A stretch of DNA of 58,581 nucleotides from a virus (IMGVR_UViG_3300025096_001538:1-58581), one strand, 5' to 3'. Positions 1 through 58,581 are shown, counted from the first letter of the stretch. The notes: a model not told the origin generated them from the sequence alone. A program made the numbers and translations.

Positions 1-381
1 TGCACCTTTTCTTAAAGATTTATTTTTTACTTTTTTCTTTTTAATTGGTTTCTTCTTTTTCTTTTTAGGTTTTACACCAACACCAGCTGCAGCTCCACCA
101 CCACTATTAGGTGCAGCAGTGACACTTTTCCTCTTTATTGCGGCTGCTAATTTACCTGCATCTGGAAAATATCGTTTTTTATTCTTGTTAGTATAACCCA
201 TAAATACACCAGGTTTATCTTCTCTCAAATTACCAATAAACTTATTCATGGCATTCTCTTTCCAACCAAACTTTATTAATGATTCTCTTAAAAACTGAAG
301 GTGTGTTGAATTTGTGAAATCTGGGGCACCACCTTTACATTTATGAGAAAAGTCTTTTAATATTTTATCCCAATTCTTCAT
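1..381 (-). CDS. Hypothetical phage protein, 3' end outside window
   Basis: The gene starts at an ATG at 381 that forms an ATGA overlap with the stop of the polymerase-like gene (378-380), and it runs off the window. The visible part is about 127 residues. Residues 1-55 contain a G-x-P-D-F-T-N element followed by an H-L-x-x-L-R-E helix and a G-W, a pattern I associate with N-termini of uncharacterised phage proteins. Next comes an Ala/Gly-rich linker and then a run dominated by lysine (residues about 105-125), which could bind nucleic acid. It is the last visible gene of the ThyX-glycosyltransferase-RimK-polymerase cassette. No function can be assigned. Confidence 0.75.
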   Translation of the reverse strand, partial: MKNWDKILKDFSHKCKGGAPDFTNSTHLQFLRESLIKFGWKENAMNKFIGNLREDKPGVFMGYTNKNKKRYFPDAGKLAAAIKRKSVTAAPNSGGGAAAGVGVKPKKKKKKPIKKKKVKNKSLRKGA

Positions 382-1649
382 AACTTCTCCGTTATATCTT
401 CCATTTCATGATAGTTGTTCCCCTTACCTGTTTTAGTAGGAAATAACCCGTTACTCTCAATAATCTTTTTTGTTTCTTTCAAAAAATCAACTCCATCGTT
501 TAAGTTAAAGTCAAATAAAAATGAATCATAACTATACAAAATTAACCGACTCTTGTATGATTCTAAAAAAGGAATTAAGTTACTTAACATCTTCATATTG
601 TTTTCTGTCTCCATCAATTGTATGATATAGTTAAATAGCTTATTCCTATTCATATCAGATAAATTCTTTCTATATATCTTCTTACTATAAATATTAGAAG
701 TTATAAAATCCCCTTGTTTATATTCACTCCAAATTTTATTTATATAATCGTGAACTTTTCCGAAAAATGGATTGATTTGTATGACTTCTTGTGGAATATG
801 ACCATATAAGTACTGAAAAGACCGATTTTTAGACTCTTGGTAATCACATCCGTAAAATTCTCCCATATGTTCGTGAACTGAACCATCTGGAAATTTATAA
901 TCAACTACTTCTCCTATTAATCGTAAGTGATATGCATCATAGTCAAACTCTACCAATAAACCACTATCAAACCTACTACGAAATGGTTTTCTACTACCAT
1001 CTGTCTTGTTCAGAGCTGCAAAATTGATACCACCGAACCTGTTACTTGGTCTACCTGTACTGGTATAGGGATTATATTCACTAAAAACTATACTTTCTTT
1101 GGTATTTAACCCAGCAGTTTCTAAGTAAGTCAAATTATCAATTATATCATCATTATATTCTTGATGAACTGGTAAATCAATATGTTTCTGAAATTCATTG
1201 GATAACTTTCTACACAATTCCAAATGTTTCAATATAGGAACTACACAATTTACTCCATTCATTTTATAATACTTTCTATTAAAATAATCGTGGGTATTTG
1301 TCGTTATATCTTCAATGTATAATGGTTCATTGTATTCCATATAATGTTGAAGATTTATATCTATAATATTTTTCCATTTAACAATGTGATTAAATTGTTT
1401 TTTATTATATACATACTTTTTATGGTCTGAATCTAACCTATCAAAATATGATTTATCAAGATTCATTGATTCACTATGTCTAAACGGCAAAAGATATTCT
1501 TCACCATCTAATATTTTCACATATAGAAGGCACAAATCATTTTCTATTGGATGTTTATTTACATCACATAAGATTGGAATTAAAATACAACTTGAATCTT
1601 GATATTTTTCTAAAAAACTCTCAAACTCAAGTTTCGTTTCTATTATCAC
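378..1649 (-). CDS. Family-A DNA polymerase-like protein (compact palm domain)
   Basis: 423 residues. All the hallmark motifs of a Pol I-type palm are visible in order: a T-x-T-G-R motif at 196-200, motif A (F-D-Y-D-A-Y-H-L-R) with the metal-binding Asp at 236, motif B (K274 with Y282-G283) and motif C (Y-S-Y-D-S) with Asp375. The spacing between A and B (about 38 residues) and between B and C (about 100) is shorter than in E. coli Pol I, so the fingers are reduced. The first about 180 residues may be the remnant of a 3'-5' exonuclease domain, but I see no convincing exonuclease motifs. The start is a GTG overlapping the end of the RimK-like gene by 23 bases; the next in-frame Met is at residue 62. 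Classic T4 phages replicate with a family-B enzyme, so this is an additional or replacement enzyme. Whether it polymerises is unknown. Confidence 0.75.
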   Translation of the reverse strand: MIIETKLEFESFLEKYQDSSCILIPILCDVNKHPIENDLCLLYVKILDGEEYLLPFRHSESMNLDKSYFDRLDSDHKKYVYNKKQFNHIVKWKNIIDINLQHYMEYNEPLYIEDITTNTHDYFNRKYYKMNGVNCVVPILKHLELCRKLSNEFQKHIDLPVHQEYNDDIIDNLTYLETAGLNTKESIVFSEYNPYTSTGRPSNRFGGINFAALNKTDGSRKPFRSRFDSGLLVEFDYDAYHLRLIGEVVDYKFPDGSVHEHMGEFYGCDYQESKNRSFQYLYGHIPQEVIQINPFFGKVHDYINKIWSEYKQGDFITSNIYSKKIYRKNLSDMNRNKLFNYIIQLMETENNMKMLSNLIPFLESYKSRLILYSYDSFLFDFNLNDGVDFLKETKKIIESNGLFPTKTGKGNNYHEMEDITEKL

Positions 1650-2538
1650 TATAACCTATTTTATGTTTTACATAAGTAACTATTTTTTCTGCAATATTTG
1701 TTTTACAGAACTTATCCATTCCCTCAAATCCAGGTGATGAATTTACCTCACATATTCTATATCCACCATTATCAAATAACAAATCAACTCCTGCTATATC
1801 CAAGTTAAGTAGTCTTGAAGATTCTCCACCTAACCATTGTATATCATCATCAATCTGATATGGAATACCTTCCCCACCCCGTGTAATGTTTGCTCTGAAA
1901 TCGTCATCTACTGCCTGTCTCATCATACAACCAGCTACTTTACCATTGACTACCAATACCCTTAAATCTTTACCATAACTATCTTTAATAAACTCTTGAA
2001 TAATAATATTATAACTTGGTTTAGTTATTTCTGCCATTTTTAAGAGTTGTTGTAATTGTTTTCTGTTTTCACATAAGAATACACCCGCACCAAATGAACC
2101 ACTTAGAGTTTTAATGATTGCTGGATATCCTATATTCTTTTCTACAAAATCTATATCAATAGGATGTTTAACCAATAGAGTCTTTGGTACTGGTAAACTT
2201 GATTGTCCTAAAACTTGTTGTGTATATAACTTGTCTTTAACTGTATCGATGGAATTACTTCCATTAATAAGTATCACTCCCAACCTCTCTAAATGACGAA
2301 TAATAGCTTTAATAAAGTAAGTTGTTCCACTACCCGTTCTTGGTATCACAAAATCGGGCAAAGGTCTTGATTTACCAGCAACTAATATAGATTTTCTATC
2401 GTCTCTATCGACAAAAATATCTACATCTTGTGGATTGACTACACGAATTTTAAGTCCTTGTTTCTCAAATTCTTCTATAAGTTTTTGAGTTTCATAAGAT
2501 TCTTCTACTTTATTTTTATATAATATCCATCCGTTCAT
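1627..2538 (-). CDS. rimK: RimK-like ATP-grasp ligase
   Basis: 303 residues, about the size of bacterial RimK. An N-terminal pre-ATP-grasp region is followed by ATP-grasp features: a K-T-L-x-G-S-F-G-A-G-V nucleotide loop near 143-153, an I-I-Q-E-F-I strand near 179-184, D-x-R-V-L-V-V-N-G, and the metal-binding C-terminal E-V-N-S-S-P-G-F-E near 265-273. RimK adds glutamate to the C-terminus of ribosomal protein S6; related enzymes make other peptide-like bonds, so the substrate here is not proven. The start forms an ATGA overlap with the upstream glycosyltransferase gene. A plausible role is modification of host ribosomes or another protein during infection; the window also carries a phage ribosomal protein S21. 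Confidence 0.88.
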   Translation of the reverse strand: MNGWILYKNKVEESYETQKLIEEFEKQGLKIRVVNPQDVDIFVDRDDRKSILVAGKSRPLPDFVIPRTGSGTTYFIKAIIRHLERLGVILINGSNSIDTVKDKLYTQQVLGQSSLPVPKTLLVKHPIDIDFVEKNIGYPAIIKTLSGSFGAGVFLCENRKQLQQLLKMAEITKPSYNIIIQEFIKDSYGKDLRVLVVNGKVAGCMMRQAVDDDFRANITRGGEGIPYQIDDDIQWLGGESSRLLNLDIAGVDLLFDNGGYRICEVNSSPGFEGMDKFCKTNIAEKIVTYVKHKIGYSDNRNET

Positions 2539-3161
2539 TTCAACAATATCCCCTTTTCGTGTCCTACTATAATACTTGTATCAACATAAGATTCAAATCC
2601 TGATTCTTTTGCTCTTAACTGAAAACTAACATCTTCTCCATGAAATCCAAGTCCTTCTATAATTGGTCCAAACCAAGGATACTCTATCTTTTCAAAAACA
2701 CCCTTTTTAATTAACATCCAACCCATACCATTTGACCAAACTTTTATCAACTCACCATTAACCTCGTTAGTATACAACCCTTCCCCATTTTCATTAAAAC
2801 ATGCATATTGTATAGGTATATCATTTAATGTATCCCCTTTTGGCTTTCTTAAATATAATCCAGAAACTATATCTTTGTCATGTTCTAATAACTTAAAGAA
2901 ATTATCTGGTTCAAATACTTGGTCTGAATCAATCCACATGATATAATCATATTCTTTTTTACCTTGCCAGGGGGCCTGATATAAACCAAAATTTCTATCT
3001 GCACCTAACAATAATGACCTAACTTTATAAACATTAGGAATATATTGACTTAAAAGTTCATATTCAATATCTCTTTTATGTAACTCTTTGGTAAGATTAG
3101 TCCAACACTTCAAAAACCTATTTGAAAAACTGTTTCCTGGAACACAAAATATTATTTTCAT
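2535..3161 (-). CDS. GT-A type glycosyltransferase
   Basis: About 208 residues. I chose the ATG at 3161 over the longer reading from 3182 because it makes a four-base ATGA overlap with the ThyX stop. The protein opens with a beta-strand typical of family-2 folds (M-K-I-I-F-C-V-P) and carries a D-S-D metal/nucleotide-sugar motif in W-I-D-S-D-Q-V-F near residue 81-88. A conserved S-N-G-M-G-W loop and a G-E-D-V-S-F segment follow, which is where the catalytic acidic residue usually lies. Likely role: transfer of a sugar to DNA, a virion protein or a host glycan. The acceptor cannot be told from sequence. Confidence 0.75.
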   Translation of the reverse strand: MKIIFCVPGNSFSNRFLKCWTNLTKELHKRDIEYELLSQYIPNVYKVRSLLLGADRNFGLYQAPWQGKKEYDYIMWIDSDQVFEPDNFFKLLEHDKDIVSGLYLRKPKGDTLNDIPIQYACFNENGEGLYTNEVNGELIKVWSNGMGWMLIKKGVFEKIEYPWFGPIIEGLGFHGEDVSFQLRAKESGFESYVDTSIIVGHEKGILLK

Positions 3162-3859
3162 TTCCAGTATACTTCTTCCCATAGTTTAGTAGTTTCTGGA
3201 AATACATCTAACATAATCTTTTTCATTGCTTTTGCATATTCTTGTATCTCTACTTGTGATGTTGGTTCGTCTCTAAGTTCTATAAAATTCATAATAGACT
3301 GAAAGGATGCTGTCCACCATACTTTTGTGTATTGTGAAAGTGGTAAGATAACTCTTGCCTGTTCTTTAGCTACACCATAATGTGTTACCAATCTTTCATA
3401 CATATTTTTTGTTGTATTTAAAGCAGTATTATAAGCGTGAATTGCTCTACTATTTTGTTCATCACCTAATTCACCATCTGAAGCTTGTTTATTATCTTTA
3501 GATTGTTTTCTCCAAACTGATGGTTCATAGTATTCTTCTACTTCTACATAACGACCACTTATTTCATTCCAAGCATGGTCTTTTGTAGAACTATTGGATG
3601 TAGTCTCAATCCCAACTACATGCTTATACCATTGTCTCATTACGAACTCTGGTGCCTTGATAATCATCATGACATGCTGGTGTCTGAATGGACTGAAATG
3701 TTTGTGTTTGATTAGGAACTTAGATAATCGTCTGTCTTTATCTTCGAATGTTTTACTACGACCACCGAATGATACTCTTGCTGCATTAACTGGTGTCAAG
3801 TCATCACCGAGAGTGTCTACAACCTCAATGTAACCTTTATCTAATACATCTATTTTCAT
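3158..3859 (-). CDS. thyX: Flavin-dependent thymidylate synthase ThyX
   Basis: 233 residues, the normal ThyX length. It methylates dUMP to dTMP using FAD and methylene-tetrahydrofolate, supplying thymine for an AT-rich phage genome. The protein shows R-Q-W (residues 75-77), the following K-H in place of the usual R-H-R, and then W-N-E-I-S-G-R-Y, the second half of the ThyX signature; about a dozen residues are inserted between the halves. The C-terminal half contains A-R-V-I-L-P-L-S-Q-Y-T, the FAD/substrate-binding helix. A T4-type TATAAATA lies 14 bases upstream of the ATG. It heads the cassette that continues into the glycosyltransferase, RimK-like ligase and polymerase-like genes. Confidence 0.92.
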   Translation of the reverse strand: MKIDVLDKGYIEVVDTLGDDLTPVNAARVSFGGRSKTFEDKDRRLSKFLIKHKHFSPFRHQHVMMIIKAPEFVMRQWYKHVVGIETTSNSSTKDHAWNEISGRYVEVEEYYEPSVWRKQSKDNKQASDGELGDEQNSRAIHAYNTALNTTKNMYERLVTHYGVAKEQARVILPLSQYTKVWWTASFQSIMNFIELRDEPTSQVEIQEYAKAMKKIMLDVFPETTKLWEEVYWK

Positions 3860-3873
3860 ATTACTATAACCTT

Positions 3874-3881
3874 TATTTATA
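3874..3881 (-). promoter_or_regulatory. T4-type late promoter core upstream of thyX
   Basis: On the minus strand this octamer reads TATAAATA, the T4 late (gp55-dependent) -10 element, in the correct orientation. It lies 14 bases before the thyX ATG, in the 51-base gap after the baseplate gene at 3911. It is the only gap where I saw the T4 orientation; other gaps carry the reverse complement. Function is inferred. Confidence 0.45.
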
Positions 3882-3910
3882 TATATTAAATTAAATTGTC
3901 AAAATGTCAA

Positions 3911-4693
3911 TTAATATCCTGAACTTCCTCTTATATTATCAGTTACTATAGAAACACCCGTATTTGTTGTTATTGTCTTTCCTCTACTCAATGATTTATT
4001 ATATTCTTCATGAGTTGATCCTGGCATCCAATTACCATTTGGCATCTGATGGGCCCCACTCAATCCCATTGAAGTTGCAACTGATAAAGCTCTTTCTTTC
4101 GAAGTGTACGAATGTGGATTGTGTAATAATCGTTCAAGTTTTTTTCTTGTAGTGGATTCTGGATTTTCTTTTTCTTGATAAAACTCAAGTAGATTTATAA
4201 GATGATTTCTAATACCTGGTAACTTTTTTTCTGTAAGTAATACAGACACTAAATTTGACGTTGTTACTTTCTTTGGTGTTCCAGTAATATTCCATCTTAA
4301 ACTAGCCACTTGATATAATTTTGGATCTTTCTCATAAGATGATGGACTTATTTCAAATATAGTACCTTCACCATCTAACAAATATCTTGCAAAAAATCTA
4401 ATTATAAACCCACTTTTTTTCTCTTTCTTTCCGATAATTGGTTTATGTGGATTAAGATAAACTTCTCGGCCCTCACCTGATATTCTTGAATATTGATGAA
4501 ACATAGTATCATTTTTTACTGGAATAAGTTTTCTACCTTTTCTATCTACAAAAACTTCTTGTTTATCTTTAGTATATATAATTTTATATAACGACCCGTT
4601 AGGAAATGGATAATAATCAGAATAAACAAATTGATTCTTTTCAGCATGTTTATATTCAGTTTGTCGTTCTATGTTATTTACTTGTATTCCCAT
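3911..4693 (-). CDS. Putative baseplate/tail structural protein
   Basis: 260 residues, starting five bases after the stop of the preceding baseplate gene. No enzyme motif is visible. The C-terminal part contains a run with S-M-G-L-S-G-A-H-Q-M-P-N-G-x-W-M-P-G-S-T-H (about 208-230), a pattern I have seen in structural proteins encoded near the baseplate genes of marine T4-like phages. The position at the 3' end of the baseplate cluster supports a baseplate role, but the exact part is unknown. Confidence 0.5.
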   Translation of the reverse strand: MGIQVNNIERQTEYKHAEKNQFVYSDYYPFPNGSLYKIIYTKDKQEVFVDRKGRKLIPVKNDTMFHQYSRISGEGREVYLNPHKPIIGKKEKKSGFIIRFFARYLLDGEGTIFEISPSSYEKDPKLYQVASLRWNITGTPKKVTTSNLVSVLLTEKKLPGIRNHLINLLEFYQEKENPESTTRKKLERLLHNPHSYTSKERALSVATSMGLSGAHQMPNGNWMPGSTHEEYNKSLSRGKTITTNTGVSIVTDNIRGSSGY

Positions 4694-4697
4694 TTAT

Positions 4698-6443
4698 CTA
4701 CCCTCCAGTCGGTATACTAATTGTAGTTCCAGAAGAACCTGGAGCCGTAACATTATCATAAATATTTATCATTAATGCATCAATATTCGAACCTGCTGGT
4801 AAACTGGACATAATACTATTACTAATACCAGGCATCATTTGAGTAAATTGTTCTGCAGATACACCATTTTCAGAAATTCCTATCTTAATTAGAGAACCAT
4901 CTGCAGATGTATCCATCTGAAAAGCAATATCCCCCTTACTCATCCCCTCAATATCCATTGGTTTATGTTTCACTTGTGCAGTCAAAGTTTCATTATATAC
5001 TGGGTCTGTCATTGCCTCGTCTTTCCATAATAATTGTCCATCTACCATGGCCTGTCCACCCGTACCTATAGCAATATTTGCAATTGAAACTGATGGATTA
5101 ATTACTGGTGTTTGTGCTGTTGTCGTATCTGTACCTTCACCAGGTTCTGGTATTTCCTTTAAAGTACCACTCTCTTGACCTTCCGTTAAAGCTTTATTAT
5201 ATGCATCTTCGGCTATTTTTTTCTCTAACATAGCTGCCATAATTCTTAAATCTTCTTCTGATTTTTGGTCAAGAGCCTTATTTACCTTATCTAATGCCGC
5301 TTCTTCATTTGCCCGTGGATTCCGTTTGGTTATTTCTTCCTTTTCTTCTGACTTTAATTTTCCCATTGATGCTCTTATTTGACTATTTAATGTAGTTGAC
5401 CATCCAGAAGAATCTATTTTATGACTAACTCCTTTTACTTGAAAACATGCCCTATCTCTATATCCTCCTGGAATATATGAACTCTGAAATGCATTGCCTG
5501 GGAAAATTGCCGAAGTACCATCTATTTCAAGTTCTAATTCTATTGGTATTATAGGATCGTGAACAGCAGATAATCCCTCGTTTCCCTTTAACTCTTTAAC
5601 TATATATTTTTTATATGGTGACTTCATTATTATATCGTGTGTCTTATTCCAAGGACTTCCATCTGCAACATCATTAGATTCAACTCGTTCATTAATACCA
5701 TCAAACAACAAGTAAAATTTTATTAAACTATTCTTTTTATATACTTGATATTTACTTTGAAATTCTGGTAAACTGAAATCTGCTCCCCAGACAACTCCAT
5801 TAAATACTTTGCGATGAAAATTATCAAGTTTCATTGCTTTCAGTTCTTCATCAGTTGTTGTTATATCCTCTTCTCCAACCTCCCTATTTGCCTTTTTATA
5901 CTTATCATATTCTTTTTTCATCAACTCATCTAAAATAGACTCATATATAATAGTTCCATCTTGACTGCCTGCCTTTCCACCATATATCAAAGGTTGATTA
6001 ATATCTGCATCTGCACGACCAAAAGGTAGATTATTTTTATATGGATAATCAACTTGTCCACCCAAAACAGATTTCCTTAACTTTACTCTGGCCTCTTCTG
6101 CTGTCAACCCTTCCTCTGTCAAATCTTTATTTCCTAATATTCTACTCCATGCTAAACCAGCTTTTTCATCTTCATTTAAGGTTTCAGTTTCATCACCATC
6201 AGTCATATTCTGTGCACCATACATAGCTACAAGTTGCATCCTATCTGGTAACCTTGCCTCCATATTCTGAGATTTTACCATAGAACTTTTTTGCCAAGTA
6301 GGAAATTCAAAAAGTCCATCTAATTTTTCTTCTTTATCTTTCTCATCCAAAGCATCTGGATCTTTTTGATGACTTTTATTATTTAATTTCTCTAAAACTG
6401 GATCCAAGACCCATCCATTATCTTTTATCTGTACTGTGTTCAT
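4698..6443 (-). CDS. Putative baseplate hub-type protein (downstream half of a split ORF)
   Basis: 581 residues. Residues about 295-360 contain F-P-G-N-A-F, then F-Q-V-K-G-V-S-H-K-I-D-S-S-G-W-S-T-T-L, a beta-rich pattern typical of hub proteins of contractile tails. The N-terminus is highly charged and low complexity. The ATG overlaps the stop of the 735-residue gene as ATGA. A 29-bp perfect tandem duplication (6429-6486) covers this junction. With a single copy, this ORF and the upstream ORF would read as one frame of about 1,300 codons. I therefore read it as the C-terminal half of a once-continuous baseplate protein, now translated by coupling. Confidence 0.55.
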   Translation of the reverse strand: MNTVQIKDNGWVLDPVLEKLNNKSHQKDPDALDEKDKEEKLDGLFEFPTWQKSSMVKSQNMEARLPDRMQLVAMYGAQNMTDGDETETLNEDEKAGLAWSRILGNKDLTEEGLTAEEARVKLRKSVLGGQVDYPYKNNLPFGRADADINQPLIYGGKAGSQDGTIIYESILDELMKKEYDKYKKANREVGEEDITTTDEELKAMKLDNFHRKVFNGVVWGADFSLPEFQSKYQVYKKNSLIKFYLLFDGINERVESNDVADGSPWNKTHDIIMKSPYKKYIVKELKGNEGLSAVHDPIIPIELELEIDGTSAIFPGNAFQSSYIPGGYRDRACFQVKGVSHKIDSSGWSTTLNSQIRASMGKLKSEEKEEITKRNPRANEEAALDKVNKALDQKSEEDLRIMAAMLEKKIAEDAYNKALTEGQESGTLKEIPEPGEGTDTTTAQTPVINPSVSIANIAIGTGGQAMVDGQLLWKDEAMTDPVYNETLTAQVKHKPMDIEGMSKGDIAFQMDTSADGSLIKIGISENGVSAEQFTQMMPGISNSIMSSLPAGSNIDALMINIYDNVTAPGSSGTTISIPTGG

Positions 6444-6486
6444 ATCATCTGTCCAATCTGTACTGTGTTCATATCATCTGTCCAAT
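6429..6486. repeat. 29-bp perfect tandem duplication
   Basis: The unit at 6429-6457 is repeated exactly at 6458-6486. The length is not a multiple of three, so it shifts the frame at the junction of the two baseplate ORFs. It creates both the stop of the upstream ORF and the ATGA start of the downstream ORF. Confidence 0.97.
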
Positions 6487-8647
6487 CAATACCAAAATTA
6501 TAAATCCCACCATATTCGTCTGAAAATCCATCCCATACATTTAGAATTGCCTGTTGTACAGAACTTGCGTTAGCCATTTTTTCTTTTAAATATCTTGCGT
6601 TAAAATATACATTTCTTAAAATACCACTATTTGGATCTTCGGGATCATCAAAATTATGTATCATACCTTCTATTGGTTTAAATGGCATTAAAGGTGATAT
6701 TGAAAATTTCTTACCATTCTCATCAAGCTCAAATGGTCTTGAATTAATATTATTTAATCCCACCATACCATATCCTTCTATCGGTGCTCTCCATCTACCA
6801 TCAAGTTCAGTCCATTTATTTGGATCTGCCCAAGACTCATTCATTGTCATGTATGAAAAATCACTTTCGTTCTTCAAAAGTAAAAACTTAGAAAAATCTG
6901 TTGTAATTAATTTCTCATGATTTCTAATTTTTATAGGATGTACTTCTTCTTCACCCGTTTCTTCATTTACTATCCGTTCAATAGATCTAAATTGTCCCAA
7001 AACTATATTCATTTCTACTTTACTAAAAAACCGAGAAAGAACATTGTCCTCGAACCAACCCCAAGTAACATACATCTCATCGTGTTCATAAGTTTTCCAT
7101 GTGCCAGGATTAAATTTAGCTGTTTGCCAACCATCTCCACCCCAATCAATTCCCACTTCTTCATTTGCGGCCATAGTACCAAACGTAAACCAACTCATAA
7201 ATCTAAGAATATGACCACCTTGCATAATATTTTCATTATGTAAGATATTATACCACAACTGATTTGGTAAATCATCCATATACATATCAAATGTTAAAAA
7301 TGGTGAATACGCTGCTACTGTTCCTTGTGTTGAATTATACATCATATTAAAACGGGTTCCACCTTTGAACAGGGTCTTACCATCTGTATTCTTATCTATC
7401 TCTGTTGTTGCTGTCTTATTTTCAAAAGCACCCACTCCTGGAAAAGATGAACCACCCATGTGCAAAGGACTATTTTTATCTTCAAATGGTGATGTTTCAA
7501 TCTCCTTAGAAACATCATCTGCCACAACTGGTAATAATGTTACATGATTTACTTCACCTGTTCCAAAACTTGCAACACCTTCTTCTTCTTCGGTTAAGTA
7601 TTGATAAAAATCAATTCCAAGAGAAACACCTGCCCCAACCCAAACAGCTGGTGATAGCCATTGGAGTGGATCTACTTGAGTAATGGCCTCTTCCTCTGTC
7701 ATTACATTACCACTACTCAGTAATCCACCGAACTCTCCCGTTAGCATATTCTGTATCGCGCCCATTTTTTCTGTTACTTTCTCAACTGATGAGCCTCTCA
7801 TATCCTTGAACATACCACCAATAGTTTGTAAACTTGGATTTGAAGATTTCTTCACATCTTGTTCTAATACACTTATTCCTGGTGCAACCAAACTTGTTAC
7901 ACAATCAAATCCACCATCTTCTCTAACCGACCAGGAAAAATCTTTAACTATCCCAATCAATGCATCATAATTTCCATTCTGATTTACTACATGATTTGGC
8001 AATTCTTTTAATAAATCTCTACCAGGTTGTAATTTTATTAATTGTGTTTCTCCATCATCATTTACTTCTAATATAGGAAACAATTCAATATTTTGTAAAT
8101 CACCAACACCTGACCATCCCCAATCTATAAATATAGTTTCACCATGATGTAAAAAATGTTTTGTTAATCTATCTAATTCTTCCCAACTCCAACAAGTCCA
8201 GTTAACTTCTGCTGCTCTTGTTGCTCCCATAGTCCTTCCACCACCCTTAAATTCGATATTTACATCTTTAACTCCAGGGAGCGGTCTATATTTTTGTTCG
8301 TGTCCACTTATTGGAGTACCTACATATTTAGCCCCTCTATCAGATATCGTATCATATATAGTTCTTGTGGCATTGGGACCTTCTTGGAATTGAAAATTTT
8401 CTGCCAAATTACCAAACGAATCCAATTCTCCACCCATTAAAACTACCGGCTTTTCGTCTGCCGTAGTACTTAGTGAAATCATCCTCATAAATACAGACCT
8501 TGAAAACATATAATTCTTTTTTATATCTCCACTTTCATCAGTAAGTGTTTCTCCTGCACTAACAACTTTATCATTCTTTTCAAGCATATTCATCTTATCA
8601 AAAAGAGTTTTTTGTGTAGATTCTGGTATATTACTAAAAGTAATCAT
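6440..8647 (-). CDS. Putative baseplate hub-type protein (upstream half of a split ORF)
   Basis: 735 residues. The N-terminal third has conserved-looking segments rich in Trp and Gly: a K-G-G-G-R-T-M-G-A-T-R-A-A-E-V-N-W-T-C-W-S-W-E-E-L-D stretch (split here only for description), H-H-G-E-T-I-F-I-D-W-G-W, and a D-F-S-W-S-V-R-E-D-G-G-F-D-C motif. I associate these with large baseplate proteins in marine T4-like phages. The gene directly follows the LysM baseplate gene with no spacer. The last residues (M-N-T-V-Q-I-G-Q-M-I) repeat the first residues of the next ORF because of the 29-bp duplication. The original C-terminus was therefore probably the 581-residue ORF. Gp27-like hub function is possible but not shown. 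Confidence 0.55.
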   Translation of the reverse strand: MITFSNIPESTQKTLFDKMNMLEKNDKVVSAGETLTDESGDIKKNYMFSRSVFMRMISLSTTADEKPVVLMGGELDSFGNLAENFQFQEGPNATRTIYDTISDRGAKYVGTPISGHEQKYRPLPGVKDVNIEFKGGGRTMGATRAAEVNWTCWSWEELDRLTKHFLHHGETIFIDWGWSGVGDLQNIELFPILEVNDDGETQLIKLQPGRDLLKELPNHVVNQNGNYDALIGIVKDFSWSVREDGGFDCVTSLVAPGISVLEQDVKKSSNPSLQTIGGMFKDMRGSSVEKVTEKMGAIQNMLTGEFGGLLSSGNVMTEEEAITQVDPLQWLSPAVWVGAGVSLGIDFYQYLTEEEEGVASFGTGEVNHVTLLPVVADDVSKEIETSPFEDKNSPLHMGGSSFPGVGAFENKTATTEIDKNTDGKTLFKGGTRFNMMYNSTQGTVAAYSPFLTFDMYMDDLPNQLWYNILHNENIMQGGHILRFMSWFTFGTMAANEEVGIDWGGDGWQTAKFNPGTWKTYEHDEMYVTWGWFEDNVLSRFFSKVEMNIVLGQFRSIERIVNEETGEEEVHPIKIRNHEKLITTDFSKFLLLKNESDFSYMTMNESWADPNKWTELDGRWRAPIEGYGMVGLNNINSRPFELDENGKKFSISPLMPFKPIEGMIHNFDDPEDPNSGILRNVYFNARYLKEKMANASSVQQAILNVWDGFSDEYGGIYNFGIDWTDDMNTVQIGQMI

Positions 8648-8947
8648 TTAATATGAACTTTCCTTTAACTTAGCCAGAATAGGTTGTATTTCTGTAGGAA
8701 TCCTAATTTGTTTGTCTGATTCGAGTCCGATATGTGCCGCATCTAAATTATTTGCCTTTGCTATAATCCACCATAAAGATACATCACCATAGTATTTGTA
8801 TGCAAGATTATCTAATCTATCCCCGTATTTTGGGTACATAAAAACATCACTATCACGGATGGGGATTTTAGGATACAAGGTTGGTTTAAAAACCCTTTTT
8901 CCTTCTCTATTTTTTCTTATTACAGTATGTTTATATCTACTTGACAT
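8648..8947 (-). CDS. LysM-like baseplate protein (gp53-type)
   Basis: 99 residues. The centre (residues 43-75) has D-R-L-D-N-L-A-Y-K-Y-Y-G-D, W-W-I-I-A-K-A-N-N-L and a final I-R-I-P, the classic LysM pattern used in tail baseplates (T4 gp53, P2 gpX-like proteins), where it helps lock the hub to the wedges. It lies between the tube-cap-like and hub-like genes, as expected for a baseplate component. Whether it corresponds to gp53 itself or to another LysM subunit is not resolvable. Confidence 0.75.
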   Translation of the reverse strand: MSSRYKHTVIRKNREGKRVFKPTLYPKIPIRDSDVFMYPKYGDRLDNLAYKYYGDVSLWWIIAKANNLDAAHIGLESDKQIRIPTEIQPILAKLKESSY

Positions 8948-8957
8948 AATTTATTCC

Positions 8958-11900
8958 TTATCCTACTACAACGGCCGTACCTGGTGCATCCACTGGTATG
9001 TAATATCTTTTACCTTTACTATTTGTCTTAATCGGTTCACCTTTAGGTCCAGTCGCAAGTGATTCTTGTCCTGTTGGTGCTAAACCTATTGGTACTCCAT
9101 AATGTTTACCTATGGTTTGCTGTAAAACATCACCAACATAAGTAAATGAACATTGACAAGTAACATGCTTAGGTAATTGTAATCCATCTTCTATTTCCCA
9201 AGTACTTTGATCATCAACATCTACAGTTAAACTATCAAGAAATCCTGGACTTCTATTAAACATATCACCAATAGTCAATTCTATAAATGGTGCAACCATC
9301 ATATTACTACTAAATGATGGATAACATAACCCCACAAGATAATTTGTCTTTTGCCATAAAACTGACAATTCTTGCTTTGTCTTAGGATATATATCAAATG
9401 AAAAACTTAGTTTTCTTTCTGCTCCATTATAAACATAAACTTGATCTGGACGACCTATGTATCTTGTTCCACTCCATTCAGGTGTAATACTATCTGATAT
9501 ACCACTTAATATTGCTCTAAATACAATAAACTTATCATTAACAACATCTTTAAATTTAAATTTTATAAAATCACTTGTTTTATTTTCTGCTTCAGTTTGT
9601 TTATCAGTATAATCTTCTCCATATGGTATCATATTAACTTTATCATTAGTACCATGCTTGATTACTCCAAGTGTACTATCTACTACCTTATCTACATTAG
9701 GTTTACCTTGATTACCAATATCATCTACTACTTTCTTTGATTTATCTCTAATACCCTTTCCATCTTTCTCTGATAATTCATTTAACCAAGCTGGTCTTGC
9801 ATCTTTATCAAGTGCATTTAGATTCAATTCTCCTGCACTTCTTAAAGTTGTTTCATAGTTATATTTTCCGTGTTGTGCATCATCCTGAATTTGTCCTGGT
9901 CTTGCAAATGTAGGTGAAATTGGAATTGAACCATAAGCTAATGTAGAATACTCTTTAATATTATTTAAATCAAGTTGTTTGTTTACCGTTTTATCATTAA
10001 GAGTAAAAATATTAGTTTTTAAGTCCTTTAATTCTGTCTTTTTTAATTCTCCTAATCGTTCTTCACCTATATAATCTTTAAGTTTACTATTTTCTGTATC
10101 CCAAAACTTCCAAGAATAATTTATTAGTCGAGATAATGGATTCCAAACTTCTTCACCTTCAGGATCATTACTATAATCTGACCAATGTGGATTAACACTA
10201 ATACCATTTAACTTATTGTATGATTTTGTTAAAAAATCTGGACTCGTTCTCGGTAATGCCTTTGGAGCTCCATCAACTGTAGTATAAAGTGGATTACCAT
10301 GAACCCCATATAATTGACTTAATGAATCAAAAGCTGATACTTGAAGTGCAATATCTGTTGGTTCTTCACCCAAACTCTTAACATAATCAGTAAGAGAAAA
10401 ATTAGATTTTTTACCAATAGTAAAAGGACCACCCAAGTCACTCATTTTTTGGTGTATGTCAGCTACAGCACCTTTCCAATCTGCTTCTTTTTTCTCTGCC
10501 GCTGCAGCTTCCTCTACTTTAGCCTGTCGGTCAGCATTTGCTTGGGCAGCTGCTAATTCCTGATTACGTTTAGTTACTGCTTCTTGTCTTTTAAGGGCCG
10601 ATTGGAATGCTATACCAGCTGCGTCGATTTGTAATTCAACAAGAAGATTCCTTGTTTCAATGTCAACAAGAGGATTCACTGCACCTGGCACAGGTTCCAT
10701 ACTATTATGAAAACTATTATTACTCAAAGACTTATGCCAATTAAATGCCTTTTCATTTGTTGGATCAAAAAATATCCAATTTTCACCAAGTATACGTGAT
10801 ACAAACTCAAATCCAGTTTGTGGTGCATATCCTGTATCGGATGTTAATCCTGAATAAGGTAATGAAAAATAAGAAACAGGACCTCTTGGTGCACCTTTTC
10901 TTGCTCCCGAATCACTTGCCCAAGAAGTACCGAGTCCAACTGCACTTGTGGAAGAATGTTTACCAGTCGTAAAAGAAATAGTACCACCATCTGGACGATT
11001 TCCATCTCCTGGATAAATTAACATATCTGAATCTAATACTTCATTTCCCCCTTCCCAACTCAATTTTCTAATTGATTCAGGTATATCATCATAGGAAGTA
11101 GGATCTAAATATGCCCAATTAAAATTAACCATATCCGAATATGATGAACCTAAATCACCATAGGAAAAAGTATCCAATTCTGAATAGGAAGAGCGGTAAT
11201 AATACTTCTTTACACCTACTCGGTTTGGACTATGGGTGGCCTGTGTCCAAAAATTAGCATCCCAAAACTCACCTACAGGATCATGGAAATGAATCCCATC
11301 TACTCCAAAAGCACCCTTTTGACTAAATACTTCTTGAGTTGGCCATCTGGGAGTTCTACCAAATAAATAAGTTATTCCCCAATCAAATCCATCCATAAAC
11401 TTATTAGTTGTTCTTTTTTCAAACTCAATAAAATTCTTAGTTAATCTTGTTAATCTACTTTTTTCAAACTTAAACTCTTCACCACGATCTCCAAATCCCC
11501 AAATATCATCATCTCCATCATTTTTCCAATAATCTTCATATTTGTTAGGTGCAAATAATCCAAAAACAGTAAGATGTCTTTGCCAATGTACTTTAGGTAT
11601 TAATGATGCAGATAAACTAACTGGATTATAAAGTCTCGTTTCTGGACGAGGATTATAATCTTGTAAAAGATACTGCTTAGATGCCCATTGTTTACCAGAC
11701 TCGGTTTGTAACCAACTTTCAATTCTCAACGTATCTTCTGCGGCTCTTGCCATAGCCAAAGCCAAATATTCTACTGGAGCAAATGATTGTTTTGGATCTC
11801 TTGGAATATAAGTTTGTCCAATCGAGTGTCTTATAATTGGATGTGATTCATCCCATGTATTTATAACTTGTTCATCATCAGTACCAGCATTTATTGTCAC

Positions 11901-13346
11901 AAGTCTGGCTCCGCCATCTGAGTTTGGACTGAACTGTTTATACGGCCATACTTCTTCAGTATGATCATATGCCTTTTTGAGAAATGTTGTTAATGGTGTA
12001 GGTAATTGATAGTTAGGCATACTATCATACAAACTGACATCCGTAAGGTCTTGGAACATCCCACCACCGTGTGTAAAAAGAAAATTTTGTTCCTGTTCAT
12101 GTGTATATCCAAATTGTGTTTCTATCGAATATGCTGTAGCTTGGTCTGGATATGACCGAGGTATATTATATAATGTCCGTTGTGCTGTTACTCCTTGTCC
12201 AAAAAACTCTAAAAATGATCCTGGAATCTGATATTCACCATTTTCTGTCATATATCTACCAGTTACCGTCCAATCAGGTAAAGTATCTGAATATCTTGGA
12301 GCTGCACCACCAACTGCTCCTGCAAAATCTTGTGAACCTATATGTATAGAACCAAGTTTCCATTTTTCGGATGGTATAGAAGTACTTTCATTTTCAAATA
12401 AATCCGTTAATAAAGACACATGATTAAAATTATCAATAGTTGGTAAAAAATGATGTTGATATACATCATATCGTTTTTCGTCTTGTTGATTTCCTAATTC
12501 ATGAAATATTTTATCAGGCCAACTTGCTGCTATACTATCTGATGCTCCAAGTCCAACTGCTGATGGGACTATCTGAACAATATCTCCTCCTGAACCTACA
12601 TACAATCCAGGATACCCAGATATTGGTAAAGTAGTAAAATCACTACCATGTGCATCAGTTACCTTTGGTGTTACATTTATATTTGTTTGATAATCTTGTG
12701 TAGTAGGACCAGATAATGTAATCATATCAACTTGATGTGTTACTGAATCAACTGGTTCTGAATGTTGACTTACATATTCAGCCAATGGAGTTGTCATAAA
12801 ATCTTCTGCCCATGCGTTTGGAGCTACGGGTGAAATATTAAGTGTTTGTTCTGGAACACTACCATGTGGTCCATTAGAACTTACTTGTGCTATAGTATGA
12901 GATAATGGTGTTAAAGTATAACCACCTTCACCAATAGTATATTTAGATTCACCCATATCAACTGTAAACCCATGTGGATGTCCTCCAGGTGGAATAAATC
13001 CTTGTCCTTGTTTTGTTCCATCCATATAATCTGTTACGCCATATGGACCTCTTGTTTCTGGTTCAGTTTCAAGTGGACCAAAATTACTTACCATTTCTTC
13101 TAATGATTTCGGATTTGGTCTTTCAAATGTTTGTTGTCCTGTTACTATTGAAGAATGACCATCATAAAAAGTTTGTGGAACTCCTGCTCCATCATCGAGT
13201 TCACTATGGTCTTTAGGATGTGGTGGCTGTCCGTTTGGTTTTATTCCACCATGACGACCACCTATCTGACTATTATTTTCAGTAGTAGCAGCATACTTAG
13301 TCCATTTAAAGTTCTCTAAATTTTGTGTTAAATCAACAATACCCAT
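8958..13346 (-). CDS. Large virion protein with tube-cap/tube-initiator-like C-terminus
   Basis: 1,462 residues. The first about 250 residues are Gly/Pro/His-rich with weak internal repetition. The middle is long and of unknown fold, with an Ala/Glu coiled-coil segment near residues 915-960. The last about 200 residues contain Y-I-G-R-P-D-Q-V-Y-V-Y-N-G, K-L-S-F-S-F-D-I-Y-P, N-Y-L-V-G-L-C-Y-P, L-T-I-G-D-M-F and a W-E-I-E-D...Q-L-P-K pattern, which I take to resemble the beta-rich tube initiator/cap proteins at the tube-baseplate junction (T4 gp48/gp54 group). The gene sits immediately after the tape measure gene, the usual place for these. The very long N-terminal extension is unusual. The ATG overlaps the stop of the tape measure gene. 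Confidence 0.6.
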   Translation of the reverse strand: MGIVDLTQNLENFKWTKYAATTENNSQIGGRHGGIKPNGQPPHPKDHSELDDGAGVPQTFYDGHSSIVTGQQTFERPNPKSLEEMVSNFGPLETEPETRGPYGVTDYMDGTKQGQGFIPPGGHPHGFTVDMGESKYTIGEGGYTLTPLSHTIAQVSSNGPHGSVPEQTLNISPVAPNAWAEDFMTTPLAEYVSQHSEPVDSVTHQVDMITLSGPTTQDYQTNINVTPKVTDAHGSDFTTLPISGYPGLYVGSGGDIVQIVPSAVGLGASDSIAASWPDKIFHELGNQQDEKRYDVYQHHFLPTIDNFNHVSLLTDLFENESTSIPSEKWKLGSIHIGSQDFAGAVGGAAPRYSDTLPDWTVTGRYMTENGEYQIPGSFLEFFGQGVTAQRTLYNIPRSYPDQATAYSIETQFGYTHEQEQNFLFTHGGGMFQDLTDVSLYDSMPNYQLPTPLTTFLKKAYDHTEEVWPYKQFSPNSDGGARLVTINAGTDDEQVINTWDESHPIIRHSIGQTYIPRDPKQSFAPVEYLALAMARAAEDTLRIESWLQTESGKQWASKQYLLQDYNPRPETRLYNPVSLSASLIPKVHWQRHLTVFGLFAPNKYEDYWKNDGDDDIWGFGDRGEEFKFEKSRLTRLTKNFIEFEKRTTNKFMDGFDWGITYLFGRTPRWPTQEVFSQKGAFGVDGIHFHDPVGEFWDANFWTQATHSPNRVGVKKYYYRSSYSELDTFSYGDLGSSYSDMVNFNWAYLDPTSYDDIPESIRKLSWEGGNEVLDSDMLIYPGDGNRPDGGTISFTTGKHSSTSAVGLGTSWASDSGARKGAPRGPVSYFSLPYSGLTSDTGYAPQTGFEFVSRILGENWIFFDPTNEKAFNWHKSLSNNSFHNSMEPVPGAVNPLVDIETRNLLVELQIDAAGIAFQSALKRQEAVTKRNQELAAAQANADRQAKVEEAAAAEKKEADWKGAVADIHQKMSDLGGPFTIGKKSNFSLTDYVKSLGEEPTDIALQVSAFDSLSQLYGVHGNPLYTTVDGAPKALPRTSPDFLTKSYNKLNGISVNPHWSDYSNDPEGEEVWNPLSRLINYSWKFWDTENSKLKDYIGEERLGELKKTELKDLKTNIFTLNDKTVNKQLDLNNIKEYSTLAYGSIPISPTFARPGQIQDDAQHGKYNYETTLRSAGELNLNALDKDARPAWLNELSEKDGKGIRDKSKKVVDDIGNQGKPNVDKVVDSTLGVIKHGTNDKVNMIPYGEDYTDKQTEAENKTSDFIKFKFKDVVNDKFIVFRAILSGISDSITPEWSGTRYIGRPDQVYVYNGAERKLSFSFDIYPKTKQELSVLWQKTNYLVGLCYPSFSSNMMVAPFIELTIGDMFNRSPGFLDSLTVDVDDQSTWEIEDGLQLPKHVTCQCSFTYVGDVLQQTIGKHYGVPIGLAPTGQESLATGPKGEPIKTNSKGKRYYIPVDAPGTAVVVG

Positions 13347-16273
13347 TACTTTCCTTTAACTATATCTAATGTTGCATTTCGTTGTTTTCTAGCCTGTTCT
13401 TCTCTATCTGTTAAACTCTGATTGGTTAATGCAATTAATTGTTCAAGTTTCTGTTCAGTACCAGTATTATCTGCCTGAACTACTATTGGTTGTTGATTTC
13501 TTAAACTTGCCATAGTTTCAAGTAAGTTTGGAGCGGCTGCCCAATCATCATTTGGTGATAATTCTCTAAATTGACCTTCTTTTGTTGCAATTTTGGTTGT
13601 TTTACCTGATTCTCCAATAACATCACCAGCCCCCTTCATATCTTTGAACACCCCACTACCAAATGTTGAATATCCCAATGCTCCACCAGCTATTGCACCT
13701 GCTGTCATTCCACCTAACATAGCCAGACCGATACCAGCTCCAAATCCACTTGCTATCAAAGCTCCTGCTATAGCACCAATTATTCCAAAGACTATCGCAC
13801 CTTGTAGCTTGTATTGTTTGTTTTGGTCTGCCAAAGCCTTTGCCTTTTGTTCTTCTGTCATCATCAAGGTCATTAAATCACTCGTCTGTATGCTAAGTGC
13901 AGATGCAGCTTCTTGTCTCTGTACGGCCGTCATTTTATTCCATTCGGCCTCACCACCAAGTTGTTTTAAAACTTCTTTCTGTCCCTGAACAAGTTTTCCA
14001 TCATATATTAATTGTCGAGCTCTTTCAAAATTAAGATTCTTATTAAGTAGTACTGACAATTCCATTTCTTTGGCAATAGATGTTTCCCAATCCAATAAAC
14101 TTTCAGCCATTTGAGCAGTTACACCTAAATTAGACCCTAGCTTAGCTGCATGTTTTGTAGCTTCTATTATATTATCACCAGTACCTTTAGTATATGCTGC
14201 CACAAATTCCATATTACCTGCCATATCAGCAAATACTTTAGACGCGGATAATCCTTCTTTTTTAATTTGTTTTATCCACTTTACTTGTTGGTCGAGTGCC
14301 ATTTCCTTAGTTGAATCAGTAGTAGCAACTTGAAGTTTTAATATTTTTGCCATATCAGTTGCCTGGACTCCGTGTAACACGGATGTCTTTTTCATAGTCC
14401 ACAAAACTTCATTACTCACATCTGATAATGACCCGAACTCGTCTAATACCGCCTGTGCTTCGTCTTTAAATATTAAAGCTGATATTGGCATCTCATTCCA
14501 AGCAACACCTAAATCTCTAGCAGTACTCCACAATTTATAAAACACACCACCAAGTACACCAGCAATACCTATCATTTTACCCATACTACCTTTAGCTTTA
14601 GACAAAAAACCACTAAATTTTCCTGATGATTTTGCCGTTTTTGGTATTTCTTTTCCTAAGTCTTTTTGAGACGCCACAGATTTGGCTCTTGCTATTGATT
14701 CATCGTAAGCCGATTCACCCATCTCTGCCTGATTACTCAAATCTTGTCCACCAATTCCTTCACCTTTAAATGAAGGTGCACCACCACCACCACCACCACC
14801 TTTACCTTTCATAGCACTGATAATAGCTGGTATAAGTGCTTTTGCTTTACCTTTCATAGCACTGATAATAGCTGGTATAAGTGCTTTTGCTTTAGTAATA
14901 AGTTCGTCAAAATTACCAACATGAGTATGAATACTTCCTGGTGTTGTTCCGGCGGCTGTTAATTTGGCGATATTTTCTTCCATTGTACCCATAGGTAAGG
15001 CTTCCGTTGCAATATTAGGTTGTGCAAATCCTTCCATATATTCATTATAACCTTTATGTGCATGAACACTTTGTTGTGCCGCTACTGTAGCATTACCTAC
15101 AGATTTATTCCATTCATCAAAATTCATCATATTATCACCAACCATATCTGTACCACCAGTTGCAGACTCTATAACTCCACCAGTAGTAGTAACACTACCA
15201 TTTACATACATTACAACATCACCAGATATTGTTAAATCCTCAGAAGTAACAGTACTATCTATCGGTCCTCCCTGATTCATTTCTCTAAAAATTTGTGCTT
15301 CCTGCTTGTTCCCAACTGACTCTGCATTTTGCACAGCGTTACTAAGTTCTCCTTCTGCGTAAACGAACTGATTAGTCATATCGTCAATATAACCTTTCCC
15401 TTCTTTAACCATCGATTGGATATATTCTTCTAATACTGCTGAATCAGCGCCCTTTAGGCCGCTACGATATTCCAGTGATGCCTGTCTGGACTCATCCGTC
15501 TTTCCAGTAAACTCCTCACGGGCCGATTCCGATGCACCTTCTCTAAATGCATCAGATAATTGTTCTCCCCATTCATCAAATGGCATAAGTGATGATATCA
15601 ATCCTCCAAAAATAGGTATTTGTTTTATCCAATCATCTATAGCACTAAATGGTTGATTGATTAATTTTGCAGTTTCATCAATTCTGTTATGAACCCGTTT
15701 CATTTCATCTTGTTGGGTCTGTAAATTTTTTAAATGTTTAACATCTTCTTTATTCCCGTGTGCTTTTGCCTTTGCAATATCTCTATTTAAATCAAGACTA
15801 ATAAATTCGGAAGTACCTATTGATAACATATTTCCTGCAACTTCTCGTGTTCTATCCACCGTATTAACCATAATTGCGGCTTTGGCTTTGTGAAATTTAG
15901 TACCACCTTGTAATAACTTATTATATTCCTGTTCTCTACCAACCAATCCTTTAGCCAGTTTACCCATAGCAGTTGAATGATCTACTTGGGCGAGAATATG
16001 TTCAGATGAGGCAACAGTTGATTTATTGTACTCTTTGGCCAAATCGACCAGATTATTCCACTTCTCAACTCCCTTGTTTAAATCTTTATTAAGTGTTTCG
16101 GTAGCAATTAATTGTAACTTTTGGGTTTCAGACATGCTATCCCACATATCTTTATTTGAGGCAATCCACTTTACAATGAGCTGAGATTGTTCATCTTGTC
16201 GTTTAGCCAACTCTTGAAATGCCTGAGTTGACTCACTAATGTTTTTATTGAATGGTTTTTTATTTATCGCCAC
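13346..16273 (-). CDS. Tail tape measure protein
   Basis: 975 residues. The features fit a tape measure (T4 gp29 role): a long, mostly alpha-helical N-terminal region; hydrophobic segments near 566-585 (G-I-A-G-V-L-G-G-V-F) and 845-885 (Gly/Ala-rich, probably membrane-active); and a helical Gln-rich C-terminus. It lies downstream of sheath, tube and gp26-like genes and directly upstream of the tube-cap/baseplate genes, as in other contractile phages. Near residue 460-500 there is a perfect 15-residue tandem repeat followed by a run of seven glycines. The protein sets tail length, so the repeat is of interest. The start is ATG at 16273, preceded by an AAGG-like site. Confidence 0.82.
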   Translation of the reverse strand: MAINKKPFNKNISESTQAFQELAKRQDEQSQLIVKWIASNKDMWDSMSETQKLQLIATETLNKDLNKGVEKWNNLVDLAKEYNKSTVASSEHILAQVDHSTAMGKLAKGLVGREQEYNKLLQGGTKFHKAKAAIMVNTVDRTREVAGNMLSIGTSEFISLDLNRDIAKAKAHGNKEDVKHLKNLQTQQDEMKRVHNRIDETAKLINQPFSAIDDWIKQIPIFGGLISSLMPFDEWGEQLSDAFREGASESAREEFTGKTDESRQASLEYRSGLKGADSAVLEEYIQSMVKEGKGYIDDMTNQFVYAEGELSNAVQNAESVGNKQEAQIFREMNQGGPIDSTVTSEDLTISGDVVMYVNGSVTTTGGVIESATGGTDMVGDNMMNFDEWNKSVGNATVAAQQSVHAHKGYNEYMEGFAQPNIATEALPMGTMEENIAKLTAAGTTPGSIHTHVGNFDELITKAKALIPAIISAMKGKAKALIPAIISAMKGKGGGGGGGAPSFKGEGIGGQDLSNQAEMGESAYDESIARAKSVASQKDLGKEIPKTAKSSGKFSGFLSKAKGSMGKMIGIAGVLGGVFYKLWSTARDLGVAWNEMPISALIFKDEAQAVLDEFGSLSDVSNEVLWTMKKTSVLHGVQATDMAKILKLQVATTDSTKEMALDQQVKWIKQIKKEGLSASKVFADMAGNMEFVAAYTKGTGDNIIEATKHAAKLGSNLGVTAQMAESLLDWETSIAKEMELSVLLNKNLNFERARQLIYDGKLVQGQKEVLKQLGGEAEWNKMTAVQRQEAASALSIQTSDLMTLMMTEEQKAKALADQNKQYKLQGAIVFGIIGAIAGALIASGFGAGIGLAMLGGMTAGAIAGGALGYSTFGSGVFKDMKGAGDVIGESGKTTKIATKEGQFRELSPNDDWAAAPNLLETMASLRNQQPIVVQADNTGTEQKLEQLIALTNQSLTDREEQARKQRNATLDIVKGK
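14801..14890. repeat. 45-bp perfect in-frame tandem duplication in the tape measure gene
   Basis: 14801-14845 and 14846-14890 are identical. The unit adds 15 codons (K-A-K-A-L-I-P-A-I-I-S-A-M-K-G phase) and keeps the frame. Confidence 0.97.
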
Positions 16274-16318
16274 GAATTATACCTTGTTTGATATTGAAGT
16301 ATTTAATTCGAAAAAAAT

Positions 16319-16561
16319 CTAAAATATATTAGGAAATACCTTTTTTAAATCTTTTCTAAGTTGTTCGTCATCTTTTGTTAAATGTCCATATAGATCATCT
16401 GCAGCATCTTCAGCGGCTTTAATCTTCCGTATAAGGTCTGGATCTTTAAATAAAGACTTTACAAACTTACGTCCCTTCTTTCGTCCAAGATGACGCCAAA
16501 GTTTCTCCATAAACTCATTTAGAACTTGTTCATTTTTGACAACATATTTGTACTTAGGCAT
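16319..16561 (-). CDS. Small hypothetical protein in tail region
   Basis: 80 residues, highly charged, predicted mostly helical, with a basic N-terminal half (R-K-K-G-R-K-F-V-K near 26-35) and an acidic C-terminal half. It lies between the tail assembly chaperone and the tape measure gene, and its own GATATTTATA element lies 45 bases upstream. That context suggests a tail assembly role. I recognise no family. Confidence 0.65.
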   Translation of the reverse strand: MPKYKYVVKNEQVLNEFMEKLWRHLGRKKGRKFVKSLFKDPDLIRKIKAAEDAADDLYGHLTKDDEQLRKDLKKVFPNIF

Positions 16562-16606
16562 TGTTCTTTTCTCCGAATTAAATAAAACTGAATGTTACTT
16601 ATCAAT

Positions 16607-16616
16607 TATAAATATC
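16607..16616 (-). promoter_or_regulatory. GATATTTATA element (putative late promoter)
   Basis: The sense strand reads GATATTTATA, preceded by TTT, 45 bases before the ATG at 16561. It is one copy of the recurring gap element described in the findings. Confidence 0.45.
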
Positions 16617-16636
16617 AAAGTAGAGAAAAAATAATA

Positions 16637-16882
16637 TTATCTGTTAGATTTTTTTATGTTAGGACGACTTAATTTAGATGACTTTTTTGTAGCCTTTTCA
16701 TAGGCAGCATTTTCTTCATCATATTGCTGTTTAAGTCGTTTAAGATAATAAAGTCTTAAATACACGGGCATATTATAGACTTCATTGAATGTGAATCCGC
16801 CCTTGGCGTTATAAATCAATTGAAATATTTGATTATGTATGTTTGGTTTATCTTCTGGTTGAAGGCCAAAAAAACTGAGCAG
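16637..16882 (-). CDS. Frameshift extension of the gp26-like chaperone (gp51-position ORF)
   Basis: This frame is open from just after a TGA at 16883-16885 to the stop at 16637. It has no ATG near its 5' end (only a TTG at 16819) and no ribosome binding site. It overlaps the end of the gp26-like gene across a run of seven T residues on the sense strand (16868-16874). Translation after a +1 (or -2) shift reads G-L-Q-P-E-D-K-P-N-I-H-N-Q and then a F-T-F-N-E-V-Y-N-M-P-V-Y-L-R domain, 76 codons in all. In T4, gene 51 follows gene 26, so this is the gp51 position. I infer it is expressed as a gp26-fusion rather than as a free 60-residue protein. Confidence 0.68.
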   Translation of the reverse strand: MLSFFGLQPEDKPNIHNQIFQLIYNAKGGFTFNEVYNMPVYLRLYYLKRLKQQYDEENAAYEKATKKSSKLSRPNIKKSNR

Positions 16883-17624
16883 TCACAGGGACCGCTACCT
16901 CCTCGACTTCTCCGTTGTCGAGTTCTATCATAACAGTCATATCAACATCTGGACTAATTGATGTTAAATATGCCCTATATGCAAATGAATCAACAGAAAG
17001 AAATTCATTCTCTACAAAATTATTTATAGTAATTTTTTTATTGTCACCATCAACCGATGTAATGGAAGTCTTTAATCTTGTAGTGATTTCAGGATCAATA
17101 CCAGTTTCTTTTGTAAACTTTTTCATTGCCTTCAATTCGTCATCTATCTGGCGTTCCTCTTTTTGAGTAAGAAACTTAAATGTGACAACTCTTTTTGAAG
17201 TAGGCAATTCAAACTGGTGCTCATTAACTCCTTTAGTAAATTGTGTAAAATCTATTCTTTTATCTTCAAGTGAAGTTAAATCTATTGTTTCATCCCTTTG
17301 TCTACCACTACTTGCATCTACAAATGTTATAGGATAATCCTTACCATATGCTAAAACTCTGGCTGCTACCATAATTGCATTTTTATCACCTATTAAAACA
17401 TCATCAAGTGTTACACCTTCTGTAACAATGAGTGCCTCTAAAAGTTTATCAAGTACAATTCCTTTTTGTATTAAATTTCCAGAAGTTAGAATATCTTCTT
17501 CTTTTGCTGTCATATACTTAATTTCCACTTGACCACTCGATAACGGATTATCTTCTGGATAAAAATATCCCTTAGAAGGTAAATCTATTACCTCGGATGG
17601 AAATTGGCGTTTTTCTTCTGCCAT
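16848..17624 (-). CDS. gp26-like baseplate hub/tail assembly chaperone
   Basis: 258 residues. The N-terminus has the recognisable pattern D-L-P-S-K-G-Y-F-Y-P, then N-P-L-S-S-G-Q-V-E-I-K-Y-M-T-A-K-E-E-D-I-L and G-I-V-L-D-K-L-L, and the protein ends near A-Q-F-F-W-P. These match T4 gp26-family baseplate hub assembly proteins of T4-like phages. The gene lies between the tube and tape measure genes, where tail assembly chaperones are normally found. The codons for Q250-F251-F252 and the next base contain seven consecutive T residues. A +1/-2 shift there would replace the last six residues with a 76-residue C-terminal domain, giving about 328 residues. The start ATG at 17624 has a GGAGA site. Confidence 0.8.
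   Translation of the reverse strand: MAEEKRQFPSEVIDLPSKGYFYPEDNPLSSGQVEIKYMTAKEEDILTSGNLIQKGIVLDKLLEALIVTEGVTLDDVLIGDKNAIMVAARVLAYGKDYPITFVDASSGRQRDETIDLTSLEDKRIDFTQFTKGVNEHQFELPTSKRVVTFKFLTQKEERQIDDELKAMKKFTKETGIDPEITTRLKTSITSVDGDNKKITINNFVENEFLSVDSFAYRAYLTSISPDVDMTVMIELDNGEVEEVAVPVTAQFFWPSTRR
16868..16874 (-). promoter_or_regulatory. Probable programmed frameshift site (T7 run)
   Basis: The sense-strand run TTTTTTT sits in the frame CAG TTT TTT TGG. The zero-frame stop is 18 bases further on, and the +1 frame opens only 8 bases earlier, so the shift window is narrow. A -1 shift would hit TGA after 17 codons, so +1 or -2 is required to enter the downstream domain. Confidence 0.6.
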
Positions 17625-17695
17625 AATTATCTCCTATGTATTATTCTATTGAATAGTTTTTGTAACCATCAATATAACCAATTAATTAAAACTTT

Positions 17696-17721
17696 ACTGG
17701 GTATCAATTAAGATACCCAGT
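17696..17721 (-). terminator. Hairpin after the holin-like gene
   Basis: A perfect 10-bp stem (17696-17705 with 17712-17721) with a six-base loop lies nine bases after the stop of the 17730 gene. On the sense strand it is followed by AAAGTTTTAATT, so the U tract is short. It could be a weak terminator or an mRNA 3'-end stabiliser. Confidence 0.6.
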
Positions 17722-17729
17722 CAAAATTA

Positions 17730-17942
17730 TTATTTAGGTGCTGCAAATTTCTCCGCTGCTGTTACACCTAACCCAACTACCGTAATGTACATAAAACATT
17801 CAAGTATTTGGTCTTTAATATCAAATCCACCAAATGTGTTTGCTCCCCAAGAAGCTACTAACATAACAAATGATGCAAATCCAATAAATCTTTTACTGGA
17901 AACTTTTGCATCACCAGATAACATCTGTGTAAAAAAACTCAT
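17730..17942 (-). CDS. Small two-helix membrane protein, holin-like
   Basis: 70 residues with two predicted membrane segments (about residues 19-35 and 46-62), a short polar N-terminus and a short charged C-terminus. Size and topology fit a small holin, but they fit any small phage membrane protein too. It lies 12 bases after the tail tube gene, so it is co-transcribed with the tail genes, and a hairpin follows. No catalytic motif is present. The start ATG has a GGAG-type site inside the short gap. Confidence 0.45.
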   Translation of the reverse strand: MSFFTQMLSGDAKVSSKRFIGFASFVMLVASWGANTFGGFDIKDQILECFMYITVVGLGVTAAEKFAAPK

Positions 17943-17954
17943 GTTTTTCTCCGT

Positions 17955-18446
17955 TTAGAATTGTAGGATAGCGTAATCGTATCTTAATGTAAGTGTAATG
18001 TCCGCTGGATCAGTAGTATTTGCCCAATCCATATCATTAAAGTTAGCGTTTACAATCCAAGTTCCCTTTAATGTCCACTCCTCAACTTTATCACCAACAG
18101 GTCCTAAGACATTGATAGTTACATCTTTCTTATAGAAATCTGTATATCCATCTCTACCTGTTACTGACTCGTGAGCTAATCTTACCCATTCCATAACAGC
18201 TTGTGCTCCACTTGGAACAACTGGGTCATAAAGTGTAATTTCTAATTCTTCCCATGCCCCTTTACCTTTGACATATCTTTTTACATTGATGTGGTCTAAT
18301 TCAATTGTTTCAAAGGCTATTGAAGGTCTGTTAGCGGTTTTTATGAGATAAGCTGGTATACCTTCAATGTACATGATGTACCGATTTTTTGTTTTCGGTT
18401 CAAATGGTGTGAACATTATTTCAGAAGGATCTAATAGTTCTGGCAT
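17955..18446 (-). CDS. Tail tube protein (gp19-like)
   Basis: 163 residues, the same size as T4 gp19. It has the typical N-terminal P-S-E-I-M-F-T-P-F-E-P-K-T-K-N-R-Y region, a W-E-E-L-E-I-T-L-Y-D-P strand, a G-A-Q-A-V-M-E-W helix and the C-terminal tube-fold strands T-L-K-G-T-W-I-V-N-A-N-F-N-D-M-D. It polymerises into the inner tube through which DNA passes. It lies directly downstream of the sheath gene, as in T4, but is separated from it by a strong terminator and has its own promoter-like elements. Confidence 0.93.
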   Translation of the reverse strand: MPELLDPSEIMFTPFEPKTKNRYIMYIEGIPAYLIKTANRPSIAFETIELDHINVKRYVKGKGAWEELEITLYDPVVPSGAQAVMEWVRLAHESVTGRDGYTDFYKKDVTINVLGPVGDKVEEWTLKGTWIVNANFNDMDWANTTDPADITLTLRYDYAILQF

Positions 18447-18477
18447 CTTTATTCTCCAATAAGTTTAATTCTTCAAC

Positions 18478-18487
18478 TATAAATATC
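18478..18487 (-). promoter_or_regulatory. GATATTTATA element before tail tube gene
   Basis: The sense strand reads GATATTTATA 31 bases before the tail tube ATG (18446). It lies after the sheath terminator, which supports a promoter role. Confidence 0.5.
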
Positions 18488-18552
18488 AAAAATTATAAAA
18501 ATCATCATAATCATTTTTCATAGTTTTATAGAAGTTTTATAGTATCTTCATA

Positions 18553-18562
18553 TATAAATATA
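18553..18562 (-). promoter_or_regulatory. Second element (TATATTTATA) in the sheath-tube gap
   Basis: A variant of the same element (TATATTTATA on the sense strand) lies about ten bases beyond the terminator hairpin and 106 bases before the tube ATG. Confidence 0.4.
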
Positions 18563-18571
18563 CCGAGCAAC

Positions 18572-18600
18572 AAAAAACCCCTCAAAAAAGAGGGGTTTTT
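18572..18600 (-). terminator. Rho-independent terminator after tail sheath
   Basis: A six-base-pair GC-rich stem (CCCCTC/GAGGGG at 18578-18583 and 18590-18595) is flanked by A and T runs, giving a long U tract on the sense strand. It lies 25 bases after the sheath stop. It is symmetrical, so it could also work in the other direction. Confidence 0.9.
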
Positions 18601-18624
18601 GTTTAGTTAATCTATTGATTAAAC

Positions 18625-21399
18625 TTATTCAGGAAATGTAGCTCCTGTTGGTAATACTACGAAGTCCAATACAATAAATTCAGCTGTCCGTGTTGGTTGG
18701 ATAAATATCTGACCAACAAGTTGATTTCTATCAACAACATCTGGAGTATTATTGGTATCATCCATTACTACTCTAAATGCGGATAAACCACTATTTGATT
18801 GTACAGACTCTAAGAATGGATTCACTATGTTAAGGAATCTATTTCTTGTAGCTGTAGTATTCTGTTCGAATACTAAATACCTACTTGATGAAGCGATAAA
18901 CTTCTTCAATCTAATCAACAATCTTCGTACATTAACCCTATCAAGTGCTGATGGTCTTGCTTGGAGTGTTTTCTGTCCCCAAACTACCACACCTTGACCT
19001 GGGAATGAAGCGATTGGATTAACTCTATCTTCATAAAGTTCATCTCTTTCAGAATGAGTCAATCTTGTTTGTGCTTCAAGTACGGTTGTTAATCCACCAC
19101 GATTCAGACCAGCTGGTGCGAACCATTCGTGTGCTACTTTATCTGTGTAAGCGATTACACCAGGTAACACAACTGAAGGCGGAACCCATACAGGTAACGA
19201 TGTATTTCTATCTACAATCTTTACCCAAGGATAATAGGTTGCTGCGTAATTCGTATCAAGTGCGGAAATTGTATTTACTGCACTTGCTATTGTACCACCA
19301 TGAATACCACAATCCAATACATAAAATGCATCACCACGAGCTTCACATTTAGCTATCGCGTGATTAGTAATCTTGGAATGTAATCCGTGAATTATACCAG
19401 GTGTTATCAACATATTGATATCGAACTCATCAGCGTTACTAATAGCGTTAATTGCTTTTTTGTAAGATACTGAACCACCAGTAGATGATGTTGAACAATC
19501 AAATCCTTGAGTATTGGTATTAACAATATTCGCTCCCGTATATTTAGGAACTGCTGGATTTGAACCATCAAAACCACCTTGAAATGGAACAACGAACTTT
19601 CTCTGTTTAATATGAGAAAGGTCAAGTGTTATCTTTTCAGTACCATCTGAATAAGTAGTTCCAAGTGTTGATGCGTCTGCATGTCCATTGAAATCCTCAA
19701 GACTCATTGTGGTATTTGAACCATTTCCAAATGAATTATGTGGTGCTAAATATTCTTCAGCATCAGCATTAGCGTAATCTACACCATATAGTACAGCACT
19801 ATCAAATTCACCTTGTGCATTTGATTGAGTTGCTTTGAATGTCCAAGCTGGAACAGTTGAATCATCACTACCATGTGGATTGTTAATTGACGCGTGTCCC
19901 ATTGGAACTAATGACTTTGGTATTTCATTGTTAGCAATTTCTGAATAATCTGATACATAGATGTATTTAGACAGATTTGGCCAATCACCATTGTAAGTGA
20001 GTTTACCATTTGCGTCTATTGTTACATATCTATCACCGATTCGTCTTGCGAAGTAATTAGGACTTGTTGGATCAAAATTAAGACCATCCCATTGTTCTAA
20101 GATATTATCTTTTGTCAAGTTATTATCATTTAAACCAGTCTGTCTTACTTGAAGTGAAAATGTTCCATAATCACTACCAGCAACTGAACCTGCCTTCTTA
20201 ATATTCGAAATAACAATCTTATATTTGTTATTTACATCACTACCATGTGAACGAGATTTAACTGCAAATAAACTATACCTTCCACCATTTAATGTCTGTG
20301 ATTGAATAGCGGGTGTCGCTGCGTTTTGATATGTTATACCTAAACCTAAAGTTCCATCTACGACTGATACAGTATTACTTGCGGAATATCCCGATGTAGT
20401 TTGTACATACTTGTAATTCTTATACAAATAAGCTGCTACCGTATTCTGACCAGATTTCTGAACTTGTGCATCTCTACTAAATACATCTTCAATATAAGAA
20501 GCGTTACTACTTCCAGTATTAAAACTGAAACTATATTTATTTACACTTCCATCTGCTGTCAAGCTCTTTGCTCCCCAGTTACTACCACTCAATGTTAATG
20601 AAGCTGATTCCCAGTTACCAATAATTGTACTACCTTCTAAATCTGCAGTTCCACTTGAACCACCACGAGATGGTACTAATACTGCGAGTACTTTACCACC
20701 TATTGCTGCGGCTCCACCTGCAAGTGATGTGCTAGTACTTCCAGATTTAAATGAAATACTATTTCCACCAGTTCCCGAAAGGGACGCCGTTACTACAAGA
20801 TTAACGGAATGGGAAACATTTGGTTGCCATACCGATGTAGATACTGGAATACCAGTTGCTGCGTTAATTTGAATAGACATTGACTGGATACGATTCTTAA
20901 ACTCTTCCCTATTATTAACTAATGATCCACTTCCAAGGAAGTAATATGAATTTGCTGAAGGTTCATCAGCTGGTAATGGTAAATCCACAGCTGTAAATTT
21001 AAACTTAGTTCCATCCGAACCAGTTATAGCAAATACATCATTTTCAGACATCCTCGACATACTAATTGATGCATTTCCATATTTTGCAGCCGTTGTAGTT
21101 CCTGTCGTAATTGCCAATGAATCTGCTGAGTATCCACTTGTGTTAAGAATACGAACTATCGTTACAGTTCCTGCACTCCTTAAATATTGTTCTACCGCGT
21201 ATGGTGTATAATAATCTTTGGTCGTAGTTCCAAACATTTCTTCGAACTCAGGAAAATTACTAATTTGAGTTGGTACAAAAGCAGGACCTTTAAGTGTTGG
21301 TCCTATTATACATGCTCCAATATCAGCAATCCCTTGTGGAAGAAATGATAAATCCCGTTCCCTCGTAAACACACCTGGCGATACGATTCTTTCTGCCAT
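18625..21399 (-). CDS. Tail sheath protein (gp18-like)
   Basis: 924 residues against 659 in T4 gp18. The N-terminus (A-E-R-I-V-S-P-G-V-F-T-R-E-R-D) and the C-terminal 250 residues (D-A-F-Y-V-L-D-C-G, G-V-V-V-W-G-Q-K-T-L, N-V-R-R-L-L-I-R-L, L-V-F-E-Q-N-T, and I-F-I-Q-P-T-R-T-A-E-F-I-V-L-D-F) are classic sheath sequence, forming the contractile core and the inter-subunit strands. The extra length lies in the middle (about 150-600), rich in Ser/Thr/Gly and likely surface-exposed on the sheath. It has its own terminator and two upstream elements, fitting high expression. Confidence 0.95.
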   Translation of the reverse strand: MAERIVSPGVFTRERDLSFLPQGIADIGACIIGPTLKGPAFVPTQISNFPEFEEMFGTTTKDYYTPYAVEQYLRSAGTVTIVRILNTSGYSADSLAITTGTTTAAKYGNASISMSRMSENDVFAITGSDGTKFKFTAVDLPLPADEPSANSYYFLGSGSLVNNREEFKNRIQSMSIQINAATGIPVSTSVWQPNVSHSVNLVVTASLSGTGGNSISFKSGSTSTSLAGGAAAIGGKVLAVLVPSRGGSSGTADLEGSTIIGNWESASLTLSGSNWGAKSLTADGSVNKYSFSFNTGSSNASYIEDVFSRDAQVQKSGQNTVAAYLYKNYKYVQTTSGYSASNTVSVVDGTLGLGITYQNAATPAIQSQTLNGGRYSLFAVKSRSHGSDVNNKYKIVISNIKKAGSVAGSDYGTFSLQVRQTGLNDNNLTKDNILEQWDGLNFDPTSPNYFARRIGDRYVTIDANGKLTYNGDWPNLSKYIYVSDYSEIANNEIPKSLVPMGHASINNPHGSDDSTVPAWTFKATQSNAQGEFDSAVLYGVDYANADAEEYLAPHNSFGNGSNTTMSLEDFNGHADASTLGTTYSDGTEKITLDLSHIKQRKFVVPFQGGFDGSNPAVPKYTGANIVNTNTQGFDCSTSSTGGSVSYKKAINAISNADEFDINMLITPGIIHGLHSKITNHAIAKCEARGDAFYVLDCGIHGGTIASAVNTISALDTNYAATYYPWVKIVDRNTSLPVWVPPSVVLPGVIAYTDKVAHEWFAPAGLNRGGLTTVLEAQTRLTHSERDELYEDRVNPIASFPGQGVVVWGQKTLQARPSALDRVNVRRLLIRLKKFIASSSRYLVFEQNTTATRNRFLNIVNPFLESVQSNSGLSAFRVVMDDTNNTPDVVDRNQLVGQIFIQPTRTAEFIVLDFVVLPTGATFPE

Positions 21400-21450
21400 T
21401 ATTTTTCTCCTATGTTATAATTTAAATAACTAAATTAGTCGTTTTTAGAC

Positions 21451-21473
21451 TATAAATATTTAATATAAATATC
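21451..21473 (-). promoter_or_regulatory. Paired late-promoter-like elements before tail sheath
   Basis: Two copies lie side by side on the sense strand: GATATTTATA (21464-21473) and AATATTTATA (21451-21460), 64 and 51 bases before the sheath ATG. The doubling fits a highly expressed gene. Confidence 0.5.
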
Positions 21474-21512
21474 GCCTAACTTTCTCAAACGATATGTTTG
21501 TGGGAGATTATT

Positions 21513-21812
21513 TTAAGTAGTTTCTGAAGTTTCTACTGGTGCAGGAGTAAATACTCCTGTTGCTGGATCTAAATTTCCAGGACCATACTTTTCATTCAAA
21601 TCAGCAACTAATTTTCGTTCAGTTTCTTGAACTTCACCGTACTCAACTTCCAATTTAGCCTTAGCATTATCCAATTGGTCTAATTGTTGTGTTACCAACA
21701 ACCTTTGAACCTCTAATTGTCCAAATTGTAGTTGTTTCTGTTGATATGAGCTTTGTAGGTCTTGTAAAGATTTCAATTCATCTTCTGTGAACTTTGTCTC
21801 TTTGTTAGCCAT
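21513..21812 (-). CDS. Small coiled-coil protein
   Basis: 99 residues. Residues 8-75 form an almost continuous predicted coiled coil rich in Gln, Leu and Glu. The tail is Pro/Thr-rich (residues 77-99). There is no signal peptide or membrane segment. It lies between the fibre genes and the sheath gene with its own promoter-like element, so a structural or fibre-assembly role is likely, but I recognise no family. Confidence 0.7.
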   Translation of the reverse strand: MANKETKFTEDELKSLQDLQSSYQQKQLQFGQLEVQRLLVTQQLDQLDNAKAKLEVEYGEVQETERKLVADLNEKYGPGNLDPATGVFTPAPVETSETT

Positions 21813-21851
21813 AACTTTTTCTCCTTATTATTATTTATAACTTATACAATA

Positions 21852-21861
21852 TATAAATATC
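21852..21861 (-). promoter_or_regulatory. GATATTTATA element
   Basis: Sense-strand GATATTTATA, preceded by CTT, 39 bases before the ATG at 21812. Confidence 0.45.
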
Positions 21862-21873
21862 AAGTAAATTACT

Positions 21874-22884
21874 CTAATTCACTTTTTTCTTTAGATCTTC
21901 TATCTCTTGTTTTAATTCCTTTACCGATTCTATTAATAACGGAACTAATCGTTTATAGTCAACTCCCAAATAACCATTTTTTCTTTCTACCACAATTTCA
22001 GGAATGACTTTTTTAACTTCTTGTGCAATTACCCCAACATCGTGTCCTCTATGTTGAGCCCAACCTGGTGATTTCTCGTTCCAATCAAACTCTACACCAC
22101 GAATACCATCTATCTTATCCAATGAACCTTGTATAACTTCTATATTATCTTTAAGTCTTTCGTCTGATGAGTTATATGCTACAACATCACCATCTGATAT
22201 TATATCACCAGATGCAGATACGATTCCAAACGAAGCGGTTGCAGAAGCACTTATATTTCCAGTAATTTCAAGGCCTGTGTTTAAAGTTTTTCCAACATAT
22301 TGATAAACAGACATATAGCAATATTGACTATCACTTGGATCTTTTGCGGAATTAAGAAATTGAATTACACCAGTTTTATAATCAAATACATAATCATTAG
22401 TTGAAACTATATCACCACTATCTACTGATTCGGATGTAACGGCACTTGATTTATAAAGAATTGCTAAATATCCTGGAGTAGAATCTTCAACCGTAGATGT
22501 TGCCAATCCAGCTATTGAATATTTAGGAGATATAAAATTAGTCTGTTGATTGCTATCTATTAACTGTGCACCAACTCCACTATTGCTTCCACTCGGGTCT
22601 AAAAAGAACCAAATTTCATTATTAGTATTTGATTTAGTCAATTTATGTCTATACCAATACTTCATAATGTTTTCACTACTAACCGAGTAAAAAGAACCAC
22701 TCTGTGAACTTCCACTATAAGGTAATCCAGATGATGGAATCTTACCAGTTTGAGTATATATCTCAGACGACTGTAAATCAAGTACACTTGTAAATGATTC
22801 TTGAGCAGTCGTGTAGGTATTATGCGTATATCTTCTTGACGCTAATAATCTACTTGATTTTGACCCTGAATCTATTTTTCCCAT
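21874..22884 (-). CDS. Fibre/tailspike tip protein with S74 intramolecular chaperone
   Basis: 336 residues. The last about 100 residues are a Peptidase_S74 chaperone: S-D-E-R-L-K-D-N carries the catalytic Ser-Asp start, followed by G-V-E-F-D-W, D-V-G-V-I-A-Q-E-V, P-E-I-V, the G-V-D-Y-K-R-L-V-P-L-L-I-E-S-V-K-E-L motif and a terminal coiled coil. Such domains trimerise fibres and then cut themselves off. The N-terminal 230 residues are Ser/Thr/Gly-rich, typical of a fibre shaft. It follows the 906-residue fibre gene by nine bases, so the two probably work together in adsorption. Confidence 0.85.
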   Translation of the reverse strand: MGKIDSGSKSSRLLASRRYTHNTYTTAQESFTSVLDLQSSEIYTQTGKIPSSGLPYSGSSQSGSFYSVSSENIMKYWYRHKLTKSNTNNEIWFFLDPSGSNSGVGAQLIDSNQQTNFISPKYSIAGLATSTVEDSTPGYLAILYKSSAVTSESVDSGDIVSTNDYVFDYKTGVIQFLNSAKDPSDSQYCYMSVYQYVGKTLNTGLEITGNISASATASFGIVSASGDIISDGDVVAYNSSDERLKDNIEVIQGSLDKIDGIRGVEFDWNEKSPGWAQHRGHDVGVIAQEVKKVIPEIVVERKNGYLGVDYKRLVPLLIESVKELKQEIEDLKKKVN

Positions 22885-22893
22885 TTCTTATCT

Positions 22894-25614
22894 CTAACTA
22901 AAAGTCAATGTTATGTCATCTATTGGTGTTGGATCACCTTTATATCTGACTATTACATAAAGTTCATTATCATTTGAATCTAAATACATTCCATCTGCAT
23001 TTCTTATTGGAACGGTATATGTATTACTTCCAATACTACCACCACTATTTCCATACAAACTAATTGCCGTGGAAAATGGATTTTTAAAATTATCTTGTGC
23101 TATATCTGCTTCAATTAAATTACTTGTAGTTGCTGTAGGATCATAAATCCTTGCCACACCCAAAGCGCTATTATTACCACTATTTTTACCCGAACTCTCA
23201 AATAATAATGCACATGAAACACCATTTGTGGTAGCGTTCCAAGCTATCAATGTATTATTATTAAGATTTACCGTCATACTTGATTTCGTTCCACCATCAG
23301 TTTGAAATCTTCTAATATAATACTTGTAAGTTCCACTACCATAACTTGATGGATACCAATATCTATAACTACCACCTGGATCTACCAAAAATCCTGGTTT
23401 CACTTGTAAGTCATAATTACCTAATTGATTTATTGCAAATGTAGTTGTCCATGCAGTTCCATTAAATGCCTGTACGTTATCTGCCAATTGTATTCTGTAA
23501 CTTTCACCAGTAAATGTTTCTGTTGTTCCTGCTAAAGTTCCACCATCATATCCTTGTGCTCTTCCATAAACTCCCATACTTCCACTTGTATGAGGTTGAC
23601 CAAACATACTTGCAGAATGATAATAAATTGTTTGAGTATCTAATGTCGAATAATCACTATCCCTATCCCTTGCCCTTGTCTGAACCGTAAATGTTTCATC
23701 AGTAAGAGTTGCTGAAGATTGTATATTCTCATCATTACCTGCAGCAAATAATACGGATGCAGATACTATTGCTATATCATTATAATATGGAACTGTGCTC
23801 GTACTTCTTGCACTTGAACCACCACTATCATAGATTGCATTTGCAGTTTGTATTGTTCCACCACTCGTGGAAATATTATCATTAGTTATCGATACACTAC
23901 CCACACCAACACTACCACCATTCATATCTGTTAATGTGGTTGTTGCTGCATATAACGGATTAAATAGTCCTGTAATTTTTGTTGATATTTCATAAGTAGA
24001 ACCAGTTACATAAGGTGCTCCACTTAAACTTCTCGACACACAGGTTAAATATCTTGTTGTTGTCCCAACATCTGCCAATGAGTTATCTCCTATAGCAGTA
24101 TTAATTGTAGATCTCGGTGCGAAAAAATATTTTTTATCAGTTCCATTTACATATGTAAAAGCTCCTGATCCAGTTGCTATTCCAACCTTTAAACCATGAA
24201 AATTATAATATCCACTTGCAGATACACTTGTGAAATCATTATTTAAGCTCGGATTAGAACCACTATATCTTCTTGTCAACGAACCCGTCATAGAAGTTCC
24301 ACCAAGATTTTCAAATTTACCATCTTGATATGCTGCAGGTATAACTGCAGGATTAGCAGATGCAATTTTTGCCAATTCCACACCACTCGTTGTTCCAAAA
24401 TCAGTCATCGTATAATCTATATAAGATTGTGTAGTAAATGTGTTAGATGCTGTTGTTGGCGTTGCAACACTTCCTGTATCACTAAATGATTGTGTTGCTA
24501 TTACTCTAACATCAAATCGTGTTGCCCCACCACTTGTCAAACCACCTAATCCAAATAATTCACTATCAGCTGATGATTGAACACTTGTTGAACCACCACT
24601 ATTGGAATCAAAATCTACATAGTAAGTTGGACCATTACTAGCGTAAAAAGTTATACCATCAAAAATCTTTTCACCAACACCTGTCCAATCCTTGTGAACT
24701 AAATAATTTAATGTTGTGTTACTTAATGATGTATAATTTTGTGGTAATCTACCAGCTATCTGACTTGCAGTTGAACCTAAATTATTATTATTTGTATCTA
24801 CACTTGCAAATGTTTTTGTATTTGCGGTTGGTGATGCTGTATCTATTGAATGACTAATTATTCCAGCCATAAATCTTAATATTTCACTCACATGAGTAGT
24901 ATTATCAAAATTGTTAAAATAACTACCTACTAAATTAGATTGCCATTGATTTGAAGTTGGATATCCATTTTGTATATTATTACTATATATAGCAGTAGAT
25001 CCACTATCTACTAAACTTATATTTATTGATTCTGAAACATTTAGTGATCCACTTACTTTCAAATCTTGAGTTGCTGCATAAAATGATCCCGTTTTTGCAA
25101 ATACTCCTGCAGAAACTCCAGTTAAACTACTACCATCACCTAATAATTTTCCAAACGAACCAGTTGCAGTTGAGCCACTTATATCACCAGACAAGTGAAT
25201 GTCTTTGTATCGTAGTGTAGAAGAGCCTAAATCTGTTGTATTATCCGATTCTGGTCTTAATAAAGTGGTAGCACTACCACCAAGTTTAATAAATGTATTA
25301 TCGGGTATAATAATTGAATTATTAGATCTATTACCACCCCCTCTAATTTCAACTTCTTCACCATCTTTAGCAGATATGTAAGTACTTCCATCCGATTTAC
25401 CAGATATTATCATATAATCATTTGAACCTGTCTGGTGTGTAGTTTTTAGTCCTACATAATTAGTACCTAAAGAATATGCTTCTTCTCCTAATACTAAACC
25501 ATCTCCATATATACTTTCCGATACATACAATGAACCAGTAATGCTATGACTACCAGAAATTACTAATGAACCAGTTAAGACACTATCTAATTGTTTTAAT
25601 TTTAACTGAGCCAT
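22894..25614 (-). CDS. Tail fibre-like structural protein
   Basis: 906 residues, rich in Ser, Thr, Gly and Asn. The first about 200 residues contain repeated short strands of the type S-G-S-L-x-V-S-(E/G)-S and a D-L-G-S-S-T-L-R-Y-K-D-I-H-L-S-G segment. These are typical of phage fibre shafts that precede an S74 chaperone, and such a chaperone is encoded by the next gene. The rest is beta-rich with no recognised enzyme motif. The start overlaps the end of the upstream zinc-ribbon gene by 13 bases. A host-recognition role is inferred from composition and context. Confidence 0.75.
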   Translation of the reverse strand: MAQLKLKQLDSVLTGSLVISGSHSITGSLYVSESIYGDGLVLGEEAYSLGTNYVGLKTTHQTGSNDYMIISGKSDGSTYISAKDGEEVEIRGGGNRSNNSIIIPDNTFIKLGGSATTLLRPESDNTTDLGSSTLRYKDIHLSGDISGSTATGSFGKLLGDGSSLTGVSAGVFAKTGSFYAATQDLKVSGSLNVSESINISLVDSGSTAIYSNNIQNGYPTSNQWQSNLVGSYFNNFDNTTHVSEILRFMAGIISHSIDTASPTANTKTFASVDTNNNNLGSTASQIAGRLPQNYTSLSNTTLNYLVHKDWTGVGEKIFDGITFYASNGPTYYVDFDSNSGGSTSVQSSADSELFGLGGLTSGGATRFDVRVIATQSFSDTGSVATPTTASNTFTTQSYIDYTMTDFGTTSGVELAKIASANPAVIPAAYQDGKFENLGGTSMTGSLTRRYSGSNPSLNNDFTSVSASGYYNFHGLKVGIATGSGAFTYVNGTDKKYFFAPRSTINTAIGDNSLADVGTTTRYLTCVSRSLSGAPYVTGSTYEISTKITGLFNPLYAATTTLTDMNGGSVGVGSVSITNDNISTSGGTIQTANAIYDSGGSSARSTSTVPYYNDIAIVSASVLFAAGNDENIQSSATLTDETFTVQTRARDRDSDYSTLDTQTIYYHSASMFGQPHTSGSMGVYGRAQGYDGGTLAGTTETFTGESYRIQLADNVQAFNGTAWTTTFAINQLGNYDLQVKPGFLVDPGGSYRYWYPSSYGSGTYKYYIRRFQTDGGTKSSMTVNLNNNTLIAWNATTNGVSCALLFESSGKNSGNNSALGVARIYDPTATTSNLIEADIAQDNFKNPFSTAISLYGNSGGSIGSNTYTVPIRNADGMYLDSNDNELYVIVRYKGDPTPIDDITLTFS

Positions 25615-25889
25615 TCTAATTCCTTATACTTCAATGCCTCTTGTTGTTTTCTTTCTTCCCAATACAAAGTCATTCCCTGTGAAATATTCTTTTTGTGTAC
25701 TCTACTCTTTGGTTTCTTCATCTTTTCTATGGTATCCATAGCAAGTTTTCTATCCGATTGAGCACACGACTTACAAACAGCATTGTTCCCTACAGCACGG
25801 TCAAAAGTGTCCTTTCGAGTATAATAAATAATTCTATTACAATCGGGACACTTTCGGTTTTTTCTGTCTCTCCAATGGCGTTTTCTCAT
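25602..25889 (-). CDS. Small zinc-ribbon protein with NUMOD3-like segment
   Basis: About 95 residues from the ATG at 25889; a TTG at 25907 would add six residues but overlaps the promoter-like element. It has C-P-D-C and C-K-S-C pairs about 26 residues apart, forming a probable zinc ribbon. A basic K-K-P-K-S-x-x-H-K-K-N-I-S-Q-G stretch then resembles the NUMOD3 DNA-binding repeats of homing endonucleases. No nuclease domain is present. It may be a remnant of, or accessory to, a mobile endonuclease, or a regulatory DNA-binding protein. Confidence 0.6.
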   Translation of the reverse strand: MRKRHWRDRKNRKCPDCNRIIYYTRKDTFDRAVGNNAVCKSCAQSDRKLAMDTIEKMKKPKSRVHKKNISQGMTLYWEERKQQEALKYKELEWLS

Positions 25890-25895
25890 ATCACT

Positions 25896-25905
25896 AATAA
25901 ATATC
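25896..25905 (-). promoter_or_regulatory. GATATTTATT element, unusually close to a start codon
   Basis: Sense-strand GATATTTATT lies only six bases before the ATG at 25889. If it is a promoter, the transcript would be leaderless, or translation starts further in. Confidence 0.3.
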
Positions 25906-25938
25906 AAGAAATGGAAATAGTAAAAGAAAAGTGGATAA

Positions 25939-26328
25939 TTAAATTAAATCTTCAATCATTTCCTCAATTTTTTTATTGAGAATCTTTATTTCTTTTAATC
26001 CTTTTTTAATCAAGGTAGGTTTACCTTTATTTATACCCGAAAAAACCTTACCCATATTTACTTTCCAACTGTCTCCATAGATTCTTAACATTAAAAAGGA
26101 GCGTTTTTCATCACTCATTTTTTCATCAATAGTAGATTCAACTTTAAAAGGTGGTCTATCTATATCCGTATAAACTTTTCCTAACTCTACATCAGTTCCA
26201 CCCAATCTTTCAAATTCCGTAAGACCATCTGGTTCTCTACCTTTCATCACAGGTTTAGACCACCTTTTTGGTAAATCTCTGAATGAAGTATCATTCCATT
26301 CTTTTAATAATTCTTTTAGTTTAATCAT
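25939..26328 (-). CDS. Leader-bearing small protein (putative internal head protein)
   Basis: 129 residues from the ATG at 26328, which overlaps the Nudix gene stop as ATGATTAA. The N-terminus M-I-K-L-K-E-L-L-K-E is the shared leader, with predicted prohead-protease cleavage after E10 (L-x-E). The mature part is basic, with a helical C-terminus (about 98-129). No known domain was recognised. It is the last gene of a three-gene leader-bearing block inserted between the LamG-type and fibre genes. Confidence 0.7.
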   Translation of the reverse strand: MIKLKELLKEWNDTSFRDLPKRWSKPVMKGREPDGLTEFERLGGTDVELGKVYTDIDRPPFKVESTIDEKMSDEKRSFLMLRIYGDSWKVNMGKVFSGINKGKPTLIKKGLKEIKILNKKIEEMIEDLI

Positions 26329-26722
26329 TCTCAATAGTCTCCTTAACCCACTTATTTATTGGACTTGGTAAATCACCTACATCAAAATATCCCCAATCTA
26401 TATGTTCATGATTTATTCTTGGGATAAATTTTGTATTTCCCTTTAATACATATAAATAGAACTCTCCACCATTATCTTTCTTATAGGTACTATTTAAGTC
26501 TGGAATACCATTTAATACTATCTGTGTTTCTTCCGTAAATTCTCTAACTGAACCTGCTAATGGTTCTTCTCCAATTTGTATATGACCTTTAGGAATATGC
26601 CAAGTACCAGATTTCTCTCCTAAACATAATAATACTTTATCATTCCAATAATATAAAACTCCACCAGTATCATCAGAATCGTTCTCGTGTCCTTCAAATA
26701 ATAAATCTTTTAGTTTAAGCAT
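26321..26722 (-). CDS. Nudix hydrolase with capsid-targeting-like leader
   Basis: 133 residues. A complete Nudix box occupies residues 46-68: G46, E52, R60-E61, E64-E65 and a final hydrophobic; the usual Gly near the end is Gln67. Nudix enzymes cleave nucleoside diphosphates linked to another group. Substrates range from oxidised nucleotides to NAD, capped RNA and diadenosine polyphosphates, and the substrate here is unknown. The protein begins M-L-K-L-K-D-L-L-F-E, the shared leader, with predicted cleavage after E10. That suggests delivery with the phage DNA rather than ordinary cytoplasmic expression. Both gene ends overlap neighbouring leader-bearing genes by eight bases. Confidence 0.88.
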   Translation of the reverse strand: MLKLKDLLFEGHENDSDDTGGVLYYWNDKVLLCLGEKSGTWHIPKGHIQIGEEPLAGSVREFTEETQIVLNGIPDLNSTYKKDNGGEFYLYVLKGNTKFIPRINHEHIDWGYFDVGDLPSPINKWVKETIEND

Positions 26723-27098
26723 TTGAATTACCTGTTTCTTTTCTTACGAAATCTATAACATCACCCTTATCTCCATTACCTTTAAAGGCTATTTTCTTAT
26801 ATGCATCAACCCACATCTTATCACCTTCAATTTGAATATATGCAGTTTTCATACGACCCGTTTTTTCTACTTCTGACCAAGAAATAATTTTAACTCTTGG
26901 ATGTCCACCTATTGGCCATATTCTATTATACTCTTTATCTCTTGCAGTTATGGATTTATAAGTTTCTTTATATTTTGCTTCCCTTAAAGGTGTTTTTGGA
27001 TGTGTTTCCATTACATCTTTAAATGTGGGAAGTGGATCACCAAACTTTCTATCCCACGCGTATTTGCTTTCTTTTAATAATTTTTTTAATTTTACCAT
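26715..27098 (-). CDS. Leader-bearing protein, paralogue of the 38140 gene at its N-terminus
   Basis: 127 residues. The start M-V-K-L-K-K-L-L-K-E is the shared leader. The next about 25 residues (S-K-Y, R-x-F-G-D-x-L-P-T, V-M-x-x-H) match those of the protein at 38140-38559, although the rest differs. The mature protein is basic, with short beta-strands in its second half (W-x-E-V-E-K, A-Y-I-Q-I). The function is unknown. It is first in the block followed by the Nudix gene. Confidence 0.7.
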   Translation of the reverse strand: MVKLKKLLKESKYAWDRKFGDPLPTFKDVMETHPKTPLREAKYKETYKSITARDKEYNRIWPIGGHPRVKIISWSEVEKTGRMKTAYIQIEGDKMWVDAYKKIAFKGNGDKGDVIDFVRKETGNSNA

Positions 27099-27142
27099 TT
27101 TACTTTCCTTTTTATACTATTAAATATCAAATTACCTATAAT

Positions 27143-28666
27143 TTAACTCCAAGTGGCCCCACCTGATCCTCCGTCTGTTGGAATAGTACCATCATACCGA
27201 TTACCATTGGAATTGACATTACCACTATAATCATAAACTATACTACCACTACTCTCAGTCATCTTCCAATATGCCTGTAAACCAGTTTCATTAGATACAT
27301 CGTAAGGTGTTCCATTATTATAGTAAATAGAAGCGTTACTTGTTTTATCTCCTGAGAATACTGAAAACTCCTTTATAGAACCAGAAAAATGTGCATTAAC
27401 GGCATTACCATCGTTACGATATGAACCAATAGTCAAACCTTGATTATAATTTGCTGGAACTCCTGAAGATGAGATTATTGAATTTATAGGTATTAATGTC
27501 CCATCTACATATAATTTTGAACCAGATAATTCATTTACAGAATCAAATACCATCCAATGATGCCATTGTCCATCATCTTGTGCAGAAGTATCATCCCAAT
27601 ATATATACCAATTAGCATTATACCACCTCAAAGGTCTGCCGGCATGAAAATTAAAAATAAAAGATTTTTTATTAGTTCCCCACCCAAATGGAGCCTGATT
27701 TCTACCAGTTTCAGATGACTTTGCCCAAAATGAATAAGTTTTATCTGAAGGAATATTAGTTCCCTGGCCACTACTGCCTGAAAAAACAGTATTAACTTCA
27801 TCATATTCTCCATCAAAATGAAGTTCTCCTGTAGATTCAAACCTACCCCATGCCTTTATTACATCATCACTTGATAGATTATATCCTAAACTATCAGAAT
27901 CGGCTATTAAATGAAAAGTACCCCTATTCTGTTCTATAGTTAATGCATCGTGTTCCATAACCTGTCCGTTATTAAAAAATATAAAATCTGATTCATTTGT
28001 TGCAGTTGTACCAGTTGGTGCCGATGCTGAAAGTACACCATTAAAACTGGCCGTATTATTAGAAATAGTTGATGCAGTTTTATTAAAATTTTTCCGTAAA
28101 TATGGTTCAACAACAGTAGTTCCAACATTTGAATCTGCATATGTTTTAGCTGCCCCTTCTGTTACAATTGCAGTCTGACTATTGTCTCCTAAAAGACCAT
28201 CATTAGATATTTCGTTACTACTATACCCATTTAATACAAAAGAGCCCGTTTCATATAAACTACCAGTAACATAATGAATATCATCTAAAGAATTACCAAA
28301 CTGAGTTGATCCAGATTTGAAAATAGTATTAGATGAAGTTAATTCTGCAGTTATTATTTCTGCAGTTATTTTTCCATTAATTGTTGCATTACCAGATATA
28401 TTCAAATTCGTTGTAATTGTTGTATCACCAGTATTTGTTAAATTACTATTAAAACTACCATCAGAAAGAATAGATAAATTATTACCAAATCTATATGAAC
28501 TGGCAGTAATTTGTCCAAATTGAACATCAGATGTTGTACTCACATCCTGTCCGATTGTAAGTTGTTGTGCTATGGATGTACCACCATCCCATTCAACTCC
28601 ACTATTAGATGCTGTTACTCCATTTGCTCCTATTATTGTTAATGGATTTTGTAATATAAATGGCAT
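27143..28666 (-). CDS. LamG-domain fibre/collar protein
   Basis: 507 residues. The N-terminal about 260 residues (D-G-G-T-S-I-A-Q-Q-L-T-I-G-Q, then D-V-Q-F, and N-S-Q-T-A-I-V-T-E-G-A) are clearly paralogous to the C-terminal part of the preceding gene at 28676. The C-terminal about 200 residues form a LamG/concanavalin-like domain: D-G-Q-W-H-H-W, K-L-Y-V-D-G-T, L-T-I-G-S-Y-R and a G-S-I-K-E-F-S-V-F strand. Such domains bind carbohydrates. The gene follows ten bases after its paralogue, so a duplication of a fibre-like domain followed by gain of LamG is likely. A receptor-binding or whisker-like role is inferred. Confidence 0.75.
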   Translation of the reverse strand: MPFILQNPLTIIGANGVTASNSGVEWDGGTSIAQQLTIGQDVSTTSDVQFGQITASSYRFGNNLSILSDGSFNSNLTNTGDTTITTNLNISGNATINGKITAEIITAELTSSNTIFKSGSTQFGNSLDDIHYVTGSLYETGSFVLNGYSSNEISNDGLLGDNSQTAIVTEGAAKTYADSNVGTTVVEPYLRKNFNKTASTISNNTASFNGVLSASAPTGTTATNESDFIFFNNGQVMEHDALTIEQNRGTFHLIADSDSLGYNLSSDDVIKAWGRFESTGELHFDGEYDEVNTVFSGSSGQGTNIPSDKTYSFWAKSSETGRNQAPFGWGTNKKSFIFNFHAGRPLRWYNANWYIYWDDTSAQDDGQWHHWMVFDSVNELSGSKLYVDGTLIPINSIISSSGVPANYNQGLTIGSYRNDGNAVNAHFSGSIKEFSVFSGDKTSNASIYYNNGTPYDVSNETGLQAYWKMTESSGSIVYDYSGNVNSNGNRYDGTIPTDGGSGGATWS

Positions 28667-28675
28667 TTTATAATC

Positions 28676-30373
28676 CTACGAATTGAACTTACCCCAAGCA
28701 AGTATTTCATCATCACTCTCTAATGTATAACCAATAGAAGTTGTATCTACTTTAAGATGAAAAGTTGAAGCTGCTTGTTGTATAGTTAATGCATCATGTT
28801 CCATATATTGACCATTAATAAAAAATAGAAAATCGTGTTCAGTAGTTCCAGTCATCCCAGTTGGTGCCGATGCCGTTACTGCACTAAAACTTGCTGTACT
28901 ATTACCACTTATACCAGATGATATTTTTACATATTGTTTTCTTAAATATGCCTGTTCTCCTGCAGAACCTAAACCACTAACATATTGTTTTACTGCATAT
29001 TCAGTAACTAATGCATTTTGACTATTATCTGTTAATGAAGTATCATTTGATATTTCCGTTACATCATACCCATTCAACCCAAATGAACCTGTAGTATATA
29101 AACTACCACTAAATTGATGTGTATCATCTTGCGTATCACCAAATATAGTAGAACCACTTGAAAACATTATAGACGCAGATACAAGTTCAGTATGAAATTC
29201 TTGTGCGATTAAAGTTCCACTAATAGAAGCATTACCTGTAACTGATAGATTAGAGGTTGTAGTTAAAGAACCACTAACAACTACATCTCCAGTAATACCA
29301 CTATTATTAATATTAAGCGGAGCAGTCGTTCCAACCCTTAGAGAAGAAGTTACTGCATTGAACTGAACATTTGCTGCTGTACCAACTGGTTGTCCGATTG
29401 ATATTTCATGAGTTAATGGTGTAGAACCATCAAAAGATATACCATCATTTGTAACTGTTATACCAGTTCCCGAAGATAATGTCAAAGTATTGGATAAAAC
29501 AACATCTACTGAACCGCCCGTACCCATTGTTGACATTTGTTCATCCCCACCAAATGTACCAGCTAAAGTTTCAGAATCAACTGTGGTTTCTGCCCCAACA
29601 ATAACTTGTTTTGGTGTTAAATATTTTTGCATTGTATGGGGACCAGATAATTCGTTATATGCCTCGGGTATTAAATAACCATTCAAAGTAACACTAAACT
29701 CTGTCTTAACAATTCTTTCCCTATCTGAAACTTCTGTACTATCTGTAAAACTATCAATATTAGTTCTAAATCTCATTTTGTTCGGTTCACCCCAATAAGA
29801 ACCCGCAGACCAATTAATTCTTTCTACCAATTTATTCATTTGTTCAATATAAGAAGTCCAAACAATAAAATCATAACTTAACACCATATAATCTGGAACT
29901 GCTACATTATAGTATTCTTTCTGTGGTAATAATCCCTGTTGAACTGAAAATGCATCGTATCTATTAGCATCATTGTATTTTCTCTCAAACTGCCAATGAA
30001 GTTTTGGATCTTCTGGATCCATTTTATCTATTGGTATGGTCGTATCCTTTTCCATTCCAGTCCGTCTGAATGCTATAACGGGTAATATAACTTGTCTTTT
30101 TGAATCCCTCATAAAACCAGTTTTTCTTATTGCATACCACCTTTCTGGTGATGAGTACATTACAGGTACTTTTACGGTTTCACCATTTTCTAAAACTGTG
30201 GGCTTTATCACTTCAGTAAAATAAAACATTATAGCAGAGTCCAAGTCCATTAAACTGATAGATACATCTTTTACATCATCCGTATCTCGTCTAAGTTGAG
30301 TTGCTCTCTGTATAGGTGTTCTTTTTGATCTGGGAATGGGTTTTTGTCTACCCATTACTATATCTACTGCCAT
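28676..30373 (-). CDS. gp15-like tail completion protein fused to fibre-like domain
   Basis: 565 residues. Residues about 35-250 follow the layout of T4 gp15 (sheath stabiliser/tail terminator): a V-P-V-M-Y-S-S-P-E-R-W strand, a D-F-I-V-W-T-S-Y-I-E-Q-M-N-K-L-V-E helix, a Y-W-G...F-R-T-N-I segment, and R-I-V-K-T-E-F-S-V-T-L-N-G-Y-L-I-P-E near the end. Residues about 290-565 are fibre-like, Ser/Thr/Gly-rich and paralogous to the N-terminus of the next gene. The position right after the gp13- and gp14-like neck genes agrees with gp15. The fusion would place a fibre-like domain at the neck or tail top. Confidence 0.62.
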   Translation of the reverse strand: MAVDIVMGRQKPIPRSKRTPIQRATQLRRDTDDVKDVSISLMDLDSAIMFYFTEVIKPTVLENGETVKVPVMYSSPERWYAIRKTGFMRDSKRQVILPVIAFRRTGMEKDTTIPIDKMDPEDPKLHWQFERKYNDANRYDAFSVQQGLLPQKEYYNVAVPDYMVLSYDFIVWTSYIEQMNKLVERINWSAGSYWGEPNKMRFRTNIDSFTDSTEVSDRERIVKTEFSVTLNGYLIPEAYNELSGPHTMQKYLTPKQVIVGAETTVDSETLAGTFGGDEQMSTMGTGGSVDVVLSNTLTLSSGTGITVTNDGISFDGSTPLTHEISIGQPVGTAANVQFNAVTSSLRVGTTAPLNINNSGITGDVVVSGSLTTTSNLSVTGNASISGTLIAQEFHTELVSASIMFSSGSTIFGDTQDDTHQFSGSLYTTGSFGLNGYDVTEISNDTSLTDNSQNALVTEYAVKQYVSGLGSAGEQAYLRKQYVKISSGISGNSTASFSAVTASAPTGMTGTTEHDFLFFINGQYMEHDALTIQQAASTFHLKVDTTSIGYTLESDDEILAWGKFNS

Positions 30374-30858
30374 TAAATACTCCGTATTCGTTCAATGTTT
30401 AGATTAGAAAATCTAACTCTAAATGTTCCACAACTTACTGTCCAATTATTATCTTGTAACCCACCAACAAGTTGGTTCTCATTTATAGAACTGATTTCAA
30501 AATATGCCCAATTCCATTCAATAACATCACCTACTTCTGGAACTAATGATAAATCAATTAAAGTCTGTCTAAGTATATGAAAATCAGCATTTTGTTGTTC
30601 ATCTGCACTAAATTCATCGGTATTCCAATCAAAATCTGCAGCATCTACTAAACAAGCAAATTTAACACCATCTTTCCATTTTTTTCCACCAGTTGCTTCT
30701 CCATACAAATTGGTCATAGTGTCGTGTGCTGATACTTTATAAAGAACTACTTGTTGGTTGATTATTCCGTCTTTTCCTAACCGAAGATCACCAATTAGCT
30801 CTTTATTTACCCGTTCAAAAACATTTAAGTCTCTTTGTGGTAAAAATCTTCCTGCCAT
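30373..30858 (-). CDS. Neck protein, gp14-like by position
   Basis: 161 residues. It starts four bases after the gp13-like gene and ends overlapping the start of the gp15-like gene. The sequence is beta-rich with W-N-W-A-Y-F-E-I and a C-terminal V-S-C-G-T-F-R-V-R-F-S-N strand. It has the size and position of the second neck protein that closes the portal after packaging; T4 gp14 is longer (256). The assignment is mainly by gene order. Confidence 0.6.
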   Translation of the reverse strand: MAGRFLPQRDLNVFERVNKELIGDLRLGKDGIINQQVVLYKVSAHDTMTNLYGEATGGKKWKDGVKFACLVDAADFDWNTDEFSADEQQNADFHILRQTLIDLSLVPEVGDVIEWNWAYFEISSINENQLVGGLQDNNWTVSCGTFRVRFSNLNIERIRSI

Positions 30859-30862
30859 AATA

Positions 30863-32020
30863 TTATCCTATGTAAATTGGTAAAGGAACTTTTTGTAATT
30901 TTTCTTGCAGTCGTGTTGATTCTTCACTATCTGCCTCTAACATCATTTTTCGACTTGCCGCCTCAAGGTTTTCTCTTAATTGTGTTACGAGAAACTCTTT
31001 TTCACTTTGTGCTTCAGTTCTTAATGTATCACCATCAAGAGTTGTTTCTGCATTTGGAACTGGTATAGTACCATACTTACTCCTAACCATTCCAAGTAAT
31101 TCTTTAGTTAATGCAAGTCCATATTTTCTAATCCATTGTTTTCCTACATCATTTATAAACTGATATTGCATATTATCATAAGGAACATTTGAGAAATCAG
31201 AAACTGTGTTGGATGTTTCTCCATATGCAGTCTGTGTAGGATCATCCCTATCCGATTTTAAGATATATTCAAACCATAATTTATAATTTGTGGTCGGATT
31301 TGGAAATATTCTTAATTTATTATTTTTCAATTCAAAAGTATGTGCTGATTTTCTAAATTGGTCATTAAATTCAATTGCTTGCATTCTCAAAAGGTCTGCG
31401 TATATCGGCATCATCATAAATTGAACGGCTGGTGTCATATTACCCCAACCAAAACCATCTAACATATTGTAAGAACCAGCTCCTGTTCCTGCATACGGGT
31501 CAAAATATCGTTGAACTGCTGGACTTGCTTCATAAAATACTTTCCTAACCTCTATTGCTGAACCACTATGATTTGCATCTGATATCAATGTATTTAAATT
31601 ATATACTTGTGAACCACTAACAATATCAATAGAACCACTATAATGTTCTATAGTTCCACCCACTCCTGCCTCTGTGCCATATTGTTCCGAAACTCTAATT
31701 GCATCTGCAAAATTAGGTGTAACTCGTTTATGAGTAACATTTGAACCAGTTGCCTGTCCTCGTAAAGATAATAGATTCTCTCTGATATTAAATTGATTTA
31801 CTTGTGCTGAATATTCTGTAATTGCCTCTTCAAAACAGGCATAAAATTGTATGTCTTGTAGTTCAATTGCCATAATTGGATAGCCCAATCTCTGAGCACA
31901 CCATTTTGCAAATTTAGGTCCGTCCCCTTGAAATGACGAATCTGAATCATATAATCCAAATGGTGTCGAACCACTATCTGGATGAATTCCTGAACCACTA
32001 CCTGGCCATATAGCTTCCAT
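30863..32020 (-). CDS. Neck protein, gp13-like
   Basis: 385 residues (T4 gp13 is 309). The N-terminal region has a helical pattern W-C-A-Q-R-L-G-Y-P-I-M-A-I-E-L-Q with F-E-E-A-I-T-E-Y, typical of gp13 and related head-tail connector proteins. The centre has K-L-R-I-F-P-N-P and K-L-W-F-E-Y, and the C-terminus is a long Glu/Arg-rich helix. It is the first gene after the head cluster and has its own promoter-like element after a terminator. It should bind under the portal together with the gp14-like protein. Confidence 0.78.
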   Translation of the reverse strand: MEAIWPGSGSGIHPDSGSTPFGLYDSDSSFQGDGPKFAKWCAQRLGYPIMAIELQDIQFYACFEEAITEYSAQVNQFNIRENLLSLRGQATGSNVTHKRVTPNFADAIRVSEQYGTEAGVGGTIEHYSGSIDIVSGSQVYNLNTLISDANHSGSAIEVRKVFYEASPAVQRYFDPYAGTGAGSYNMLDGFGWGNMTPAVQFMMMPIYADLLRMQAIEFNDQFRKSAHTFELKNNKLRIFPNPTTNYKLWFEYILKSDRDDPTQTAYGETSNTVSDFSNVPYDNMQYQFINDVGKQWIRKYGLALTKELLGMVRSKYGTIPVPNAETTLDGDTLRTEAQSEKEFLVTQLRENLEAASRKMMLEADSEESTRLQEKLQKVPLPIYIG

Positions 32021-32055
32021 ATTATAATCTCCTAAAAAAGATATTATTTGTCAAC

Positions 32056-32065
32056 TATAAATATA
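32056..32065 (-). promoter_or_regulatory. TATATTTATA element before the neck genes
   Basis: Sense-strand TATATTTATA lies 35 bases before the gp13-like ATG and just after the terminator of the preceding gene. Confidence 0.5.
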
Positions 32066-32072
32066 ACGGCAA

Positions 32073-32100
32073 TAAAAAAGGGAACTCAAATTGAATTCCC
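32073..32100 (-). terminator. Terminator after the small structural gene
   Basis: The hairpin has arms at 32080-32087 and 32093-32100 (GGGAA/TTCCC core with one mismatch). On the sense strand it is followed by a run of T (32074-32079 as A on the plus strand). It lies 31 bases after the stop at 32132 and before the neck-gene promoter element. Confidence 0.8.
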
Positions 32101-32131
32101 TCATTTAATAAATAATATCTACTATAGTATA

Positions 32132-32521
32132 TTAACTTGCGGACGCTGAAGGTAGTGTTCCAACCGCACCTGCTTCCCATGCTGTTGCGTAATGTACTCC
32201 GTGTGATTGATTTGAGGAAAATTTCTTTGATTCTTCATCCCACATTAATTCACATGAACCAGACATATCTATACCAGAGGCTGACATAGAACCTGCCCAT
32301 GCATTAACTTCTGCCTGTGTTGGGAAACGTAAGTTTCCACTATCATCTTTTGTTGTAAAATAGTAAGTAATTGTCTTGGCTATCGGATGTGTTTCAGCAC
32401 CATTCCCTTCAACATCTTGTCCATGCAATACAGGATGATTTGAACCTGTATCAAAACTCCAAGAAACTTTGTTCCATGTTGATTGTGATATTGCTGGTGG
32501 TTTTGTGTATGACACTGCCAT
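32132..32521 (-). CDS. Small structural protein next to major capsid gene
   Basis: 129 residues, Ser/Thr/Trp-rich, with no signal peptide. It contains T-Q-A-E-V-N-A-W-A-G-S-M and Y-Y-F-T-T-K-D-D-S-G segments. It is flanked by its own terminator and two promoter-like elements, which implies high, separate expression typical of virion proteins. A capsid decoration role is possible, but I see no clear similarity to Soc or Hoc. Confidence 0.65.
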   Translation of the reverse strand: MAVSYTKPPAISQSTWNKVSWSFDTGSNHPVLHGQDVEGNGAETHPIAKTITYYFTTKDDSGNLRFPTQAEVNAWAGSMSASGIDMSGSCELMWDEESKKFSSNQSHGVHYATAWEAGAVGTLPSASAS

Positions 32522-32541
32522 TTTTCTTCTCCGTTATTAAC

Positions 32542-32583
32542 TATAAATATTATAATTTGTAAAAACTGTCATATATAAATATC
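32542..32583 (-). promoter_or_regulatory. Two late-promoter-like elements
   Basis: Sense-strand GATATTTATA (32574-32583) and AATATTTATA (32542-32551) lie 52 and 20 bases before the ATG at 32521. Both lie after the major capsid terminator. Confidence 0.5.
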
Positions 32584-32591
32584 AAATGCAC

Positions 32592-32622
32592 AAAAAAAGG
32601 GGATTTTTCAACCCCCTTTTTT
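32592..32622 (-). terminator. Rho-independent terminator after major capsid gene
   Basis: A stem of GGGG with CCCC (32599-32602 and 32612-32615), extended by A and T runs on both sides, gives a stem of about ten pairs with a U-rich end. It lies 25 bases after the capsid stop. Confidence 0.9.
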
Positions 32623-32646
32623 GTTAGATCTGTGATTTAACTACGA

Positions 32647-34293
32647 TTAAACGTAATTAATATCAGCTACGATTACCTTACCATAGAATTCAGGTCTTAC
32701 CATCTTCTTCGCGTATCGTGTCATTACACCCTTACGAGGAGTGAAATTAACAGGATCGTAAACAAGTGGAGTCATGATTAATGGTACATACGGTGCGTAT
32801 ACAGCTCCAGTTTCAAGGAAATTAGATCCTCTGAAACCAAGTAGGATGTCATTTTCTAACATATAAGGGTTTTTATAAACCGTAAATCTGTTATTCAATG
32901 CACCAACTTTCTGTACACCCATTGCATATGATGTATTGCTCGAATCACCATCTGAATCAGAAGCATATCCAGGAATACTTTCGATAACGGTTGCTGTTTC
33001 AGGTGAAACCACCATGAAATTAGCACCACCACGAAGAGTTTTCTGATGGATTGTGTTACTTACTGCTTGCAGTTTGTTTCCAAGAGTCTGGAACCACTCA
33101 CCTTTCGTGTAAGCGTTAGAGTTACCAGAAACTTCAGTAAATACTGAAGAAGCTGAATCATACTCAAATCCAGTCTTAGCTGACCAATACTCAGTCTTAG
33201 CGTCTGCGTTCTGTTTCAACATATCAAGGATTTCCAAATCAATTTCCATTGAAATGTACTCACTCAACATAGAAGTAAGTTCTGCTTCTGCATCAACTGA
33301 ATGATAAGCGTTAAGGTCTTGAGCTAACTCAGGAGTCCAGATAGCTTTAAGTTTACGAGTTTTCGCAACTATACTAACTGAACGAAGAGCTATATCAATC
33401 TCAGGAATATCAACATCGTCTGCTGAATTAGGTGAAGGAGTAGTAAAAGTACTCTGTTCAAAATCACCTCGTGATGTATCACCAGGTTGTTTATGAAATT
33501 TCACCCAAGACATCTTACCATTAGCACCACTTGAACCTGCACCTCTTACATAAAAATATATGTAAGTGGAATCAGTTGTAGTGTATGCTGGATAAGTTGC
33601 TGTAATGTTTGAACCACTAATTGCGAATGCCCTTGCACCTTCCCAATCTACATTAGACCCAGAGTTTAACTGAGTTTTTGCAATTCTCATCTTAAAGATT
33701 CGATTTGCTAATGTACCTGCGACTGCTACTGACGAACTCAATGAAGGTTCGAACTCAACATCTGCCCATGAAGCAGAAGTTCTTGTGATGGATCCAGATG
33801 GGATACCAGGAGATGTTTGGTCATTAATCGAATATCCAAACCTACCTGCACCATATAGACCACCAGCTGCATCTGCGTTAGATGCGGATGTGTTACCGTG
33901 TATATACGATCCCTTAGAGTGTTGAGCAGTTTGAGTTGTACCGTATTTAAAGTCAAGATAGAAAATCAGACCACTTGGTAGGTTCATAGGTTGAACACTA
34001 ACAAAGTCTTGTGCTGCTAACTCACCAAAGATTCTACGAACCAAAGGAAGTGCTACACCTGACCATTCTTCTGAATTCGAAGCTGTACCAGTTTTAGATG
34101 ATTCATCTATTAACTGACGAGCTTGGTTTTCAAGAAGAACTGCCATTCCATGTTGCTTATTTGTATCTTCAAGACCTTCAAGTAATCCAGTGGGCTCCCA
34201 CTTATTGACTAGCTTTTGGGTTTCTGCTAAACGACTGCGTTCGGAATCATAGCTATCCATCAGTTTTTCGATGGACTGTAAATTGTCTGCCAT
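32647..34293 (-). CDS. Major capsid protein (gp23-like)
   Basis: 548 residues (T4 gp23: 521). It contains V-Q-P-M-N-L-P-S-G-L-I-F, A-I-W-T-P-E-L-A-Q-D-L-N-A-Y-H-S-V-D-A-E-A-E-L, F-M-V-V-S-P-E-T-A, Y-A-P-Y-V-P-L and a final T-R-Y-A-K-K-M-V-R-P-E, which match the HK97-fold gp23 family. The N-terminal propeptide ends at L61-I62-D63-E64, followed by Ser65. This is almost the same position as the T4 gp23 cleavage site (E65) and gives the protease specificity (L/I-x-E) used for the leader analysis. It assembles with the scaffold and portal and is matured by the gp21-like protease. Confidence 0.95.
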   Translation of the reverse strand: MADNLQSIEKLMDSYDSERSRLAETQKLVNKWEPTGLLEGLEDTNKQHGMAVLLENQARQLIDESSKTGTASNSEEWSGVALPLVRRIFGELAAQDFVSVQPMNLPSGLIFYLDFKYGTTQTAQHSKGSYIHGNTSASNADAAGGLYGAGRFGYSINDQTSPGIPSGSITRTSASWADVEFEPSLSSSVAVAGTLANRIFKMRIAKTQLNSGSNVDWEGARAFAISGSNITATYPAYTTTDSTYIYFYVRGAGSSGANGKMSWVKFHKQPGDTSRGDFEQSTFTTPSPNSADDVDIPEIDIALRSVSIVAKTRKLKAIWTPELAQDLNAYHSVDAEAELTSMLSEYISMEIDLEILDMLKQNADAKTEYWSAKTGFEYDSASSVFTEVSGNSNAYTKGEWFQTLGNKLQAVSNTIHQKTLRGGANFMVVSPETATVIESIPGYASDSDGDSSNTSYAMGVQKVGALNNRFTVYKNPYMLENDILLGFRGSNFLETGAVYAPYVPLIMTPLVYDPVNFTPRKGVMTRYAKKMVRPEFYGKVIVADINYV

Positions 34294-34329
34294 TTTTTTT
34301 CTCCAAAAAAATATCGTTATTAATTACTA

Positions 34330-35691
34330 TTATAGAATATTAGCTAACTTCTGGAAGCGATTCTTCATATCAAATCCTTCTTCAATCACTTTTGGTGTTG
34401 ATTTAGGTTTGGTAGAAGCAGTTGCTTTAGAGGCGGTGCCTTTACTCTCTTTAATTGGTTTTGGCGTACTTGCGTTTGCCGTTTTGCTACCAAAAGATTC
34501 TGCCAAGGTGGCGAATACCAACTTAACTTCTCTTAGGTTTGCTGCTCTATCGAAGGTTTCTACTACTTTCAACTTTTGTTCATTAGTTAAACCGTGTGCA
34601 CGGAATAATTTGTTAGTGAACAATAGTTTTGCGTTAAGTAGATTTACTTCATTCAACTTAGAACGAAGATACTTCACTACCTTACGATGCTCATCAAGTT
34701 CTGATGTAAGTTTAGATACTTGCTCTTCAGCTTTCTCACCATCTTCATCATCACCCTCTGAAAGTGCTTTCAAGATTTCTTCAAGGTCAATGTCATCTTC
34801 CTCGTTGACTTCTAAGTCACCATTACGGGCTTCAAAATCATCTTGTTCTTTGACTTTGGCGTATTGAACACCATTGACTTCAACTAAATCATCCACTTCC
34901 TCATCTTCTGAGTTTTCGTGACCTGCTGCTGGTGCGTCTGCGGCTGCTGGTTCTTCCGAACCTTGACCGATATCAGACGAATCTGCTGCGTCGTCAGCGA
35001 CTTTATTATCGGCATCACCGATATCAGAAGATACATCATTTTCTGCTAAATCTGCTTGGTCTGCAGTTTCTGCTTCATCAGAAGAAAGACCATCACCGAC
35101 TTCACCTTCCTCATATTCCTCGTTGACATCAGCATCATCTGCTTCATCTTCAAGTTCTTTAAGGATAGATTCTAAGTCGAGTTCATCTTCATCTTCACCT
35201 TCCTGTTCTTCAACAGGAGCTTCAACTTCTTCTTCTTCTTCAGATACTACAGGAGCATATTTAACACCATTAATTTCAATCACACCTTCTTCAGGTATTG
35301 CTGGTTCTTCTGCCCATTCTTCATCTTCATCTGCTACTGCAGGTTCTTCAAAAGGAACTTCTTCGCCAGGAACTTCGTCTTGTGCGACGATAGGTTCTTC
35401 AACGGGAACTTCTTCACCAGGAACTTCATCCTGTGCGACAATAGGTTCTTCACCAACTTCAGGCTCAACTGCTATTTCAGGTTCTTCTTCAGCTTCTGGT
35501 TCTTCCTGTTCTACAGGAACTTCTTCACCAGGAACTTCTTCTTCACCTTCCATTTCAGATTGAATCTTCTGTGAAAGCATGGATTGAATACGGGGAGTGA
35601 AAGCTTCTTCAAGAGCTATTTTAGCGTTTGCAAGTGCCGTTTCTCGGACAGCTTTAGCGTCTGCTATTGCGTCTTTTAAAAGATCATCCAT
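34330..35691 (-). CDS. Prohead core scaffolding protein (gp22-like)
   Basis: About 453 residues from the ATG at 35691, which has a GGAGA site; the longer reading from 35724 adds eleven residues with no such site. The N-terminus is a conserved-looking helix (D-D-L-L-K-D-A-I-A-D-A-K-A-V-R-E-T-A). Then comes a very acidic Glu/Pro/Val region (about 50-290) with 17-residue repeats, and a coiled coil (about 325-380) of the kind expected in scaffolds. The C-terminus is basic. The place between the protease and major capsid genes is that of T4 gene 22. T4 gp22 is 269 residues, so the acidic region accounts for the extra length. It is expected to be degraded to small acidic peptides during maturation. 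Confidence 0.82.
   Translation of the reverse strand: MDDLLKDAIADAKAVRETALANAKIALEEAFTPRIQSMLSQKIQSEMEGEEEVPGEEVPVEQEEPEAEEEPEIAVEPEVGEEPIVAQDEVPGEEVPVEEPIVAQDEVPGEEVPFEEPAVADEDEEWAEEPAIPEEGVIEINGVKYAPVVSEEEEEVEAPVEEQEGEDEDELDLESILKELEDEADDADVNEEYEEGEVGDGLSSDEAETADQADLAENDVSSDIGDADNKVADDAADSSDIGQGSEEPAAADAPAAGHENSEDEEVDDLVEVNGVQYAKVKEQDDFEARNGDLEVNEEDDIDLEEILKALSEGDDEDGEKAEEQVSKLTSELDEHRKVVKYLRSKLNEVNLLNAKLLFTNKLFRAHGLTNEQKLKVVETFDRAANLREVKLVFATLAESFGSKTANASTPKPIKESKGTASKATASTKPKSTPKVIEEGFDMKNRFQKLANIL
35354..35455. repeat. 51-bp imperfect tandem repeat in the scaffold gene
   Basis: Two copies (35354-35404, 35405-35455) encode the 17-residue unit V-P-G-E-E-V-P-x-E-E-P-x-V-A-x-D-E. Further degenerate copies flank them (for example near 35510-35545). 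The differences are at wobble positions, so the repeat is older than the perfect duplications elsewhere. Confidence 0.85.
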
Positions 35692-35785
35692 TATGTTTCT
35701 CCATAAGAGTTTGTTTCCAAGCATAAAATACTTGGATGGAATTAATAAAGTTATTAGGAACTTTAATGCGGTTTACATTATCGGT

Positions 35786-35833
35786 ATGTCATATACGATT
35801 GAATGACATATTCTTGTGTATATAAATATACAC
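35786..35833 (-). promoter_or_regulatory. Leader region of scaffold gene with palindromic promoter element
   Basis: The 157-base gap before the scaffold gene contains TATATTTATA (35821-35830) inside a perfect palindrome (eight-base arms, 35816-35833). A second inverted repeat with seven-base arms follows (35786-35792 and 35803-35809). A third small hairpin (35716-35736) lies closer to the ATG. The 5' UTR would be about 120 bases, the longest in the window. Confidence 0.4.
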
Positions 35834-35848
35834 AAATTAAAAAAACTG

Positions 35849-36112
35849 TTATTTTTTGTAATTTAGGCGTTGCCTTTTAAGTTTTTCTTTAAGTCCTGAT
35901 GTTGGTGGTTCTCCACACCAATCTGGATTATTCTCGTGTTGTCTAATCCAATTACGAACCTTTCCCAACTTTTTTTGTTCAGATCTTTTTGCTGATGGTT
36001 TTTTATAGTATTGTCGTTCTCTCAACTCTACCATTAAACCACTATCTTTAATTTTTCTTTTTAATAACCGTAGAGCGAACTCTATATTATTATTTTTTAC
36101 TTTTATTTCCAA
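35849..36112 (-). CDS. rpsU: Ribosomal protein S21 homologue (bS21)
   Basis: 87 residues; bacterial S21 is about 55-71. The N-terminal 50 residues follow the S21 pattern: I-K-V-x-N-N-N-I-E-F-A-L-R-L-L-K-R-K-I-K-D-S-G, then a V-E-L-R-E-R-Q-Y-Y-K-K-P-S segment and a strongly basic tail. S21 binds the small ribosomal subunit near the anti-Shine-Dalgarno end. A phage copy could replace the host protein and favour phage mRNAs; the strong AGGAG sites in this window are consistent with that. The extra C-terminus contains N-P-D-W-C-G-E-P-P. The gene lies upstream of the scaffold gene within the head cluster. Confidence 0.85.
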   Translation of the reverse strand: MEIKVKNNNIEFALRLLKRKIKDSGLMVELRERQYYKKPSAKRSEQKKLGKVRNWIRQHENNPDWCGEPPTSGLKEKLKRQRLNYKK

Positions 36113-36126
36113 GTAACCTCCGCTTC

Positions 36127-36810
36127 TTAATCGGTTTCGTTTTCACCACTCCAATTTGCATCAACATAATTAAAGAATTTTGATTTTTCTTCATCATCAA
36201 GTTGATCTGGTTCAGATACACCCCATTTTTCGAGTGCAGATTTGAAAAAATCTTCATATGAACCTTCTTGAACTGTGTCTGCTTCTAATTCATCACCATC
36301 TCTGTATGATTTACCTTCTGCTGTATCAACTGGAGTTGATTCATTTATTTCATAATATCTACCAAGAATGTGTCCCATATCTTCATATAGTCCACTCATT
36401 CTTTCTTGTAATGATTGAGCTTCTGTAGCAACTTTCTTAAATTGATTAGAAAGACCTGTTAATTCTTTCATATTACGATTTACCGTGATTTTATCAAACC
36501 AATCTTCGGTTTCTTGTAAGGTATGTTGTTTTGCAGTTTCTGCTAAACGAGAAAGTCTTTCTGCTAATTGTCTTAAATTACCTTCACGATAAATTTCATT
36601 TCCAAATGCATTGAAATTACCAACTTCACCCATAAACTCTTTTACATTTACTTTTTGAGTAGATTGTCCATAGACATCTTCTACTATATCAGTAAGTTTT
36701 GTTGATTTTTTTTGGGTTTTAAATCCCATATCAATATTTGAGAATGCATTGCGTGAAACCATTCCACCTAACATTGCATGTTCTTTAATTAAATCTTTTA
36801 GTTTAGCCAT
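36127..36810 (-). CDS. Leader-bearing structural/internal head protein
   Basis: About 227 residues from the ATG at 36810, which has an AGGAGA site (the reading from 36828 is less likely). It starts M-A-K-L-K-D-L-I-K-E, the shared leader, with predicted cleavage after E10. The middle (about 70-150) is helical/coiled coil. A second potential protease site (I-N-E) follows near 180. The C-terminal module (Y-E-D-F-F-K-S-A-L-E-K-W-G-V...F-F-N-Y-V-D-A-N-W) is one I associate with uncharacterised phage virion proteins. It has its own upstream promoter-like element. An internal head protein role is inferred. Confidence 0.68.
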   Translation of the reverse strand: MAKLKDLIKEHAMLGGMVSRNAFSNIDMGFKTQKKSTKLTDIVEDVYGQSTQKVNVKEFMGEVGNFNAFGNEIYREGNLRQLAERLSRLAETAKQHTLQETEDWFDKITVNRNMKELTGLSNQFKKVATEAQSLQERMSGLYEDMGHILGRYYEINESTPVDTAEGKSYRDGDELEADTVQEGSYEDFFKSALEKWGVSEPDQLDDEEKSKFFNYVDANWSGENETD

Positions 36811-36829
36811 TATATGTCTCCTAATCAAA

Positions 36830-36839
36830 TATAAATATC
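36830..36839 (-). promoter_or_regulatory. GATATTTATA element
   Basis: Sense-strand GATATTTATA lies 19 bases before the ATG at 36810 and touches the stop of the preceding gene. Confidence 0.45.
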
Positions 36840-38137
36840 TATTTTCTTAATTTTCGGTCTTTTGAATATCTTCTGAACCCATTACGAACTTTGTTCCACA
36901 ACATTTTCATAAAAGGTCTTTCACCTTCGTGTGTTCTATTCCAAGGTCCAGTTTCGATACCTCTCACGATATCCAAAGCATCATATCTATCACCCTTTAC
37001 ACCATTCATCATAATCTTAATGACTTGCTGTGATGCTTTACCTAAAATCTTTGACATCTTCTTGATGTCTGAGTCTAAATGTAATCTTGCTTCTTGTGAA
37101 CTCCATCCGGCTGGTAGTGCCCAAAAATCTTCATTTACTTCCCCTTCAGCAAAATATCCTATTTTTTCATATTCCCTTTTTACATTTGGTTTATCTATAA
37201 TAATCAATGATTTTCCAGATTTCTTATGTGTAACTTTTACTGTTTTACCTTTTTTAACTGTAAGGTTTTTCCAATCCCACCCATAATCACCTGATCTTTC
37301 CAACATATCTAAATCTGATTCATTTATTGATTCACCAAACTCTATTGTATGACCACCTTTTTCTATTTTACCATCTTTATGTAACTGTGCCATTTCTTCT
37401 TTAGAAAATTTAATATTATCTTCTTTTACTATAGATTCATTAAATCTTGGATTTTTCAATGTCGTTTGCATCCATTTCATCAAATCAGCTATGATGTCTA
37501 TATATTTTTCAATTTCTCTATCATCTTTTTTTCTAAGGGCCATGATGAATTGTTTTGCTGCCCTGGGTAAATTATGACCACGCTTTCCTAACTCTGAATA
37601 TCCTCTATCAGTTATTCCTTCTTTTACGGATTCTTTCTTATCAAGTTTAGCAATCTTCTTTCTATAGTCTCTCATTCCACCGATTAATTCATCACTATCA
37701 TCTTCATCATCGACTTGTATTGCTTTATATGTAGATTTTTTAAATGCCTTTGGTGTATCATATGGTGCAACTGCAGAAGTGGTTGTTGCTTCAAGTTTTT
37801 TACCAGTCATCTTTTGAGTATATTTGATAAGTTTGGTTATATTCTTTTTTATATCCTCACCACCTCTGTAACTATTATAAGAAAGAGCTATATGTGATGC
37901 TAATTCTTTATTACCACCAAATTTCGGTGTGAGATGTCTTATTACTTTACCCCAATTTGTAATCCGTGTATGGTCGTAATTCTTAAATTTTTTATCCAAA
38001 TCCTTATAGACTTGTATTATATTTTTAACTAATTTTGCCCTATTTTCTTTTAAAGATTCTTTCTTTTCCCAATCTTTAGCCATTTCAGGTTCGTTAGCGT
38101 GCATCCATTTTCTCTGTTTTTCAGATTTGAAGGGCAT
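36839..38137 (-). CDS. Multi-segment protein with repeated L/I-x-E protease sites
   Basis: About 432 residues from the ATG at 38137. The N-terminus is M-P-F-K-S-E-K-Q-R-K-W-M-H-A-N-E-P-E, a short motif I have seen at the start of many phage proteins. L/I/V-x-E followed by a polar or small residue recurs: S-L-K-E, S-V-K-E-G, S-I-V-K-E-D, S-I-N-E-S and V-N-E-D. These divide the chain into four or five blocks of about 60-130 residues, and the last block (about 330-432) is basic. I read it as a polyprotein-like internal head protein cut by the gp21-like protease. No enzyme motif is visible. Confidence 0.62.
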   Translation of the reverse strand: MPFKSEKQRKWMHANEPEMAKDWEKKESLKENRAKLVKNIIQVYKDLDKKFKNYDHTRITNWGKVIRHLTPKFGGNKELASHIALSYNSYRGGEDIKKNITKLIKYTQKMTGKKLEATTTSAVAPYDTPKAFKKSTYKAIQVDDEDDSDELIGGMRDYRKKIAKLDKKESVKEGITDRGYSELGKRGHNLPRAAKQFIMALRKKDDREIEKYIDIIADLMKWMQTTLKNPRFNESIVKEDNIKFSKEEMAQLHKDGKIEKGGHTIEFGESINESDLDMLERSGDYGWDWKNLTVKKGKTVKVTHKKSGKSLIIIDKPNVKREYEKIGYFAEGEVNEDFWALPAGWSSQEARLHLDSDIKKMSKILGKASQQVIKIMMNGVKGDRYDALDIVRGIETGPWNRTHEGERPFMKMLWNKVRNGFRRYSKDRKLRK

Positions 38138-38139
38138 TT

Positions 38140-38559
38140 TTACCAAGTACTTCCATCATTCTTACGATGTTTATCTATTATCTTACTCCACACTTTATAA
38201 AGGCCATCTAATTCTTTTATAGCAGTATTAAGTTTTTTAGCTACTTTACTCATATGTGTATGATATTCTTTTGTTGCTGCTTGATAATTTGCTCTACTAT
38301 TCCAATCATACATATCGTTTTCTCTTGGACCATAATCAAGTCTTGGATATCCGCGTCCTATGTCTTTAAATGTTTGGCCCCAATCTCTGTCATAATCACT
38401 AACATCTTTTAATGCTTGGAACTTTGGTAAACTTCCTTCAGTTATTTGTTCTTTAGATTCTTGATGTTGTTTCATCACACTATCTAATGTAGGTAATTTA
38501 TCACCAAACTCTCTTTTGAGATATTTACTCTCGTGTAATATTTCTTTTAATTTTTTCAT
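38140..38559 (-). CDS. Leader-bearing protein, paralogue of the 26715 gene at its N-terminus
   Basis: About 139 residues from the ATG at 38559 (TAATG overlap with the upstream gene). The start M-K-K-L-K-E-I-L-H-E is the shared leader, and the next about 25 residues match the start of the 26715 protein. A second site, Q-I-T-E-G, lies near residue 47. The C-terminal half is helical and basic. The function is unknown. Confidence 0.68.
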   Translation of the reverse strand: MKKLKEILHESKYLKREFGDKLPTLDSVMKQHQESKEQITEGSLPKFQALKDVSDYDRDWGQTFKDIGRGYPRLDYGPRENDMYDWNSRANYQAATKEYHTHMSKVAKKLNTAIKELDGLYKVWSKIIDKHRKNDGSTW

Positions 38560-39026
38560 TATTTTAACTCCGTCCAATCTTGTGGAGAACCATATTCTGC
38601 TCTATAATACCACTTTTTCTCTTTAACATTCCATATGTAAAAAAATTCTTCACCACTATGAAACTTTATTTCATCTCTATCTTTCCATTTACTTGTAGCA
38701 TTACCTTTCTCTCCTCTATCACGACCATAAAATACAGTTACATCTTTATCAGGTTTATCAAAAGAGTGGTCTTTACTACCCTTAATTTTTTTACCAAGTG
38801 TAGAAATACCCTGTTTACCAAGTTTCATTAATTCCTTTACTTTCGCTGAATTATTATAATACCTTTTCAAGTGTTTTCCTACCCAAGAAGGATAACCATC
38901 GTAGTGTCCATAAGTAGATAGTACTTTACCACTTGGAGCTTCAATACCAACACCCCAACGAGTTCCCTCATTGATAATATTCTGAACTTCTTCCTTGATA
39001 ATTTCTCTTAATCTTGATGCTTTCAT
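38559..39026 (-). CDS. Hypothetical protein with protease-site leader
   Basis: 155 residues. The first 20 residues form an amphipathic helix ending I-I-N-E-G, a good L/I-x-E site. After it comes a compact domain: G-V-G-I-E-A-P-S-G-K, G-H-Y-D-G-Y-P-S-W-V-G-K-H-L, V-F-Y-G-R-D-R-G-E, and F-F-Y-I-W-N-V with K-W-Y-Y-R at the end. I associate this set of motifs with an uncharacterised family widespread in phages. If cleavage takes place, the mature product would be just this domain (about 135 residues). Confidence 0.68.
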   Translation of the reverse strand: MKASRLREIIKEEVQNIINEGTRWGVGIEAPSGKVLSTYGHYDGYPSWVGKHLKRYYNNSAKVKELMKLGKQGISTLGKKIKGSKDHSFDKPDKDVTVFYGRDRGEKGNATSKWKDRDEIKFHSGEEFFYIWNVKEKKWYYRAEYGSPQDWTELK

Positions 39027-39035
39027 TTTAAACTC

Positions 39036-39782
39036 CTAAAATTTCTTCTTACCTTGCCAATGAACACCATCATAGTATAGATTTGATTTTCTAAATCCAG
39101 TTTTCATTGTAAAATGTCTTACGAAAAATCCTTTGTCTCTTGGTCTTATACCAATCACATTTAATTTATTTCCTTTAATCTCGTAACTACCTTTATTATC
39201 AATACTTCCACTATAAACTAACTTTTTAATTTTTTCTTCACCACTCATCTTCATAGGATTACCTGGTATATCATCTTTTTTAGAAACTTTAATTACCTTT
39301 TCATTTACTGATTCGGTCCATTTATTCTTTTCTGCCATCTTCTCTAATTTTTTCCACTCAGTTCCCATCTTATTAGTAACTCTACTAAAAGCTGACTTAT
39401 CAGTTTTTTTCATATTCATCATAAATCTGTATAAACCTTCCCAATTAGGTTCGACATTAATAGTTCTGGCTTCTTTTTTCAAACGACTCTTTTCGGCTCT
39501 TCCACGATTCTTGGATTGTGCTTCAAATCCCACTATCTTACCACCTTTATGTGAAGCGTCTTTACCATCTCCATTACCATAAGTACCTTTTTTACGATTG
39601 TATTGGTTCAACTCGGCCCTATACTTTTTGGCTTTGGTAGATGAACCATATTTCTTATACTCTTTTTTATAATCTCGTTTCGTTTCTTCACCAAGAGCAA
39701 CAATTTCCTGTTTGACTAAATCAGTAATGTATTCTTTCATTCTTTTCTTATAATCATTCACAGGTTCTTCCTCATGTTTCAC
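39036..39782 (-). CDS. Basic hypothetical protein
   Basis: 248 residues if a GTG at 39782 is the start. The in-frame upstream codons are open for only about 14 more residues and contain no better start, and no clear ribosome binding site is seen, so the 5' end is uncertain. The protein is Lys-rich, with a probable coiled region at 15-50 and a potential protease site (S-V-N-E-K) near 165. After that a small beta domain follows (about 195-248). It lies within the block of leader-bearing proteins. The function is unknown. Confidence 0.6.
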   Translation of the reverse strand: MKHEEEPVNDYKKRMKEYITDLVKQEIVALGEETKRDYKKEYKKYGSSTKAKKYRAELNQYNRKKGTYGNGDGKDASHKGGKIVGFEAQSKNRGRAEKSRLKKEARTINVEPNWEGLYRFMMNMKKTDKSAFSRVTNKMGTEWKKLEKMAEKNKWTESVNEKVIKVSKKDDIPGNPMKMSGEEKIKKLVYSGSIDNKGSYEIKGNKLNVIGIRPRDKGFFVRHFTMKTGFRKSNLYYDGVHWQGKKKF

Positions 39783-39835
39783 CCAAACTGGATGTTCTTC
39801 ACCACTATATGGTCAAGTATGGTGACCAGGTTTCA

Positions 39836-40096
39836 TTATCTAATATACTTTTTAAGTGATTTTACAAAATCATTTTTAGCATTTCCACCAAACTCTGTTT
39901 TAACTAAAAATGCAACACCTCGTGCAACTTCATCTAAACTAACACTACCCCCACCTTTTTTCTCGGCCTTTTTGAATCCACCCAAGAAACCTTTGTATAC
40001 CCAAGTCCAAAGAGATTCATTTTCTTCGTTTAGTTTTTCATCAAGACGGAAGGTTTTCCACTTTCGAGTCATATCAAATACTTGTTTCTTTTTCAC
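39836..40096 (-). CDS. Small basic hypothetical protein
   Basis: 86 residues starting at a GTG that forms a TAGTG overlap with the upstream gene. A K-L-N-E-E site near residue 22 would release a 64-residue basic product. A Gly-rich patch (K-K-G-G-G-S) precedes a final helix. The function is unknown. Confidence 0.58.
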   Translation of the reverse strand: MKKKQVFDMTRKWKTFRLDEKLNEENESLWTWVYKGFLGGFKKAEKKGGGSVSLDEVARGVAFLVKTEFGGNAKNDFVKSLKKYIR

Positions 40097-41553
40097 TATA
40101 ATTCCCTCTTAACCAATCTAGCATATTTACTAACTTCTTGTGGATCTAATCGTAATGCTACAATAGTTCTACCCAAGATAGCTAACTTCCTTTTACGATT
40201 AAGATTACCTCTACTTACCGCATCAATAAACTTTTTCATATATCTATCAATTACTGCAGGAATTGGTTGAGAGAAAGCTTCTTCATCTTCCTTCATCAGA
40301 CTTTTAATTTCTTCACGGATTACTTTGCGAAGAATATCTTCACTTATTTTCATTTTGTTTCTCCTAATATATTGTTTAGCCTCTCTACGAGATAATTCTT
40401 TTCCAGTTCTAGCTGGTTTTGGGTATTGTTTACCAGTATATGGATCTATACCTCCAGTTTCACGAGCTTTCTTTTGTTTATACAATAATTGTGCATTTTG
40501 GTCATCTCCAAACACATCACTTTGTGTGCTAACTTGTATACCATAATTTTTCCTATCACCATCTTCATAAATGTTACCTTGTGCATCTACACCCACCATC
40601 ATTCCATCTTCTTTGTCTTTCCATTGAATAATAGTTTGACCATTATCTGCTTCTTGTGTACCTTGTAATTCTAATCTATCTGGATCTTGAGTACCACCGA
40701 TTCTACTTAATACACTGGATCCCATTCTTTGTGTATCTTTATCGTCTTTAATTGGTTTTATACCTGCATCTTTTCTATCTTCTGCATCTCTTGAATCTTG
40801 TGCGTCTTGAGATTTCATATCATCTGCTTCATCATCTGCTGATTGTGACTTTTGTTTTTCAAGATCCCAAAGTTTTTTATTTGCTGCGGTGGCTGCATCA
40901 TCGTATCGTGAATCTCCACCTTGAGTCATACCACCAAATTGTTGTGCCATTTGATTGGCATCATCTGCATCTTTTTGTGCTTGTGATATTTGAGAATCTA
41001 AATCACCACCATCTTCTGGTTCATCTGAAAAATGTTGTGCATTTCGTGTATCACCGTAATCTCTTTCATCATCTTCGTCATCAACTTCCTGACCATAGTT
41101 ATCGTCATATGGATTTGCACTTACACGAGGTTTACCCGTATCACTCTTACTATCTGGAGCTGGTACTTTCGGTTCATCATCTTTCTTTGCGTCTTGTGCT
41201 TTTTGAGAACCAGGATTATCTTTTAAATATTTTGCTTGTCCTTCAGGACCCAAATCATCCCACCAATCTTCTTTTAATTCTTCACCACTTCTACCAGCAA
41301 ATTGTTTTTTATAAAAATCTACATCAGATTGAGATTGTTTTTTAGGTTCTTCCTTTTTATCTGGAGTAAGTTTATCCTTTATCTTCTTAAAAATACTAAC
41401 TGATTTTCCGTGAAGTGGATGTTCTGGATTCCTCAATGGTGTTGTTGCTTTAATTGTTCTACCAGTCTGTGGATTTTTTAAATGCATTTGTGTCATATGA
41501 TTGACTGTTGCTGCAACAATAGGATTTTCAACTAATAATTTTTTTCTACTCAC
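40096..41553 (-). CDS. Large acidic/Gln-rich protein with N-terminal protease site
   Basis: 485 residues. It starts M-S-R-K-K-L-L-V-E-N, an early L-x-E site. Residues 60-300 are low complexity, rich in Asp, Gln, Lys and Pro, and resemble an intrinsically disordered core protein. About residues 290-370 form a small ordered beta-rich segment. Near residue 405 a K-M-K-I-S-E site precedes a helical C-terminal part that also contains S-L-M-K-E. It lies directly downstream of the prohead protease gene, where T4 has gene 22. It may be a second core/scaffold-like or internal protein. Confidence 0.62.
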   Translation of the reverse strand: MSRKKLLVENPIVAATVNHMTQMHLKNPQTGRTIKATTPLRNPEHPLHGKSVSIFKKIKDKLTPDKKEEPKKQSQSDVDFYKKQFAGRSGEELKEDWWDDLGPEGQAKYLKDNPGSQKAQDAKKDDEPKVPAPDSKSDTGKPRVSANPYDDNYGQEVDDEDDERDYGDTRNAQHFSDEPEDGGDLDSQISQAQKDADDANQMAQQFGGMTQGGDSRYDDAATAANKKLWDLEKQKSQSADDEADDMKSQDAQDSRDAEDRKDAGIKPIKDDKDTQRMGSSVLSRIGGTQDPDRLELQGTQEADNGQTIIQWKDKEDGMMVGVDAQGNIYEDGDRKNYGIQVSTQSDVFGDDQNAQLLYKQKKARETGGIDPYTGKQYPKPARTGKELSRREAKQYIRRNKMKISEDILRKVIREEIKSLMKEDEEAFSQPIPAVIDRYMKKFIDAVSRGNLNRKRKLAILGRTIVALRLDPQEVSKYARLVKREL

Positions 41554-41555
41554 AG

Positions 41556-42176
41556 TTACTCTCCACGAATAATATCGTTTATTATACTTTCGACTTTACA
41601 ATACTTACCACAGGTTCTACCTTCTGTAATTGGTATTTCGTTTCCAACACTTTCTTTCATGGGATATAGGAAAGCTCCGTGTGTGGATGGATTTGATACG
41701 AAATCGAATGCTATCAATTCGAAGTCATCTCCTACTTTTTGACCTTCTCCTTCTTCAAGTGGTGTAACTGAACCCATACCACGAGAACTTATACCTAATT
41801 TAATACCTGCTTTAAATAATTCTGTTAATATATTACCACTTGGTGTTCCAAGAACCTCAACCGTACCGACTAAGTTCTTACCTTCCCAATGCATTTCTGT
41901 AATATTATGAGATACATTTTGTAAATTGACTACGGAACTCTCTGGATGGTCTAATTCACCCATTGCTCGTTTCTGTTTAATGAAACTCTCATCATATTTT
42001 TGAGATTCTCGTGCCAAAATACCATGTGGATAAACTCTACCATTCTGGTTTTTTGCATCTGACCTCTGTAAGACACCATGAACCACTAAACGACCATGAT
42101 TTTGTTTAATTGATTCGTTTATTTGTTCTGCTGTTACCTCAAATGGTAAATAATCTACTATTAATTGTTTTGACAT
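41556..42176 (-). CDS. Prohead maturation protease (gp21-like)
   Basis: 206 residues (T4 gp21: 212). The catalytic residues of this serine protease family are visible: His77 in G-E-L-D-H-P and Ser130/131 in G-I-S-S-R-G. The fold strands G-R-L-V-V-H-G-V-L-Q, L-V-G-T-V-E-V-L and I-A-F-D-F-V-S-N-P-S also fit. Like T4 gp21 it should cut after L/I-x-E and destroy itself; candidate self-sites are I-N-E near 19-21 and I-T-E near 186-188. It acts inside the prohead on the capsid protein, the scaffold and probably the leader-bearing proteins described here. Confidence 0.92.
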   Translation of the reverse strand: MSKQLIVDYLPFEVTAEQINESIKQNHGRLVVHGVLQRSDAKNQNGRVYPHGILARESQKYDESFIKQKRAMGELDHPESSVVNLQNVSHNITEMHWEGKNLVGTVEVLGTPSGNILTELFKAGIKLGISSRGMGSVTPLEEGEGQKVGDDFELIAFDFVSNPSTHGAFLYPMKESVGNEIPITEGRTCGKYCKVESIINDIIRGE

Positions 42177-42185
42177 TTTCTACTC

Positions 42186-42704
42186 CTATCTCTTAAATCT
42201 TTCATAGAACTTTGCAAACGAGTGAACGGATTCGGGTACTAAATTATCAATTTCTGCTAGAAATGAATCAAGTACTTTATACAAGGGTTTACTTATACCA
42301 TATGTAAGTGCTCCTGCATTATAATTTCTCCACCCCTTCTTTGGATTATCCGAATAAGTTGTATACTTCTTCATAAATTCTGGAAAATCTTTTTCAGACT
42401 TTTTATACCAATCATCTATTATACCACGCCTTCCAAATATCTCAGTATAAAAATCTGAGTTTCCAAGAGCCTGTCTTAAATCTCCTGAAGTTATCTTTTT
42501 ATCTCTCTTTATTTCTCTGTGTATAAATTGGGTAAGTGGTCTTTCTAAGGATTTGAATTTTCTTAAATTAAAATCATCGGGTTCAATCTTGATTATTGTG
42601 TCGAAAAGTTTATCAAAAACACGATATTTAATAAATTTTGCATTTACCTTTCCTTCACTAATCCTACGATATTGTTTACCGTTTATTTCTATAATTTTTT
42701 TCAT
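42186..42704 (-). CDS. Hypothetical protein with R-I-S-E leader
   Basis: 172 residues. The first 17 residues (M-K-K-I-I-E-I-N-G-K-Q-Y-R-R-I-S-E) end in an I-x-E site. The mature part is basic and helical with aromatic residues (Y-K-K-S-E-K-D-F-P-E-F, K-G-W-R-N-Y). It lies nine bases upstream of the prohead protease gene. I recognise no domain. Confidence 0.62.
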   Translation of the reverse strand: MKKIIEINGKQYRRISEGKVNAKFIKYRVFDKLFDTIIKIEPDDFNLRKFKSLERPLTQFIHREIKRDKKITSGDLRQALGNSDFYTEIFGRRGIIDDWYKKSEKDFPEFMKKYTTYSDNPKKGWRNYNAGALTYGISKPLYKVLDSFLAEIDNLVPESVHSFAKFYERFKR

Positions 42705-42706
42705 TT

Positions 42707-43051
42707 TTAATCCTCCTTCATAAAATCAAATTCTTGATCTTTAAAGATTTGTTCAAATTCTTCAACATAGTCCTTTGCTAAGGACTTTCTTTGTCTTTTT
42801 GGGAAAACATCCAAGTGATTTCCACCATAAGACCTAACATATCGTTTAGCACCATCATCAATCAGATAAATAAATGCCTTTGAAGCAAGACCTTTACGAT
42901 ATTTTCCTTGTTTCTTCTTTTTTGACAAGTTTTTCAATATCGGCATATACTTTTGTCGATAAAGATTTGCATCATTGTCAATATAAAGTTTTAATTCTTT
43001 CATTTCGTCTGAGAGGTTTTTCTCAACTAATAAATCTTTAAGTTTTATCAT
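42707..43051 (-). CDS. Leader-bearing small protein
   Basis: 114 residues. It starts M-I-K-L-K-D-L-L-V-E, a perfect copy of the shared leader, with predicted cleavage after E10. The mature part is basic (K-K-K-Q-G-K-Y-R-K-G) with one A-F-I-Y-L-I-D-D-G-A-K-R-Y-V strand-turn. Its position between portal and protease genes is where T4 encodes small core proteins (gp67/gp68). Confidence 0.68.
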   Translation of the reverse strand: MIKLKDLLVEKNLSDEMKELKLYIDNDANLYRQKYMPILKNLSKKKKQGKYRKGLASKAFIYLIDDGAKRYVRSYGGNHLDVFPKRQRKSLAKDYVEEFEQIFKDQEFDFMKED

Positions 43052-43236
43052 TTATCTCTACCCATCATTATTTCATGTCGTAAATCTTCGAGTTTCTTAA
43101 TCCACTCGGTTAATTTTTTAATCATATAGTTCTTACTGACATCCTTGCGATGTATTTCTGTGTGCCATCTTTTTAATAAAGTCGAAATACCATACAAAGA
43201 GTCCATATAAGACTTTCTGTTTTCTTCGAAAGGCAT
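43048..43236 (-). CDS. Small helical hypothetical protein
   Basis: 62 residues, charged and helical (K-L-T-E-W-I-K-K-L-E-D-L near 40-51). It is tightly packed between two neighbours (three-base gap, four-base overlap). There is no leader. It may be a prohead core component by position only. Confidence 0.58.
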   Translation of the reverse strand: MPFEENRKSYMDSLYGISTLLKRWHTEIHRKDVSKNYMIKKLTEWIKKLEDLRHEIMMGRDK

Positions 43237-43239
43237 TTT

Positions 43240-43731
43240 CTAATGTAGCTGACCGACTTTATTCGCTAATCGAACTAACCTCTCACTAATTTTACTTAGA
43301 GCTTTGTGTGTGGTTTTCCAATAATCTCTTGAATCCACTTTTAACTCATTTTTTAACTTAACATTATACTTAACCACTCGTTCTAACTCTGTGAGATTGT
43401 CACGAGTCTCTCTCATTGCCATTCCAATTTTTTGCTTGGGTGTCATAGAGTCATCATTTCTCCAAGCGTGATATCTACCTTCATTTACTATTGACTCTTT
43501 CCTCAACTTCGGGTCATCAGCATTAAAATTGGCTGTTCCAATGGTTGGATCACTATGTCCACCAGTGTAACCAGCCTTTCCTTTTTTCTTACCCTTTTTA
43601 TTGCTACCGCCAAATGCATGTGGTGTATTATATTGACCACCTGCACTTGCAGTAGAGTTGGCTTCGTCTAATTCTTGTTTGATTAACTCACGAACAAGTT
43701 TACGAAATAAATCTTCGTTAAGATGTGACAT
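43240..43731 (-). CDS. Hypothetical head-region protein with internal protease sites
   Basis: 163 residues. The N-terminal about 23 residues form an amphipathic helix ending in L-D-E-A; S-H-L-N-E-D lies near the start. A Gly/Lys-rich linker (30-60) leads to S-I-V-N-E-G-R-Y-H-A-W-R-N-D-D near 80-92. The final 75 residues form a helical domain (P-K-Q-K-I-G-M-A-M-R-E, V-K-Y-N-V-K-L-K-N-E). The I-V-N-E|G site sits exactly before this domain, so the mature product would be about 80 residues. The gene overlaps its upstream neighbour by 14 bases. Confidence 0.65.
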   Translation of the reverse strand: MSHLNEDLFRKLVRELIKQELDEANSTASAGGQYNTPHAFGGSNKKGKKKGKAGYTGGHSDPTIGTANFNADDPKLRKESIVNEGRYHAWRNDDSMTPKQKIGMAMRETRDNLTELERVVKYNVKLKNELKVDSRDYWKTTHKALSKISERLVRLANKVGQLH

Positions 43732-44584
43732 TGTGAAGTTCCTTAATAAGTTCGTAATACCTCATTAATGACACAACCTGTTTATCTTTAACTATTTTAC
43801 CTTTCTGTAAAGTATCTGTCTGTTTAATTGCCTCTGATAATTTAATTTTTGTAATATCATCATTAACTCTTGGTAAAATCTTTGTAAGGATTTCTTTAAC
43901 CTTTTTCACTTCACTATTTATAAATTCTCTTAGTGAATTGGTATTAGAAATATTGTTAATATATTCTTTTAATAAATTTCTTTGCATTGAATTAAGACTC
44001 TTATATCTACCATTAAAGTTATCCACCATCAATTGATAAGAAAGTAATCGTAAATCTTTATCTTCTTCCTTAAATTCAGAAATTATTTGACTATCTGTAT
44101 TCTTCAATTTAACTTTGTTACGAGTAATATGTTCTATAACGGAAAAAGTACTTTCTACTTCTTCTGTAGGATTGAATATGGGCGTAGTTTCTACAATAAA
44201 TTTCTTATAAATTGAAGCATACACTTTATAATTAGGAATGCGAGCCCTAAAGAAATCCTCTACAATATAATTCTTCTTAATCTCTTTAATAAGATTATAC
44301 TTTTCAGTACGAAGTTTCTTATTTTGTAATTTTTGCCTTGCCCTTACGACAGCATCGACTAATTTCTCTGCCTTATGAGAAGAATTATAATTCTCTTTTA
44401 ACAAAACCTGATATAATTGATTTTCCTTACCGAGTTCTGTGTTCTCGTTAAAGAATTTTTTTAGCATCTCTACAGATTTACTTTTATCATCACCATTCAT
44501 TACATCTACGGTGATTTGACGGGATATTAATTCAAAAAGAATTCCCGTATTCTTAATCTTCGAGTGTTTTACTCGTTGGGCCAT
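43718..44584 (-). CDS. Conserved head-region protein downstream of portal
   Basis: 288 residues, almost entirely helical and basic. The N-terminus (K-N-T-G-I-L-F-E-L-I-S-R-Q-I-T) followed by E-L-G-K-E-N-Q-L-Y-Q-V-L-L is a pattern I associate with proteins encoded beside the portal gene in other T4-like marine phages. It may be a prohead core or assembly protein (the T4 gp67/gp68 position), but there is no sequence proof. The ATG at 44584 is preceded by a GGAGC site and a promoter-like element 34 bases upstream. Confidence 0.62.
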   Translation of the reverse strand: MAQRVKHSKIKNTGILFELISRQITVDVMNGDDKSKSVEMLKKFFNENTELGKENQLYQVLLKENYNSSHKAEKLVDAVVRARQKLQNKKLRTEKYNLIKEIKKNYIVEDFFRARIPNYKVYASIYKKFIVETTPIFNPTEEVESTFSVIEHITRNKVKLKNTDSQIISEFKEEDKDLRLLSYQLMVDNFNGRYKSLNSMQRNLLKEYINNISNTNSLREFINSEVKKVKEILTKILPRVNDDITKIKLSEAIKQTDTLQKGKIVKDKQVVSLMRYYELIKELHNVTS

Positions 44585-44618
44585 AATCTATGCTCCTAAA
44601 TGTGTATAGTTCTTCATC

Positions 44619-44628
44619 TATAAATATA
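44619..44628 (-). promoter_or_regulatory. TATATTTATA element after portal gene
   Basis: Sense-strand TATATTTATA lies 34 bases before the ATG at 44584, in the 66-base gap after the portal stop. Confidence 0.45.
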
Positions 44629-44650
44629 AAAACTTCTAATAATTCGTCAT

Positions 44651-46534
44651 TTAAGTATCACTTAAAGACGAAGATACTTCAGTTTTATATTCTTCTTCTA
44701 CATCAGTCGTTTCTACCAATATTTTTTGGTCTGCTCGACTTACTTTTCCTAAACTTTTCTTTAATGCGTCGTAATGTGCTAATGCAATTCCATATTTTGG
44801 ACTTCCACTACCACCTTTTCGTTTATCGTGTGCTCCAAGTGGATCACGACCTCTTACACTTGAATCTTTTCCGTGTTTAGGACCTTCCTTTGGACGACCA
44901 CTTCCTGGCCACCCATCGTCTGGCATATCCATTTCTAATTCTCTACTTGTTCTTGCTGTTCTTGCTCCTGGTGGTTGTGGTCCAGGTACTCCTGGCATTC
45001 CACCTTCTGCCCCACCAGCGTCCATCATTGCTCCTTGTGTTCCGATGGCTTCGTTACTTTGAACTGGATCATTTCCTTCCATTTCAATCTGTGACCATCT
45101 AAACTTTCGTTTTTGGTCTTTTAGTAATCCAAGTCTAACTTCTTCTTTTTCTTCTTCTGTAAATTTAAATACATTATCATAAATCCACTCCGAATCTGCT
45201 ATTTTAGCGTCCATCATTGATTGTGCTAAACTTTGTTTGTTATTCCACAATTCAATTTTTTCTTCTTCATATATTGTAGATGGGTTTTTTAGATTTAATT
45301 CAAAATTAACCAAGTCTTGATCTGTATATCCTTGTGCGTATAAATGAACGATTGCAATTTTTGTCAATTCACTAATCGTAATTCTCTGTATCCTCTCAAT
45401 GGTTCTTGCAAATCTTACATCTTCTGCTGCCAATGTTGCTTTACTACCAACACTTTCTTCATATCCAAGAAATGCCTTTGGTATCTTTAACGCTGCCATT
45501 AACTTGTTTCTTAGATACTCAATATCTTCAACTGCCTCATAAGTAAGTCCTGGTAAATTCTCTATTTGAGTTCCACTATCTCCACCACGAACTGGTAAAA
45601 AGAAATCCTCTGTAAGATTTTGGATATTATATTTCAAATTATAATCACCTGTATTTTGATCCATTACAGGTGCCTTCTTCATCTTATTGATTATCTTTTG
45701 CATAAAGTTTTCGACTTCTGCGGGTGGAATATTACCAATATCTATTTTGAAAACTCTCTTTTCTGGTGCTCTCATGATTCTATGAATTAACATAGCATCT
45801 TCCATAAGAGATAATTGTTTCCATATCTTACGGGCTCCTTCAATCATACCTTTACCATAAGGTAAGAAGTTTGCGTCCGACAATAATCTGAAATGTGCTA
45901 TTTCATAATTTTCCATTTCTTTATTCCCAGACATAACTGAACTATGTCTTGAATCACCTTCTTCAACTATAAAAGTAACCAAATATGGATTATCTGGATC
46001 TTCTCCTTCAACACGAGTAACATCATATGCCGAAAGTGGAACTACATTTGTAATACCATACTTTTCCTTGATATCTAAATAGAGATAAAAATCTCCATAC
46101 TTACATAGGTTACGAACCCACGGCCAAAGATTAAATTCTATATTCAACACATCATAAAATAAATTATGTAAAATATCATGAATATTTTCATTATCTGAAT
46201 TGATTTCTAATATACTTCCATATTCATTTTTCATTGTAGATTCATCTGCATATACATCAAGTGCACTTGATATAATTGCATCATTGTCCATTTCTTCATA
46301 ATCTCTAAACAGAGCTAATCGTTGTGCTTGAAAACTAATTGCCTGTGAATGTCCATATCCACCTGTTGATAAATTAGTATGTAATCTTGACCATCTATCT
46401 ACAAGACTATTTCTCTGAGCACTTTGAACTCTATCCGTATCAGCAATTTTTAACTTCTTACCACCTGCATGTCTTACTATTACATTTGTGGAAAAAAGTC
46501 GTCTTAATCTTGCTCTTAAATTTGTTTGTGCCAT
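44651..46534 (-). CDS. Portal protein (gp20-like)
   Basis: 627 residues (T4 gp20: 524). It shows D-N-D-A-I-I-S-S-A-L-D-V-Y-A-D-E, F-N-L-W-P-W-V-R-N-L-C-K-Y-G-D-F, P-L-S-A-Y-D-V-T-R, I-H-R-I-M-R-A-P-E-K-R-V-F, P-V-R-G-G-D-S-G-T-Q-I and I-P-K-A-F-L-G-Y-E-E, all hallmarks of gp20. The C-terminal about 110 residues are a Gly/Pro/Met-rich extension (M-P-G-V-P-G-P-Q-P-P and so on) ending in an acidic Ser/Thr tail, absent from T4. It forms the DNA entry ring and nucleates the prohead. Confidence 0.94.
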   Translation of the reverse strand: MAQTNLRARLRRLFSTNVIVRHAGGKKLKIADTDRVQSAQRNSLVDRWSRLHTNLSTGGYGHSQAISFQAQRLALFRDYEEMDNDAIISSALDVYADESTMKNEYGSILEINSDNENIHDILHNLFYDVLNIEFNLWPWVRNLCKYGDFYLYLDIKEKYGITNVVPLSAYDVTRVEGEDPDNPYLVTFIVEEGDSRHSSVMSGNKEMENYEIAHFRLLSDANFLPYGKGMIEGARKIWKQLSLMEDAMLIHRIMRAPEKRVFKIDIGNIPPAEVENFMQKIINKMKKAPVMDQNTGDYNLKYNIQNLTEDFFLPVRGGDSGTQIENLPGLTYEAVEDIEYLRNKLMAALKIPKAFLGYEESVGSKATLAAEDVRFARTIERIQRITISELTKIAIVHLYAQGYTDQDLVNFELNLKNPSTIYEEEKIELWNNKQSLAQSMMDAKIADSEWIYDNVFKFTEEEKEEVRLGLLKDQKRKFRWSQIEMEGNDPVQSNEAIGTQGAMMDAGGAEGGMPGVPGPQPPGARTARTSRELEMDMPDDGWPGSGRPKEGPKHGKDSSVRGRDPLGAHDKRKGGSGSPKYGIALAHYDALKKSLGKVSRADQKILVETTDVEEEYKTEVSSSLSDT

Positions 46535-46546
46535 TTTATCCTCTTA

Positions 46547-48121
46547 TTATTTTATTAACCAAGTTAGATCTTCTTTTGTATTTCCAGTTTCCATTACCCA
46601 TTCATCATTTTGATTGTCGGTCTGTGTATAAACTGGTTCATAATCTAACATTTTACTTAGGACTGTTTTTTGTAGGGCAATTCCTTCTGCGTTCAACCTT
46701 AATGCAGTATCTCTTACCCACAATCCAATTGCTAAACTCATTGCAAGGTCATCATTATATCCTTCCATTGCTTCAGCTCTGTTGTTGTGCCATATAAACA
46801 CAAATAATTCATCAATTAATCTGTCCGAATGAACGATAACAGATTTTTCTCTGAAATATTCTTCTAATTTCGCGATTACTAATGGTCTTGTTTTCATTGT
46901 CATACTAAATCCAGGTACCATTTGTCTTTCGGAATTCCTATATCGGTTTGTTACTTGTCTTGCAACATCAACATACCTTAAATCTTTACTTGTATAAAAT
47001 AGATTATCATATTCTCTATCAATTACTTGTTGAATAGCTGCCCAACCAATACTTGAGTTCTCAATAACTAATAACGCGTTATTAAACTCCATAGCAGTAT
47101 TCATACATAAATTACCAAAATCTTTGGTAGAAATCTTTCCCTTGTATTCTGCAACTTGTTCCATGCTCTCTATTTCAATTACATGAAATGCAGAAAAATC
47201 AGCTCCATCACCACGGGCGACATCAGCAGCCACTACATAATTTTTATTATAATTTGGTTGTCTCCAAATCCACAAGTTACTATCAATTCCTCGTTTCTCA
47301 ACAGGTTCTTCAATTTGTTTTTCTCTGTATTCCTCTAAAATAACACCATCAATAACACCTTGTCCAGAAGTGATAAAGTCACAATCACATTCTTGTGCTG
47401 CTCCACTTGGTCCCAATAACTTATCTTGCTCATCTCTCCAATCTTGTTCTCTATCAGGATGAACCGTCCAATGTAATTTGATTGTATTCCAATCATTCTC
47501 ACCTTCTTCTGCACCTACCCAAGTTTTGTGAAACCAATTACCAACACCATTTGGTGTAGATAGGGCAATACATTGTCCACCAGTTGATAGAGTACTTTGT
47601 GCAGCAGTCCATATTGTATCAATCTTGTCAATAAATGCTGCCTCATCAATAACGAGTAAAGATAGTGCCTCTGAACGACCTGCGTCCTCAGTACTTGATA
47701 TTGCTTTTACTTGTGAACCATTTGAATATCGTAGTGAGAGTTTGTTATCCTCAACACAATTTGACCTTACCCAACTCGGTAGGTTTGCGTGCATAACTCG
47801 GATTTTCGTAACCAAGTTTTTAGCGGTATCTTGTTTAGTTGCAATAACCAATATATTCTTGTCTGATTGAAATGTCATCATCCATAAAGAGTATCCAGCG
47901 GTTAATGTTGATATTCCCAACTGGCGTGCCTTCAGAATAACATTATAATTATTATTTTTAAAATCATTTAGAGAAGCTTCTTGAAACGGATATAAAGCAA
48001 AAGGAACTTTACCTCTTAGTGGATGTTGAATTACAGCATACTTTTTTAGGAAGTACACAGGGTCTTGTGCACATTTTAAATATTCCTTTTTGATGACTGA
48101 CTTTATATTCTTATCACTCAT
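46547..48121 (-). CDS. Large terminase subunit (gp17-like)
   Basis: 524 residues from the ATG at 48121, chosen because it makes a TAATG overlap with the upstream gene; a longer reading from 48157 is unlikely. The ATPase has a Walker A variant A-R-Q-L-G-I-S-T (65-72), Walker B L-L-V-I-D-E (155-160) and a coupling motif near S-T-P-N-G. The nuclease domain carries A-A-D-V-A-R-G-D (about 300), with further acidic residues at V-I-E-N-S and D-D-L-A-M. It pumps DNA through the portal encoded next. T4 gp17 is 610 residues. The small subunit (gp16) was not identified. Confidence 0.95.
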   Translation of the reverse strand: MSDKNIKSVIKKEYLKCAQDPVYFLKKYAVIQHPLRGKVPFALYPFQEASLNDFKNNNYNVILKARQLGISTLTAGYSLWMMTFQSDKNILVIATKQDTAKNLVTKIRVMHANLPSWVRSNCVEDNKLSLRYSNGSQVKAISSTEDAGRSEALSLLVIDEAAFIDKIDTIWTAAQSTLSTGGQCIALSTPNGVGNWFHKTWVGAEEGENDWNTIKLHWTVHPDREQDWRDEQDKLLGPSGAAQECDCDFITSGQGVIDGVILEEYREKQIEEPVEKRGIDSNLWIWRQPNYNKNYVVAADVARGDGADFSAFHVIEIESMEQVAEYKGKISTKDFGNLCMNTAMEFNNALLVIENSSIGWAAIQQVIDREYDNLFYTSKDLRYVDVARQVTNRYRNSERQMVPGFSMTMKTRPLVIAKLEEYFREKSVIVHSDRLIDELFVFIWHNNRAEAMEGYNDDLAMSLAIGLWVRDTALRLNAEGIALQKTVLSKMLDYEPVYTQTDNQNDEWVMETGNTKEDLTWLIK

Positions 48122-48486
48122 TATAATTTTCCAAATACAAATCCTATTACTAACCACAAATATTGGTTTTCATACCATTTAGGTTCAACTAATTTAACCA
48201 TCTTTTCGTTCATTTTCTCACGAGCATGTAATAAAACAATCTGTTTGTCTTTTGCGTTTAATAGTAAAGAATCAAGTTCTGTCTGATTCTCCAACTTTTT
48301 CATTAAACCTTCATAATCACTAATTACTAATTTCTGTGATGATATCAATGAATCGGCCTTTTCAATTTTACCTTCCCATTGAGCATCTCGTTGTTTAATC
48401 ATTTCCAACGCTTCTTCTTGTGTAAAAGTTTGTTGCCCAAATAGTGGGATGGATAATAATAATATCCATAGATATTTCATTTTCAT
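48121..48486 (-). CDS. Secreted or membrane-bound coiled-coil protein, spanin-like
   Basis: About 121 residues from the ATG at 48486. A signal peptide or anchor (K-Y-L-W-I-L-L-L-S-I-P-L-F-G) is followed by a coiled coil (about 20-95) and a C-terminal hydrophobic segment (Y-L-W-L-V-I-G-F-V-F). This layout fits a periplasm-spanning lysis protein, but other envelope roles are possible. It is coupled to the terminase gene (TAATG). Confidence 0.5.
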   Translation of the reverse strand: MKMKYLWILLLSIPLFGQQTFTQEEALEMIKQRDAQWEGKIEKADSLISSQKLVISDYEGLMKKLENQTELDSLLLNAKDKQIVLLHAREKMNEKMVKLVEPKWYENQYLWLVIGFVFGKL

Positions 48487-48490
48487 TCTA

Positions 48491-48775
48491 CTATCGTTGT
48501 TTTTGAAGTACATAGACTACACCAGTTCCACCAATAGTTACTTTACTTACACCAATTTCGTAAACTTGACCTGCGGTTAGTGCTGCGGCCGCTATAGGTC
48601 CACCTTGAATCGGTGTAAGTACAACATTACTTGCATTTTGAACAAGTACTGCTGCTCCGTATCCCATTGATCCAGTAAATGCTACTGTGGTGTTTGAGGC
48701 CACTTTAACTGCCCTGTTATATTTACCAGGCGTCGGTGTAGGTAAACTACGAAACATTGTTCCTGCATCTGCCAT
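48491..48775 (-). CDS. Small beta-rich structural protein
   Basis: 94 residues, low in charge, rich in Val, Ala, Gly and Thr, with repeated strands (V-A-F-T-G-S-M-G-Y-G-A-A-V-L-V, V-G-K-like turn, T-G-V-V-Y-V-L-Q). The composition suits a virion surface or decoration protein. It has a GGAG-type site before the ATG. No family was recognised. Confidence 0.62.
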   Translation of the reverse strand: MADAGTMFRSLPTPTPGKYNRAVKVASNTTVAFTGSMGYGAAVLVQNASNVVLTPIQGGPIAAAALTAGQVYEIGVSKVTIGGTGVVYVLQKQR

Positions 48776-48796
48776 TTTTTATCTCCTTATATATAA

Positions 48797-49108
48797 TTAT
48801 TTACTCTTGGAAAACTTACGAAGAAACTCCTCTGCTGATTCTACATCATCACTTTCGTAGGCTGTTTCCATTTTGGCGACCTTTTTCTTATGAATGGTCA
48901 ACTTTCTTTTTTGATTTGTTATCTCTTTTTTATTTTCTGTTTTATTTTCTTGTAATTTTTCTATTCCCTTTTCTATCTCTTTTTCTTTCTTTTTATTTTC
49001 TTTTATAGCCTTTCCTAATTCTTTTACCTCTTTACTTTTGACCGCTCCTGCAGCAAAAAGTCCACCAACTAAACCAAAGAATCCTAATATGAGTTTCCAT
49101 ATTTTCAT
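48797..49108 (-). CDS. Membrane-anchored coiled-coil protein
   Basis: 103 residues. An N-terminal membrane segment (about 5-22, L-I-L-G-F-F-G-L-V-G-G-L-F) is followed by a Lys/Glu coiled coil (25-85). This is the layout of an inner-membrane spanin (Rz type), and it lies two genes from the secreted protein at 48121. The pairing is only suggestive. Confidence 0.5.
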   Translation of the reverse strand: MKIWKLILGFFGLVGGLFAAGAVKSKEVKELGKAIKENKKKEKEIEKGIEKLQENKTENKKEITNQKRKLTIHKKKVAKMETAYESDDVESAEEFLRKFSKSK

Positions 49109-49110
49109 TA

Positions 49111-49398
49111 TTACATCTCCATTATTTTTTTGTAAGTAGATTTACCCTCTAATTGTTTTGTTTTAGAAGGTTCGTCAAAATCACTATCATCAGGTTCTTG
49201 GTACTTTCCATACCCCTCACCATCTCGTGAAATCTTTTCTTGAACGGGTTTAGGTATTCTAAAATTTACAACCTTTCTTCCGTTTATTGTTGGCATTCCC
49301 CAATCATCTTTACCAATCTCTTTAACTTTAATTTTTTTATTCTTGAATCTACCACCTAAAATGGTATCTCCAATATTCACATCTATTGTAATGGCCAT
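49111..49398 (-). CDS. Small hypothetical protein with SH3-like pattern
   Basis: 95 residues. The N-terminal 60 residues have alternating strands (V-N-I-G-D-T-I-L-G-G-R-F-K-N-K-K-I-K-V, then W-G-M-P-T-I-N-G-R-K-V) that suggest a small beta-barrel. The rest is acidic and disordered. It follows the leader-bearing 50078/49398 pair. The function is unknown. Confidence 0.62.
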   Translation of the reverse strand: MAITIDVNIGDTILGGRFKNKKIKVKEIGKDDWGMPTINGRKVVNFRIPKPVQEKISRDGEGYGKYQEPDDSDFDEPSKTKQLEGKSTYKKIMEM

Positions 49399-50078
49399 TA
49401 ATTAACTCCTTTTGGTAATAAGTCAACCAACTTTCCACCTTTCCATTCTCTACCTTTAACTTTACCCATTATTCTGTGGTCTTTCCACTTACCCCACAAT
49501 TTTTTATTATTCGCGAAAACTTTTTGTCCACTTGGATTCACTTGTCTATATCCACTATCGCTTCCCATTTTCTTTGAACCAGGTTCAGGCGTTGATGGGA
49601 TTCCACCACTTTTAGTTCCTTCAGGCGGTGTAGTAGGTTTAACTAATGTTTCTGAAGTAGAATAAAAATTTGCCGTTTCAGGTGGAATAGTATATTCTTG
49701 TTTTCTATGAAATCCGTGTATACCATAAACCCTTTGTTTAGGTGATAATGGTGGTGTATCATCTCTAAGTTCTTCTGCCTTAACTTCTGAATTACCATCG
49801 GGATCACTTAAATATTTATATAATTTACCTGCATCTCTTTTTGCCCGTCTTTCATTGTTCAAACTATCTGGTCCACCATAGATATTATCTGATGCTGGAA
49901 AATCAATTTGTTGCATTCCACGAGTTAAACTTGCAGGTCCTACATATCGTCTTTCACCTCGTTTGGTATATAAACCATCTGGCCATGCATCACCAATATC
50001 TGTCGTGCCAGTGCCTCCACCCCCAGAATATGAGCCCTCCTTAATGATTTCCCATAATCCCTGTTCAAATGTGTTCAC
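49398..50078 (-). CDS. Gly/Pro-rich protein with I-I-K-E leader
   Basis: About 226 residues from a GTG at 50078 that forms a TAGTG overlap with the upstream gene (a TTG at 50090 is the alternative). The first residues (N-T-F-E-Q-G-L-W-E-I-I-K-E-G-S-Y) end in an I-x-E site. The remaining part is rich in Gly, Pro, Tyr and Lys and looks largely disordered, with a basic C-terminal patch (K-G-R-E-W-K-G-G-K). It is probably packaged with the DNA if the leader is used. No domain was recognised. Confidence 0.58.
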   Translation of the reverse strand: MNTFEQGLWEIIKEGSYSGGGGTGTTDIGDAWPDGLYTKRGERRYVGPASLTRGMQQIDFPASDNIYGGPDSLNNERRAKRDAGKLYKYLSDPDGNSEVKAEELRDDTPPLSPKQRVYGIHGFHRKQEYTIPPETANFYSTSETLVKPTTPPEGTKSGGIPSTPEPGSKKMGSDSGYRQVNPSGQKVFANNKKLWGKWKDHRIMGKVKGREWKGGKLVDLLPKGVN

Positions 50079-50803
50079 TATGCTCTCCAACTTATCATAA
50101 GGTTTTGTCCGTCAAGTTTTTCCGTTACATTATCTTCTCGGTGTAACTCTCCACCTAAACCTCTTTCTATGATATTCTTCAAATCTTTAAATGTTAAATC
50201 TTTATCATCAAAAGGATGTGCCATATGTCCGTATGCTCCACCCTCTGTAATTAATTCTCTAAGTTCATCACTCCACCAATCTTTTGTTAATGGATTATAT
50301 TTTTCAACATGAAGTCTTGGTCGTTTCTTATCACCATCAAAATTCTCATCAGAATCGGCCGATTTTGTTGATGCATCAGGACCAACTCCGGCTGCCATTG
50401 GTGGACCGGCTATTAATTGATCTTTATCAACTCCCATCCATTGTATTACCTTCCAACCTAAACTATCCATTACATTTCGTAAAGTCTTTTTATACTTTTT
50501 TACCTCTCCGTGAGATATTGGATTTGTTGCCCTGTAAGACATAGTATAATCTTCTTCTGGATCCATTGCTCCTTTACTTAATATATACTGGACTACTTTC
50601 CATCCTAATTCGTTCTGCATTGATTCAACCCATTTTTCCGTTTCTTGTTTATATTGGGTTAAAGTTCTGAAAAATGTTGGAGGTCCGTCATCAACTGGTG
50701 CATTTACACCCATAGTTCCTTCTTTTAAAATCTCTGTAATATCATTTTCAACTAAAAAATCTCCTATGACATCACCACTAAATTCTTTTAAATAATCTCT
50801 CAT
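50078..50803 (-). CDS. Leader-bearing protein ending in the catalytic fragment of a split ligase
   Basis: 241 residues. The N-terminus has stacked protease sites (F-L-V-E near 16-19, I-T-E at 22-24, I-L-K-E at 25-28). Residues 29-180 carry two similar helices with the segment G-W-K-V-(V/I)-Q (67-72 and 116-121), so a duplicated module. After another site (L-I-T-E, ending at 187), the last 54 residues read G-A-Y-G-H-M-A-H-P-F-D-D, L-K-N-I-I-E-R-G-L-G-G and E-K-L-D-G-Q-N-L (K229-L-D-G232), which is motif I of the nucleotidyltransferase/ligase superfamily. The chain stops nine residues later, so the rest of the ligase fold is missing here. It is present at the C-terminus of the 952-residue protein at 52763. 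Confidence 0.7.
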   Translation of the reverse strand: MRDYLKEFSGDVIGDFLVENDITEILKEGTMGVNAPVDDGPPTFFRTLTQYKQETEKWVESMQNELGWKVVQYILSKGAMDPEEDYTMSYRATNPISHGEVKKYKKTLRNVMDSLGWKVIQWMGVDKDQLIAGPPMAAGVGPDASTKSADSDENFDGDKKRPRLHVEKYNPLTKDWWSDELRELITEGGAYGHMAHPFDDKDLTFKDLKNIIERGLGGELHREDNVTEKLDGQNLMISWRA

Positions 50804-51360
50804 CTTGTTTCAACTTTATTTTTATCCAACCACCATTGAACTTTATTAACAACTACATCAAAATTTCTGTGGCTTCTACTCAAATCAAATGAACTCCAAT
50901 AATCTTTTACCAAATAATATGCTGGTTCTACATCTTTTGAACCAGGTCTGATATTTCCTACAACTTGATTTGATTGCATATCTGAATCTACATGATATTT
51001 CAAATAATCATAATCAAATGGATTTGAATAATAATCATTTTCATAAATCCATTTTAAAATCGGGTCAAACTTTACGCCCTTTAAGAACCAATCAGCAGGT
51101 CCTCTAAATTTACTATGTCCCCAACCTTGTACATAAGCGTAATACTGATACATTATGTTAGTAGGATATCTTTTATTACCTGGCCTTCCCTTGTAATCTA
51201 ATTTATTAAACCCCTCTTTCATAACTTCCTTACAAAGTTTTTTTGTACCAGATGGTATCTTACTTTTTTTACCAGTTTCTTTTTGAGCCTGTTTAATAAT
51301 TTTCTCAAAATCTGATGTAGTTACTATTCGTTCTACAATAAGTTCTTTTAATTTAATCAT
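50800..51360 (-). CDS. Leader-bearing hypothetical protein
   Basis: 186 residues, starting M-I-K-L-K-E-L-I-V-E, the shared leader, with predicted cleavage after E10. The mature protein is rich in Tyr, Trp and Lys (Y-Q-Y-Y-A-Y-V-Q-G-W-G-H-S-K-F-R-G-P-A-D-W-F). It may be a compact domain; no enzyme family was recognised. Both ends overlap neighbours as ATGA. Confidence 0.65.
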   Translation of the reverse strand: MIKLKELIVERIVTTSDFEKIIKQAQKETGKKSKIPSGTKKLCKEVMKEGFNKLDYKGRPGNKRYPTNIMYQYYAYVQGWGHSKFRGPADWFLKGVKFDPILKWIYENDYYSNPFDYDYLKYHVDSDMQSNQVVGNIRPGSKDVEPAYYLVKDYWSSFDLSRSHRNFDVVVNKVQWWLDKNKVETR

Positions 51361-51617
51361 CTTTTTTCCAAGTCAAATGCTCTGGTCAACATAGCGCCGG
51401 CATGTTGAAGTTCAAGACGAGCTTTTTCATACTTCTTAAAGTATCTCATTAAAGTTCTATTCTTACTCTTTTTAATATCATCCTCAAGTTCATACCAAAG
51501 TCGTCCATCTCGTGATTTATGAATATAATCACTACCAACTTTTAGTAATTTTTGGTGATTCCATGAAATATCTGAAAGGTCTACCTTTTCTTCTAATATT
51601 TTTTTAAGTTTAATCAT
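51357..51617 (-). CDS. Leader-bearing small basic protein
   Basis: 86 residues, starting M-I-K-L-K-K-I-L-E-E, the shared leader. The mature part is helical with many Lys, Arg and Leu residues, resembling a small DNA-associated internal protein. The start makes a TAATG overlap with the previous gene. Confidence 0.65.
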   Translation of the reverse strand: MIKLKKILEEKVDLSDISWNHQKLLKVGSDYIHKSRDGRLWYELEDDIKKSKNRTLMRYFKKYEKARLELQHAGAMLTRAFDLEKR

Positions 51618-51889
51618 TATCTTTTGTAATAATCTTCAAAACGTTTGTAAGCTGCCCGTTCATCAAATTTACCCTGACGTTTTACACCAATTTTTATTGC
51701 ATCTATAAATGCATGCTTCAAACCAGGAGAATTAAAATCTGACATCATTTTATTGATGTTATCGATTGACCTTCCAATTCCTGCAATGGCGTTTGTTAAT
51801 GGCTTCTTAAGCCGTTTAGCCTGTTTTTCATCTGCGGCGGCCACGCTATCTTCATCAGCCTCACTCATCATATCTTTTAATTTAATCAC
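51617..51889 (-). CDS. Leader-bearing small protein
   Basis: 90 residues from a GTG start. The leader M-I-K-L-K-D-M-M-S-E has Met in place of Leu before the Glu. The mature part has an acidic start and a basic helical C-terminus (K-I-G-V-K-R-Q-G-K, Y-K-R-F-E-D-Y-Y-K-R). It opens a run of three leader genes coupled by overlaps and has a promoter-like element 29 bases upstream. Confidence 0.63.
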   Translation of the reverse strand: MIKLKDMMSEADEDSVAAADEKQAKRLKKPLTNAIAGIGRSIDNINKMMSDFNSPGLKHAFIDAIKIGVKRQGKFDERAAYKRFEDYYKR

Positions 51890-51918
51890 TTATTATCTCC
51901 GATATATACTGATACACT

Positions 51919-51928
51919 TATAAATATT
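51919..51928 (-). promoter_or_regulatory. AATATTTATA element
   Basis: Sense-strand AATATTTATA lies 29 bases before the GTG at 51889 and overlaps the end of the previous gene by two bases. Confidence 0.4.
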
Positions 51929-52496
51929 AAACTTCTAAACTATTTAGTTTTTCTTCAACCTCTGTTTTCATCTTATTCAATTCTTCGAGAGCTTCTTTAG
52001 ACATAGTTTCAACTTGCTCTTTATTTTGACTCCACTTTTCTTTTTGTAATTCAACTTCTTTAATTCCAACAGAATCAAAAACTTCTACTGGCTTTGAAGC
52101 TTCTTCTTTCCAGTCCTCTATACTCCCAATTTGGTCTTTTATATAGGAAAGTTGATTGTTTAACACCTTTTTTTCTTCCCATTCCTCATATTTACCCTCA
52201 ATTCGAAGCTTATTTTCAAATTTTACTTGGCAATCAAAACAATGATTGTGTAATCTATACATTTTGTCATCTAATCGTCTTTTCATCACCTTTTTACACT
52301 CAGGACAAAACCAAGGAGTCTTTGCTTCCTTTAAAGCGTCCATTCGGTCATTTTTTCGTTCTCTTTCTGCCTTTATTTCTTCCTGTCGTTTCTTTTTTTC
52401 TTCTAAATCTTCCATATGTACAAAAATTCGTTTATCTGGTGTTTTACCACTTAAAATATCTTGTCTTGCCTTTACATGCCTTTGATGTTCATTCAT
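51927..52496 (-). CDS. Zinc-ribbon coiled-coil protein
   Basis: 189 residues. A charged helical N-terminus (1-60) precedes F-C-P-E-C-K-K (64-67 region) and, about 20 residues on, H-N-H-C-F-D-C, together a four-cysteine zinc ribbon. The second half is a Glu/Lys coiled coil. It may bind nucleic acid or act as an assembly adaptor. It does not carry the shared leader, which suggests it acts in the cell rather than inside the head. Confidence 0.65.
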   Translation of the reverse strand: MNEHQRHVKARQDILSGKTPDKRIFVHMEDLEEKKKRQEEIKAERERKNDRMDALKEAKTPWFCPECKKVMKRRLDDKMYRLHNHCFDCQVKFENKLRIEGKYEEWEEKKVLNNQLSYIKDQIGSIEDWKEEASKPVEVFDSVGIKEVELQKEKWSQNKEQVETMSKEALEELNKMKTEVEEKLNSLEV

Positions 52497-52499
52497 AAA

Positions 52500-52763
52500 C
52501 TAACTCCTCTGTAACGAATCAAGTTTAAACTTAAATCTTAGTTCTTCAAGTTCTTGATCTCTTTTCATTAATTCTATTTCGGCCTGAATATTTTTAATTT
52601 GACCTTGTTTTTCTATTTCTTCTTCCAATGATGTTACTCTACTCTCCAATTTGTACCATCCACCACCTAATGCGCCCAACAATCCTATAATATTAACAAT
52701 AAACTTAATATTACTCATCTTTTTCATCTTAAAGATTTCTTGTATATCTTCGAAATCTTCCAT
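52500..52763 (-). CDS. Small membrane protein with coiled coil
   Basis: 87 residues. A membrane segment at about 19-37 (I-K-F-I-V-N-I-I-G-L-L-G-A-L-G-G-G) is followed by a Glu/Lys coiled coil. It starts at the stop codon of the 952-residue gene. A role in the envelope or lysis is possible; nothing more can be said. Confidence 0.58.
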   Translation of the reverse strand: MEDFEDIQEIFKMKKMSNIKFIVNIIGLLGALGGGWYKLESRVTSLEEEIEKQGQIKNIQAEIELMKRDQELEELRFKFKLDSLQRS

Positions 52764-55621
52764 TAGAATGTCATAAGTCCTGTTATTTGATTAATCGGTG
52801 CAAATGCTCCTGTAAATTTAAATGTTTTTCCATTATACTTGAAAACTATTCCTTCACTTGGAACTATTGCATCTAATCCACCTATCCTATTCAATTTATC
52901 CAACTGTAATTTTAATGTATTGAGTTTTTTCAAATCTCCACCACTTCTAACATTCTTAATTGCTGCATCTAATTGTTTTTTTACTCGTTGAACCGTAGAA
53001 TCTGGACTTGCTGCTAACCAACCACTTACATTTTTCATTATTTCTGAACCAACCTCAAAAAATAACTCCTCAAATGGTTTCATATTCTTTTTAACCATTT
53101 TTGCGTGGTCTGCTTTATCGGTAGATAATACCCAATCTAAAAATTTTGGATGGTCTTTTAAATCTTTTCTAATCATTGGTATTTTATATGACTTATCAAA
53201 GAATGCCCATCTCTTTGTAAGTTTTTCTAATATTTTATTGGGTATCTTTGGATAATCAGTTTGACTGGCCCCATTCATAATCCATTCTTGCCAAAACATT
53301 TGATGATACATCGAAAGAGTATCATTATCACCTAAACTATATTCCTTTTGTAATTTATTTAATTTACTTATAAAATACTTTTTCTTCTTATCAAAATCTT
53401 GATGTTTAGGTACGGTTAAAAAGTTTGGTTTTCCAATCTTATAATGTTTCTGTATATTTTTATTTACTTGTTTAATCATACCAGCTAACATTCTTGCACT
53501 ATCTTTGACCTCACCAATTGCATTTCCATCATCATCATATTCTAATGCCCCATGAAATACAATTTCGGCTTTGTCATAATTTATAACATTGGATGACTTA
53601 GGCCACATAACTTCAAGATTCATCCAAGCTTTACCATTCTTAAATATCTTATTTCGTTGTTTATCCGAAAGTGAACCAATGGCCCTTTCCAAATCTTTCA
53701 TAGCAAAACTAAATGCGTCCGCGATATCACCCCTACCTTTAAACTTAGAAATTATTCCACTTGTACTTAGTGCAGTTTTACCACCATCCTTTAAGTGTCC
53801 TTTGTTTCTGGCAGCTACTAATTTTCCACCAGTTGCTTCTGTAATCTTTTGTTCCTTCCAATTAAATAATTTCTTAAATTTATTATGCATCATTAAAAAG
53901 ACACCTTCATCCCAATAACCAAATGCATCTTTAAATAATTTTTTCCTTTCTTCATCCGAAAATTTCTGTGAACCAAGTAATTCTCTCATTACCGTTCCAC
54001 TAACTTCCTTTCCACCAACCTTAACTGATTGATGTGGGGCAGTCATAAAATATCCGTGTTCCTCATATCCCTTTAGATTATTCTTATTCTTTTTATAATC
54101 TTGGAAATATGATAAACCACCATCTTTCCTTTTACCACCTGCCAATCTTCCGGCATCCTTTTGTCCGAATATATATATCACGGCAGTGGTCTCGGAATCG
54201 TATTTTTTTAGCACATTATTTGCCACCAATGGAACTTTTTCCTTGATAATACGATTTTTAGGTACACCCATCTTGGTCATATGACGAAGCTTCTCTCTGT
54301 AATTCATAGGATGTTTAGGTGGTTTTTTGATATCTGATGTTGTGATGTAAGCGTCATCTACCCTTGACTTTAACCACTTGTAAGTCTTTAAGTGATGTGG
54401 GCCAAATGGTTGATATCTACCACCATAGATACCTATTACTTTTTTAATTTTTTTATTATCTTCTGATAACCACTCGTCAAAAACTTCCATAGCCTTTCTC
54501 ATACCACTTGTCTGTGATTTATGATGTTTCGCTCTATTATACATCGTTTCCACAATTTCTTTTTGTTCTGATTTAGACCTATTCGTAATTGACTTTATAG
54601 TTTTATTTGCAGTTCTAACTGAATCATAACCAATTCCCTTTATATGATCCAATTTAGTTCGTGGCCAATAATATTGTTCTCCTGCCTCGTTAAGTTGTTC
54701 TAATTCATGTTCTTTTAGAACTGGATTTACAAGTTCCCCTACAAGTGCACTATATTTAGGTTTTTTTGTAGTTGGAACGAATTGTTTATATTTTTTATCT
54801 GGAGTATGTTCATATTCTTTTACAATAAAACTAAGTTTAGACTTATAATCATTTGGAAGTGTATTTTCTATACCAAGAAACTTTACTGCTCCTGGAACAA
54901 GATAAAGTATCATTTCCCTTTTATTTAAGTTCATAATTAATTGACTTGAAGTCCAAAGTTTATTTTGTGCTCTAACTAAATCATACTTGGGTCCCTTATC
55001 TTGTATATGATTATAAAACGCAGGAAATAATTCTTTATAATGTGGTGTCTGGTGTACAACATTTAATGCATTCATCAATCTTAACTCTGAAGATAATTTA
55101 TCATTTCCTCTTTGATAACCTTGTTCAGTATGTTCTATTCCGTGATTAGTTCTTACTATTGGTTCTTTACTTAAATCTTTTATCTTTACTACAGGCTTAA
55201 CTCTACTTGTATTTTCTATCACTACGAGTTTTTTACCATCACCTACCAATGTATGACCTTTAATCCCACCATGATATGATACCAATGATTTTACAACATC
55301 GTGTAAAGTTGTCTTACGAAGTGCCTCTCTAATTCTTGCACCATCTTTGGACATCGCTTTCTTTTTCTTTGACTTATCAAAATCTTTCTCATCTCGTTTT
55401 ACGAATAATGCAGAGTTTACCAAACCGATTCCATGAGAATTCATTCCCTCTGACCAATCTGTATCTTGGTCTATTACATAGCATAACTCAACACCATAAC
55501 CAGTTAGTTCCCTAACTACTTTAAGATTCGGATTATAATTTCTATCTCGGTTTTTACCGATAACCATATCATTACCGAACATTGATGCCACTGCTATACA
55601 TTCTTCTATGTGTTTCTTCAT
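52763..55621 (-). CDS. Multidomain polyprotein: Ntn-hydrolase, HxGH nucleotidyltransferase, ligase-like domain
   Basis: 952 residues. (1) Residues 8-about 300 resemble Ntn-hydrolases of the penicillin acylase/acyltransferase (C45/C59) group: Cys8, G-K-N-R-D-R-N at 22-28 and R-T-N-H-G at 157-161. Cys8 directly follows I5-E6-E7, a prohead-protease-type site. (2) Residues 313-387 are a small basic domain bounded by L-N-E|A (310-312) and L-S-E|D (385-387). (3) Residues 388-595 are an HxGH-type nucleotidyltransferase (G-G-R-Y-Q-P-F-G-P-H-H, 400-410), ending at I-T-E|A (593-595). (4) Residues 596-952 are a ligase/nucleotidyltransferase-like fold: A-R-N-K-G-H-L-K-D-G-G (604-614), M-N-L-E-V (667-671), E-G-I-V-F-K-Y (923-929) and K-T-F-K-F-T-G. 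Its K-x-D-G motif I is missing here and is encoded at 50078. Acyl, NAD-related or RNA substrates are possible; none is shown. Confidence 0.72.
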   Translation of the reverse strand: MKKHIEECIAVASMFGNDMVIGKNRDRNYNPNLKVVRELTGYGVELCYVIDQDTDWSEGMNSHGIGLVNSALFVKRDEKDFDKSKKKKAMSKDGARIREALRKTTLHDVVKSLVSYHGGIKGHTLVGDGKKLVVIENTSRVKPVVKIKDLSKEPIVRTNHGIEHTEQGYQRGNDKLSSELRLMNALNVVHQTPHYKELFPAFYNHIQDKGPKYDLVRAQNKLWTSSQLIMNLNKREMILYLVPGAVKFLGIENTLPNDYKSKLSFIVKEYEHTPDKKYKQFVPTTKKPKYSALVGELVNPVLKEHELEQLNEAGEQYYWPRTKLDHIKGIGYDSVRTANKTIKSITNRSKSEQKEIVETMYNRAKHHKSQTSGMRKAMEVFDEWLSEDNKKIKKVIGIYGGRYQPFGPHHLKTYKWLKSRVDDAYITTSDIKKPPKHPMNYREKLRHMTKMGVPKNRIIKEKVPLVANNVLKKYDSETTAVIYIFGQKDAGRLAGGKRKDGGLSYFQDYKKNKNNLKGYEEHGYFMTAPHQSVKVGGKEVSGTVMRELLGSQKFSDEERKKLFKDAFGYWDEGVFLMMHNKFKKLFNWKEQKITEATGGKLVAARNKGHLKDGGKTALSTSGIISKFKGRGDIADAFSFAMKDLERAIGSLSDKQRNKIFKNGKAWMNLEVMWPKSSNVINYDKAEIVFHGALEYDDDGNAIGEVKDSARMLAGMIKQVNKNIQKHYKIGKPNFLTVPKHQDFDKKKKYFISKLNKLQKEYSLGDNDTLSMYHQMFWQEWIMNGASQTDYPKIPNKILEKLTKRWAFFDKSYKIPMIRKDLKDHPKFLDWVLSTDKADHAKMVKKNMKPFEELFFEVGSEIMKNVSGWLAASPDSTVQRVKKQLDAAIKNVRSGGDLKKLNTLKLQLDKLNRIGGLDAIVPSEGIVFKYNGKTFKFTGAFAPINQITGLMTF

Positions 55622-57333
55622 CTCCGTCCACCCTTATCAAAATCTTTTGAGAATTTTTTGAGTTTATCAAATGCTCTAAACTTTTTCATCTTTTCTTGTT
55701 TATGCCATTTCATCTTATCAAATACTTTCATTCTCATATGTTGTTTTACTATCCAATAAATATCAAGAACATTGCCTCCCATAGATTTTATCCACTTGGC
55801 ATATTTCTTAACGAGTTTTGCTGATACATGCTCGTGTCCGTAATGTGTCCAAAACCCTTTCTTTGGATGTAGTTTTGCAGTTGAGTCTTTACCTATATCG
55901 TGAAATAGAGCGGCAAGTGCAAAATCTATATCACCAGTTTTAAGTGCTCTGTTAGTAACGGCAATCGTGTGTTTTAACACATTACCTTCTGGATGAGCAT
56001 CTCTCCGCTGGTCGTAATTTTTGAGATTGTAAACTCTTTTCTTTAAATCACTTGGTAGTGCATTATAAATGTCTTTGAATTTCTTCGGTTTTTTTCTCAT
56101 TGCTATTTCGTTCATTTTAAGTTTCTTTCTCAACTTTTCAATTTCCCTTTGAACTTTCTTTTGGGCTGAACTTCCTGGCATCATTTTCATTGCCATTGTA
56201 TAAAGTTTATACAACTTTGCCTTATCACTATTTTCATTTAAGAATTTATCTTTTTCCTTGTTTTGTATTGCTTTACCAATATCCTTCCCCTTTAAATCAC
56301 CCGAAACATCACTACCTCTTACCGATAGTTTAAATCTAACTAACTTTTTAAAATCTTTTCCAATGTACTTACCCCATTTAAGAATTTGACCTTTACTCAA
56401 TTTAGTCTTTTCTTGAAACTTCTTAATCATAAAGATATTCTCAGGTTTAAAATTCTGTAAAGAATTCAAAAACTGAATATCGACAATTTCTTGATTAGGA
56501 TAGGCTAAACCATTCAATTTCCGTAATGAATTTACATCATTTTTTCGTAAAATCCAAGATAAAAATAAAATATAATCGTTTTCATTTATGTACGGAACTT
56601 TAACTTGAAATCCAGGTAATATCTGTTTTGTAAATCCTAATGAATCAGCAAGTTGTAAATACTTTTTAGTTGATTTTGCCTTTTTGATTGACTTGACAAA
56701 TTCATCTCGTATCCTTTCTGTACTTACACCTTTAAGACTTGGATTTTGTCTTAAAGCCTTTTCTGTTTCTTTCCCTAACTTACCACCAAGTGCCCCCTGA
56801 AATCTTAATGCTCTCATCTTTCTTAACGGATCTTCATCAAATCTTTCGACAGCATTTCCAACCGTTCTGATTTTTTTCCTTTTCAAATCTGCTATTCCAC
56901 CAACCAAGTCTACAATCTCTCCCCTATCCATATCGTAGAACAACGCATTTATGGTTAAATCTCTCCGTTTAACATCACCTTCGATGTCGGTATAATCAAC
57001 TGAACTTGGGCGTCTCCCTTTACCAATATCCTTTCTGAATGTTGCTATTTCGTGTCCAGCCACTATCACGACACCGAATTGTTTTCCAACCTCTACGGTT
57101 TTCAATCCACCTTTTTTTGCTATTGCCAATACCTCGTCAGGTTTAGCGTCGGTGGCCAAATCAAAATCTTTTGGGTTCTTTCCTAATATTGCATCCCTAA
57201 CTGCTCCACCAACAACAAAAAGTTTTTTCTTGTTTTTCTTAAAAAGTTTGTGTATATTCTTTATGTCAGAAGGGATGTTGAGCCTAAATTTAGAATACTC
57301 ATTCAACGGAATTAAATTAGAAAGATAAATCAT
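55618..57333 (-). CDS. CCA/poly(A)-type nucleotidyltransferase with HD domain
   Basis: 571 residues from the ATG at 57333 (a TTG at 57345 is the alternative). It begins M-I-Y-L-S-N-L-I-P-L-N-E|Y, an L-x-E leader. Residues 37-about 230 are a class-II CCA-adding/PAP head: V-V-G-G-A-V-R-D (40-47), the metal pair in D-F-D-L-A-T-D (56-62), R-R-D-L-T-I-N-A-L (123-131) and E-D-P-L-R-K-M-R-A-L-R-F (167-178). A helical neck follows. Residues 410-571 are an HD phosphohydrolase-like domain with H455, H478-D479 in H-D-I-G-K, and H500/H502. L-N-E|N (365-367) and M-N-E|I (407-409) flank the linker, so proteolysis could separate the two enzymes. Possible roles are tRNA 3'-end repair or RNA tailing with cyclic-phosphate removal. 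Confidence 0.82.
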   Translation of the reverse strand: MIYLSNLIPLNEYSKFRLNIPSDIKNIHKLFKKNKKKLFVVGGAVRDAILGKNPKDFDLATDAKPDEVLAIAKKGGLKTVEVGKQFGVVIVAGHEIATFRKDIGKGRRPSSVDYTDIEGDVKRRDLTINALFYDMDRGEIVDLVGGIADLKRKKIRTVGNAVERFDEDPLRKMRALRFQGALGGKLGKETEKALRQNPSLKGVSTERIRDEFVKSIKKAKSTKKYLQLADSLGFTKQILPGFQVKVPYINENDYILFLSWILRKNDVNSLRKLNGLAYPNQEIVDIQFLNSLQNFKPENIFMIKKFQEKTKLSKGQILKWGKYIGKDFKKLVRFKLSVRGSDVSGDLKGKDIGKAIQNKEKDKFLNENSDKAKLYKLYTMAMKMMPGSSAQKKVQREIEKLRKKLKMNEIAMRKKPKKFKDIYNALPSDLKKRVYNLKNYDQRRDAHPEGNVLKHTIAVTNRALKTGDIDFALAALFHDIGKDSTAKLHPKKGFWTHYGHEHVSAKLVKKYAKWIKSMGGNVLDIYWIVKQHMRMKVFDKMKWHKQEKMKKFRAFDKLKKFSKDFDKGGRR

Positions 57334-57429
57334 TACCACTTCCAACCTAACATTGTCTTAGTTCTAAGATAATGTTTTGCTGCCTCTTCCATTCCATACT
57401 CTTTATCTATCTTTGGATGCCAAGTATCT
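57333..57429 (-). pseudogene. Stranded 3' coding remnant of the 57430-57729 gene
   Basis: If one copy of the 34-bp repeat is removed, the reading frame of the upstream gene continues for about 22 more codons (E-Y-G-M-E-E-A-A-K-H-Y-L-R-T-K-T-M-L-G-W-K-W). It then stops at a TAA that forms a perfect TAATG overlap with the next gene at 57333, as elsewhere in this operon. The segment now lies outside any frame and looks recently stranded. Confidence 0.75.
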
Positions 57430-57467
57430 TTAATCTTTATCTATCTTTGGATGCCAAGTATCTTTAA
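57400..57467. repeat. 34-bp perfect tandem duplication
   Basis: 57400-57433 is repeated exactly at 57434-57467. The length shifts the frame by one and introduces the current stop (57430-57432) of the gene that starts at 57729. Confidence 0.97.
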
Positions 57468-57729
57468 AGAACTTCATTGGCATTCCCTTGAAAGCATATT
57501 TACTTGAACCAGCCACCATTGTTTGCCAATCTTTTACTATCTTCCTTTTATCTACTATCCAAACATGCTTATATCTTCTACCATTAGAAATCCATTTATT
57601 CTGTACTGAACCAAATACAACTTTTGCCTTTTTATCTTTTTGGTTAGTCATGTAATATTTCCAAGCCCACGAAACACATTCACCACAAGCGATAACTTTT
57701 TCTGATATTAGTTGTCTTAGTTTAATCAT
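57430..57729 (-). CDS. Leader-bearing small Cys/His protein, C-terminally truncated
   Basis: 99 residues from the ATG at 57729 (AAAGGAG site; overlap ATGATTAA with the previous gene). Reading from 57783 is unlikely. The leader M-I-K-L-R-Q-L-I-S-E has predicted cleavage after E10. The mature part opens with A-C-G-E-C-V-S-W-A-W, then K-H-V-W-I-V-D and V-K-D-W-Q-T-M. The order Cys...His...Asp with these surroundings is reminiscent of small papain-fold (NlpC-like) hydrolases, but this is tentative. A 34-bp tandem duplication cuts off about 22 original C-terminal residues; the catalytic-looking residues are kept. Confidence 0.65.
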   Translation of the reverse strand: MIKLRQLISEKVIACGECVSWAWKYYMTNQKDKKAKVVFGSVQNKWISNGRRYKHVWIVDKRKIVKDWQTMVAGSSKYAFKGMPMKFFKDTWHPKIDKD

Positions 57730-58581
57730 CAAAAACTCCTTTTCTATCTGTATACCACTTACGATATTTTGCTGGAGTTCCAATAGTTATATTTTTTGTA
57801 AGTCTTTCAAGTTGGTCTTTTTGTTTCTTATCCCACTCCCAACCCTTAGCTACTCTACTCATTACAAATACTTCTTTAATCTTTGCACCATATATCAAAA
57901 TTTCATTCCACCAAACAGAACCCTTCGTGGATGGTGTTGCAAGGTTTTTCTTTACTAACTTTTTATGCTTTTTCAATAAATTATTTGTCAAGTCAATGTA
58001 GTCAGCAATTACTTCCTGTGCCTTTTTATTTAATATTTCTTTAACTGCCGCTTCATATTCTTTGATATTATCTGCAGTAGTTCCAAATTTTTCCATCATT
58101 TTATCTTTTGTTTCCCATTCAAAATCTCTCCACGATTCACGGCCAGGAATCTTTTTTCTTTTTGCCGCCGAAGCTACCAAATATGGATCATCAAAAACTA
58201 TTGTTGAATTAATCCACCTACGGCCTGTTTTATCTGGTTCACTTTGCATATCAATATATTTTCTTGCTAATAAAGTTCCTTCTATCCAAAATATAACTCC
58301 GCCTTCAGTCTGAATACCCTTTCCTTTAGCTAATTGAGAATCTTTACCGGCACGAGTAAATGTTGAGATTGATTTTTTACTACCAAGTAATTTTTTTACA
58401 TTTTCTAAATGATGAAGTGTTGTTACATGAAAAGAAGTTATTGGTATTTTACCAATTATTCTCTCCATTGACTTTGGATAGATGGGAATGGTTTTTTGAT
58501 TAAGAACCCAATCTAATGTTTTTCTCGTATGGGCAGGATACCACTTATCATCAATCCAATCTTCTAATAATAAATCTTTTA
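57722..58581 (-). CDS. Leader-bearing hypothetical protein, 5' end outside window
   Basis: The frame is open to the window edge: beyond the Met at 58468 it reads back through W-Y-P-A-H, D-D-K-W and then L-K-D-L-L-L-E-D at the very end. So the start codon lies just outside and the protein begins with the shared leader. About 285 residues are visible. The region S-F-H-V-T-T-L-H-H-L, K-S-I-S-T-F-T, G-G-V-I-F-W-I-E-G and G-R-R-W-I-N-S looks like a conserved fold that I cannot name. The C-terminal half is helical and Lys-rich. Confidence 0.7.
   Translation of the reverse strand, partial: KDLLLEDWIDDKWYPAHTRKTLDWVLNQKTIPIYPKSMERIIGKIPITSFHVTTLHHLENVKKLLGSKKSISTFTRAGKDSQLAKGKGIQTEGGVIFWIEGTLLARKYIDMQSEPDKTGRRWINSTIVFDDPYLVASAAKRKKIPGRESWRDFEWETKDKMMEKFGTTADNIKEYEAAVKEILNKKAQEVIADYIDLTNNLLKKHKKLVKKNLATPSTKGSVWWNEILIYGAKIKEVFVMSRVAKGWEWDKKQKDQLERLTKNITIGTPAKYRKWYTDRKGVFDD

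What the first reader, a model, noticed from the sequence alone, without database searches (positions are those of the whole stretch)
25939..58581. A shared capsid-targeting-like leader on at least eleven unrelated proteins
Proteins starting at 26328, 26722, 27098, 36810, 38559, 43051, 51360, 51617, 51889, 57729 and the one running off the window at 58581 all begin with M-x-K-L-(K/R)-x-(L/I/M)-(L/I/M)-x-E. They then diverge completely. The DNA of the first ten codons is also similar (ATGATTAAACTAAAAGA-like). T4 packs internal proteins (IPI-III, Alt) by a ten-residue leader that gp21 removes after L/I-x-E, and this pattern has the same length and the same end. The phage appears to carry a large, modular set of internal head proteins, including a Nudix hydrolase and probably two nucleotidyltransferases. 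The 5' cassette may spread by recombination.
Basis: partly seen in the sequence, partly recalled or inferred. Interest (0 to 1): 0.88.

Follow-up and report, generated by a model that had tools for sequence, protein, structure and literature searches.

The report
Phage head-packaging tag on many proteins
A marine virus of bacteria puts the same short, probably cut-off address tag on about a dozen unrelated proteins, very likely to load them (including enzymes) into its head; the tag is an uncultured-phage version of the one known from phage T4, and the same cutting signal also sits where larger enzymes would need to be cut out or switched on.

Summary
Ten complete ORFs plus one truncated by the window end start M-x-K-L-[KR]-x-[LIM]-[LIM]-x-E. 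Six-frame scans find no other copy, and shuffled N-termini give at most 1. The tag marks a large lineage of uncultured far-T4 phages and is absent from an AT-matched podovirus control (0 of 905 ORFs). In ORFs chosen by residues 1-5 only, Glu is at position 10 in 87%, and conservation stops there.

Support: T4 gp24 begins MAKINELLRE; the window's gp23 has QLIDE at residue 64 (T4 cuts gp23 after residue 65); 20 of 20 gp23s from tagged contigs keep [LI][LIV]xE there; and homologous cargo appears with a short tag, a ~20-residue tag, or fused inside larger proteins, each time starting right after [LIVM]-x-E.

This suggests the prohead protease also activates enzymes.

Packaging, cleavage and injection are inferred; no virion proteomics exists. 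Known kind, new variant.

The parts
26299..26328 (-). leader MIKLKELLKE on 129-aa protein 25939-26328 (mature pI 9.1)
26693..26722 (-). leader MLKLKDLLFE on Nudix hydrolase 26321-26722
   Evidence: Pfam NUDIX E=9.9e-11
27069..27098 (-). leader MVKLKKLLKE on 26715-27098; then SKYAWDRKFGDPLPT block
36781..36810 (-). leader MAKLKDLIKE on 36127-36810, next to the gp22-like gene; same form as T4 gp24 MAKINELLRE
38530..38559 (-). leader MKKLKEILHE on 38140-38559
43022..43051 (-). leader MIKLKDLLVE on 42707-43051; homologous cargo carries the long leader in L030/L040
51331..51360 (-). leader MIKLKELIVE on 50800-51360
51588..51617 (-). leader MIKLKKILEE on 51357-51617
51860..51889 (-). leader (GTG)IKLKDMMSE on 51617-51889
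57700..57729 (-). leader MIKLRQLISE on 57430-57729, a small protein that looks transglutaminase/papain-like by eye (no library match)
57722..58579 (-). truncated ORF with visible leader part KDLLLE; full leader MIKLKDLLLE in L317; function unresolved
38967..39026 (-). long (type B) leader MKASRLREIIKEEVQNIINE on 38559-39026 (phrog_1987)
43663..43731 (-). long leader MSHLNEDLFRKLVRELIKQELDE on 43240-43731, close to gp21
41556..42176 (-). gp21 homologue, prohead protease (phrog_207 E=9.8e-51); GELDHP and GISSRG motifs aligned with T4 gp21
32647..34293 (-). gp23 homologue, major capsid protein; predicted processing site QLIDE|SS after residue 64
34330..35724 (-). acidic scaffold-like protein at the gp22 position (assignment by gene order only)
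44651..46534 (-). gp20 homologue, portal
46547..48157 (-). gp17 homologue, large terminase
52763..55621 (-). 952-aa multidomain protein: C45/Ntn hydrolase (Cys8 after HIEE|), nucleotidylyltransferase (after WLSE| at residue 387), ligase C-half (after KITE| at residue 595)
50078..50803 (-). protein whose last 54 residues are the ligase N-half (GGAYGH...EKLDGQNLMISWRA) after ELITE|
40096..41553 (-). 485-aa protein with internal EELKE|DWWDDLGPEG (residue 95) where relatives place a leader directly before DWWSDL

Best explanation
The leader is a capsid-targeting sequence working like that of T4 internal proteins. The first ten residues form a short amphipathic peptide; residues 4 and 7 (Leu, Leu/Ile) would bind the prohead core during assembly. 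The phage's gp21 protease then cuts after L/I-x-E (residues 8-10), leaving the mature protein inside the head, from which it probably enters the host with the DNA. A longer leader (about 20-23 residues, same K-L-[KR]-x-[IL]-[IL]-x-E core plus a second [LI]-x-E) does the same job. Shown here: the sequence pattern, its phylogenetic breadth, the modular junction exactly after the Glu, the match to the gp23 site, and the presence of gp21. Inferred: core binding, cleavage, packaging, ejection, and host-takeover or counter-defence roles of the cargo.
For: Leader real and far above chance. Hold-out test: 123 distinct ORFs chosen by residues 1-5 only have L/I/M/V/F at 7 and 8 in 98% and E at 10 in 87%, with positions 9 and 11+ unconstrained; 259 distinct tagged proteins fall into 88 cargo clusters. 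Contigs picked from IMG/VR purely by leader DNA: 28 of 50 hold gp21, 32 of 50 hold gp21, gp23 or gp20, against gp21 in 4 of 32 contigs picked by a reversed 17-mer (Fisher P=7e-5; P=0.02 for contigs of at least about 20 kb). gp23 of 20 of 20 tagged contigs has [QE][LI][LIV]xE at the processing position. T4 itself: gp24 MAKINELLRE|, IPI ...TITE|A. T4 CTS mutational data (residues 4 and 7 target, 8 and 10 process) and motif L/I-X-E: PMC9026906. Leader swap on homologous cargo exactly at Glu: c42707 and phrog_1987. One cargo is tagged in most phages but fused in L324, with junction LDLLTE| replacing the tag. Cargo types fit delivered effectors: NUDIX, ART-PolyVal, MPTase-PolyVal, zeta-toxin/AAA kinase, Mom, lysozyme.
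Against: No proteomics or N-terminal data for any phage of this lineage. 18 of 50 leader-selected contigs, including one of 207 kb, showed no gp21, gp23 or gp20 match (most are fragments). The L/I-x-E site is short and occurs by chance at about 1% of positions. Two of the window's cargos are acidic (pI 4.6 and 4.8), unlike the basic T4 IPs.
Confidence: 0.87

Rival explanations
1. The shared N-terminus is an expression element: a 5' coding cassette or ribosome-binding/translation ramp copied between genes, with the peptide itself unimportant.
For: Leader DNA is slightly more alike (0.70) than expected from peptides and codon usage (0.63, P=0.0005); CTA is used at Leu4 in 4 of 10.
Against: Similarity stops at the ATG and at codon 10. 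In the wider set Leu4 codons follow roughly the ordinary start-region usage. Conservation is at amino-acid level (Glu10 87%, position 9 free). A long leader with different DNA replaces the short one on homologous cargo, and a fused copy keeps only the L-x-E end.
Confidence: 0.05
2. The leaders mark scaffold/core proteins (gp67/gp68-like) needed for head building, not delivered effectors; all are head-assembly parts.
For: 36127-36810 and 43240-43731 are conserved near gp22 and gp21 in relatives and could be core proteins. T4 core proteins are gp21 substrates too.
Against: Most tagged proteins are variable, and several match enzyme families (NUDIX, ART, metallopeptidase, kinase, Mom, lysozyme).
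Confidence: 0.12
3. The leader directs proteins elsewhere (membrane, another compartment, or a host protease), and the resemblance to the gp21 site is coincidence.
For: Short amphipathic helices can bind membranes; no direct data exclude it.
Against: Does not explain the exact Glu boundary, the same motif in gp23, at polyprotein junctions and in T4 gp24.
Confidence: 0.03

Closest known systems
T4 internal proteins IPI/IPII/IPIII and Alt with capsid-targeting sequence (CTS)
   Same: 10-residue N-terminal leader, targeting residues 4 and 7, processing residues 8 and 10, end in L/I-x-E, unrelated mature parts, gp21 protease present (PMC9026906; PMC3012670; PMC12373910).
   Different: Consensus M-x-K-L-K-x-L-L-x-E rather than the T4 IP leader; eleven copies in 33 kb; enzyme-rich cargo; two leader lengths on homologous cargo; uncultured marine far-T4 lineage.
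T4 gp24 (capsid vertex protein) propeptide
   Same: MAKINELLRE| is almost the same peptide form as MAKLKDLIKE|; gp24 is a documented gp21 substrate (PMC9026906 Fig. 3 legend).
   Different: gp24 is a shell protein; no gp24 homologue was identified here, and the tag here is on many other proteins.
Giant phage SPN3US/phiKZ head propeptides
   Same: gp21-family protease cuts after x-x-E; two diverged SPN3US proteins share an identical 15-residue N-terminus (PMC5694885).
   Different: Their motifs are A-x-E or S-x-E, and most SPN3US propeptides are over 100 residues.
Polyvalent proteins (Iyer et al. 2017, PMC5512222)
   Same: Multidomain phage proteins with ART and metallopeptidase domains, predicted to be packaged and cut up.
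   Different: There release is proposed to be by an embedded autopeptidase; here junctions carry the prohead protease motif.

Membership tests
T4-type capsid-targeting sequence (CTS) proteins | Short (10-19 aa) N-terminal leader shared by otherwise unrelated proteins | tested here: met
T4-type capsid-targeting sequence (CTS) proteins | Leader ends in gp21 motif L/I-x-E | tested here: met
   Glu10 in 87% of hold-out ORFs, L/I at 8; motif from PMC9026906
T4-type capsid-targeting sequence (CTS) proteins | Phage encodes a gp21-family prohead protease | tested here: met
   41556-42176, phrog_207 E=9.8e-51; H and S motifs aligned with T4
T4-type capsid-targeting sequence (CTS) proteins | Same protease motif at the gp23 propeptide end | tested here: met
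   QLIDE at residue 64; 20 of 20 tagged contigs
T4-type capsid-targeting sequence (CTS) proteins | Hydrophobic targeting residues at positions 4 and 7 | tested here: met
   L4 was part of the selection, so only position 7 is tested freely: hydrophobic in 98%; T4 data from PMC9026906
T4-type capsid-targeting sequence (CTS) proteins | Proteins found in the virion with leader removed | not testable with these tools
   no proteomic data for this lineage
T4-type capsid-targeting sequence (CTS) proteins | Proteins injected into the host | not testable with these tools
   inference from T4 only
C45/Ntn hydrolase (N-terminus of 52763-55621) | Sequence and fold of cysteine Ntn hydrolases | tested here: met
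   NCBIfam C45_proenzyme E=1.1e-8, below curated cutoff, in 15 of 17 relatives; the first 29 PDB fold hits are cysteine Ntn hydrolases or their relatives, best E=2e-4, although the model is poor at pLDDT 60.6
C45/Ntn hydrolase (N-terminus of 52763-55621) | Nucleophile Cys becomes N-terminal | tested here: inconclusive
   Cys8 always follows [ILMV]xE (15 of 15); cleavage itself not tested
ADP-ribosyltransferase (ORF 57722-58579) | ART fold or profile match | tested here: inconclusive
   no Pfam/PHROGs match; fold hits not significant

The most novel reading that the evidence does not exclude
The prohead protease is not only a tag remover but an enzyme activator. In this lineage gp21 (a) exposes the catalytic Cys of a packaged C45/Ntn hydrolase (zymogen activation), (b) cuts giant fused proteins into separate enzymes inside the prohead, and (c) frees the C-half of a ligase-like enzyme whose gene is split at exactly that point, so that two halves can reassemble in the head. 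Enzymes would thus be kept inactive in the producing cell and switched on only inside the virion. Basis: [ILMV]xE|C in 15 of 15 distinct Ntn variants, in at least eight different upstream contexts, against 0 of 35 other Cys and a 1.4% background; [LI]xE at the split point in 6 of 6 split forms while the unsplit forms lack a site there; L/I-x-E before GGAYGH in most forms.
Probability: 0.55. Interest if true: 0.88.

Novelty: new variant of a known kind. Interest (0 to 1): 0.78.

Why it matters
It turns 'hypothetical proteins' of uncultured phages into a list of probable virion cargo readable from ten residues: 259 distinct tagged proteins in 88 cargo clusters in a small sample. In T4 the few known tagged proteins are anti-restriction factors and a host-modifying enzyme, so the list is a rich source of early counter-defence and takeover candidates. 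It also suggests a natural toolkit of protein-loading tags, and a possible new role for head maturation proteases as activators of packaged enzymes.

Tried and rejected
ADP-ribosyltransferase for the end ORF (57722-58579): motifs FHVT..STFT..WWNEIL look ART-like by eye, but Pfam/PHROGs found nothing and the model (pLDDT 75.6, leader disordered) had no significant PDB match, ART hits only at E of 0.6 to 6; left open. DNA cassette: upstream similarity absent, wider codon check ordinary. Published proteomics for the nearest cultured relatives: the Baltic Flavobacterium phage paper checked (PMC7077304) has no mass-spectrometry mention in its main text and does not cover immuto. The far-T4 paper (PMC4360716) mentions neither internal proteins nor gp21. 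The strict motif is absent from immuto, Mel-JY01 (first 50 kb), RM378 (part), HTVC008M and the T4 stretch read; immuto has its own repeated N-termini (MENFDLKKFLVENKLT..., MKKSQLRxIIKEE), almost all in the 102-126 kb part. The reversed-pattern control scan contained one extra N by my mistake; information content is the same and it found 1 stretch against at least 120.

Full report
WHAT IS THERE. The window is a 58.6-kb fragment of an uncultured T4-related phage (a virus record). On the minus strand it carries gp17 (46547-48157), gp20 (44651-46534), gp21 (41556-42176) and gp23 (32647-34293) homologues. Nearest cultured relatives by gp23 are Microcystis phage Mel-JY01 (55%), Flavobacterium phage immuto (52%) and Rhodothermus phage RM378 (37%), i.e. 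the far-T4 neighbourhood. Ten ORFs begin with M-x-K-L-[KR]-x-[LIM]-[LIM]-x-E, and an eleventh is cut by the window end; its full leader, MIKLKDLLLE, is in a contig that matches at 100%.

MORE THAN CHANCE. Shuffled N-termini gave at most one match in 20,000 trials against ten observed. In 80 gp21-selected relatives, 116 start-anchored matches were found in 1189 ORFs (loci partly redundant), but none in 905 ORFs from HTVC010P-like podoviruses of equal G+C. If ORFs are chosen by residues 1-5 only, residues 7 and 8 are hydrophobic in 98% and residue 10 is Glu in 87%, while positions 9 and 11 onward are free. So the conserved unit ends exactly at the Glu. 259 distinct tagged proteins make 88 cargo clusters. 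These were selected by motif, so only the hold-out test is free of selection.

LINK TO THE PROHEAD PROTEASE. Contigs chosen only by leader DNA carry gp21 in 28 of 50, and gp21, gp23 or gp20 in 32 of 50; a composition-matched control set has gp21 in 4 of 32 (P=7e-5, or 0.02 for contigs of at least about 20 kb). T4 gp21 cuts after L/I-X-E (PMC9026906). The window's gp23 has QLIDE|SS after residue 64, where T4 removes 65 residues, and all 20 gp23s read from leader-selected contigs have [QE][LI][LIV]xE there. T4 gp24 starts MAKINELLRE|STTT, almost the window's MAKLKDLIKE|. In T4, residues 4 and 7 of the CTS govern targeting and 8 and 10 processing (PMC9026906); these are the positions conserved here.

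MODULARITY. Homologous cargo (67-69% identical) is preceded by MIKLKDLLVE| in the window and by MKITKTQLRRIIKEEIQLLTE| in other contigs. The phrog_1987 cargo has the long leader in the window (38559-39026) and a short one in L205, L294 and L311. The long leader (55 distinct cases, none in controls) contains the same K-L-[KR]-x-[IL]-[IL]-x-E core plus a second [LI]-x-E. The end ORF's homologue is fused inside a 1196-aa protein in L324, with LDLLTE| exactly replacing the tag. Kinase and nucleotidase cargos recur in immuto and HTVC008M behind N-termini that differ between lineages.

CARGO. Pfam hits among cargo representatives: NUDIX, ART-PolyVal, MPTase-PolyVal, zeta toxin/AAA, Mom, GNAT, phosphoribosyltransferase, phage lysozyme. 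Of the window's cargos only the Nudix hydrolase is identified. Most are small and basic (pI 9-10), but the Nudix and 36127-36810 are acidic. Delivery and counter-defence roles are inferred from T4, where IPI, IPII and IPIII block GmrSD enzymes (PMC12373910) and Alt modifies RNA polymerase (PMC9026906).

BEYOND THE FINDING: SITES AS ACTIVATORS. The 952-aa protein 52763-55621 begins with a C45/Ntn hydrolase (NCBIfam E=1.1e-8, below the curated cutoff; the first 29 PDB fold hits are Ntn cysteine hydrolases or their relatives, from a model of low confidence). Its presumed nucleophile Cys8 is preceded by [ILMV]-x-E in all 15 distinct relatives, even when the domain sits up to 475 residues into a fusion; 0 of 35 other Cys in these proteins are so preceded, and the background is 1.4% per position. 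A ligase-like domain (KLDGQN motif) is one chain in many relatives but split in the window clade: the N-half ends 50078-50803, the C-half lies in 52763-55621, and at the split point the C-half follows [LI]-x-E in 6 of 6 variants. Most copies of the N-half start after L/I-x-E; about six of 27 forms have Met in place of Glu. I read this as the prohead protease releasing and activating packaged enzymes. It is an inference; autoproteolysis of the Ntn domain is the main alternative. The ligase assignment rests on motifs read by eye; no Pfam model matched.

TRANSCRIPTION. TATTTATA (sense strand) occurs 16 times; 13 lie within 120 nt upstream of a gene start (12% expected, P=5e-10), including 19 nt before the leader gene at 36810 and 29 nt before that at 51889. 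It may be this lineage's late promoter, shared by structural and leader genes.

LIMITS. No proteomics. Loci overlap in ancestry, so counts are not independent. The control set is one virus group. Membership in the CTS kind is met on every sequence feature tested; the defining physical facts (in the head, cut, injected) are not testable here.

VERDICT. A known kind of mechanism (T4 CTS) in a new, much expanded form, confidence 0.87. The activator reading is the most novel part and is directly testable.

Noticed in passing
window 50078-50803 and 52763-55621 (-): A ligase-like enzyme is split into two genes at the same point in the whole window clade, but is one chain in relatives such as L064, L082 and L102; the C-half follows an L/I-x-E site in every split form.
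   Followed up: partly
window 55601-55621 (-) and L407-L435: Catalytic Cys of a C45/Ntn hydrolase always follows [ILMV]xE, in at least eight different upstream contexts.
   Followed up: partly
window, 16 sites incl. 51919-51926, 44619-44626, 36830-36837, 32574-32581, 18478-18485: TATTTATA on the coding strand lies 19-106 nt before gene starts in 13 of 16 cases: candidate late promoter, the reverse complement of the T4 late TATAAATA.
   Followed up: partly
window 26715-27098, 38140-38559; L016, L024, L025, L206, L276: A second recurrent block, SKYxxxRxFG[DE]xLPT, follows the leader in many proteins of this lineage; function unknown.
   Followed up: no
L303, L331, L332, L341, L217, L248: In some relatives the site before the GGAYGH ligase domain reads LLLM instead of LLxE; the Met could be an internal translation start.
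   Followed up: no
L102 (2463-aa ORF), L107 (1643-aa), L082 (1356-aa): Very long fused proteins join domains that are separate genes in other phages of the group.
   Followed up: partly
L089 (NC_055915) 102294-125468 of the record: Flavobacterium phage immuto has its own repeated N-termini (MENFDLKKFLVENKLTxNSxLLKE; MKKSQLRxIIKEE), almost all between 102 and 126 kb, around the head genes.
   Followed up: partly
window 57430-57729 (-): Small tagged basic protein with CGECVSWAW...KHVWIVD...KDWQ, resembling a transglutaminase/papain-like triad; no library match.
   Followed up: no
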